Below are positions 1-47,152 of a stretch of DNA of 47,152 nucleotides, piece after piece; within the stretch, counting starts at the first letter, position 1, and every line of letters begins with the position of its first letter. The notes under the pieces were generated by a model. The model saw nothing but the letters and a program-made list of their open reading frames with translations, was not told the origin of the DNA and did no database searches. The position numbers and the translations under genes are program-made. The DNA comes from Heterotrichella gracilis (lineage: Eukaryota; Sar; Xanthophyceae; Tribonematales; Xanthonemataceae), in the NCBI GenBank assembly GCA_032358255.1, contig JAULBX010026474.1:1-47152 (forward strand), written 5' to 3'.

Positions 1-95
1 GTCGGCTGCCAGGGGGGTGGGGAGGGGTGGGGGGGAGGAGGGGGGGGAGGTGGGGGAGATGGAGGAGGGGAGGGGACGGCTGGTGGGGGGCGACA
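1..95. repeat. G-rich polypurine tract
   Basis: The first 95 bases of the + strand are almost entirely G and A, with several runs of four or more G. Such a tract could form a G-quadruplex or be the edge of a low-complexity intron or UTR. No coding frame is convincing here. Confidence 0.6.
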
Positions 96-1995
96 GCTAG
101 GGGACATGGGTGGGGATGGAGGGGGATGGGAGGCTGTGGGCAAGACAAATGTGGGTAAAGCTAGGGTGAGGGTATTACTAAGGCTAGGCAGCATACGTAG
201 GCAAGGAAGTAAGAAAACGAACGCAGTTAGGAAAATAGGCGAGAGTGGTGGGCCTCCCTGGCTGTGCACACTGCAGTGGGGCTGAAAATACTTTTTCTGA
301 TTGAGAATTAGGGTTTATAAAAAAATGCTTTTCCTCCCTTTTCCCTTGGCAATACCTCGCTGGAGTCCAAGACTCGCCCTGTGCGCCATGTGGCCTGTGG
401 TCCCCCACAGGCCGTAATCCAGCCACTTTTTTGTGTTACGTTACCTTTTTTGTGCATTCAAGCGTTCAGTGCTTTTGCTATGTACTTGTGTGCGCACGTG
501 AAGCCGGTGTTCTCACCGCCTGTCGCACTGCTTTGACTTTGGGGGCGCTGACCTGTGGTAGTACCAGGCCTGGTACCCTGCTGACTGAATGTTATACTAT
601 GCGCTGCACAGTGGGGTGGCGGGAACAGGCAGCCATCTGCACCTTGGTTGTGCTGCAGGCGCCAGGAGGTTTGGGTGTAGGGTTCAGACTGGTCGGCCAA
701 GATCCATCTAATGGTTGTTACCTAGCCAGGCGGGTGTGGTGACCGGATATTGGATAAACTCAAGATATCACGCTAAATAGTGTTGCTGGCACCTAAACAA
801 ACAGTGACAGCTACCCCAACTGGTCGAATGGATCCACAGTGGGTCCACACAAAATTGTGTTTTTTCTGCGACAGCGAAACGAGCTTTTGGCGCAGGCTCA
901 GGCGGCATGACTGGAGGTTGTGAAAGCTGGAGTATTATTGGTATGATACACCAACGCGTTAGCAGCAGCAATGGGATAGGGGGCACCCAATGTGCGTGGC
1001 ATGCATGCATATGGCACGAAAGATGGCAGGTGGCACACTGCCAGGCGGGCGGGAGAGCTCTCAAGTCGCAAACACCAGTACAGTACCGCAACCTTATGGG
1101 TGATTTAACGGCCTCGTCTTCTCTTATCGCGGTGGGCACTCGCCCAACTGCGAGCCTGGCATGTTTCTGGCATGCATGCATATGGCACAACAACATGCCG
1201 TGCGGCAACTGAAACCCCCCCTAGCCCGACGGCAACACTTGCCCAGTTCCCGCATAATATTTTACGCTCTATGCCATTTTTACGTGCGTAGCCAACCGCT
1301 CGACTGAGTTGCATGGGTTGCATTGCCAAAACCGTTTGCACCCGCATGCATGGCCTCGTGCACCCGACCTGGCACTCGGAGCGCAGGCAGCGCGCAAACC
1401 ATCAGAGTCAGAAACCAAGGATTTTTTATGCCGATTTGAAAACTAGCGTTAGTCTGGTGGGTATTTATATATCTCTGCACTTGCCCTGCACTTCGAGGCT
1501 ATCGATACCCCAGGGCAGGCACCCAGCTGACAGAAGCAGCCCCCCTCGTCGAGTCTTTAAGAGCAACTCAACAACAACTACCAGTAAGTGACGTAAGAAC
1601 TCCCTGTTGGCTTGTATGGAAGAACATCTCCACTAGTACTACAGTGTTTCGTCTCCCGTAACAGTGCAGTCAGTACGCAGTGGATGCCAACAAGTCCTTG
1701 CTTGCCGAGGAAACGCACAGAAGTGGTGTGATGCACAGCAAAGCACGGTACGAAACAGAGTATTTGCACTGTCAGGCTTACCGAACTATGCATCAGGTTT
1801 GCTGGGATCATGCATTGCTGGTTCACACAACTACATACATCGTGCCTAGTGCACGGGATCCCTTTCCAGCACCTGCTGATGCATCAGCCTATCACACTCC
1901 TAAATAATGACACTTTGCTTGCCTGATGCTCAGCCTATCCACCTCGAGCCTTCGATGCTGTGAGCTTCAGCCCGCCTGCTGAACCCTCAGCACAG
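96..1995. other. No gene resolved; 5' flank of the orphan membrane gene
   Basis: No recognisable coding exon was found. Open frames are short and lack splice-compatible partners. A 21-bp segment beginning tggcatgcatgc occurs identically at 997-1017 and 1168-1188. Upstream exons or the promoter of the gene that starts at 1996 may lie here. Confidence 0.5.
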
Positions 1996-4900
1996 ATGCC
2001 CCAGATGTACGCCGCGCAAGTTGGGCTGACCTACCGGTCCCTGCCCAACTTCTTTGGTGCCTTCTTCTACATCCTGGGCTGCTGGCTCCTGCTGCTCAAC
2101 CCACAGGTGTGTGCCCCTTTGACGCCTGTCTATGCAGCGCCTTGGTGTCATTCTCGCACTGTCTGGAGCTGGGATTGGTGCTTTGCTTGCTGTCTGCAGC
2201 TTGCCTTGGTGGTGGTGTCTGGTCCTCACTGTCTACAGCTTGTTGTCTGGATGTTTCCACCGTCTGCTCTGCTCTGCTCACTTTCCAGACTCTAGTTGGC
2301 CTGTTCTAGGGTTTTTTAGGGTTCAAAGTCCTGCTGCTGCCCTTGCTTGCCTCTTGCCTCTTACCCTCGCCCTTGCCCTAGCCAGCTCTTTCACCTCTTC
2401 AGACACTGCAACCAGACACCATTCCTTCTTCTGGAATATCTTTCCCGCTCCTTCATCTGCACCTCTCCTAGGCATCCTCCTCACACCCTGCTCCCCCCCG
2501 TTTGCACCCCTTTCTCAGGTAATCCAGCACTCCAGGCTGCTCCGAACAGCCTCCAACCACAGCACACCACCACCGCCACCGCCACCGCTACAATCCCCAG
2601 CGCACCTGGGATTGGCCCCGTCCCCAGCTGGTGCAAGCAACAATGCTTCAGTCACTGTGGCCCTGCCCACCTCCAAAGCAGCTGCTTGGGAGCTCGGGCG
2701 GATAGCTGCCGCCCTGGATGCGGTGGATGACGCAGCCACGCAGCACCACCATGCGCCCGCCTGCTTGGCATGGCTGGCAGGCAACACCAGCCTGCTAGTC
2801 CCTCCTCAGGCGCTTGATCCGCAGGTGGGGATTAATCCTGGGATCAACCATTCAGGTGGCGATGAATGCTCAAATTAAAGATTGGGCAGACCAGACTAGG
2901 GTTTCTTAGACCAGACTAGGGTTTCTTAGACGCAGCCGCTTGTTCGTCTTGCATGTGGGCACGCTCTGTCCACACCCGGTGCATGGATGCTGCCCCTGTA
3001 CCCGCGTGTTGCCTATGCTTCATAAAACCACCCGCGGATATGGACTCATCCGCATCCTCACGCTCATTCCAGGCAGATGCAACCAGCCCTACCTGCGATA
3101 GCGACACCGTCACTCCCTCCCTTGCCACCTGCTCCACACCCACCCTGCTCCACAAAGCCGCCCTGCTGCTCAGCCGCCAGGTGTCACCCTCTCAGCTACG
3201 CCAGCTGGGGCACCACATCCGGGAACACGAGATCAGGCAAGCCCCAAACCGTAAACCCTAGATCCGGGCACATGAGACCAGGTCAACCCCAACCCCTTAA
3301 CCCTGCAGCGCTCTCTCAGCCTCAAACGGGTGCACTTGAAGTTGAGATGAGCCACGCGATTGTTTGTATTTGTATACTGGGGTTTTTTTGATGTATCTGT
3401 GTTAACCATGAAGTCCATGATGACGTGGAACGGAACTTTCACGGAACTGTATACGCACTTTTCTCTTTCAATAGATCGATTATTTATCGTCTTAATTTTT
3501 TCATTTGCTGCTGTAATACTGATATTTTTGGTGTGTTTTGTTCTTTCAGGACTGCGCTGCTGACCCGCCTGTCCGGCTACTTCAGCTCCGTAAGCATCAT
3601 CTGGTACCTAGCGGTGTGGGGCATACTCATGTCGGTGCGACCCACCCTCAAGGTGCTGGTGCACATGGCCACACCCTACCTGCTGTGGTTCGTGCAGCGG
3701 GTGGTGCTGCCTATCTCCCAGGTAGGGGACCTGCCTGCGCATGGAGGTGGCGTGATGGGGATCAAGCGTAACAATACCAAGGGGGCGTGCAAGGCGCATG
3801 GGTTTAGGGTTTAGGGTTAAGGCATGTGCTTAAAGCCATGCGGTCACATGCGCCAGGATGTTGGTTCATGTGGTGACGCGTTGCTTTGGTTTGTACAGCG
3901 GGTATTGCTGCCAATCTAAATACCATAGGAAAGATGGGAGAGGGCATGCACACTGCTTGGAGGGGCATGTATGTTGAATCATAAGTGATGCATCCACTGA
4001 ACCCTATCCACCCAACCATAAACCCTAAAAGTTAAACCATGACCTCCTTCCCAGGTGATTGGCGCCGGCGTCCTCACCGTTTTCCTCCTACTCATGCCCC
4101 TGTACGAGTACCTCGCCTACCTGGCATGCCTGTACGTGGTGGCGTTGGGGGAGAGGGACATGGGGCGCGTGGGGCGCACTGCGGTGCCCCTTACTGGGAC
4201 GGGGCTGGCGCACCTTGCCTTGTACCACTTCTCGGGGCTCAGGCAACAGCCTGCAATGGTAGGGCTGACATTGGTGTGGTTGGTGGGGTATATGGTTGAT
4301 AGGGTGCAGTTGGTAGGGTTTGGGGGTGGTAGGGTGGGGCGCGTGCAGCGATGCCGCTCTCGGGGCTTGTCTGGCGCACCCTGCAGCAATGGTTGTACAT
4401 GTTACGTAAACCCATGGCCCCTAAACCCCAGACTTGCATGTTGCAGCTGACCGAGGACCTCCTGGTGCGCCCGGGCCGCATCTACGCCCGAGGCGAAACC
4501 TGCTTCCTGGTGCAAGCGCTCTTTGGGGCCCTGTCTGTGACGCCCGTGACGGCAAAATACGGGTCGTCACTGCTGGGGATGTACTCTGTGGTCTGCATGG
4601 CAGGTGCGGACCTTGGTCTGTAGCGTGAAGGATCATGGAATTGTACGTTTATGGAGCCGTGATGCGTGTGGGTGATTGCATGTGCTCATCTGGCAGTACT
4701 GGTGGGCTGCTGCGGTGCATGTACGGGACTAGGTGTGGAGGTGGGTGACACCTGTAGCGGCCAAACTTTGGTTAACGCCGCTGGGGACGTAATGGAATCC
4801 CCGTGGAGTTACCTTTCATGATATGGTCATGTGCATGGCAGGTGCTGGGTGGAGATTGACATAAGGGCAAGGGTTTGCCTGGAACTGATTTGCCCCTCGA

Positions 4901-5618
4901 AAGAAACGGGGAATCAAAAATCACCCTTCGTCATTCCATATTCTCTGCATCTACCCCATGTGACCCCCCACCCCACCCCATGTGCGCAGCCGCCATGTGG
5001 GCGTCCCCGCCGATCTGGCGCATCTACCAAATCACCCTGGGCTCCATCCCCGGGATGGGCCACGTCACCACCCTAGGCCAATCCGAGCTGCGCGACAGAT
5101 ACGGCCCGTACCTCCTCTCCCCAATCTTCACCCTCCCCTTGCTGGCGTATAACACGCTCCCTTGGCTCCATCCCACCATGCGCCCCTTCTTCAACGGGCT
5201 GGTGCTGTGCGGGCCCATCTGCCTGTGCATGCACGGGTTCTGCTACCTGCCATCAAAACCCTACCGCATGCTTGACACCGACCCCCCTGATGAGGCTACC
5301 ATGAGATGGCACCGGGAAATGGACCAGAAATATGTGCGTGGCCACCTGGCCTATTTCACCCTTTTGGTGGGCGTGGCAGTAGCGGGAAGGGGGGGAAAGA
5401 CCCTCCCCATGGTGGTGGTGGCGATGGTTTTCATGGGGTGCTGGCTGGCGCTGCTGGTGCAGCAGAACGTGAGGCACTGGCTGCCGCGCGAGTTTTTGTG
5501 GCCCGCGGTTTTCATGCTTTCCGTGGGGCTGTGGCGCGTATCCCTGGTGCTGCACACGCACCCCGAGTGGGTGCAGCGCGTGCTGGACAACTTTGCGGTG
5601 GCGGGGGGCGTGGAGTGA
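1996..5618 (+). CDS. Orphan multi-pass membrane protein, 7 exons
   Basis: Predicted exons: 1996-2106, 2519-2855, 2936-3236, 3550-3721, 4055-4258, 4447-4603 and 4990-5618, about 636 residues. All intron phases agree. The second and third exon boundaries are least certain, and an earlier start exon is possible. I see about nine hydrophobic segments: one near residues 13-27, the rest from the fourth exon (SIIWYLAVWGIL, GVLTVFLLLMPL) to the last (LWPAVFMLSVGLW). A proline-rich, Ser/Thr-rich, low-complexity stretch separates the first segment from the others. The third intron starts with GC instead of GT. I do not recognise the family. A transporter or membrane-bound enzyme is possible, but nothing in the sequence decides it. 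The flanking gene (ClpP) is convergent and unrelated. Introns carry degenerate copies of the exon edges. Confidence 0.7.
3242..3300 (+). repeat. Copy of exon-3 donor edge (orphan membrane gene)
   Basis: The end of exon 3 and its GC donor (about 3218-3262) are followed at once by a second, diverged copy, from atccgggcacatgag into the same intron sequence. In the copy the splice dinucleotide reads GT. Telomere-like aaccctaa-type filler ends both copies. Confidence 0.75.
3879..3920 (+). repeat. Copy of exon-4 donor edge (orphan membrane gene)
   Basis: This intron segment resembles the end of the upstream exon (about 3681-3721): ttgctttggtttgtacag against ctgctgtggttcgtgcag, continuing through the next 20 bases. 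It lies past a TTTAGGG-like motif at 3805-3818. Confidence 0.7.
4330..4405 (+). repeat. Copy of exon-5 donor edge (orphan membrane gene)
   Basis: Segments of exon 5 (about 4177-4265) recur here in the same order: ggggcgcgtg, the ctggcgcaccytgc block and gcaatggt. The copy is gapped and noncoding. Confidence 0.6.
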
Positions 5619-5984
5619 CGCAGGCCGCCGAAGTCACGCTGATTTGGTTTTGGCTAGATTTTCCAGTAAATAATTGCGCAGCCTGTCAAGGAAACGACAA
5701 TGCCACGGGGTCGGGAATCACTGTGCATGCAGGCCATAAAATTCTATGTACTGTATAAGAATAGTTTTTTTGGCTTAAGTAATCACTGTGACAGCTTTTG
5801 CCTGGCTCTTTCTTACGCCATGGTGTGCGTCCATTCCACGATGGACTGTCACATGTTGGATGTCCTGAAGGCGGCATGGACTATTTTAATTAGAATTTTA
5901 TATGATCAAGTCCGAGTCCTGCCAGACTGAGTGGAGAACTTCGAGGATGATGTAGTCAATATTAAATAAGACGAATTGACAGTG

Positions 5985-5989
5985 TGTAA
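5985..5989 (+). terminator. Putative TGTAA poly(A) signal
   Basis: TGTAA lies about 370 bases after the stop of the + gene, directly before the hairpin at 5991. TGTAA is the known chlorophycean polyadenylation motif; its use here is inferred. Confidence 0.4.
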
Positions 5990-5990
5990 G

Positions 5991-6011
5991 AATGGTGATA
6001 TTATCACCATT
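5991..6011. repeat. Short perfect inverted repeat
   Basis: Arms AATGGTGATA and TATCACCATT (10 bp each) are separated by a single T. It sits between convergent genes beside a TGTAA motif, so it may be a 3'-end hairpin or the trace of a small mobile element. Confidence 0.75.
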
Positions 6012-6054
6012 TTTCAACTTCAACTGATGATGGTGCTTTACCGCTCTTCAAATT

Positions 6055-6059
6055 TTACA
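6055..6059 (-). terminator. Putative TGTAA poly(A) signal of ClpP
   Basis: TTACA on the + strand reads TGTAA on the minus strand, about 540 bases past the ClpP stop codon. Confidence 0.35.
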
Positions 6060-6395
6060 CAACTTTCAACGTGCCACGTGCCACTTGGCAAGAGTAAAGG
6101 GTTGATATAAAGTGTGCACCGAAAGTGTGCCAAGTGCTTTGCTAATCACATACTGCAAGCTATTCCCCACCAGGCCCGCCTGAGACAGCATGTGATCAAC
6201 TGCAGCGCAACCCATACTGCTCAATCACAGGTGAGCTTCTACCCCATGGCACCCCATGTGCCACTGCCCGCCCCAGCGCCACATGCAAGCCCCAGCTTGC
6301 ACAATGTATTCCACACGTCGCCCCCTCCCCTCCCCCCCTCCCCCCACCCCACCACCACCACCACTACACACACGCGCACACTGTCCGCCCCCGCT

Positions 6396-6569
6396 CATAT
6401 GACCACATCAATCAGCCCCAGGTCCTGCGCCTGCTTGGGTTTTAACAAGCTGCCCCTGGCTGTCTCCTCACGCACCCAATCCAGGTCCAATTCCGTGAAC
6501 CGCACCAAAAAGGGGGTGGTTGACCTCCATAGTGCGCTTCAGCTTCAACGCCGCGGCCTGAGCCCCTAA
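6396..6569 (-). repeat. Degenerate copy of the ClpP terminal exon, beyond the stop
   Basis: About 170 bases match the end of the ClpP coding region (6600-6770) in order: the stop-proximal tgac...tcaatsagcccc block, the cctgcgcctgcttggg block, tctcctc, ccaggtcca and gcgcttcagct. The copy lies downstream of the real stop codon in the same orientation, has gaps and substitutions, and is not coding. Confidence 0.75.
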
Positions 6570-6600
6570 GCCCCCTCCCTCCTCCATCTCCATCCATTTT

Positions 6601-8588
6601 TCAAATGACCGCGTCGATGAGCCCCAGCTCCTGCGCCTGCTTGGGGTTGAGGAAGTTGTCCCTGTCGGTCTCCTCCTGCACCCGCTCCAGGTCCAGGCCA
6701 GTGAACTGCACCATGAACTGGTGAATCACCTTCATGGTGCGGTTCAGCTCAGCAGCCTGGATGTTGACCTCGTCGGCCGAGCCCATGGCGCCGCCCCCGG
6801 GCTGGTGGACCATGATGCGCGTGTTGGCCATGGAGTAGCGGCGGCCCTTGGTGCCGCCGGCCTGCGGGTGGGGGGTGGTGTGTGGGATGTGGGCGGGGAT
6901 GTGGGTGTGCACGTGTGTGTTTTGGCCATGGACCGGTGGCGGACATTGGTGCCAATGGCTGGCGGGTGGGGGGTCTGGGTGTGCGCACGTGTGTGCCAGC
7001 CAAGGAGTAGTGGCGCAGACAATGGGGGCGGCAATGAATTTGTACTTTGGAGACGCGGTGCGCAGATGCGCTCATGTGGGTGTGCTTGGCACCCACCAGG
7101 AGCAGAGCAGCTGTGCTGCCCACCATGCCGAATGCCACCGTCGAGATGGGGTTCTTCACGTGCTGCATGGTGTCCAGGATGGCGATGATGGCGTAGGCGG
7201 AGCCGCCTGCAGGGGCAAGCAACGGGTCCAAGCTTAGGGTGCCGTTGAGGTTTAAGAGCTTAGAGTTTTGAATTTCTTCACGTGCTGCATTATGTCTAGG
7301 ATGCCGATGATTGCATAGGCGAAGCCGCCTGCAGGGGCAAAACAACAGAGAACATACTAGGCTTTAAACTGAAGGGCGTAGGGTTTAGGGTTCTTCACGT
7401 GCTGCGCCTTGTCCAGGCTGGACATGATGCCAGGGTGGCAACATCGGGACAAACGCCATGAGTTGTGAGGCAGCGTGGTGTGCCACTGGTGGGTGTGAGG
7501 CGGCGTGGCACTGCCACTGGCGCACTGCTCCTCTTGGGTGCGCAGGGTCGCTCATGACCCTTTGACCCTAAGCCCTGAACCCTAAAGGTGGTGTGCGCGA
7601 GCCGCACCTCCCGAGTTGATGTACATCTTGATTTCCTCATCGGGGTCCAGCGCCTCTAGCGCGAGCAGGGAGGCGACGACGGAGGTGGCAACCTGGGGAG
7701 CGCCACACACATATTAGGGTTTAAGGGTTTTGGTGGTCGCCAGACCCACTGCATATTGGCCTTGCATGATAGGTATTAGCTAGCAACCTAGCCAGACTAG
7801 CAGCGAGCCTTGCAAATGCGGCGGCAACATTTGGTATGCATCCCTTACACGCGGCTGGAAGCGGCATGCGTATGGTCACCTCGACACCGAGGCCGTGCCG
7901 GGTGCTTGTAACACAGCAGCCACACGCCATGCATCCCTAAACCCTAGACCCTTATTTTCACCAGCCGCTGCTACCCAGCAGCCCCATATAAACCTCTATA
8001 TGTCTCCCCAGCGCCAAGGATGCGCCATGCATACCTGGTCTGTTATCCTGGAGCCCACAAAGATAATGCGGTTCCGGAACAAGTAGCCCATCATGTCGGT
8101 CACATCCTGCGGGTGGTGGCAGGTAGGTTTGTGGGTGAGTGCAAGTTAGGAGTGCAAGTTGGCTGTTGTCCAATAGCCACACACCAGCACAACTGCACAG
8201 GAGCTTACCTCCGCATCTGGCCCGATAGACACCACGGGGGCGATGATAGGGTCACGTGGTCGACGAGCTTCCAGAGGCCGCAACCTGGTCGTTACAAGGA
8301 GGTGTGGTTTAGGACCCCAGATGGGGTGCTCATCGCAGCATTGGTCTGGTTGCTGGGGAAACACATGAACTCATCCCACCACAATAATGTGTGGCTTGTG
8401 ACCAAAAAAGGCACTCAAGCCACCATATAGAAGTGGTTTAAGACCTCAGATAGGTGGTGGTATTACTGGATAGGTGAAGGTTAGGACCACATGGGCATTC
8501 ATGGGGAGTGCGTTTGCATGCATAAACATGCATTAGTTGGACCTACCTGTCGATGTGTTTCCTCACGGGAGATGCTGTTAGGGCTGAT
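6601..8588 (-). CDS. Chloroplast-type ClpP protease subunit, catalytic (5' end unresolved)
   Basis: Exons, 5' to 3': 8588-8547, 8284-8209, 8106-8035, 7692-7608, 7206-7097 and 6861-6601, at least 214 residues, phases consistent. The protein is a serine-peptidase subunit of the Clp proteolytic core. The ClpP fold is clear: FRNRIIFVGSRI, MYINSGGGSAYAI, GMVGSTAALLL with the catalytic Ser, IMVHQPGGG with the catalytic His, and TDRDNFLNP with the catalytic Asp. All three triad residues are kept, so this is a ClpP and not an inactive ClpR. The DNFLNP and GLIDAVI motifs recall plant ClpP3, while STA recalls ClpP6; I cannot choose. The N-terminal part (SALTASPVRKHIDR) looks like a transit peptide, but no in-frame ATG was found upstream, so one more exon near 8600-8990 is expected. 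It is divergent from the plastid L22 gene. Confidence 0.92.
6926..7032 (-). repeat. Two copies of the ClpP last-exon acceptor edge
   Basis: The exon start with its acceptor (about 6825-6890) recurs at about 6926-6975 (ggccatggaccggtggcgg, then gcgggtggggggt) and more weakly at about 6987-7032 (gccaaggagtagtggcgc). Both lie in the last intron. Confidence 0.65.
7265..7435 (-). repeat. Two copies of the ClpP fifth-exon acceptor edge
   Basis: The first copy (7265-7335) repeats the exon start at 7147-7213 with its CAG acceptor. On the minus strand it still translates as GGFAYAIIGILDIMQHVKK, but it has no donor. The second copy (about 7391-7435) keeps only ttcttcacgtgctgc and gtccaggctggacatgatg. 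TTTAGGG-like filler (7378-7392) separates them. Confidence 0.85.
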
Positions 8589-8988
8589 CTGTGTGGGCAA
8601 GGGGCGGCATGGGGCCTTGCTGATGAGCCTGCCAGGCACCTGGCTGCCCGGTTCTGGTGTTGCAAAGCTGGTGCTTCTGGTGTGCAGAGTAGGCTGGTAC
8701 CCGTGACCATCGTGCCAGTAGTATCCCAAAAGGGTGTTGAGGCTGTTCAAGGTAAAAAATTACGTATAATGACGGTTCCTGCGCTAGGACAGTGCAGCTA
8801 GACTCGTACGAACTTGAGTGGGGTGGGTGGGTGTATGGCCCAAGCCGCCCACTGTGCTTGGCAGTTGTGAAAAGCAGGAGAGACCCACACCTTACCCAGG
8901 CAAATCTAGCAACAAGCACCCACGCAGCAAGCAGTCAAATGCGGCGTAGCGGACAGTCGTTCTGCCCTAAAACAACCCAATGTTAATT

Positions 8989-9192
8989 GCAATTATCCCA
9001 AAAACACAGCGGTGGTCACGCCGCCGTCCGCACAGCGGCTGACGGCGGGAAAACTTGGCTGCGGTGTGTGGCAGGTATGAAAGTGGCCTGTGATGCCACT
9101 GCCGTCGTCAATGCCTCGCCATAACACCGTGACAGGGTATCAAAAGCTGTAGAAAAGGGGCCTAGCGGCTGTCGGCGAGTGCAACCGCAAGC
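8989..9192. promoter_or_regulatory. Putative divergent promoter of ClpP and plastid L22
   Basis: The L22 start is at 9193 (+) and the ClpP 5' end lies to the left on the minus strand, so a shared promoter probably lies here or a little to the left. I see no clear TATA box. Confidence 0.35.
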
Positions 9193-10790
9193 ATGCGCGT
9201 CATGGCGTTCGCCCCAGCGGGCGCCGTCTCGACAAGGCCATGCGTGGCAAGGCCAGCAAGCTTCAACCAGCAAAAACTCAGCTTCTCTAGCGCAATGAAC
9301 ACAGTAAGTCCTTTTAATTTACTATGTAGATGTCAGCTTGGTGAACGAGCAAGCTTTCCCCAGGATAAGCTAGGCCCTCTGCCCATCCCCTTGCAACAAT
9401 CCTTTACTTCATGTGTTTCCTGCAGAATGCATTTGCGTTGCGGCAGCAGAGGCGGGTGGCACCAGCAGCTTTCTCCTCAGTGGTTATGGCTGCTGCATCA
9501 ACTGACGCGCCAGAGGCTGAGGCCCACTTGCGGTTCAACAGAGGCTCGCCATTCAAGGTAACCCATCCACACAGCTAGCTTGCCAGCAAAACACAGAGAT
9601 AACGCAGCAACTAGTCAACCAGTGCAGCTTTGGTGTACTTTGACCTTACGCAGCAGACTGTGAAGTCTGCTACTCTTCTCATTCCCACTCTATGACACGA
9701 CAGGGTGGAGGCTTGCATGCAATTACAGCGCAGCAGGCTTCTTACCTGGGACAACTAGTACTAGTGGTCTGCATTGGTGGCTGCAATATGTGGCGTCATG
9801 TTGGTCACATATCCTTCAACCTTTGCACACACGGCTCAACTTGCCCCCAACAAGCATGTTGGTGCTGCATCTGTGGAGGCGATGTAATGTACCCATGGTG
9901 ACTACGTTGCACTGTGGCGTGCAGGTGAGGCGGGTGTTGGACCAGATCCGTGGCAGGAGCTACGAGGAGGCCCTGATGATTCTGGAGTACATGCCATACC
10001 GGGCCTGCGACCCAGTACTCAAGACTCTTGTCAGCGTAAGTGCTGCCTCCACCTCCCCTGAACCATGCCTGCTGTTAGCATAGCCCAACCTACCCGGGGA
10101 AGGGTCTATTATACAAGTGCGTATGGGGCTCATTTGGGGAAATTTTTGCTGTTACCTACCTGGTAGTAAACCGACAGTAAAGGGATTGGGTCGGCCACAA
10201 GCTCTGATAGTTTTGATGACGCCCTCGCCACACGAAACATTCTTAATACTAAATCCCTGGAGGCTGCTGCCAATGCCAAGCAAAACCCTAACTCCTAGCT
10301 GCTAAACCCCTGCAGGCTGCTGCAAACGCCAAGCAGAACCTGGGGCTGAAGAAGGCCAAGCTGGTGGTGAGCGAGGCCTTTGCCGATGGTGGCCCAGTGC
10401 TCAAGCGCATCCGACCTCGGGCCAAGGGCAGGTGCGTGGGCGGGTATACTTCATGTTTAGGCAGCCAGTGGCGCAGGTGCCCAAGCCAATCAAACCAGGG
10501 CCACGTTTAATCTCGACTGCTGCCTGGCGGTTGGGTGGGTTGCCAAAGGCAGGAGGGCTAGAATATGATTATTCAAGTTCCCCTGCCATGCGTACCCATT
10601 GTCTGCACCGAGGGCTAAGAGGCCACAACAAAGGACCCATAAATGCGCGCATTTGAATGCTTGTTGTGGTGCATCTATTGCGTGGCTTGGGACCTTAAAC
10701 TGACTGGTCTCCTTGCGTGCACGCAGGGGCTTCGCCATCCACAAGCCTCTGTTCCATTGCACCATCAAGGTCCGCGAGGCAGCAGAGTAG
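9193..10790 (+). CDS. PRPL22: Plastid ribosomal protein L22 (uL22), nuclear-encoded
   Basis: Five exons: 9193-9303, 9426-9557, 9925-10035, 10316-10431 and 10727-10790, 177 residues, all phases consistent. The first two exons encode a Ser/Ala/Arg-rich transit peptide ([16 protein letters not shown]...), probably cleaved before [16 protein letters not shown]. The mature part follows bacterial L22: [17 protein letters not shown], the [11 protein letters not shown] segment, then [22 protein letters not shown], which is the conserved beta-hairpin motif lining the peptide exit tunnel, and IKVREAAE at the end. It assembles into the 50S subunit of the chloroplast ribosome. Length fits a bacterial-type L22 plus transit peptide. 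The start was chosen as the first ATG; the Met three residues later is an alternative. Confidence 0.96.
10261..10288 (+). repeat. Copy of L22 exon-4 acceptor edge
   Basis: aggctgctgccaatgccaag matches the exon start at 10314 (aggctgctgcaaacgccaag) and runs into an aaaccctaac motif. It lies 26 bases before the real acceptor. Confidence 0.8.
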
Positions 10791-11178
10791 GAGCTGGTGG
10801 CGCAAGGCCTGTGGGGATAGGGAGCAAGGCTAGTTGGTAGCCTTGTGGCGACCTGGGTGGTACTGTGGCTAAGAGCAGTGGCTGTGGGGTTACCACGCTT
10901 CGGGCTGTTTTGGAGCAACGTGAGGGCTGTCCTTTAGTGTGTTTGTATCAGAAAGTGAGGGTTTTGGGGTTTTGCTTTCCTGCCAGGCTGAAGTGCTTGG
11001 CTGAACGCGTGCACAGGAATGGGGAAAAGCGCTTGTTTTGGGCATGGCTGCTGTTGGGTGGGGTCACCAGGGATTGTGGACTACAAGGCGGTGCCAGATG
11101 TGCAGCAAGGCAATTGGTTTCAGCTCCCAACCTTGACACTTGTTTGACTCCAGCAGCCAAGAACTGGACATGCTACTC

Positions 11179-11183
11179 TGTAA
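11179..11183 (+). terminator. Putative TGTAA poly(A) signal of L22
   Basis: This is the first TGTAA after the L22 stop, about 390 bases downstream. Confidence 0.5.
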
Positions 11184-12371
11184 ATACAATGTTTTTTTGT
11201 CTGGCAGTTCTTGTCCCCACACGTCGCCTCGGTTGAGGTTGGGATGCAGGTGACTTTGAGTGAGACACCCAGAACAGGGGAAAGGAAACCACACACTGCC
11301 ACGCACACCCGCTTGAAGCGATGGCACTTGAGTCAGGACGCGCAGGTGGCGTTCCACTGATGGCAAGTGCAACCCGTAGGGAGCTTTTAAGTGACCACCT
11401 GGCCAAGGTTGCTGCAGATTCACTGGAGTGCACCTGCTGCAGCAGAACGCCAAGGGTAGACCGGTCATTAGCGGGGTTTCCACCTGCCAGTGCATACGTG
11501 TCCCAACACAAGAAAAAAGTAAACGCTCAGTAGCCCACCATTCAGGGTTAAATGACTCAGGGGTGAACCCAGCAATACAACCAGATTGGCAGCTGGAATG
11601 CCATTGTGACGAAATCAATCAGTCAGCTGAACACAACACTTGTCTCAGCTGGTTAGACTCACCAGTCACTCACTTTTTACTCACAAATTTTAAACTCTTA
11701 AAACTCCTACAGTACATTTTACATATAAACGCCAATGATCGATATGACCACCGGCGTGTTGGACTAGCCGCAATTGTTGCAAGTGGTGCTTGCTAACTAT
11801 CTGTTCGCTGATGACGGCATGTGGCATGCCAGCACGCTTTATTGGGAGCCAGTGCTCTCTATCCAAAAATGGATACCGTTGTTCAGACACTCACATCTAC
11901 CAAAAAACACTATCTCCTACATCAGAAAAGCTGCACCAGTGAGCACACACTCAGAAAAACTGGAGGTAGTGACAGGCAGCCACTAGCTTGACAGTGCCTA
12001 GTATGCACCTCTGGTTTCAAAATTGAAGCGCTACTAAACTGCACTGCCTTCAATTTATTTCACTGCTGCAGCAGTGCCTAACCTATGCCACAGGGCAAGT
12101 TTGAAGCAAACCATCGTTCTAATCCAATGTGAATGTGAACCTGTCCTGACGATCAAGGGTCCACATACGACCCTAACACTTCCCTCTCAATGGAACATAA
12201 TACAAATCCATCAAGTATCAAATTCTACCAAGCTAACAATCAATCACGTCATCATAGCGCGGCGCTATTGACTGAAGCATGCTTGTACTGGCAATTTTTT
12301 TTTCAAACACTATCATATATGTCATAATGGCCTAGACAATCAATCGTTGACAGACTAAAAAATACGAATGA

Positions 12372-12410
12372 TTTATGCATATTTGGAGATTATCTCCAAA
12401 TATGCATAAA
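12372..12410. repeat. Perfect 18-bp inverted repeat
   Basis: The left arm TTTATGCATATTTGGAGA (12372-12389) and its exact reverse complement (12393-12410) are separated by tta. It is an AT-rich hairpin in an intergenic region with no neighbouring coding exon. Confidence 0.9.
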
Positions 12411-13267
12411 AGTCCATTCCGACGGTGCTGATCGCAAAGAAAATTAGGCTGGCCAGTCCAGATGTGTCAATCGCACGGTCTCACACTTGTTCGAGAACAG
12501 AAAACGCAGTATACCAACATTGCTCACCAGTGAGCTTCAGTCACTGCCCTTGTGTGCGTTATGTATCCTGGAAGTGCCTGATGACAACCCAGATGACAGC
12601 CCCTCAAAACCTACATTGGTCTAGTCTATATGGATGGTGGAATGTGCACACATTAGACTCTACTCTATCCCAACAATCCTGTAAAATTTTCAACAAACAC
12701 AACCAAATGCACGCAGTCAAGTGTGCAGTTTTGCAACAGAGCGTGGAGACAGAAAATGTCAACACAAACACGCATGTACCCTTGTCCAGGTTGCCGTGCT
12801 AAGCCTCAAAAGCACCAACTCATGCCATATGACCACCCCCAATGGTTATCATGGTCAAGACTCCTAGTCTTGCATGACTTTGATGCTCCCGACCACCCAT
12901 CGTAGGATTTTCTTTGCCGATCTTGAGTCCCGATTGGAAAGCACTTGCACACTCTGCCATGCCATGATGCGCAACCATTCCGGCCCCGAGGAAACACGTA
13001 GTTGATGCTGCGCGGCTAGGTTGCGTCATGACTAACTGCGGCACGACATCGCTATATATGCGCAGACGTTAGTTCAACTTGAACAGGCATTGCCAACACG
13101 CAAATGCTGTGGGATTGAAGATTCAGTGCTTGCATATGACATACTGTCAAAACCTGACACAAAATCGAATAAGGGCCCTCATTAACTACCGCCGTATGTG
13201 CAAGACTGACTGCTAATCTGGCTATTTTGCTGGAATGCATGTAACTACCTAACTAACTAACTAAACT

Positions 13268-13290
13268 ACCGCACCTGATATAGGTGCGGT
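13268..13290. repeat. 9-bp inverted repeat
   Basis: ACCGCACCT and AGGTGCGGT flank gatat. It follows a short (AACT)n run at 13250-13265. Confidence 0.75.
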
Positions 13291-13817
13291 TCACTCCCAA
13301 ATTGAGGTAGGGCTGGAAAGTGAAAAGACCAGAGATAGAGTGGAAACTCAACTCGAGGGGGGCGCAAAGACCTCCCCTCTTCTATATACATATATAGCTC
13401 CCTAGCCCATGCACCCAAAATAACCCCAGCAGCATGCCAGATCTTTGCTCTGCCCCGCTCATGCTGAGCCCTGACCCAACAAAATGGGCTGCTGCTAGAG
13501 TATGTCAGATCAGCCAGAAATGGCTGGCGAGTCCATACCATATATAGGACCCCTCTGGCCTTCATGCCTTCAACGGTTGACGGCGCATGTGCGTCACCAC
13601 GCCTCGCCCCCTTGCCTGAGCTGTTGGCGACAACTACCGCTTGCACCCTCTGTACATCTTGCGTGCTTGAACTCATCTGGATAACCACATCTTGACTCAC
13701 CACGCAGGCATACAATCCATACATAATGTAATTTAATGTATTTATTCACCATGCAGGAGCACAACCCACACATGATGTTTTAAGCACCACGCACGAACAA
13801 AATCCACACAATGGGTG

Positions 13818-13822
13818 TTACA
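13818..13822 (-). terminator. Putative TGTAA poly(A) signal of the B3 gene
   Basis: TTACA on the + strand, about 280 bases past the B3 gene stop. Confidence 0.4.
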
Positions 13823-14101
13823 GTAACTGAATGCAATCGTACAAGTAAAGCCTGCCAACCTGACAGGTGTCACCCAAGCTGTTTGACAGCAAGTTTGTGA
13901 ATGGTAACACAGGCGAAACCTTGCGTGTTCGAATGCCGCCAACGCCAAAATATTCAACAGCAATAATATACACCCAAAATTGAATACGATTCCGAGATTC
14001 TACCGCCAGAATACCTGCAAGTGCAATAAGACGCATCCCCCCTCCCTTGCATTCCTTCCTACCTGACAGGGTTGTGGGTGCAGGTGTGGCGCAACCCCAT
14101 C

Positions 14102-17100
14102 TCATCCTGCCTGTGCCAGGCCCTGCTTGAAATAGGTCTCCATGGGACAATCGTCAACCACCTGGCACAGAAAATAATACATTAGAATAGATACAGGTTT
14201 ATCTTAGTACATAAAAAAGGGCTAAGACTATTTTTTCTAGATTGTTTGAAAATACCAATTTAACCAAATTGTGTGCTTACATGCATCAATAACCGCTGAT
14301 CACAGTGCGCAAGAGCAAGTGAACGGGGAAGAGAAACAGGCTAAACAGCTTAGCACATATTACATACAACGTGATAGTTGAGTGCGCACTCTTGCCAAAG
14401 GAATGTGGTGCGTACGCCTCATGCGTAATTCCTGGCACAGAGCACGCACTTCAAGAATTCAGCTGGTTGGGCGGGACCTGTTGCAGGAAATATGCACCGT
14501 GCCTGCCGTCGCTGCAGCTTAGTTCTCCTAGGGTCTAGGGGTTAAAGTTTGAGGCAGCAGTAACCAGCCTGCCGTCGCTGCAGCTCAGGTCTCGAGTCTA
14601 AGGGTTCAGGGTTTAGGGTTTGACGCAACAGGACCCAGCCTGCCGTTGCTGCAGCTTAGGTATAGGGCCTATGGTGCATGGCCTATGGTCCGGGGTTCCC
14701 GCTTCAGGTTTTAGGGTTTAGGGTTTGGGGCAGCAGTACCCACCAGCCTGCCGTCGCTGGAGCGGTAGAATGCCAGCACCGTCCCGGCGCCCAGCCCCTT
14801 GCTGCGAGAGAACGCGCGCGTGTTCTCAAACAGGTACATGCGCTTGGCCACTGGCACGCCGTTCATCCAGTACTTGAGGCGGAAGGTGTGCACGCGGCCT
14901 GCGGGAGAGGGGTGAGTGTGTGAGCTCGTGGCCTGCACAGTGGTTAGTTTAGGTTGCGGGTGGCTGTGGGAGGGTGGTACATGGCCTGCTGAGTGCACAT
15001 GTGTTTCGTCAGACAGGTACATGCACTTGGGTGCTGGGAGTGCGATCATCACAAGGCCTCAGGTGTACATGTGGCCTGCGAGGGCGGGAGGGCATGTGTG
15101 GGAGGGACGCCCAGTGATGATTCACTCAACCTATGACTTGCTGCAGGATTATGCGCCCGAACGCTCAGGGCAATTGACAATGTCCAGGAGCATTATTACA
15201 CCTTGTAAAATGTGTAATTAATGAACTATTACACTTGAGCACAACCCCTCACCCTGCGTGCCCCACAGCTCCACATACATGCCTGAGCGGTCCTCAACGG
15301 GTGTGAAGAAGGCCTCAACACTGATTCAAGTTCAAATGACCACAATCAAGTGCTTGACGGGGTCATTACACCTGGTCGCTACACCTGATAATACTGCAAC
15401 CTGTTGTCCACCTGATCATCACACCTGATTCACAACCCCTCACCCTGCGTGTCCCACAGCTCCACATCCATGCCTGAGCGATCCTCCACGGGTGGGAAGA
15501 AGGCCTCAACACTGAGGCGCGGCAGGATGATGCGACCCAGCTTGTTGGTGTCGGAGGGTGTCAGGCGCTTCTGGAACAGGAACTGGCACTGGAAGGGGAG
15601 CACCGGGAGCTGGAAGAGAGGGGCAGCTGCAGGAAAAGGGGGGTGTAAGGAAAACCGCAGTTGTTTGGCTCCACGGCAAATGCTACAGCAACACATGGGC
15701 TGTACCACACCAGGGCCAGGCTGCCATCCTCTGCCACTGTGCGTGACACAAGTTTACTAGCTATAGGGTACAACCTACACCCCTGACATGTCATGCCCCG
15801 TGTCTACATGACATGCTCATTCGCTCAGAGCAGCCAGGGTCATATAAAAGAGAATTAAGATACAAAACTAAAGAGTACAGGACAGGCACGCCAGCTCAGC
15901 GCGCCATGGCCACGCTGCCATCCCCTCAAAACCCTAAACCCTACCACTGCGCATGACACACGTCTACATGACATGCCCACCAGCATGGTTCATAATAGAC
16001 AAAACTCTGACACAACACTCATGAGTGAAGAATAGGCGTGCCAGCCCAGCGCACCTTGGGCCATGCTGCCATCCCCCTGCGGCAGGCACTGCAGGACATC
16101 GCGCGGCGGGGAGGCGGTGTGGTGGGGCGTGGGGCTCCCAGGGGGCCATGCAGGCAGGTTGAACACCACGGAGGTGGGCTCGTCTGCAAGCACTGCGGTG
16201 CCTGCAAGCAAGGGTTTAGGCAATTAGTGTCAAGCCTGGTGCCATCCAACTCTGAACCCTAGACCCTTATGCTTTATTACGGTATTCGTTATAACTCAAG
16301 TCTTCAGGCTTTTGTGATTGCTGGAGTATCCAGCCTGGGGCCATCCCACACAACTAGAACTCATAACCCCTGAATTCCATTGGATGCAAGGCATGCAAAA
16401 AGAAGAACATACCAACAGGGCACTTCCTATGACATCATCAGCAGGTGGGGAATCAAGAAAGCATTCTACACAACTTCAGCATTGTCCCAGGGCATCCCAC
16501 TCATCGCCAACGGCGCATGCGCCACCACCACATGCCCTTCAACCCATGCGTCAACACCATATGTCCGTCAACCCACCTGCCGGGTGCATGGCTGGGACGC
16601 GTGGCTGCACCTCCCCCTCCGGAACCGCACCGGGGCTCTGGATTCCTCTGGCTCCGCCTGGCGCCTGCTCCTGCTTCACCATGGCTTCCTCCCGGGTGCA
16701 TGCCATGTCAGACAGCTCCTCCCACAGCGGCCTGTGCAGGGGGGAAACATAAGTTAAAACCATGTATTGAAACATTCATGTAAACATTTTACATCACATT
16801 TATTGGGACTCAATAAATGGGTCATAATCAGCACATCAAGTACATGATTAAATAATTTGCTTTGCTTTACTGCATGGCTGTGTCGAACATGGGGGCGCTG
16901 ATTGAGAAGAGTCTCAGGCAGAGTCAAATAGACCAGGTGTAGTAATCACATGCAACGATCGCTTCAGCTCAAGCTGCTTTTGCTGCAAGAAGCCATTGCA
17001 TCCCCTGCCACCCGCCCTCCTCCCTATGACACACATCCCATCACCCCTCATGTCCCTACCTGTGCATGGGCATGCTCCCCTGGCAACGCGCCTGCTGCCC

Positions 17101-18597
17101 CATGTGCGCCTCCAGCCCAGGGGGGTAGAATTCCCCCCCTGGTGGCATTGGCCTAGGGGCTGAGCGAGTGGTGTCGAGTGGGGCGTGGAGCAGGCCCTGT
17201 GGGGGGTAGGGGCCTGTGAAGGAGGATGCGCGCGCCACCTCCAGTGCCGCGGCCAGTGGGGGTGTGGGGGTGCCGTGGCTGTAGCTGTGGCTGTGGTGCT
17301 GGCTGTGGCTGTGGCTGTGACCGATGGGGGCCACGGCCATGTGGGGTGGCTGGGTGGGGTGGCGGCTGGGCCAAGGGGGGTTATAGGTGGTCTCTGAGAC
17401 GGGGACAAAGGAGGGGAGGTACCCTGCATCGAATCCTGGGCTGGGATCATGGGCTGAACCTGGGGACTGCTGGTTGGCCCACGGGGATTGCGCCAATGGC
17501 GAGGGTGGTGGCAGGATGGTGGCCTCACATGTCCCACAGCCATAGCAGCTAGTGTCGAACAGCTGGTCTGTGGTGTCGAAGTAGTCCCCATGCACCCATC
17601 CCAGCTTGGGCTCGGGATTGGAAAAAGCACCTGTGGGGTATTGGACCTGCTGCTGCGGCGGTGCGTAGTACTGCTGTGGGGACTGGCTCATGCTGCGGGG
17701 GTACCTGTCCTGGGCAGGGGACTGGCACATGCTGCGCGGGGCCGCGTGGTACGCCAGGGGATCCCCATGCACGTGGCGGGGGTTGGGGACCACCACCGGG
17801 GACTGGCTGCGGGACAGGCTGGCGTGGCGCTCCATGAAGGCCTCCGCCCTCGCGGAGGGCAGGCGGGGGACTGCGGTGGGGGTGTAGGGCTCCCAAGCCC
17901 CACCTGAGGGGTCCATATCCACGCCCATGTCCAGCTGGTCATCACAGCCCATGGCATTGCCCCGGTAGAAGGGCTGCGCATGGGCCCCGAGGCCGGTGGC
18001 TGTGGACTCCATGCTGGGTGGGTGCTCCCCTGAGGGGTTGCTGTGGCTCAGAGGGTCATCCAGAGTATCCTCTGCTGAGAGGAGAAGCTTCTGGAGGTCC
18101 CCAGTGGAGAAGTCATTTGCTGTGGCCATGTTGATGTGGGTGTTGGCGCTGATGTTGGTGTGGGTGTTGGTGTTGGTGTCTCTGCCCAGGCCCTGTTGTG
18201 GGTGGTACTTGGGGCTCATGCCCACCATTGTGGAGCTCAAAATGTGGTCTGGCTCCGGCTGATCTGGTGGGGATGGGAGCAGGAATGGGGACAGCGGCTG
18301 CGGTGTTGTGGATTCCTGGAGGGGGCTGCGGTAGGAGCTGGGGATTGAATTCCTCCCAGACATGGGCATGGCGTGCTCTGGGGCAGGTGCCTGAGGTTGA
18401 AAGTCGTTGGCTTGCAGGGCGAAGTGCGTGGTCTGATGGACGTAATCGAAGGACTGCATCGTGTCGGTGGGAAAGGCTGCTGCTGGTGAGATGAGGTGGG
18501 GCTGGTGATCCTGCTTGCCAATGGATTTGCGAGGCGACAGGCACGAGGCGCTCCTAAATAAGACGGGCGCCCCATCACGGTGGTATGCTGACGACAT
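14102..18597 (-). CDS. B3-domain transcription factor (ABI3/VP1/VAL-like)
   Basis: Exons, 5' to 3': 18597-17060, 16731-16577, 16201-16055, 15626-15444, 14898-14744 and 14161-14102, about 745 residues with consistent phases. The first exon encodes some 512 low-complexity residues rich in Ser, Pro, Gln and His, including an HSHSHSQHHSHSYSHG run, as expected of an activation or scaffold region. The B3 DNA-binding domain spans the fourth and fifth exons: LFQKRLTPSDTNKLGRIILP, FFPPVED, FRLKYWMNG, then RMYLFENTRAFSRSKGLGAG and TVLAFYRSSDGRL. This order matches B3 domains of the LAV group, with the usual WPNNN loop replaced by WMNGVPVAK. The short last exon ends the protein just past the domain (VVDDCPMETYF...). 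No EAR motif, zinc finger or PHD was seen. It probably acts in the nucleus; its targets are unknown. Confidence 0.85.
14500..14740 (-). repeat. Three copies of the B3 exon-5 donor edge
   Basis: The donor edge at about 14731-14763 (cagcagtacccaccagcctg, ccgtcgctgg) recurs near 14502-14522, 14551-14587 and 14616-14660, each as cctgccgtygctgcagct followed by TTTAGGG-like filler. The copies lie on the intron side of the exon. Confidence 0.8.
15014..15090 (-). repeat. Copy of the B3 exon-5 acceptor region
   Basis: caggtacatgcacttgg and gtgcgatcatc, then gcctgcgagggcggga, parallel 14832-14910 (caggtacatgcgcttgg, gtggcctgcggga order). The copy has a gap and is not coding. Confidence 0.65.
15248..15332 (-). 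repeat. Copy of the B3 exon-4 donor edge
   Basis: It repeats 15434-15514 with about 90% identity, including the donor: acccctcaccctgcgtg, then ccacagctccacat and gaagaaggcctcaacactga. A functional exon would need a partner acceptor, which is missing. Confidence 0.85.
15710..15945 (-). repeat. Two copies of the B3 exon-3 donor edge
   Basis: The edge at 16035-16080 (gtgccagcccagcgc, ccatgctgccatccc) recurs at about 15889-15945 and 15710-15750, each followed by the shared tail ccactgygcrtgacac. TTTAGGG-like filler lies at 15928-15942. Confidence 0.75.
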
Positions 18598-21500
18598 GCT
18601 TCAACGTGCAACCTGGCGGCCAGGTGAGAACTGAGGTTTCAGGCAACTCTGGAGTCAAGAGTATACTGTATGCAACGCTGCAACGGGCACGGCAGGAGCA
18701 AGCAGGCCAACGCAGCAAAGCCAGTGTGTGTCACGCAAGGGATTCTGAAACGATCTACCTGCTCCATGTTCGTATTCAGGCACGTTTATTGCTTTAAGAC
18801 AATGAGGGTTGGCGAAGCCTTTGGTTCTGTATGTACCTAGCCGCCCCTCCTGTGAACTTTTTACCGCCACGCTGCGGTCGGTCGGCACACTCGGGGCCCT
18901 TGCCTCGCATCTGTATTCTGCCTGAAACCTCCTCAGATAGGCCCTAGGATCGCGGGGGGGGAGTTTTGTGGCATCTCGCTTTCTCAATGCAAGAGAGCAG
19001 CTTCAACGCGCTGTTTTGACCGTGGAGTCGAAGGTGCGGCGCTCTGCGTTGACTCATGTACGATAGGAGACACTTGTGGTACATGCAGAGAAGGTATGCT
19101 GTACGAGTCAGCCAGCGGTTGTTGCTGGGATGGAGTTGTCACGTTTTTTGCATGCAACAAAAAAAAGTGCCCAGGTACCGCGCCCCCGTGCGTGTCTCTA
19201 CCCTCAAGGGTGCGTTTTGCAAGGGACCAATAAGCATATCGTCACGAGGCTCGAGGCAGCTAACAAGCGCCGCGCTAGGGTCTAGGGATTCGTGAACATG
19301 GGGAGCCCACATGACATGCCCATCACATGACAACTGTCGATCAGCCGCCTGCCAAGCCCCACCCAGTGGGGACAAGTATTGGCTATACAATTCGGCCACC
19401 CAAGAAAGTGAAACAGGAAGCCAAGACAAGTCATACACCTCAGGCTCGGTTATCAATCATGCAAATGCGCCATGCATGAAGTGTGTGGGCACTACCATGA
19501 TGATCAACGTGCCCAGCCTGGGGCAAGTGATCGCAAGCCCAGGCTGGTAGCTGTCATCCCGTACAGTACCTGCAATGCAATCCCATTTGCGCAGCAAGCA
19601 TGATTATGTATGCAAACACGCCATGCATGCAACTGCTGCACCCCCAACACCCTCAACATGGGGGGAATTGGCAGCAGGCCACACTGGGGACATCGCTTGT
19701 GGAAAGGTGCACCCATGGGGACTGCACTGAACCACCCTGAGCCTAAGCTAGCCTTGAGACTGGATGCATATGCTGCCCTGGCAAATGAAGCAGTAGCAGG
19801 TGACCTTGCTAAGTTGGTCAACCCTTAGCTTAGCACCCTACGGGTGTCAACTAGTCACGATAGGAGCACTAAAGCTGAACCATGCACAATGACTGAGGCA
19901 TGTGTTGTGTCTTAGCTGCTGATTCATCATGCGGCTGCAACAGTGATCCACTTTTTCTTTTTGTGCCTTGTTCAGCAGTTGCAGTAATCACCTGCGCAAC
20001 ATTTGCAATTTGACATGCCAGCACTACTCACTGAGTCATGACATTGTACCCACCATGGTCCATGTGCGCATGGCTATGCTGCGTGATCCTCACACGTATC
20101 GAACATGGCCAATTAATGCAAAATATACATGCAAACTATATTCTGTATGCGCAGCGCAGCGCCAACCAGTGCAGTTACCTTTAGAAAGGCCATGCGCCAA
20201 TCCTGACCCCATATGTGTGCAGTATCATTGGCCTCCACCATTTAAACCAAGATAATTCATCCCGTATCCTTGCTATCCAATCCATTCATATTGCCTTTGT
20301 GTCATGCCATGGCGCCAAGCAGCGTGCGACACACTGTGAAAATTCCAGCATATTGCCACAGCCATCCAGTCACTTGCGCAACATGGTCTACCAATAATTT
20401 TCGCACAATTAGCTACACTGCGCTGTGCATGTACGCACAGTCCCTTGCCCAGGTCCCAGCTGGATGACCATGTGCCCACATGGATGTGTCCCATCGCTGC
20501 AGTCAACCCTTTTAAAGGGTGAATTACCAACTTCCAGTGCCGCCGTGGCAGTGATATTATGGAGTAACTCCGCCTCTCGCACTATACTGGCGCTGCTAAC
20601 CCGCCTTTGGCCGCTGCTGGACTGGTTGATAACTTTGCTGGAGGCATCATTTGGGCTGTCATGTGCAGCGCCGCCACAGCTCAGCTGTGACCACGCCACC
20701 CACGAGCGCGTGCAAGCAGTCAAGTTCACATACAGGCATTAATCAGTAATTGCATGCGCAGAGGCAAGGAAGCAGGATCCAGGCACTGCGACCCATGCAA
20801 TGTTGGTTGGCATGATGCCTGTATCTGAACTTCACTGCTTGCACGCGCTATTGGGTGGCGTGGGCATGGTGTGGGCGCGGCTCTGCATCTTGTGAGCACA
20901 TGGGTCATGTAGGTGCGCCTGGGCTAGGGACTTTGCGTAGATGTGCTCGCTGTCATGCAAAGGTGAGATGACGGCTGCGCAGGTGACTGGATGGCTGTGG
21001 TTTTTGCCAAGGGACTTTGCACACGCGAATTGGCACCATAAGCTTCAGGTAAGGCTGTGAATATGGGGGGAAGGTTGGAGCATGGCCTGGCTTGGGGATA
21101 GTCAGCATACCAGGTATGCAGGCTAGGTTGCATTGGAGTGGGTGTTGTGTGTGGGGGTCAATTCAGTTTACATGTACATGGGCGCCCAAAATCAAACCAT
21201 ATATGTCCAGGTCAGAAAATCGGTAGTTGAGTAGCTTCCTTGCAGGCGAGCGCAGGCATCTGACTAGGATGCTGTTGCCACGAAATCTCCATGACTTACA
21301 AGGATGTTCCATGACATTGCAATTCCACATAGCATGGGTTGGGATAAGTAAGTGCTGTTCGCTTTTTGTGGGCAGCATAAATCTACTTGTGAGGGTCCGA
21401 TCAGGGATGATGAGCAAACAGGGAGAGCAGCGCGGGAGCAGCTATGACGTGGAGCGTATGGTGGTTTTGGGTTTAGGGTCGTTTCATAAAACCCTAAGAC

Positions 21501-22804
21501 CGGGTTTGAATACATGCCGTCTAAACCGTAAAGGTTCAGCCCATATATCCTCTAGGCAAATCTATTCGTGGTCTATCCTGTCAGCGCTAACAGGGCTTTA
21601 TCAGTTTGTTGCGTTGTTTGCCTCAGCCCATGCACCTGGTGGTTCATCTGTGCGCACGCAGTGCATGGCATGAGCCACCACTGTGGCCAACAACCCCATC
21701 TCAGATGGCATCTGCGGCCAAAATAACAACCCCTGACCCATGCTAGATAAGCAATAAGACATAGAGGAAGCATTTTTCATTGTCTGCATACCGATAAGTA
21801 TTCTCTGGAAGCCATCCTGGCTACAGGTAGGTACAGGCCAGAAAGCGAGCGCCACAATAAAGCTGTGGTTCATGCAAGTGCATTGCCATTGCATAGTTTC
21901 CCACTGCAGCTGCTGCAGCTAATTTACAGTAATGTGCACATTTATCCTCCCAGCTGGTTCCCTGCACTGCTTTGTTGTTGGCAGCTGTGCTGAATGGGGC
22001 GCGCATGGCATATGCCACTTACATTGACACGTACATTAATTCCCAAAGATAGTTCTCTACTATGTTAAGTATTTTTAATATGTAGTGTATATATTTAATA
22101 TGGTATATGCAGTGTATGTACTCAATCAGCGCTAACAGGGCGTTTGCACTGTTACGCCCTGGGCCCTGGTTCAGGGTTTAGGGTGTTATGTGTGGCACCA
22201 TCTGGTTCAGGGTTTAGGGTTTCATGTGCGGCACCATCTGGGCGTCCACCATCCATCGCATGCGCCATTTTTGCCCAACAACGCCATCTGTGGCATCTGT
22301 TGCCAAAGCAAACGAACCCATTCAAGCTATCAACATGAAAGACCAGAGAAGACCATTCTCAAAGTAATTCAACAACTAAAGGCCTCGCCGCCGTCAACCG
22401 CCGCTCCGCCTGGCGGGCCCCGCCTGGAAGCACGTTGCCGGGTCTGACTGGCAGTGGCTGGCCCACGCAGCCCCAGATACTGTTGGCCACTCTCTATCAA
22501 AAGACGGCCAATCTACAACAGTCCGCCTTATCCATCTCCGTGAAACCGTTCTCAGTTGCATCCTCCCACTTCCATACGTTCCCAGGTGCTGTTTTTGCAA
22601 CGCGGCCCAAGCCTCAACCTCTTAAGTTCAAAGTCAAACAGGGTCTGGACAGCAGCTGAGAGGTTCCTTGTTGTGCCCTGTGCCCCGCGCGGGTTGCGGA
22701 CCTTGCTTTCTGGAAACGCCAAGGTGTTTGAGGCTTTGCAAGGCACGCTTTCTGACCCAGCCCGGCGGTTGTTGGCATTAGTAAGCCGCCGTGTGGTTGC
22801 AGCC
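18598..22804. other. Intergenic gap, no gene seen
   Basis: It is flanked by the start of the B3 gene (-) and the start of the desaturase (+), so it holds both promoters. Open frames are short and unsupported. A 10-bp inverted repeat (ccagcctggg...cccaggctgg) is at 19513-19547. A short direct repeat with TTTAGGG motifs (ggttcagggtttagggt, then a ggcaccatctgg block) is at 22167-22237. Confidence 0.5.
22167..22237 (+). repeat. Direct repeat with telomere-like motif
   Basis: ggttcagggtttagggt is followed by a tcatgtgyggcaccatctgg block, repeated twice in tandem. It lies upstream of the desaturase gene. Confidence 0.75.
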
Positions 22805-25253
22805 ATGGGACTGGGAGTTGGCTCCGACTTTTACTGGGTGCACTCTGGGGAGCCCCACTCGCTCCGTAGGAAGGCTCTGCTGGCCAAGTATGGTCCAAAA
22901 ATCAGGGCACTGTACGGCTACGACAACAGCACCGGGTACCAGGTATGATGCAGTAGGCAGCTGCTGTCATCACATGCGGTTACCTATTTCAAACTGCTGA
23001 TCTGCCAGCTGGTCTCCAGCCCACACGGCGCTGGCCAGTCCCTGCCAGAGGTTTGCTTTGAAACCTGGAGGCCTGTTGTTGCAGCCCTGCACGCCTGTTG
23101 TTGCCAGGCTACTGGTCCTGTCTTGGGTTACGTCACGATGGCGTGCGTGTACGTACCACTCCGTGGACGGCCTGGTTGTGCAGCCTTGGCCCACTGTGTA
23201 TCTTGTCAGAGTACCCTTTCTCCTTACCGTGCAACAAAGCCCTGCAAGCTCACCCAGGTGGTTCCCCACTCCCCACCCAGTCCGATGCTGAACCAGCTGG
23301 CCCCCCGTGTGACAGGTGCTCACAGTGGTAGCCCTGCAGTTCTTGATGGCGTACCTGGTGCGCAACTGGTCCTGGGGCCCGCTGGCTGTGGCCTCCTACG
23401 TCATCAGCGGCACTTTGAACCAGAACCTGTTCTGCGCCCAGCACGAGATCAGCCACTTTCTGGTGTACAAGACGCTGTGGTTGAACAGGGCCCTGGCCTT
23501 CACAGCCAACCTGCCCCTGGTGGTGCCCATGTGCGTGGCCTTCAGGAAGTACCACCAGGACCACCACTTCTTCCTGGTAAGCTATGGGGTTGGGTGCAAT
23601 ACATTCCGCGATCTGGCTGAGGCTATTGTGCTTGCTGTGGCGCACATGCACAAGGGGGGCTTTGTTGACAAAGGTTTATATTGGGCCGGCACTTAGCAGC
23701 GGCTTGTGAAAGGCGGCAGTGCATGGCATGCGGTCACTGTTGGTGTTTGCATCCCACCGGGGCACGCATCATCCATACTGGTGTGCCTAAGGGTGGCAAT
23801 ACCTGGGCAGAACCTGCTCCCAACCCTCCCGAGCGTGGGCAGCGGTGACCATGGACCTTTATTTCAAACCCTAAACCCTAAACTCCCAACCGTCCAGGGC
23901 GTGGACGGCTTTGACGTGGACCTGCCCACCTACTTTGAGGCCAACATGATCAGCAACACCACCTTCAAGGTCATGTGGGCCGCGGTGTACATCGCGGTGT
24001 ACGGCCTGCGGCCGCTCATCGTGCGGCCCAAGCCGGTGGGCGCCTCTGACATCCTCAACTGGGTGGTGGTCATGGGGTGCAACGGGCTGGTGCTCTACTT
24101 CTGGGGCTTCAAGTCCCTGCTGTACCTGTTTGCGGGCAGCATCCTGGGCGGGGGAATCCACCCCATGGCGGGCCACCTGATCGCGGAGCACTACATGTTC
24201 ATCAAGGTGAGAACAGGCCTTGCGCGTGTATCCCCCTGTTCGTGTCATCCGGGGTGATGCAGGAAGGGGGCGGGGCTGTGCGAGGTCGCTGGGGTTCTCG
24301 GCTGGGCAAGGAATATAGAGCGTGTAGGGCATGTGGTAAAGTTGCGTGGCGCCGGTGAAGTCGCCTGCGTTGTGGATGCATCCCGCCTCGGGCACGCTTG
24401 TACATGTAGCTGGAACTGGCGGGTGGAAGCATACCATCTTGGTAATTCATCAGACCAGGTTTACCAGATTCGGCATCAGTCTGGGGATGCATCCCTTGGG
24501 ACATGACCGCAACTGGGGCGCGCACATAAGTGGGTTACTGCGGGTGGCACCATGTATGGCATTAGCATTCCGGCCGCGACAGGGATGTAAGTTGTCCTTG
24601 CGTCTGTGTGCAGGGCCAGGAGACCTACTCCTACTACGGGTGGGGCAACAGGATCACATACAACGTGGGCTACCACAACGAGCACCACGACTTCCCTCAG
24701 ATCCCACACACCAGGCTGCACAAGGTAGGCCTTGATCCCAATCCCCAAGCGCTGGTCTATGCAGGCTGGGATTAGGACACCCGCCTCCAGACAATACAGT
24801 GCAGTGCAGTGCAGTCACACCCCACTGTTGCGACTGCCTGGTGTGGGGGCCTGGTGGGTGTGGAGACCCAAACTGTGCAGTTGGTGCATGAGCGTAGAGA
24901 GAAGCGCCTTCTTAGATTTGCATGCCCGACATTGTCTGATGCGCCACATAGCATGACACGAGACCTGTGTGCATTCTTGCATCATGTTTGGCATCAGTTG
25001 GCACAGGGCACCCCACCTCCTTCCACCAACACTGCCCCACCCGTTCCTCCCGCAGCTGCGCACCATCGCCCCCGAGTTCTACAACGAGATGTACCACCAC
25101 ACCTCGTGGATCTTCGTCATCTGGAAGTTCCTGAGCGACCCCGAGGTGGGCCCATGGACGCGCATGCGCAGGCCATCAGCCAAGGGGGACGAGGCCAAGC
25201 AAAGCAAGGAGGCGGTGCCCGCGCTGCTTGCCAAGGTGGCTAAGTTACACTGA
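22805..25253 (+). CDS. DES1: Sphingolipid delta-4 desaturase (DES1/DEGS-like)
   Basis: Five exons: 22805-22942, 23316-23576, 23898-24206, 24614-24724 and 25056-25253, 338 residues, all in phase 0. The protein should introduce the delta-4 double bond into the sphingoid base of ceramide in the ER membrane. The N-terminus ([20 protein letters not shown] then AKYGPKI) follows the family's DFxWVYTDQPHxxRRxxILxKYPxIK pattern. Three histidine boxes that bind the di-iron centre are present: HEISH, HQDHH and HNEHHDFP, the last within [19 protein letters not shown]. Hydrophobic segments lie between them. The C-terminal [13 protein letters not shown] is typical. Length is close to animal DES1 (about 320). 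The start was chosen to match the family's N-terminus. A weak copy of the third-exon acceptor edge lies at about 23831-23859. Confidence 0.96.
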
Positions 25254-28227
25254 GTGCGGGGAGGGAAACGCTGCCCTGCTTGAAGCGGGGAAATGGTAGG
25301 GGGCTAGGCCAAGATCCTGGTGCTCCGACCTGATGGATCCGCATGCTTCCAGCGGTGGTGGGAGGGATTTTCCTGGGGGGAGGTAGGAGGGAACAGGGGA
25401 GGGGAGGCGCGGCGGGTAGTTAAGGAACACAGGCTGGCGAATGGGCACAGGCTGGCGAATGGGCTAGAATGGTGTAGGGGGCCCTATGGGACAGCCTGCG
25501 CGTGTGGTCAGTGGAGTGGCTTTTACCAGCCGGCCACGCCGTTGGGAGTAAAGATGGATGAGCTGGATAGGGAGCTTGGTGGGGAATGTTGAGGGGTGAA
25601 CCCTGAACCCGAACTAGTGGGTGAACAGCAGGCAGCATGCCTGTGGATATCGCACGGTTTCACTGGAAGAAATGCAGCCGATGCATTGATAGGATTCTGA
25701 TGCTCTTGAGCATATTTATCATTTGATCGTACCTATCTGGGGCACATGGAGCGTGCACAAAGCAGTCTGTGCATGGTCACAGCTCCACGCCTTTGTTTCC
25801 TTTTTGTTGCCTCACCCTAGTAGTACACGGTATGCCAAAACTGGAGGTATGGTGCGACACTTTAAATTTGACGTTGATTAGAGTTTGGGTCTAGGGTTTA
25901 GGGTTTTGACACTTTTACCGGCACTGTGTACTGATTTCCCCTACCCTCGGCGACGCCTCGGATTTTGGCAGCCACTGTGTGCATGGCTGGTCACGGAAAC
26001 GCCACCTGGCAGCTGGCACCATGTGGCCATGTGACCGTTGCAATTGCCCACCATTTTGCCAAAACGTTGTTGAGCTGCCTTGCCTTGACCTCGCCTTTTT
26101 GCCGCCTAGGCAGAGATGTTTGCATGGACTGACATAAAAGAGTGCTTCATTTTGCTAGAGAACTCTTAGGTAGTATACTAATTGTAGGGTTGCCCGCCTG
26201 TGTGAACGGGCCTGCCACGCTGTTTGATGGCTCCGAGTCCGACTCGGTGGACAGCCACCTTGCAAGACTTGGGTCGGTCGATCGCTGATGTAACGTAACA
26301 CTGTAGGAACCACCACATTTGATGACCTGTCAGGCCCATCAACCGATGGGCCAAGCAAAGAATGACTGAATAAAATGTATTTTGTGACAATGTCCAACAT
26401 TTCAAATTCAGTGCAGTGCGCAGACTGCTGTACCTTGTGTATTTTGCAGGAATGCATGCAAATATTTTGCTAAGGTTGGACGTTGTGGTTCAAGCCAAGC
26501 TGAGCTGGGCCGCCCATTGAATGGCCCATTTGCGGATGAAAATAAATCTCCTAAATCAGTTTCATTTTGGCCACTTTCAAACTTCTGCCCGGCACCAGGG
26601 CTGGCCAACCGCTGGCAGGAATGAGTCACTGAAACAGCACACTTGTTCACAATTACAAACTGTGAACTACAGTCCTAAGGAAGGCATCCTTGAATCAGAC
26701 CAATTTCAACGAGGCAATGGCCGACCATCACATTGATGGTGAGTTGCACTGCCGGGCAATGATCAGACTATGCATGGCAATCGCGGGGAATGGATCATAA
26801 TTTGCTGCCATTAGGAATATGTAGAATATAGTCTTGTGGCAAACCTCAGCGCTCAGCGCAACAAAATGTTTCCCGTCACTGGCTTATCCGACAACTCACT
26901 GAGTTGAACTCACTAAAGGGAAACACGTGTTAATCTGGGGTCATTTGATCAATGCCCCGACACACCTAACCTACACAATCAAGCTAAAGGGCGTGCACGC
27001 GAAAACAACAAGGCTTGGCGAGAAAAAGAAAAGGAAACAAATCTTGCAGCTATGGGCCCGCCCAGTACAAAAAATGCTTCGATCACCCAGGCGTCCACAC
27101 CACAGCACCAATACACACACCACTAGAGAAAGATGTTTGGAAAGGGAACACACATAATCTTGTTGCGTTGCCAACGCGTACGCGCACATACGGGGCTGCA
27201 ACTGCAAAACCAAAATCCCACTGGCTCAGCCTCTTGACAGGCCACTGCCTTAGGAACCCCAACCCCACAAAACACCCCTCAGAGTTTTCCTTACTGAGCC
27301 GGAGGACAGCTTAATGCTCCGATATCTCCACACACAAAGTCTTGATAAAAGAAAAGGAAAACAACGTGAAAGACAGCAATAATATTAGATGCTACCGTAT
27401 TGGAAACTTCCACAGGAACACAACCCTGTATACAATGTCATTAGCTCCCACGATTCAGAGAGTGACAGCTTTTGTGACATGGTAGACCACCCTTACGCTG
27501 CATCTCAAAACACACCAGGAGCCTCGCACATGGCCCCTCCCCTCCCCATTCCGTTGGCTTGGGAGTACATGCGTGCCAGGGGAATATTATCATTCCGAGT
27601 TCTACAGTCCCCTGGAACGTGCCCTGACCACCCCCTTCTCTCCAACAAACTCCCTCCCCCATCATCCCCCCCCTCACGCGCTGTCGCTCTCCCAGAGTGG
27701 CGCCTAGGCACCCTCGCCTCTGCCTGCACTCCCATATCCCCCTCCCAGCAGACTCCCCCCATGCGCGTATACAGTACTGTATGTCCGCATGCCACCCCAT
27801 CACCAATATATTACCAAAAAACTTTGACTTGCATAACATATACGTGCCAGCCCAGGCAACCTCCCCTCTCCATCAGTACCTGTCCTCCTCCTTGTGCATG
27901 GCAGCCAGCATCACCTGTCCACTCCCCCTGCTCTTGATCGTGCTAGCGCCAAGTGGCAGGGCCACATGGTCATCCACGTGCCCTACATGGAGAGAGAGAT
28001 TGAAAAGACGTTAGAAAACAAACAAGTACGCAGACTGTCATCACACATGCGCCAAAGAGAAGTGAGGATCAGGCAATTTTAATGCCCTACGTACGTACGT
28101 ACTTGCCATTGGCGTTGCTGGCAAGTTCTTTTCCTCTTCCATACAACTCTATCCACTCCTCCCCTTACCATGACCACCTCGTGCCATACACCTTTTCCTG
28201 TCCGCTGTCATTTCTCATACATTCATC
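25254..28227. other. Convergent intergenic gap
   Basis: No gene is supported. An 18-bp tandem pair (acaggctggcgaatgggc) is at 25429-25464, a TTTAGGG-like motif at 25890-25906 and an (ACGT)n run near 28088-28102. A TGTAA at about 26289 could end the desaturase transcript, which would imply a long 3' UTR. Open frames at 27389-27937 have no family signature. Confidence 0.5.
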
Positions 28228-31200
28228 TTAACAACTTCGATAATGTTCACCAAACACCACCTGTACACTATCTCCCTTACCATCATCTAGGTGCCCTAGA
28301 TCGTGCTCGTGAGCTGAATCATTGCCATCCGAGAAGGCGCCCAGCTCCTCATCATGTGCATCACTTGCAGCACATGACCCAGGCAAGGGGGTGAAGTCAG
28401 ATCCCAGGAGACAGGGGAAGTACTGGCTTCTGGATGCCAGCTGGAGGATGACGTACACTGCGCAAGGGGTTGGGGGTTAGGGTTCTAGGGTTGACGATTA
28501 CGGTGGGGATGCAAGGGCTAGAGGGTAGATGGGCATGGCAGGTTATCATCACGATGTGACTTCAAGCAGTGCTGCTGGGTAGGCAAACAGGGCAATTTCA
28601 CAATGCGCTAGGCGTGGCATGGCAAGTTGTTGCAAGGCTTCAACCAGCCTCATGCAAGTTGCAGTGAACCCACCACTAGTGTCAGGGTGGGATAAAACTG
28701 GAGCTAGTTTGCAACTCTCAGGAGGCTGCTGCTCACACAAAAGATGTATCGAGTCCACCCCATATTCTTTACAACCAGTGCATGCAGATGCCATTATGAT
28801 CACCAATATTGGCATGCCATCACCAACACCATTACTCACATGCCATCATGAAGGCGATCACTCCATGCAGCGTGAAGGCAAACCAGGTGTAGGCAACCAT
28901 TGCGCTGGCGCCATAATCCTCACTCCACGCGGGGTCGCCTGCGCACAAGGATAAACGGCTACAGTTTAGGATTCAAAGTGTGTAAGCTTCAGGGAGTAGG
29001 GGTACACCTGTCACTGGGGCAGAGGGGTTTAGGGCTTGAAACTTGGGCTTCAGGGTTACGGGTTTAGGGTTTGAATCTCAGCAAGTAGAGGTTCATTTGT
29101 CACTGGGGCAACACCTCTGCACCACTCTTAAAATGGACATATCCAGAGTGTTGTTGACTGGGCACCCACGCCCGCACCTAAGAACATGATGTGCGCGATC
29201 ATCCAGAACCACACCCCCTGCAGCAGCTGCGCGTTCCCCCCTGCCCCACCCCACACCCGCCAGCAAGGCGCAACCGCCTCAGCCAGTACCACCACCCTCC
29301 TATCCTGATACCGCTACCACCGCCATTTGCCCATCTTGCGCGACAAGGCCCTGCTGGTTCAAATTGACCCCATGTCCCCTCCCAAACCCCACCTGAGAAC
29401 ATGATGTGCGCAATCATCCAGAACCACACCCCCTGCAGCAGCTGCGCCCCGCCCCTGCCCCACCCTAGCCCCCTCCAGCGGGGCGCAGCCGCCTCAGTCA
29501 GCAGTATGAGGGTGAGCAGGCAGCAGCACAGGCCCAGCAGCTGGTGCACAGCCGCATCCAGGGGAGTGTGCTTCTTGTGAGTGACCAACAGGAAGAACTC
29601 GATGCTGTAGGCCAGGGCCAAGACGACCTGCATCGGGGGTGAAGTGTGCGGGTCTGTCGCATGAGCTTTTGGACCGTGATTGTGTAGCGCTACAATCACA
29701 TGCGCTGATGAGAAACCATCACTCAATATACAGCAGTCGTGCGCAGCCTACAACCTTAACCCTAAAACCTAAACCACATCACCACATGTGAGCATGCGAT
29801 TGGAGTGCAAATAGCAGCGGCGGCGCACCTCCCCTGCCAGTGCCAGGTGGCAACAGGTGGCGCATAATGAGCAGGCCAATTTTGTAGGGTTCTAAGGATA
29901 CAGGGTTAAGGGTTTAGGGCTTTAGGATATAGGGTATAGGGTGAAGGGTTCAGGGCTTACCCGGTCAGCGCCAGGTGGCAGCAGCTGGCGCTCTGTCAGT
30001 AGGTCTGCAATTCCTGACTCAAGCACACAGGAACATGATAAGTCGGCAGCACCTCCATGCATGGGTGCCGATGGGCGTGCGTGGGGAAATGTCGCATGTG
30101 GGTGTGGAGGCGCTGCAGCTGTGTGTGTGTGTGTGGTTGGGAAGGGGCCCTGCCGGTGTGGTTGATTCCCCTTTCATGTGTGGGTAAGTGTGGTGTGCAC
30201 TCTGGCAAGTGGCGCCCGGGCGACCTGTGCGACACCCGCCAGAATGCAAGCAACAGGGGCGCATGCAGCATCGCGCGCAAACCCTGACCTATAAACCCTA
30301 AACACAGCACATGCCAAGTGCAGTGGGTGTGCGCACCTGATAGTATGAAGGCCGGGTATGTGGCTGTGTGTGTCCAGTTGTTGACGTGGAGCGGGTGGAA
30401 GCGGCCAGCCCACGCAGTCCCAGGGGGGCAGTACATGGTCCTGGGGACAGGAGTAGGGTTTAGAAGACTGCGAGGGTTTAGGGTTTAGAGTGTAGAGTGG
30501 ACGCGGCCACCCCATGCTGTCCTGGGGTACCAGTACATGGTCCTGGGGATAGGAGTAGGGTTTAGAAGGCCGGAATGGTTAGAAGGCCATTGGGGTTTAT
30601 GCTGGAAGCGGCCAGCCCAGTCCCAGGGGGTTTAAAAGCCCGAGTGGGTTAGAAGGCAGTGAGGGGTTAGGACTTAGGGTGAAGCGGCCAGCGCAGTCCC
30701 AGGGGGGTTCCTGGGGACAGGAGTATGGTTTAGAAGGCTGAGAGGGTTTAGGGTTTAGGTTTTAGGGTGGAAGCGGCCAGCGCTCTGCCAAGGGGGCAGT
30801 ACATGGTCCTGAGGACTGGAGTAGGGTTTAGAAGGCTGAGACGGTTAGGGTTTAGGGTTCAGGGTGGGAGCGGCCTGGAGAAGGGTCAGGGTTTAGTGGG
30901 TTCGAGGCTAGGGTCAGAGGGTGCCCAGCCAATGCCATCCAGGAAAGAAGCAGTACATCCCGGCTTCCTGAAGTACTGGTGCAGATGTATTGTGCAGAAC
31001 GCGTGAGATGGGCTACTATTAATGCTGCTTAAGGGTCAGTGTGGCCCATGCCGCCCAAAGGGGGCAGTACATCCCGATACGGTGATTATGCATCCAATGA
31101 GAGTCAGACCGCGTGACGTTGCCGCAAGTAACTAGCAAGACGTAGTATATCGGAGGGCTTGGGTTCGTTGTTTGCACACCGCGGCAGTGCACGTGGTCGT

Positions 31201-31927
31201 GGCAGTGACGTCTCCAGTGCATCTCAGCCACTGTGTGACAACGCACATTTGGCCGAGGATGCATGCCGGCGCACCACCCGCGCCCAAAAGGTGCAGCATT
31301 GGCTCTTGGAGCGTCTAAGGCGCGTGTAGGGGGTGGGTTTGGGGACAGTTTCCGCGCGCGGTGTGGGGAGTGGCATGCACTGCTTCCAAAAGGTTTTGGC
31401 GCTTAGAAAGGCGCCAAGCCGGCGTTTAACTGGCAATGTTGCTGCACGCTGCTGCTAGAAAACGAGGTCACTGGCTAGGAAAAATGTAACAAAAGGCTCC
31501 AAGGCGGTTTCCTTTGCACGCGCTGCAGCAGCCCCGTTTCATTTCAGTGAATGAGACCCGTCTAGCTGGCATGCATGCCGCACCTGTACCCGTCGTCGTT
31601 CCTCTTGTGCCAGTGGTCGCCCAGCAGCTCCATGAAGATAGCAAATGGGGGCACAACCAGCTTCAGCACCACCTCCAGGTAGTGCAACCTCCCGTTGCCC
31701 ATCGGGTACCACGCCGCGCTGCAGTAGGGCGTTGTCGGGTGGTGCAGCGTCCGGGTGAAGCTGGCAAGAGTCCACCACAGGCCCCACACGATGAAGATGG
31801 CCCCCGGCGCGAAGTGGCCCAGCCACGACCCGAACACCCACCCCGCCACGGCCTTCCCGTCGCAGTCCACCGCCATGGGGTTGTGCATTGTGTGGTTGCC
31901 CGAGGTTTCTGCCTCATGCATGTCCAT
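28228..31927 (-). CDS. TMEM45/DUF716-family multi-pass membrane protein
   Basis: Exons, 5' to 3': 31927-31584, 30440-30337, 30013-29961, 29627-29393, 28938-28840 and 28457-28228, about 354 residues with consistent phases. The family is recognised from GHFAPGAIFIVWGLWWTL near the N-terminus (TMEM45: GHxxPGxxFxxxGLWW), the NNWTHTATYPAFILSGIADL segment, LAYSIEFFLLVTHKKHTPLD with its VHQLLGL helix, and LLQGVWFWMIAHIMF. These give about seven membrane helices. Several His and Trp residues typical of the family are kept. The acidic tail (DEELGAFSDGNDSAHEHD) is cytosolic or unstructured. The molecular role of DUF716 proteins is not well known, and I infer none here. A GTAAGG inside the last exon could be an alternative donor. 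Confidence 0.82.
29176..29262 (-). repeat. Copy of the TMEM45 exon-4 donor edge
   Basis: It repeats 29390-29470: cacctragaacatgatgtg, cgatcatccagaaccacacc, then ccctgcagcagctgcgc. Identity is about 95% over the first 60 bases, including the donor (cacct), with decay beyond. Confidence 0.9.
30389..31080 (-). repeat. Tandem copies of the TMEM45 exon-2 acceptor edge, about 8 units
   Basis: The real exon edge with acceptor (30389-30466) is followed in the intron by units starting near 30498, 30603, 30680, 30767, 30864, 30922 and 31038. Each holds all or part of gcggccagcc, cagtcccagggggcag, tacatggtcctggggac and aggagtagggtttagaag. TTTAGGG filler separates the units. Later units lose blocks and gain substitutions; the last keep only gcagtacatcccg. 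Confidence 0.9.
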
Positions 31928-32419
31928 CGTGTGTGGATGTTTCCAAGCTTGCGAAAGTCAACTGGCCAATTCTGCCCACCCGTGCAATGCCACGGCCTGT
32001 TCGGTTTGTGAATCACATGTAAGCTTTGGGAGACGAGGACCAAGGCATGAGAGGCACGACGTCTCGACATATGTGTGAAAGCCCACGCTGCGTGCTGTGT
32101 CCACTTTTTCGCCAAAAAGGATTTCGTAAGCCCATGGTTTGGATTTGCAATCATGTGGGATGGAATCACATGTGGGATGCATCTCGGGATGAGCTAATTT
32201 TGAATTTCAAGTTTCCATCCCCACAGGAAGCCCTGCTCCTGTCGCACAGAAGGCGTCCTCCCAAGTTTTCCTCACCCATCTGGTGACTACCAGCCTCCCA
32301 GGCACCGTACTCTAAAAAGGCATTGCCAAACACTCACAATCATTTACACGGAATGCTGCCATGCAAGTTTTTCCTCTTCAGGAAATCCACACCAGTGGTG
32401 GCACCTCACAAATGGGTTG
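31928..32419. other. Short intergenic region between same-strand genes
   Basis: It lies between the torsin-like gene's stop and the TMEM45 start, both on the minus strand, so it must hold the torsin 3' end and the TMEM45 promoter. A TTACA (32344-32348), 72 bases past the torsin stop, may be its poly(A) signal. Confidence 0.5.
32344..32348 (-). terminator. Putative TGTAA poly(A) signal of the torsin-like gene
   Basis: TTACA on the + strand, 72 bases downstream of the stop codon at 32420. Confidence 0.45.
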
Positions 32420-35400
32420 TCAGCTGCGCAGCGTGTGCGCCACCAGCCGGTACCCATCCCCCCCCACCAGCAGCTCCACTCTCCCCCGCTCCCCCTCCCC
32501 CTGCCCCCCACAATGAACCCCCACCACCCCAGCACCGGCCGCAGTAACATCCCCCCCGGGCGACATTCCCTCCCCAGTTGACAGCTGTGCACGTTGCTCC
32601 CTTGCCCACGTGTCCAGGGCGCGTGCCACGTAGCGCGTCATGAGGGTCCCCACCTCCTTGGCACCCTCAATAGGGTATTCGCCGTCAAAATCCACCTGGG
32701 AGCAAGGGGGGTGTCAGATAGTGGGCCAGGTGGCCTGACCACAGCCATTAAAAATGGCTGCGCAGTTGCTGCAGCTGCTGAATGAGACCATGATTAGCAC
32801 GATAACCCTCAGCCCTCACTTCCTACTCCAGGATCCATACATATACTGCTCTCGAGCAGGAATGCATGTTGAACATGTACACGTTCTCGCTCGAAAGCAA
32901 GATAAGCAGTCAAACCCTACAATGCAGCGCCAGGCAGTATCCGGTTCCCAACAGCAACCCTAAATCCTAAAAGCACCCACCTTGGAGGTCAAAAACTCCA
33001 CCACCTCCGGCCCCCACACCAGCCCCACCCCCCACTCCCGCTCCATCGCCGCCCCCCGCTCCCGCAGCCGCATCCCAAACAGGCGCCGGATGTGGGGCCT
33101 CTCCAGGGGGAGGAAGGGGAGGAAGAAATCGATGAGCGACAGCATCTTCACGGTGTCAATGCGGTCCTCGCACTCCGCTGCCATCCACTGCGTGAAGATG
33201 AGGTCCTTGAGCATGCGCTGGGCGGCCTCGGGGGAGATCTGTAGGGGAAGGGGGGGGTAATTGTGACAAAAATGCTGTGTGTTTCGTTGGTTGTTTTTGT
33301 TCCATCGGGCTGAATTCATTTTTACTTCAGCCTTCCGAGTGCGGCCCATGCCCTGGCCCACCGATAACCTGCCCCGCACCTGAGGAAATCTACAAAACTA
33401 GCACACATCAGGGATAACAGTCATAACATACAGCAAATATGTCCCCAACCTTGCTCCTATCCCCCGCCTCGTGCAGTATCTAGTGCAGATGACTACAGCC
33501 CCCATTGAACCCCAAACCCTAACCCTATACCCTAAACCCTATCCCACCTTGCTCCTCTCCCCTGCCTCATGCAGCAGCTGGTGCAGCTGGCTGTAGCCGC
33601 TGTTGGACCCCAAACCCTAACCGTAAACCCTAGAATCTAAACCCTAAATCCTGACCCGTGGTACCTTGCTCCTCTCCCCTGCCTCATGTAGCAGCTGGTG
33701 TAGCTGGCTGTAGCCGCTGTTGGACTCGAGCATGATGATGAACCTGGGATGGACGTGGGGATTATTGGGGATTGGACTCGAGGATGACGGTTGAATTGGG
33801 AATGGGCATGCATATGGATGGGGATTGCAATTTGAGTCAATGATGAACCTGGGAATTGGACGTGAGGACTATGCTGAAACTGGGGATGGGCGTAGATTGT
33901 TGCGTGACTGCATTGAGGTTTGCACAGCCTCCGGGTCGACCATGCGCAATGGCTCAGTTCACAATGCACAGGCCAAACCATGCGCCATGACCCCCGATTG
34001 CATGCACCTGAAATTCAGGTTCTCACAGCACTCGCCACGCTGGTAAAGCGGCCCTCAAAAGCCAGCCCCCCTACCACCACAGACATGAATCCCCACCTGT
34101 TGTTGGTTGCTGTGAGGTTTGCGCTGTGCGGGTTCTGGATCAGCTGCCTTAATAGCCCCCTGGTTTGGCAGTCCAGCTTGTCATACTCCTCAACCACCAG
34201 CAGGGACTGGGGGGTGATGGCAAGGTGGGACAGGATGGCAGAGCGAAGCAGATTATGTTGCTCCCCTTGCTCGGCAGCCACATAGTCCATGCCATACAGC
34301 ACCTGCAGGAGGTTGAGGTTAGGGTCACGATTAGGGTTACGATTAGGGTTGGGGCCTAGATTCTAGGATTCAGAGGTTAGGCCACATGTCACACAGCACC
34401 AGCAGGGATTGGGTGGCAAAGTCGCGGCATGGCGACGGGCATGCCCTACTGCGGTTGTGGCCCTCAGGCCGCGCCATGTCATGATGTGCCATGCCATGCC
34501 ATGCCAAGCAGTGCCGCCCGTGCCGAGGCATGCCATGCCGTGGCAAGCCAGCCTTGCCGTAGCCGCGGTGGTTTATGTGGCAGGGTACCTCTCCCAAAAT
34601 GCATCGCATAGCACCATTCTCACCCAACTCCTGGACCAAAATACCGCTCAACGCACCACCTCTCCGCTCCCATCCATCACCATATGCACCCACCTTGTAC
34701 CCCGGGCACGCCACCCCTGGGCAGCTCCCACTATTCTGGTCAGTGAGGTTGTACAGCGCATGCGCCACCAGCCGATGGAAAAATGTCTTGCCCACCCCCG
34801 GGGGCCCGTGCGCCGACAACACCAAGGGTTTGCTAGGGTGTTCCTGGCGCAGGTGGTGGCATATGGCGGTGCAGGCCTGCTCGAGTGCCAGCTCCTGACC
34901 CACTATGGTGGAGAGCAGGTAGGGTTCTAGGGTGTCGCAGGCTGCGGGGGAGAAGTCGACTGGGGCTGCAAGGGGGTGTGAAGGAAGTTTAGGGTTTTGC
35001 AGGTTGGGTTGTAGGGTTTTTGAAGGTAGGGTGTCCTGGCGCAGGTGGTGGCACATGGCTGTGCATGTCTGCTCCAGTGCCAGCTCCTGGCCCACTATTG
35101 TGGATAGCAGGTAGGGTTCTAGGGTTTCGCAGGCGGCGGGGTAGAAGTCGACTGGGGCTGCGAAGGGCATTGGGTTTTGGGGCATTGCAAGTTGGGTTCT
35201 AGGGATTTTGCTTGTAGGATTGTAGGGTTCTGTAGGCAATTTGGGGAGTGGGCAATTCACAGGGGAAAAGGGTAGTGAGGGGATTTGTAGGATTTTGCAA
35301 GCAGGCAGATGAGAGTGAACTGGACAGGCGCTGCAAGGTGGGGCATAGGGTGGGTGGTGGGGTGGTGGGGAGCGACAGAGAGTGACGTCAGAGGCAGAAG

Positions 35401-35858
35401 GTAAGTGTAGGTGGTTATGCTGGTACATATAGGGACAGTTGTTGGGGTTGGGTTGGGTTGGTACGTGATTTGTGCATGCATGGATTGGCCAGTATGCAAG
35501 ATGCAGTGCATGCTGAACAGCGAGACGGTTTTAAGTGCGCGAATTGGTTGAGGAAAAAGTAAGAAATTGAATTCAGTCTACATATGCTGCCTGGCTTTGT
35601 GCTATGGTCACATTTCGTCAGTGGCCAATATGCATGCATTGTGGATATTCTCCCGGACCCTGCTACTCGACCACGAGGAGCCCATGCCCAGCCTTCACAC
35701 ATACTGTGGCAAGGAAATCCATCCTGTACCACCAGATAGATCAGCTATCAGCATCCCACGCCGCTGCCAACCGCACACCTACCTCCAAACTTGTGCACCG
35801 CTCCCAACAGGGCTGACACAAGCCCGAAGGTTATCCCCACCGCTGTTCCGAACACCAT
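32420..35858 (-). CDS. Torsin-like AAA+ ATPase with N-terminal hydrophobic segment
   Basis: Exons, 5' to 3': 35858-35783, 34965-34694, 34302-34097, 33743-33665, 33238-32981 and 32695-32420, about 388 residues; every phase agrees. Exon 1 (MVFGTAVGITFGLVSALLGA...) is a hydrophobic segment, as in ER or nuclear-envelope torsins. Then come PLVLSAHGPPGVGKTFFHRL (Walker A), LLVVEEYDKLD (Walker B), FIIMLESNSGY (sensor 1), SLIDFFLPFLPLERPHI and IEGAKEV at the sensor-2 position. The spacing and the IDFFLPFLPLE block match torsins rather than ClpB. It differs from animal torsins in three ways: the P-loop is the canonical GPPGVGKT rather than GxTGxGKN, Walker B has EE for DE, and Ala stands for Cys in the GCK motif. 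The Gly/Gln-rich end is low complexity. A divergent Clp-type AAA+ protein is the alternative. Confidence 0.75.
33463..33615 (-). repeat. Two copies of the torsin-like exon-4 donor edge
   Basis: The copy at 33548-33612 still reads SNSGYSQLHQLLHEAGERSK in frame, with only silent changes, and keeps a GT donor (GTGGGA). The copy at about 33467-33505 has an in-frame TAG and missense changes but also keeps a GT. aaaccctaa filler joins them to each other and to the real exon at 33665-33743. Confidence 0.9.
35033..35345 (-). repeat. Two copies of the torsin-like exon-2 acceptor edge
   Basis: The nearer copy (35033-35165) repeats about 120 bases of exon 2, including a CAG acceptor, and still reads PVDFYPAACETLEPYLLSTI and on into LALEQTCTAM. 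The farther one (about 35296-35345) keeps a cttgcag acceptor-like block and a diverged start. Both lie in the first intron, and the frame stays open from 35428 to 34694. Confidence 0.85.
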
Positions 35859-37219
35859 CTAGACCTGGAGCAGCGGCCTGCTACCATGCTCTGCCACTAC
35901 AGGCCCTTCTTACCCGCTGTTGAAAGGATGACTGGAGCCCATGCCAATGCATGCGCACCAGCAAAGTTGCAGCCTGTAGGAAAGACACGCGAGAACAGCC
36001 TGAATATACTGGTCCAGTCAGCAGCAACGGATGTGGGTTATGGTTAGTTGTACTGCGAGCAGCACAGACGTTCCCGGGCCTTCAAAGAGCGTTCAATCTC
36101 CAAGAGCACTTCTCCATTGCCACTTGTTGAACCCTTACTTAGGGCACTTGCAGGGTTGGCCGCGCCCATGCTAGCTGGAGTCTGCAGTCGACACTGTTCA
36201 TCCCACGGTGACGTCGCGCGCTTCACTTGGAGAAATACCGCAAAGACCCAGTCAGTTGGCTGTCAGTTGGCCAAGTATTCAGCCCCGGGTTGACGTGTGC
36301 TCGCTTCTGTGCCAAGGTTGCAGTGATTGACAGGCACATGTCTTTGAGACATATCAATCACTGTGGGCACACCCCTACACCCTACACCCTACCAGCCAAC
36401 CTCCTCCAAGCTCCAAGCGCTAGCACCTAGTTGAACGCACTAAAGTTGAGTAAGCTGTTAGTACATTCACCGGGCATCAAAATGACAGGTGCCTGGCTTG
36501 TTGTGGGCGCCAAACTCTAAACTGTTAACTTAGACATGTCAATCACTGTATGCACATGTCTTTGAGACCCTCGTGGTGTGGGACCACACGCACAGCGCGT
36601 GCTGCTGTCTATGTTGGTGCGTAATGTTACAGTAATTGTGGCATCAGGCGTCTGATGGCGGTACTACTTGTTTGAAACAACTTCCACTATCAAAGAGAAT
36701 TGCCCGACCAGAAACAAACAAGGAAATGTAACGCCCACAGCATGCTACATGCTGGTGAGCTGCCTGTGGCTCTCTCAAGGGTGCGCTACAAACCCTAGCC
36801 AGGGTAATTTGGTGCTGAATGGCCGGCAGCGCATGTGCGCCTATTGAACCCCAACACTCTGTGCAATGCACGTTAAAGGACTCCCATGCCCACCAATGCA
36901 ACGTGCCCTGTCCCTGTAGCCCTTGATTGCATGCAGTACAGTGATGTACTCCCCTTTTCCCATGCCCCCTCCCTATCTCCCAATTCCCACCTGCATAGAG
37001 GAGCAGGTCTCCCCCCCCTCGTCTAGCTTTCCCCTACCCGCTGTCTTGCCGCGACTCCTTGACCATCGGCCTGAGAGCCGCTTCCCTGTCCCAACGTGGA
37101 AGGTAATTGATGGCAGCAGCCCTCCCCTCCCCTCTCGTCCCCCGTCCCCTACCTCCCTGACCCCCTTAGCAGTGCTCCCTCACATCTGCCAGCTGCTAGC
37201 AGCGTTCCTCCCCTTTCCT
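35859..37219. other. Intergenic region between same-strand genes
   Basis: No gene seen. It should hold the promoter of the torsin-like gene and the 3' end of adenylosuccinate synthetase. A TTACA at 36627-36631 is a candidate poly(A) signal of the latter. Open frames such as 36923-37462 (+) overlap its last exon in antisense. Confidence 0.5.
36627..36631 (-). terminator. Putative TGTAA poly(A) signal of adenylosuccinate synthetase
   Basis: TTACA on the + strand, about 590 bases past the stop codon. Distance makes it tentative. Confidence 0.3.
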
Positions 37220-40200
37220 CTACTTTGCCGCGCCCACCTTGGCGGGTTGCGTGACGATGGCGTCCCTGCCTGGCCCCACCCCGATCCATGTGCACTCCAC
37301 ACCCACCAGCTCCTCCACGCGCTTGATGTACGCGTGGGCGGCGGGGGGCAGCTTGGACCACTCCCGCGCACCGCTGATGTCGCTCTTCCACCCGGGCAGG
37401 GTCTCGTACACCACCTGGGAGGGGGGAGGGAGGGTTTTTTTGGTATGCGTTTAGGGTTTTAGGGTTTTGAAGGCGCAGCTGATGTCGTTCCTCCACCTCG
37501 GGAGGGTCTCGTACACCACCTGGGTGGAGGTGTTTCGGTGCCTGTTTAGGGTTTTGGGGGTTTGGGTTTAACGCGGCGCTGGTGTCGCTCTGCCTGCCAC
37601 AGGGAGGGTCTCAAACATAAGCGTTAGTGCTCCGGGGTTCCATGTGGGTAATGGTCACCCAGGATAACAACATATTTATCATCAAGATAGTTTAGCTTGT
37701 GCAATCCACCACACACTTGTGACCACATCTATGGCAAATGTGGGTAGATTATGCCCTCACCTCGCATTTCTCCAGCACGTCAATGTCCGCCGGTACCGAT
37801 GTCAGCACCTTCCCGTCCACCTTGTATGCCACGCCCACCTTGATCTCGTCCAGGTGGCTCAGCACGTCGAGCTTGGTGAGGTTCAGGTGGGTGAAGCCGT
37901 TGATCCTGGATGTGGGGGATAGGGTTTAGGGTTCAGGGTTCAGGGTTCAGGTGGGTGAAGCCGTTGATCCTGGATGTGGGGGTCAGGGTTCAGGGTTTAG
38001 GGTTCAGGGTTCAGGGTTCAGGTGCGTGAAGCCGTTGATCCTGGATGTGGGGTTCAGGGTTCAGGGTTCAGGGTTCAGGGTTCAGGTGCGTGAAGTTGTT
38101 GATCCTGGGTGGGGGTGAGGGTGAGGGGGTGCGCAAGGGGGAGGGCAAGTCATCATGATAGATGGAGTGTATGCTGTAGTGCAAGGGATGATGATGTGAC
38201 ATCAAGAAGACCGCAGTCCGCACCCATTGAAACCCCCAGGCACCTCCACCCCCCAGCTGGCCAGGTAATTATCCAGTACTCAAAGTTTGGATACCCTTTC
38301 AAATACCTGATATTACCTAAGACAATCCCACAAACCCCCACCTGCAGGAGTACTTGAGCGCCACAATGTCCAACCAGCCCACGCGCCGCGGCCGCCCCGT
38401 TGTGGTCCCGTACTCAAACCCTATCTCCCGCAGCTCGTCTGCCTGGGGGCCAAACAGCTCGGTGGGGTAGGGGCCCGCGCCCACCCGGGTGGTGTACGCC
38501 TTGGCCTGCGGGGGTGGGGGTGGGTGTGATGGAGGGGAAGGGAGAGTTGAGAGCCACGGACAGCCTAGGTAATCCATGGCCGATGCTTTTGTTTTGGGGA
38601 TGTGTAGAAGTGTTCAACAGCTGTCATTGGCAGTTCAATTGTGCTGTCTTGCAGTGCAGCATGCAACCAAACGCACATGCCATGCGCCAGCCCACATTCC
38701 GCATCTGCCATGCACCCCCCACCGCACCCACCCCCCACTCCCCACACACGCACCACTCCAATGATGGCATCATACTTGTTTGGTGCCAGCCCCAACCCAG
38801 TGATGATGCCCCCGATGGAGGGGTTGGAGGAGGTGACAAAGGGGTAGGTGCCGAAGTCGATGTCCAGCATGGTCGCGTTTGCTCCCTCCACCAGTATCCG
38901 CTTGCCCGACTCGTATGCTGAGTTGATGTAGTCCAGGGTGTCGGTCACGTAGGGGCGCAGCGCATCGGCGATGCCCTGGAAATGGAAAGAATATATATTT
39001 TAGGATATACTTACTATAGAATTTATTGCGTTTTTCATGAGTCCAGGGTGTCGGTCACGCAGGGGCGCAGCGCGTCGGCGATGCCCTGGAAATAGAACGA
39101 ATTTGTATGAAAGGATATAATTACTATATAATATATTGTGTTTCTCATGAGTCCAGGGTGTCGGTCACGTAGGGCCGCAGCGCATCGGCAATGCCCTGCA
39201 GACAGAAAAACGGTAAATTTTACATTACAGGATATAATTGTTGTACAATTGTGTTTTTGACTAGTCCAGGGTGTCGGTCATGCCGTGGCTTAGCGCTTCG
39301 GCGATGCCGGGTAGAAACTAGAGTTTAGGGCTTAAAGAATAACAAGTGCACGGCAGGTACATTCTAATGCATTTTATAAAAACGGCAGAAATCACAACAA
39401 CTAAAACATCTATGAGTCATACATCAAGTTCATTTGCCCACCTTGTATGCCTCAATGTCCTTCTCCAGGTCATATTCCAGGCCAGGGAAGCGAGCGGTAG
39501 CATCGGCAGCCAGTGTGCGCAGCTTTGCCTCGAAGGAGGGGAAGTTCATGAGGTCAACCACACGCACCTGGGCACAGCAGAATCTAGTCATACTAGGGAT
39601 TTGTTGGAAAAAGCAGGCTTTGCCTCGGTTCCTGCATTTGCATTCTGGGAGAACGGGGCGCATGCAAATCGACCACACAACTTTACACATAGCTCAATCA
39701 GGGGGCTATCATGGCTCAACAAATAATGACAATAATCACAGCAATGACAACAATTCAAAAATGCGTGCATGTTACTAATCAACTAACTGCAGTAGTTCAA
39801 TATTTATACGAAACCCAATATGATCATATACTGAACGCACCCCGTTGCGGGTGGCCTTGGATGCGTATGCTGGCCCGATGCCGCGCTTTGTGGTGCCGAT
39901 CTTGTTCCCCGCCAGCTCCGCCTCCCGCTCCCCATCCACCTCCTTGTGCAGGTCGAACAGCAGGTGCGCGCGGTCAGACACGAGCAGGCGGTCAGTGAAG
40001 GACACGCCGCGCGCCTTGAGGCCTGGGGATAGTATTTTAGGGATTTTAATTAGGGTTTTGGTGCTCAACACCAGCAGGCGGTTGGTGAAGGCCACGCCGC
40101 GCGCCTTGAGGCCTGGGGATAGTATTTTAGGGTTTCAGTTTAGGGTTTAGGTTGTCGACACCAGCCCGCGGTCCGTGGACGTTTGCACAATGGGTGGATG

Positions 40201-41489
40201 AGTTGACATCTAGGGCTAAAGCTTATGCAACATCGCCATCATGTCACTTCACCATACTTATGTGGTGCACCATCGCAGGAGCTCGTAATCCAATCCTTAT
40301 CCTCTTTGTTCAACCCACCTTCTACCTCCTCGAATAGCCCCGGCAGGTGCACCACCACCCCGTTGCCCACTATAAATAGCAATATATTTTTTTTTATATA
40401 CATTGTGCTCAACACACCTTCTATCTCCTCAAACAGCCCGGGCAGGTGCACCACCACCCCGTTTCCCACAATGCACACCGCCTTGGGGTTGAGGATGCCC
40501 GAGGGGATGAGGTGCAGCTTGTACTTGTTGCCCTCAGCGTCGTAGATGGTGTGGCCAGCGTTGGCGCCACCCTGCGAGGTGGTGGTAGGGTTTTAAGGTG
40601 AGGTGAGGTGCAGCTTGTGTATGTTGCCCCACGGCATGCAGATGGCGTTGGCGCCGCCCTGCGGGTGGTGTAGGGTTTAGGGTTTTGAGGGTAGGGTGCA
40701 GCTTGTATGTCTTGCCTCGGCGTCGTGGGTAGTGTGGTCAGCACTAATTTGGCACTACATCAGGGTTTGAGATGCAATGGTGTCCTTTGAGTGAGCGCCT
40801 GGGTGGTTTGTAGTCGAGATCCACCAATACTGCAGGAGGGTTGCAATGACATGGAGTGGAGCCCACAGATAAGGGGAAGGTGGTTTTGTGCACAAAGGAA
40901 GTCCAGCACTTAATTACCAAACAACTGTTAGCGGTTTATATTGTGGTGCTGGAGTGTATAGTTGACATCAGCTTGTTTGGGAACTGGGTAGTTAACATGA
41001 CTACAACCCAATGGCAAGGCTGCGATCATGGCTCGTGCTGCACCGATGATATGGCCTCGTACCTGAGCCCTGGCAACGATGTCGTACTGGGCAGCCAAGA
41101 TGTCAACCAGCTTGCCCTTTCCCTCGTCCCCCCACTGCGTCCCCAGCACGACGCAAACCTGGGCATCAAAGCGGTCCTGCTGGGCGGTGGGTGGCGCTGC
41201 AACGGCGGCCTGGCAGACTACGGTACCCCTGTTGGCGGCGGTTGAGAGCAGCTGCTGGGGCTTCCTGGCGGGCGACTGGCGGGTGCAGAAGAGGGTGGGG
41301 GTGCGTTTGCCGGTGGGGTAGTGGGCCCTATTGTGATAGGATGTGGAGGGTGCGCCCGACCTCCACAGGGCCAAGCGCTCGATTACCTGTACGAAGATGG
41401 GTTTATGTAAGGATGTTTGGGTCGAGAGAACGCATTGGGGTCGTTTGGGAGGGTGTGGGAAAGGGTCTTACCAGCCCAGAAGAGAGCAT
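37220..41489 (-). CDS. PURA: Adenylosuccinate synthetase, chloroplast-targeted
   Basis: Nine exons, 5' to 3': 41489-41472, 41386-41063, 40571-40418, 40022-39841, 39567-39442, 38975-38754, 38505-38342, 37905-37761 and 37414-37220, 509 residues, all phases consistent. The enzyme joins IMP and aspartate using GTP, the first step from IMP to AMP. The tiny first exon encodes MLSSGL. With the second it forms a transit peptide rich in Ser, Arg and Pro, ending near [11 protein letters not shown]. Motifs: [15 protein letters not shown] (GTP and IMP site, catalytic Asp), GGANAGHT (catalytic His), [31 protein letters not shown] then SSNP, GPYPTEL, and RRVGWLD. The C-terminal [10 protein letters not shown] is typical. 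Length fits plant enzymes (about 490). It is divergent from the proline-rich membrane gene. Confidence 0.97.
37467..37612 (-). repeat. Two copies of the adenylosuccinate synthetase last-exon acceptor edge
   Basis: The edge at 37367-37420 recurs at 37472-37528 (gctgatgtcgttcctccacc, then gggtctcgtacaccacctgg) and more weakly at about 37572-37612 (gctggtgtcgctctgcc, gggagggtctc). TTTAGGG filler separates them. The first copy keeps the CAG acceptor. Confidence 0.85.
37885..38105 (-). repeat. Four tandem copies of the eighth-exon acceptor edge
   Basis: gtgaagccgttgatcctgga starts at 37891 (real exon edge), 37955, 38026 and, diverged, 38090. Between the copies lies nothing but TTCAGGG/TTTAGGG repeats. 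Period 64-71 bases. Each copy keeps the CAG acceptor context. Confidence 0.92.
38931..39325 (-). repeat. Four tandem 110-bp units spanning the sixth-exon acceptor
   Basis: gtccagggtgtcggtcac begins at 38931 (real exon), 39041, 39151 and 39264. Each unit has 45 bases of exon start, the CAG acceptor and about 60 bases of AT-rich intron. Units 2 and 3 are close to identical with the exon; unit 4 is diverged. Confidence 0.93.
40050..40185 (-). repeat. Two copies of the fourth-exon acceptor edge
   Basis: The edge at 39976-40050 (gagcaggcggtcagtgaagg, acgccgcgcgccttgaggcc, tggggatagtatttta) recurs at 40069-40140 almost unchanged, and a worn trace (gacaccagcccgcggtccgtg) follows at 40156. Confidence 0.88.
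40308..40395 (-). repeat. Copy of the third-exon donor edge
   Basis: It repeats 40409-40470 (ttctayctcctcraayagcc, ccggcaggtgcaccacc, accccgtt) with the neighbouring donor (cacctt). A tatatttttttttatata stretch joins copy and exon. Confidence 0.88.
40590..40745 (-). repeat. Two copies of the third-exon acceptor edge
   Basis: The edge at 40505-40580 recurs at 40600-40665 (gaggtgcagcttgtgtatg, gatggcgttggcgccgccct) and, worn, at 40690-40741 (ggtgcagcttgtatg, cggcgtcgtgg). TTTAGGG filler lies at 40672-40686. Confidence 0.82.
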
Positions 41490-42047
41490 GGTTGCTGTTG
41501 GTGATCCACAGGTGGATGTGGGCAGTGTCAAGGCACCCAGGTGCGATGCCTGGAGGTGTATCGAAGGCTAGGTTACTGCAATATCGTTGCCATGAGGCAG
41601 CAACGGTGGGTGAGCAGGATCGGGGCGAGGAGACAGCTGGCTATAGAAGCTTTCCTGACGGCTGCAAAAAAGGGAAGTTTCAGCCGGGCACTCGAGTGCA
41701 ACCTTTTGAAAAATACAAGCCTTTTTTTTCCACGCAAGCATTCAGACAACAGCGCAAGCCGGTTATATATGTGCGCGTTAAAACCCCTATCGTTCCACTA
41801 GCGCTGCGCGTAACTTTGATCCAACAAGGCCTATTCAGCGGTGTCAACATATGTATGTCGGGAATGCAATGCATGCATATGGTGCTAGTGCATGCGTCGC
41901 AGCTCTCGTAGCTTTTACACGCGGGTGACAAGTCGTGTGTATATAATCAGTTTTCACTCAAGTCAAACCTCTGGACCGGCCAGCACCGCTCTCCTGCAAC
42001 CCGGGCGAACGGGGTACGAACCTGCCAACAATGCAGGAAACGTGACC
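41490..42047. promoter_or_regulatory. Divergent promoter region with TATA-like box
   Basis: It lies between the starts of adenylosuccinate synthetase (-) and the proline-rich membrane gene (+). TATATAA at 41940-41946 is about 100 bases before the chosen ATG of the + gene. A longer reading frame starting at 41892 would put the TATA box inside the coding region, so I prefer the start at 42048. Confidence 0.45.
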
Positions 42048-44872
42048 ATGCCCCGAGCAGCCAAACCCCAGCGAGGTGCCGCGTGGGTGACCATATACAC
42101 CCTCGTGACCCTGGTATCTTCCACCTGGTGTGCTTCAGTCGTGGCTGCCATCCCCGCCCGCGCCGTGCAGCATAACCCCCGGGGCTGGCAGGCTGCCCTG
42201 CCCCAACCGCAGCCCCACCGCCACCCTCCACCCCTACCCCAGCCTCAAGAACCACCGCCACAGCAGCCTCAATACCAACACCAGCAGCAGGCGCAACCTG
42301 AAGCCCCCACCCAGCCTCCACCCACCGCGCCAATTGACACAGCCAGTGGCACATTCCCGCTCCTGGCATTCCTCCTAGGGTTTGCCACAGCCTACTTGGC
42401 AGCATGGACAGGCCTCCTGCGATTCCCCACCACCCGCACCCCCCACCCCGCCACAGCAGACGCGCACACGCAGAACCCCCCCGCGCCACCCCCACCCGTC
42501 AGCGCCGAAGGGGTGCTCGGCAAGGGTGCAATCCCAGGGACCGGGCGGGGGGTTGACGGTGAGCAAATTTCCAGCAGTGGGGACCAGGTGGGGATTGGAG
42601 AACACGAATATTTGCTGCACCCCAGCAGCCCCGAGGCACACCAAGCGCCCAGTGCAATCTCTCTGCAGCAGGGCGCGGCGAAACCCTACACAGGGTCTTC
42701 ACAACCAAGCGTCCTCGGCTTGCGGCGACAGGGCGACGCGGAACCCTGTGCAGGGTCTTCAATAACCCTAGAGCAGCAGGGCCAGGCGGAAGCTTGCACG
42801 CATGTGGCACCGCCGCCAGCTCATGCTTCAGAATTCACCTCAGCTATCGGGATCATTAATTTGGGACAGGAGCAGGCGGATCCTCCTGCTTTCACACAGC
42901 CAGACCTGGGTGGGGACTGGGAAGAAGTTGGCGAAACCTTGTCCACCGCCACCACCCCACCGCCACCCCAGCGCCCAGCCGCCCCCCAGGCAGAATCCCC
43001 ACTCGCCACCCCCGCCAGACGCCTGTTTTCCTCCCCAGAAGGCGCCATCCACCCCCTGTCCTCCCCTGAAGAACCTCCCCAATCCACAGCCACCCCCCCC
43101 CCCCTTGTCAGCCGACCACCAGCCACTGACGCAGCCCCCTCCACCCCCACCACTGGTGGAGGGGGCTCCTCCGCTTTCCTCACCCCCTTTGGCCTCCCCA
43201 CACCATCCTCCATCGCTCCCCTGGCCAGTCCCGGGGAGGCTGGCGCCGCGCAGCACTGGCAGTCGGCTGTGAGGGATGTGCACGGCTGGTTGCAGGTGGG
43301 TGCCGTGCCTTCCAGAGGAAATTCGAAACCCTAAACCCTGTGTGCATGGCTGGTTGCAGGTCAGTGCCGTGCCCTCCCGGTGGATTCCAAAACCCTACTC
43401 CCTAGGCATTCTGTGCATGGCTGGTTGCAAATGGGTTGCATGGCGGCCATGCCCTTACTCAGCTTCTTGTTGCACCCTGAGCCTGCATGGCATCGCACGT
43501 GGTTGCATTTCTACAAGGGTGGACTGGCTCTACTGCATAGCAACTGCTGGCAAGCCACATGCCACCTGCTACATGTGGTCATGTGGCCACACTGTGCATA
43601 TGCCCACGCCGCACGCCACATGCCACCTGCGCCGTCCCGCCCCCTTCCCTAGCATTCCGCTGGCTCCCACCCGCCCTGTACACACACTGTCTTTACACAA
43701 CACACACGCCCAACTCCCTGCAGGCGGCGTGTGTTTCCCCCGCCCAGCTGACCCCCTCCGAGAAGGTGCGAGTGCTCCACCTGGTGCACGAGAGGGAGAG
43801 GCTGTACCGCAAGGCGCACCAGGACGAACTCAGAAACAGGTGGGAACTTCCACTGTGGTAACCTAAAATACGCGACATGCCCTGACCCTCACGCTGTGGA
43901 TCCTTCCCAAGCACCCCATCGGAAATCCTATCCATCAAACCCTAAAGCCTTGTCTCCCAAGGCAAGCCGAGGTAGCCACAAGTGCAGCAGCAGGGGTGGA
44001 GGCTAGTCAGCAGATGGCGCACCTGACCAACACCATATCCACAGGACAAACCCTGGACCCTCATGGTAGTGTACCCTTCTCACCGCAAACCCTAAACATT
44101 AAAACCCTAAACCCCCGTCCCCAACAGGCAAGCCGAAGCAAGCCACGAAGTCCAGCAACAAGGGGTGGAAGCCAGCAAACAGATGGCGCACCTGGCTGCG
44201 GCCCGCCACACCCAGCGCGCATCGGAGCGCGCGGCAGCGCACCGCGTATCCCGGGCCGCCGACCTCCTCTCCACCGGTCTTTTAATTATGTCCCTGGTGA
44301 CGGTCTGGTGTGGGGCGCGGTGGGGGCTGGTGGTGGGGGTGCTGGGGCGGTGCCGGCGGCTGCCACGGGGGTGGGTGTGGGTGTTCAAGCCGTGGCTGGT
44401 GGCGGAGGCGGTGGGGGTGGTGGGGTGCTGGGCGGGCGCGGTGGGGGGCGTGGGGGGCGCGCTGGTGCTGGTGTACGGGCTGGGGGTGGTGGTGGTGCGG
44501 GGAAACGTGGTGGGGGGGGTGGGGACGACCCCCGTGGCGAGCGTGGGGGTGGGGCTGGGGGTGGTGGGGGGTGCCCTGGGGTTTTTGGCGGTGGCGCAGC
44601 TGGGTGGGGACTGCTGGCGGTGGCTGTGGGTGTGGGAGGGGTGGGTGTGGGTCCAGCTGGCAGCCATGCATTGGCTCCCAGGGGGGGAAGGGGAGAAGCA
44701 CACCGTGGGTGGGTTGTTGGTGCGCGCGTGTGTGTGGCTGGTGTTGGGGGTCGGACTGCCGGTGGCGGCGGGGGTGGTGCCATTCTGGCAGTACATTGAT
44801 CCGGGTCATATGGGCGGGGTTGGGAGGGCGCTGGCTGCGTGGGGCCGCTGGGGGTTGGCGGCTGTACTGTAG
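42048..44872 (+). CDS. Proline-rich protein with C-terminal multi-pass membrane domain
   Basis: Three exons: 42048-43295, 43724-43839 and 44128-44872, about 702 residues, phases consistent. The start was chosen at MPRAAKPQRGAAWVTIYTLV because a TATA-like box precedes it; the frame is open from 41892. The N-terminus looks like a signal sequence or anchor, followed by a Pro/Gln-rich stretch, a hydrophobic segment (FPLLAFLLGFATAYLAAW) and a long Pro/Ala/Ser-rich linker. Exon 2 and early exon 3 encode a charged, probably helical segment (VRVLHLVHERERLYRKAHQD; SKQMAHLAAARHTQRASERA). About five membrane helices follow, very rich in Val, Gly and Trp. The layout, helix then five membrane spans at the C-terminus, loosely recalls plant CPR5, but I see no motif that proves it. 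Function unknown. Confidence 0.65.
43340..43440 (+). repeat. Two copies of the proline-rich gene's exon-1 donor edge
   Basis: gtgcayggctggttgcag at 43278-43295 recurs at 43342-43359 and 43413-43430, with the following tgccgtgccytccmg block also copied once. The first copy is followed by GTCAGT, a donor-like sequence. Its use would add a stop codon, since the reading frame ends at 43334. Confidence 0.88.
43962..44045 (+). repeat. Copy of the proline-rich gene's exon-3 acceptor edge
   Basis: aggcaagccgaggtagccac, then gcagcagcaggggtggaggc and cagatggcgcacctg, match the exon start at 44126-44200. The frame (QAEVATSAAAGVEASQQMAH) is still open and the AAG acceptor is kept, but no GT donor follows, so a cassette exon is unlikely. 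Confidence 0.85.
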
Positions 44873-45713
44873 GGTAATGGGTAGGGTTTCTAGGGCTGGA
44901 CCAGGTACACCACTACATTAAAAGGGTACCTCACAATAGAGTGGACAGATGTTGGGGGCTGGAGGTAGTAAGAAGCCGCCAGAAAGGGCTGGACAGGCAG
45001 CACGCTTGGTAGCATATCATGGTTATTCAGCGTTGGTGACATGAGAGGGATTGAGCAGCTCATGATGACATACCTTCTTCGCCCTTGTGCTGCCGTGTGG
45101 GGGGGCGTTTTGTTTCTTTCTTTCTGACAAGAATGTTGGAATGTACAGTAATATGTGTTTTTGGCAATTCTTAATCGCGACTTTGGGCTTTGCTGTGCGC
45201 AAGCAATTTTCCTGCTGCTACAATTTTCGGGCGGCAACTGAGTTGTTAATGCTATGCCGCCTCATACACGCCGTGTTCCAGCATAAAAGTGTATCCAGTT
45301 TATTTTGATCTGTCATGCACGCTATTGTTGCGCTTGACATGTCTCAGGCGTTTTGTAAATTACACCCATGCCCCTCTTCAAGAGCCAGCAACTGAGCCTC
45401 AATGACATCAAAAATAAAATAAATATCTTAGATGTTAAAGCAGTCCGGCAGTCCAGCAGTCAGGGAGCACTGTGTCACTGACACCCGGTGCCAGTGTGAG
45501 GGAAAGTGCAACATTGCGTGAACTGCCAAGATCCACCGCTTACTGCAGGTGAAAATTTCATTTAATATTGCAATATTGATTAATGCACTGGCACAGGCCC
45601 ATTCCATCCACACGCTCCATCCGTGGAGAATTTAAGATCCCCCCACCCACCCCTGCATTCTCAGATATGTATTCCTAAACCTACACCATAAAACCCTATT
45701 AGGTAAGGAACTC
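44873..45713. other. Convergent intergenic region
   Basis: No gene seen. It lies between the ends of the proline-rich gene (+) and the fluoride exporter (-) and contains a double poly(A) motif at 45354-45364. Confidence 0.55.
45354..45364. terminator. Bidirectional poly(A) motif TGTAAATTACA
   Basis: TGTAA on the + strand (45354-45358) and TTACA, which is TGTAA on the minus strand (45360-45364), are one base apart between two convergent genes: 480 bases past the + stop and 350 past the minus stop. Confidence 0.5.
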
Positions 45714-47152
45714 CTAGTCCGCCCACACGCTCCACCCGTATATTGCCACCCCCAGCAGCGCGCCCCCCCCAAGGCTGACTAGCGTGTACAGGTGGGCGTG
45801 GAAGGTGCGGGGGAAGCCGGTGTCGCTCTGCTTCTTGACCTGGGGATAGGGGGAAATTGGCATCATTTATTGGGCCTAAGGGGCCAAATTGACATCAGTT
45901 ATTGGGCCCAAGGGGCCAAATTGACATCAGTCATTGGGCCCAAGGGCCCAAATTGACATCAGTCATTGGTCCCAAGGGGCCAAATTGGTTTGGCATTGAT
46001 CACACGGGGGAGGCCAGTGGCGCTCTGCTTTTTTACCTGTGCACTGGGGGGTGGATGGAGGGTTTCCATTGACACAAGGAAGGGAACTGGGGTAGTATTG
46101 ATATTTAAAGGGGGCGTGGAATTTCTGTCCCCTTTGGTCTCACTCCACGTCCCCCCCACCATGAATGTGACACAGTCCTCAGCCCTACGAAACCCTACAC
46201 CCAAAAACCTACACCTACACGCGTACCTCCACCACGATTGTTGACACGGTACTCAGCGCCCCTCCAAATCCTACACCTTTCATCCGAAACAACACACCTT
46301 ACACCCTACACACCCTTACCTCCACCACGAATGTTGACACCGTGCTCAGCGCCCCGCCAAAACCTGTCTGGGTGGCCTTCAGCAGGAGGCCCCAGTAGCC
46401 TGCGCAGCAAGGGGGGACTGGTAAGAAGAAGTGTCCATAGGAAATATGGGCGGGGGAGGCAGGTGTCGCCGATGCAGGGTGGTGACATGCATGTAGCTTG
46501 GACAGGCCACCTCATCACACCGCATCACATCACAGCACATCATCGCACATCATCGCACATCACAAGTACAGCACAGCATAGCACCGCACAGGGAATATGC
46601 TGCAACAGAGGACCAGGCACTGTCAGGCAGCAGTGCCGATGACAACATTGCATGTCCCCATGAGGCGGATGGGCATGCCTGCAGGCACATATTCCCAACC
46701 AAAACCCTAAGGGTTCCTTACCAGGCTGCACCCGCTGCTTCACGCTTGCAGCGCAAAGTCTAGCACGCATGCAAACCCTAGCCACAACCCTAATCAAAAC
46801 CCTAGAGAATTCCTTACCTAGCTGCACCCGCTGCTTCACCGCCTGCAGCGCAAAGTCCAGCACGCACGCCAACATATTCGCCGCAAACGTCCCCACGGGG
46901 AACCACCTCGCCCCCGCCCACTTGTAGTTCAGCGGGGCCAACAGCCACCTCAGCACACACCCAAAGGGCGCCATCAGGCAGGCGAACCAGTACCCCCTGC
47001 GCACCGCGTGCTGCGGCTGATCGTCTGTGATAGCAAGGGCAATGAAGGTGGCGGTGGTGGCGGCCAGGAGGGCGCCGATGGCTGTGTCTGTTTTGGTGCC
47101 CAGGAGCGAGAGGAAGGCAGGGGCTTCGAGCTTGAAGGTGGCGGGTGGGGGC
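45714..47152 (-). CDS. FEX: Fluoride exporter, CrcB/FEX family (5' end outside window)
   Basis: Exons seen, 5' to 3': from the right edge (47152) to 46818, 46399-46320 and 45839-45714; at least 179 residues, phases consistent. FEX proteins form a fluoride channel in the plasma membrane from two fused CrcB-like halves. What is visible is the linker helix (LLAATTATFIALAI) and the C-terminal half: APFGCVLRWLLA, WFPVGTFAANMLA (the GTFxAN pore motif), then TGFGGALSTVSTFVVE, matching the GxxGxxTTFSTF signature with Val for Phe, and a last helix (LYTLVSLGGGALLGV). The first CrcB half and start codon must lie beyond the right edge. It is convergent with the proline-rich membrane gene. Confidence 0.9.
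45854..45988. repeat. Four tandem 32-bp repeats in the last FEX intron
   Basis: Unit aaattgacatcag..., 32 bp, at 45854, 45886, 45918 and 45950, followed by a partial unit. Each ends in a gggcccaaggggcc-like palindromic block. It lies 15 bases upstream (minus strand) of the last exon's acceptor. Confidence 0.93.
46000..46262 (-). repeat. Copies of both exon edges inside the last FEX intron
   Basis: 46002-46044 repeats the last exon's acceptor edge (gggggargccrgtggcgctc, tgctttttta, cctg) from 45808-45845. 46225-46262 repeats the donor edge of the middle exon at 46316-46361 (acctccaccacgattgttga, cacggtactcagcgcccc), and a worn version is at about 46150-46186 (ccccaccatgaatgtgacac, agtcctcagc). 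Confidence 0.82.
46713..46775 (-). repeat. Copy of the FEX donor edge of the first visible exon
   Basis: ttccttaccaggctgcaccc, then gctgcttcacgcttgcagcg and caaagtctagcacgcatgc match 46810-46870. The copy keeps the GTAAGG donor. Telomere-like aaccctagccacaaccctaa filler lies between copy and exon. Confidence 0.9.

Follow-up and report, generated by a model that had tools for sequence, protein, structure and literature searches.

Exon-edge copies, some with telomeric filler, in the introns of the alga Heterotrichella gracilis

The introns of a 47,152-nt stretch of Heterotrichella gracilis DNA, referred to here as the window, appear to contain degenerate copies of the exon edges next to them. 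This raises the question of how such copies arise, and of whether they lengthen existing introns or make new ones. Curated models of 10 genes with 43 introns were used, telomeric words were masked, and a Smith-Waterman score of at least 30 was taken as a match. A copy of its own exon edge is present in 21 of the 43 introns, and 9 of the 10 genes have at least one such intron, the proportion of genes that the first-pass annotation had claimed. When introns of other genes are used as a control, 1 out of 3440 alignments reaches a score of 30. The 24 edge matches comprise 14 acceptor and 10 donor edges. The presence of exon-edge copies in adjacent introns is thus confirmed, and the cases listed in that annotation were recovered for the orphan gene, B3 exons 3-5, and the torsin-like, TMEM45, synthetase, FEX, and ClpP genes, including the ClpP terminal exon copied past its own stop codon. 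The L22 acceptor-edge copy is present at borderline score, as is the copy in the torsin-like intron 34303-34693 (score 30, own control maximum 31). The desaturase gene, which had been described as a weak case, is the sole window gene without a copy, 0 of 4 introns in the curated model reaching the threshold. The features are listed in Table 1.

Table 1. Exon-edge copies and associated repeats in the window.
Feature	Position	Strand	Evidence
Orphan gene intron, copy of its donor exon edge	3722..4054	+	own-edge score 42, controls max 23
Copy of ClpP terminal exon 3' part (6601-6749), past stop codon	6395..6544	-	alignment score 127, 150 columns
ClpP intron, acceptor-edge copy of exon 6606-6861	6862..7096	-	score 35, controls max 20
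ClpP intron, acceptor-edge copy of exon 7097-7206, spacer with telomeric word	7207..7607	-	score 75; 55 exon + 12 intron nt, identity 0.90
L22 intron, short acceptor-edge copy, borderline	10036..10315	+	score 30, controls max 20
B3 gene, array of donor-edge copies of exon 14744-14898 and telomeric tracts	14501..14743	-	TRF 14501-14661, period 71, 2.4 copies; score 35; tracts 14601-14621, 14703-14726 with duplicated flanks
B3 intron, long donor-edge copy of exon 15444-15626	14899..15443	-	score 119
B3 intron, donor-edge copy of exon 16055-16201	15627..16054	-	score 31, controls max 21
TMEM45-like gene, donor-edge copy of exon 29393-29627	28939..29392	-	score 144
TMEM45-like gene, acceptor-edge copies of exon 30343-30440, telomeric filler	30441..31583	-	score 48; TRF 30558-30706, period 76; tracts 30454-30463, 30473-30488, 30743-30768
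Torsin/Clp-like gene, donor-edge copies of exon 33664-33743, CCCTAAA filler	33448..33663	-	TRF 33448-33632, period 98, 1.9 copies; score 114
Torsin/Clp-like gene, acceptor-edge copy of exon 34694-34964	34965..35779	-	score 127
Adenylosuccinate synthetase intron, acceptor-edge copy	37415..37760	-	score 62
Adenylosuccinate synthetase, 64-71 nt array of acceptor-edge copies, TTTAGGG/TTCAGGG filler, begins in exon	37880..38122	-	TRF 3.7 copies, 86% matches; score 40
Adenylosuccinate synthetase, 110-nt array of acceptor-edge copies, AT-rich filler, begins in exon	38930..39198	-	TRF 2.4 copies, 88% matches; score 83
Adenylosuccinate synthetase intron, one acceptor-edge and one donor-edge copy	40023..40417	-	scores 70 and 80; 45+40 nt identity 0.90, 55+12 nt identity 0.88
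Adenylosuccinate synthetase intron, acceptor-edge copy	40572..41062	-	score 50
Second orphan gene, donor-edge copies, CCCTAAA filler, begins in exon	43277..43397	+	TRF period 64; score 33
Second orphan gene, acceptor-edge copy and CCCTAAA tract	43840..44128	+	score 63; tract 44087-44114
FEX intron, donor-edge and acceptor-edge copies	45840..46319	-	scores 67 and 39
FEX intron and exon edge, donor-edge copy of exon 46818-47152, 97-nt unit, CCCTAA filler	46400..46873	-	score 75; TRF 46700-46873, period 97

For wider counts the window was combined with C2:1-250000 to give a 297-kb sample, in which introns were modelled from sequence by a purpose-built gene finder, re-tuned after a first, far too permissive run that was discarded. 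The gene finder merges neighbouring genes and mistook some copies for exons (37497-37589, 39059-39085, and 39169-39195), which lowers the sample counts of edge copies. Introns longer than 1500 nt or with a flanking exon score below 15 were dropped from the intron set; introns below 300 nt, and any window in which over 25 bases were masked, from the per-window rates; edges scoring below 34 from the aligned edge copies, and below 28 from splice-site retention; exons shorter than 45 nt or scoring below 12 from the youngest-pair, exon-length, and outer-tract tests; and introns below 200 nt from the simulation comparison. Telomeric words were masked in the counts, with low-complexity words also masked for direct pairs.

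Own-edge copies were found in 47 of the 274 modelled introns of the sample and in 26 of its 51 genes, where about 0.1 per 274 would be expected for each edge type. The self-alignment against flanking exons that had been proposed as a check shows an excess at the scale of this sample. A single inverted edge copy was seen, in keeping with the earlier statement that copies share the orientation of their exon. There are 255 local direct pairs, compared with 1 at a distance of 15-16.5 kb and at most 61 inverted pairs, each of the latter counted about twice; such a preponderance of direct pairs is predicted for duplication by fill-in. The near absence of matches to the introns of other genes (about 0.1 per 274) and of pairs at 15-16.5 kb also bears, as a comparison of exon edges, on introners, in which many introns of different genes would share one dispersed sequence. 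Deeper in the exon, at 60-120 nt, copying is very rare (2/198 stretches in the sample). Copies were seen at 34 of 237 edges of exons of 100-200 nt and at 24 of 311 other edges (p 0.017, one of several splits examined).

It is highly improbable that these copies are artefacts of the assembly or of the gene models. The gene finder did call some of them exons, and bacterial-looking contigs are present in the assembly, but the copies are degenerate, with a mean identity of about 0.87, unlike assembly errors. In addition, five window genes have a partial Pfam protein match; four of them carry copies, and 10 of their 21 introns are positive. The curated synthetase model has a frame break after exon 38732-38975, its first 337 residues alone entering the Pfam scan, so some curated borders may be off by several nucleotides. 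The copies are too worn for exact breakpoints to be placed.

Among copies that match up to the junction, 11 of the 14 donor cases still have GT and 14 of the 18 acceptor cases still have AG, close to the approximately 0.75 expected from their identity. This indicates that the template contained the splice site and that copied sites decay as if neutral. When all 58 copies are counted, junction-reaching or not, 14 of 28 have GT at the position predicted for it and 18 of 30 have AG there. Introns with copies are longer than those without (median 367 and 259 nt). This association agrees with the suggestion that copying lengthens existing introns, although association leaves causation unproven. Duplication of AG|GT-bearing segments had also been raised as a route to new introns. 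The copied junction lies within 5 nt of the far splice site, as that geometry demands, in 0 of the 58 copies of the sample, and within 15 nt in one, in a 61-nt modelled intron; the median distance is 260 nt. This argues for lengthening rather than intron birth, and by this test no intron gain was seen among the 58 copies. Direct duplication spanning the junction is supported, also beyond the window.

The copies are somewhat probably the scars of staggered breaks repaired by fill-in and end joining, sometimes with filler added by telomerase. A staggered double-strand break near an exon-intron border would leave 3' overhangs of some tens of nucleotides. Were both overhangs filled in, for example by CST-Pol alpha, and the ends then joined, the sequence between the nicks would be present in two direct copies. 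Telomerase may sometimes add TTTAGGG units to the open 3' ends, which would place telomeric filler between the copies, and extension of both ends would generate TTTAGGG...CCCTAAA. Where the duplicate spans a splice junction, splicing could use one of the two sites, hiding the insertion, which would thus be tolerated and leave a longer intron. The unused copy of the splice site would then decay neutrally.

Arrays of 8 TTTAGGG units are found in 11 contigs; in 6 of these the array is in CCCTAAA orientation and no more than 200 nt from the start of the contig. This suggests that the inserted sequence is probably the organism's own telomere repeat, and a genome search gave matches to the telomerase RNA-binding domain and to Ku. 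Filler resembling TTTAGGG had been reported to join the copies, and a telomeric 8-mer is indeed present in 27 of the 72 spacers of 5-60 nt (3.2 expected) and in 37 of the 119 spacers of 61-200 nt (12.2 expected), with the reversed motif in 0 of either. There is no telomeric word in 45 of the 72 shorter spacers or in the spacers of 32 of the 46 aligned edge copies, so telomerase would be at most an occasional partner. Of 129 TTTAGGG tracts in the sample, 106 are in modelled introns and 17 are intergenic, the gene models having no 5' or 3' UTRs; a concentration in the 5' regions of genes would be the mark of telo boxes. Counting tracts of at least 10 nt, introns (106 in 124 kb) have about 3.5 times as many per kilobase as intergenic DNA (17 in 71 kb). 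Tracts also crowd near junctions, with 42 of 72 within 50 nt where 33% would be expected.

Genome-wide, TTTAGGG N0-30 CCCTAAA has 263 matches (reversed-pattern control 26) and CCCTAAA N0-30 TTTAGGG has 89 (control 20). Telomerase acting on the two 3' ends of one break would be expected to give such a head-to-head excess. The polarity is weaker yet present at 61-90 nt (185 against 122; controls 5 and 9), a distance that direct fusion does not account for. Duplicated flanks mark 38 of the 106 intronic tracts, compared with 5.8% (C2) and 13.5% (window) of random intron positions. Slippage, templated break repair, and telomerase-like filling had all been offered as mechanisms; this polarity and the duplicated flanks allow the source of the filler to be narrowed towards telomerase at presumed broken ends, as read from a single genome. 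Of the 44 tracts with duplicated flanks, 19 have a copy no more than 3 nt away (11.6 expected), a weak excess, and several of the 44 share an array. Short target-site duplications were not evident, matches of at least 5 nt flanking about 10% of the 129 tracts and 8% of random positions. Matches of 3 nt flank 48% of tracts and 33% of random positions, an excess that may stem from the sequence of the tracts themselves.

If TTTAGGG-like tracts were already present, the sequence between them could have been multiplied by replication slippage or by unequal exchange, and multi-unit arrays such as 37880-38122 and 14501-14661 do occur. This route is improbable, since an alternation of tract, copy, tract, copy, and tract would be predicted. 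Among the 44 tracts with duplicated flanks, a search of 40 nt found one further outer tract in 19, as slippage would allow, but none in 25 and outer tracts on both sides in 0. The absence of a telomeric word from most short spacers also argues against slippage.

The window suggested that the G-rich strand always runs from exon to intron. This rule was rejected, there being 9 G-rich and 11 C-rich tracts in the first fifth of introns; only the acceptor side is biased, with 18 C-rich and 5 G-rich tracts in the last fifth. That bias, together with the crowding of tracts near junctions, would fit selection for splicing, by which copies or telomeric words are kept as decoy or reserve sites, as a CCCTAAA pyrimidine tract or branch region, or for pairing of G- and C-rich tracts. 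Such selection seems quite improbable as the explanation, given the equal orientations in the first fifth and the loss of copied splice dinucleotides at about the neutral rate. Near-perfect junction copies are, in addition, fewer than expected, which fits selection against them rather than for them.

It is quite possible, if short of probable, that tandem duplication is indifferent to the junction. Duplications would occur at random everywhere, those disrupting exons would be purged, and edge copies would be conspicuous because the functional exon copy stays unchanged. Random duplication under exon constraint already yields many junction copies without targeting. The neutral decay of the copied dinucleotides fits this, as do the similar numbers of introns with a junction copy (46/189) and with an intron-internal copy (40/189), a ratio of 1.15. 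For alignments of at least 30 columns, however, the numbers are 36 and 17, a ratio of 2.1. Neutral simulations, which assumed one indel rate and exon constraint under eight settings of length and age, give ratios of 0.33-0.78, and 0.32-0.76 for at least 30 columns, so that junction copies relative to internal copies are 1.5-6.6 times the simulated level. Per-window rates (43/239 at exon edges, 45/893 in introns) likewise exceed the simulated 0.8-1.3 to 1, and the telomeric tracts crowd near junctions while free of exon constraint. The youngest pairs, with identity of at least 0.95, have no junction excess: 14 pairs include exon (CI+IJ), where random placement would give 9.9, and 16 are confined to introns, where it would give 14.0. 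Targeting of the junction was therefore dropped as a firm claim, favoured as it is by the window rates and simulations and not by the youngest pairs.

The process had been described as still running, which the ages of the copies do not support. Only 4 of the 46 introns with a junction copy have one of at least 95% identity, where simulation at a constant rate gives 22-26%, and for alignments of at least 30 columns the figure is 0 of 36 against 15-24%. This shortage could also come from the assembly, if identical repeats were collapsed in it, or from selection that removes perfect additional splice sites.

Repair of breaks in general would not suffice for the fill-in and end-joining reading. 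Tracts are rare between genes, as are direct pairs (17 against 53 expected), so a bias linked to introns or transcription would be needed. Pairs confined to introns, at 43, likewise fall short of the 60 expected at random. The 29 frame-breaking tandem pairs inside exons of C2 are mostly in one repeat-rich exon, and the rate of exon duplication is therefore not readable from them. In a stronger form, telomere-end machinery (telomerase and fill-in) would act recurrently on exon-border breaks in genes as a main engine of intron growth, duplication and filler being one coupled reaction targeted to the exon-intron boundary, perhaps through nucleosome-sized exons or transcription, rather than random. 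This form we regard as somewhat unlikely.

Related systems are known elsewhere. In mammals, telomerase leaves interstitial telomeric sequences at double-strand breaks as they are repaired, and the insertion site is in some cases duplicated (PMC2246262). Such duplication is the minority there, at 6/130 inserts in rodents and 4/25 in primates, with deletion in about half (Table 1, PMC2246262), whereas the algal tracts have duplicated flanks in over a third of intronic cases and are concentrated in introns, close to exon edges. Small tandem duplications arise in mouse and human cells with Cas9 nicks when CST-Pol alpha fills in the 3' overhangs and the ends are joined, a route that needs 53BP1 and Shieldin (PMC8355091). 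Those duplications are also short and direct, the 43-bp 3' overhangs are in the size range of the algal copies, and CST also serves telomeres; the portions considered include neither the telomeric filler nor the splice-junction link of the alga (PMC8355091). In a potato RdRp gene, the tandemly duplicated stretch runs from the last part of an intron into the following exon and takes splice signals with it, like the algal acceptor-edge copies (PMC4974935), although in the alga existing introns grow and no new intron or exon was seen by the AG|GT test. Telo boxes are short telomere motifs in plant genes, proposed to originate from telomerase acting on free 3' ends (PMC3022908), and resemble the algal tracts as short AAACCCTA words within genes. 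Introns of Arabidopsis and rice are not enriched in them overall, although the first two introns have more (Table 1, PMC3022908), unlike the intronic enrichment in the alga, in a comparison where motif lengths differ (8 nt in plants, at least 10 nt in the alga). Among titles and abstracts of the open-licence literature, no report of exon-edge copies with telomeric filler in introns was found.

Little is understood of how introns grow by means other than the insertion of transposons. The 297-kb sample, from a single genome, contains 255 local direct duplications; many of them span splice junctions and some have telomeric filler, which allows the two to be read together. With a close relative sequenced, one could test whether ordinary genic breaks are acted on by telomerase and end fill-in, at what rate junctions are duplicated, and how the cell tolerates extra splice sites.

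Exon edges of up to 130 nt were aligned with their own introns, using the curated gene models and with telomeric words masked. A score of at least 30 was reached in 21 of the 43 window introns and in nine of the ten genes, compared with 1 of 3440 control alignments. The claim of the first-pass annotation that introns contain copies of the adjacent exon edge is therefore confirmed, and it can be extended beyond this contig (C396, 47,152 nt, one of 903 in the 68.5 Mb assembly). A simple gene finder was trained on 297 kb, being the window and C2:1-250000 of a second contig, and 274 introns with well-scoring flanking exons were kept, 32 of which belong to the window. In this sample the donor edge is copied in 25/274 introns and the acceptor edge in 28/274, for a total of 47 introns and 26 of the 51 genes; with the introns of other genes as control, either edge type gives 0.1 hits in 274. 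There was one inverted edge copy. The pattern is real, is present on the second contig, and is symmetrical between donor and acceptor.

The copies lie 36–148 nt from the junction (10th to 90th percentile). Among 46 alignments of edges scoring at least 34, the median exon part is 43.5 nt and the median intron part 12 nt, with a telomeric word in the spacer between copies in 14. Of the 32 copies that align as far as the junction, 25 retain its GT or AG, which is far above chance and approximately the neutral-decay prediction at an identity of 0.87. The splice site was therefore present in the copied template, which disfavours spliced mRNA as that template, and there is no detectable selection for or against the copied sites. 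Introns with copies are longer, with a median of 367 nt versus 259 nt without. The proposal that AG|GT duplication generates new introns was not borne out here, with the copied junction within 5 nt of the far splice site in 0 of 58 copies. The earlier interpretation as a whole is partly supported. Across the 274 introns, with telomeric words masked, the donor side is G-rich, with 29% G and 22% C over the first tenth, and the acceptor side C-rich, with 18% G and 31% C over the last.

Local direct pairs scoring at least 16 number 255 in the 297 kb, versus one at a distance of 15–16.5 kb; inverted pairs number at most 61, each counted about twice. Random placement would give 53 intergenic pairs, 60 intron-only pairs and 64 pairs joining an exon or junction to an intron. 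The observed numbers are 17, 43 and 90, so the first class is depleted, the second somewhat depleted and the third enriched.

Evidence on whether the junction is itself a target points both ways. Copies were found for 43/239 exon-edge windows and 45/893 intron windows, while random tandem duplication simulated with exon constraint gives an edge-to-intron ratio of 0.8–1.3. Per intron, junction copies outnumber intron-internal ones by 46 to 40, and by 36 to 17 among long alignments; the simulated ratios are 0.33–0.78. These rates and ratios speak for targeting, but pairs of at least 95% identity speak against it, both classes being near random expectation. Near-perfect junction copies are scarce, at 4/46 (22–26% simulated) and 0/36 for long alignments (15–24% simulated), whereas near-perfect intron-internal copies are not (11/40). 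This dearth has several possible causes: perfect decoy splice sites may be selected against, the assembly may have collapsed identical repeats, or the process may have slowed down.

The perfect 21-mer (TTTAGGG)3 occurs 834 times genome-wide on both strands, and its reversed control not at all. Tracts of at least 10 nt in TTTAGGG phase number 129 in the sample, with 106 in 124 kb of introns, 17 in 71 kb between genes and 6 in the 102 kb modelled as coding. In high-confidence introns 42 of 72 tracts are found no more than 50 nt from a junction, a zone holding 33% of the sequence. That such filler often joins the copies, as had been noted from the window, holds for the sample: a telomeric 8-mer is present in 27/72 spacers of 5–60 nt (3.2 expected) and 37/119 of 61–200 nt (12.2 expected), with little excess at 201–500 nt (8/28, 5.2 expected). 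Of 44 tracts with duplicated flanks, 19 have an outer tract on one side and none on both, therefore the tract lies between the copies.

The best named matches of the window sphingolipid desaturase, at 62–64% identity among the best 120 of 2669, are from Coccomyxa, Myrmecia, Symbiochloris and Chlorella, which are trebouxiophyte green algae; a close relative is absent from these named matches. Window proteins or parts of them have Pfam matches to Clp protease, fatty acid and sphingolipid desaturase, ribosomal L22, CrcB (FEX) and adenylosuccinate synthetase, and the remaining gene names are putative, from the first reading of the sequence. The genome has matches to telomerase and Ku, and also polymerase A family matches, in pieces, on C13, C575 and C739, which are candidates for Pol theta. 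The polymerase A domains on C442 and C111 suggest bacterial contigs within the assembly.

Coordinates of individual features observed in the assembly
Location	Context	Observation
G000:C442:116638-117765		near full-length, uninterrupted DNA polymerase A domain, bacterial look
C111:216815-217945		near full-length, uninterrupted DNA polymerase A domain, bacterial look
45854-45987	inside FEX intron of the window, intron-only	32-nt unit x4.2, 93%; as read without TTTAGGG filler
C2:127900-128450	modelled exon	numerous overlapping direct repeats of several periods

The telomere repeat of the organism appears to be TTTAGGG, as is stated for Chlorella and Coccomyxa in a portion of PMC12636532. If telomerase were to lengthen the two 3' ends at a break ahead of their joining, closely spaced opposite tracts would have to run TTTAGGG then CCCTAAA. 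Genome-wide, this order has 263 matches at up to 30 nt and the reverse order 89 (reversed-motif controls 26 and 20), and at 61–90 nt the two orders give 185 and 122 matches (controls 5 and 9). These figures count matches rather than loci, and in both classes a repeated unit contributes several times. The polarity peaks at short range, yet the 61–90 nt counts mean that it is not confined to it. By eye, some CCCTAAA N61-90 TTTAGGG pairs resemble a short exon between two tract-bearing introns.

In mammalian cells, short tandem duplications arise when staggered 3' overhangs are filled in and the ends then joined, a route that uses CST and Pol alpha, factors that also act at telomeres (PMC8355091). 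Telomeric repeats were put into breaks by telomerase during mammalian evolution (PMC2246262), and plant telo boxes have been proposed to derive from telomerase (PMC3022908). We infer that fill-in and telomerase insertion may be joined in one process here, since in combination they would generate a copy, filler, copy arrangement and would also account for the direct orientation and the head-to-head polarity. The intron bias of the duplications and tracts is beyond what fill-in and telomerase alone explain; an origin in transcription-linked breaks or at nucleosome edges is guesswork. These features are probably of a known kind, repair scars, and what is unusual here is their density in introns and their tie with telomeric filler.
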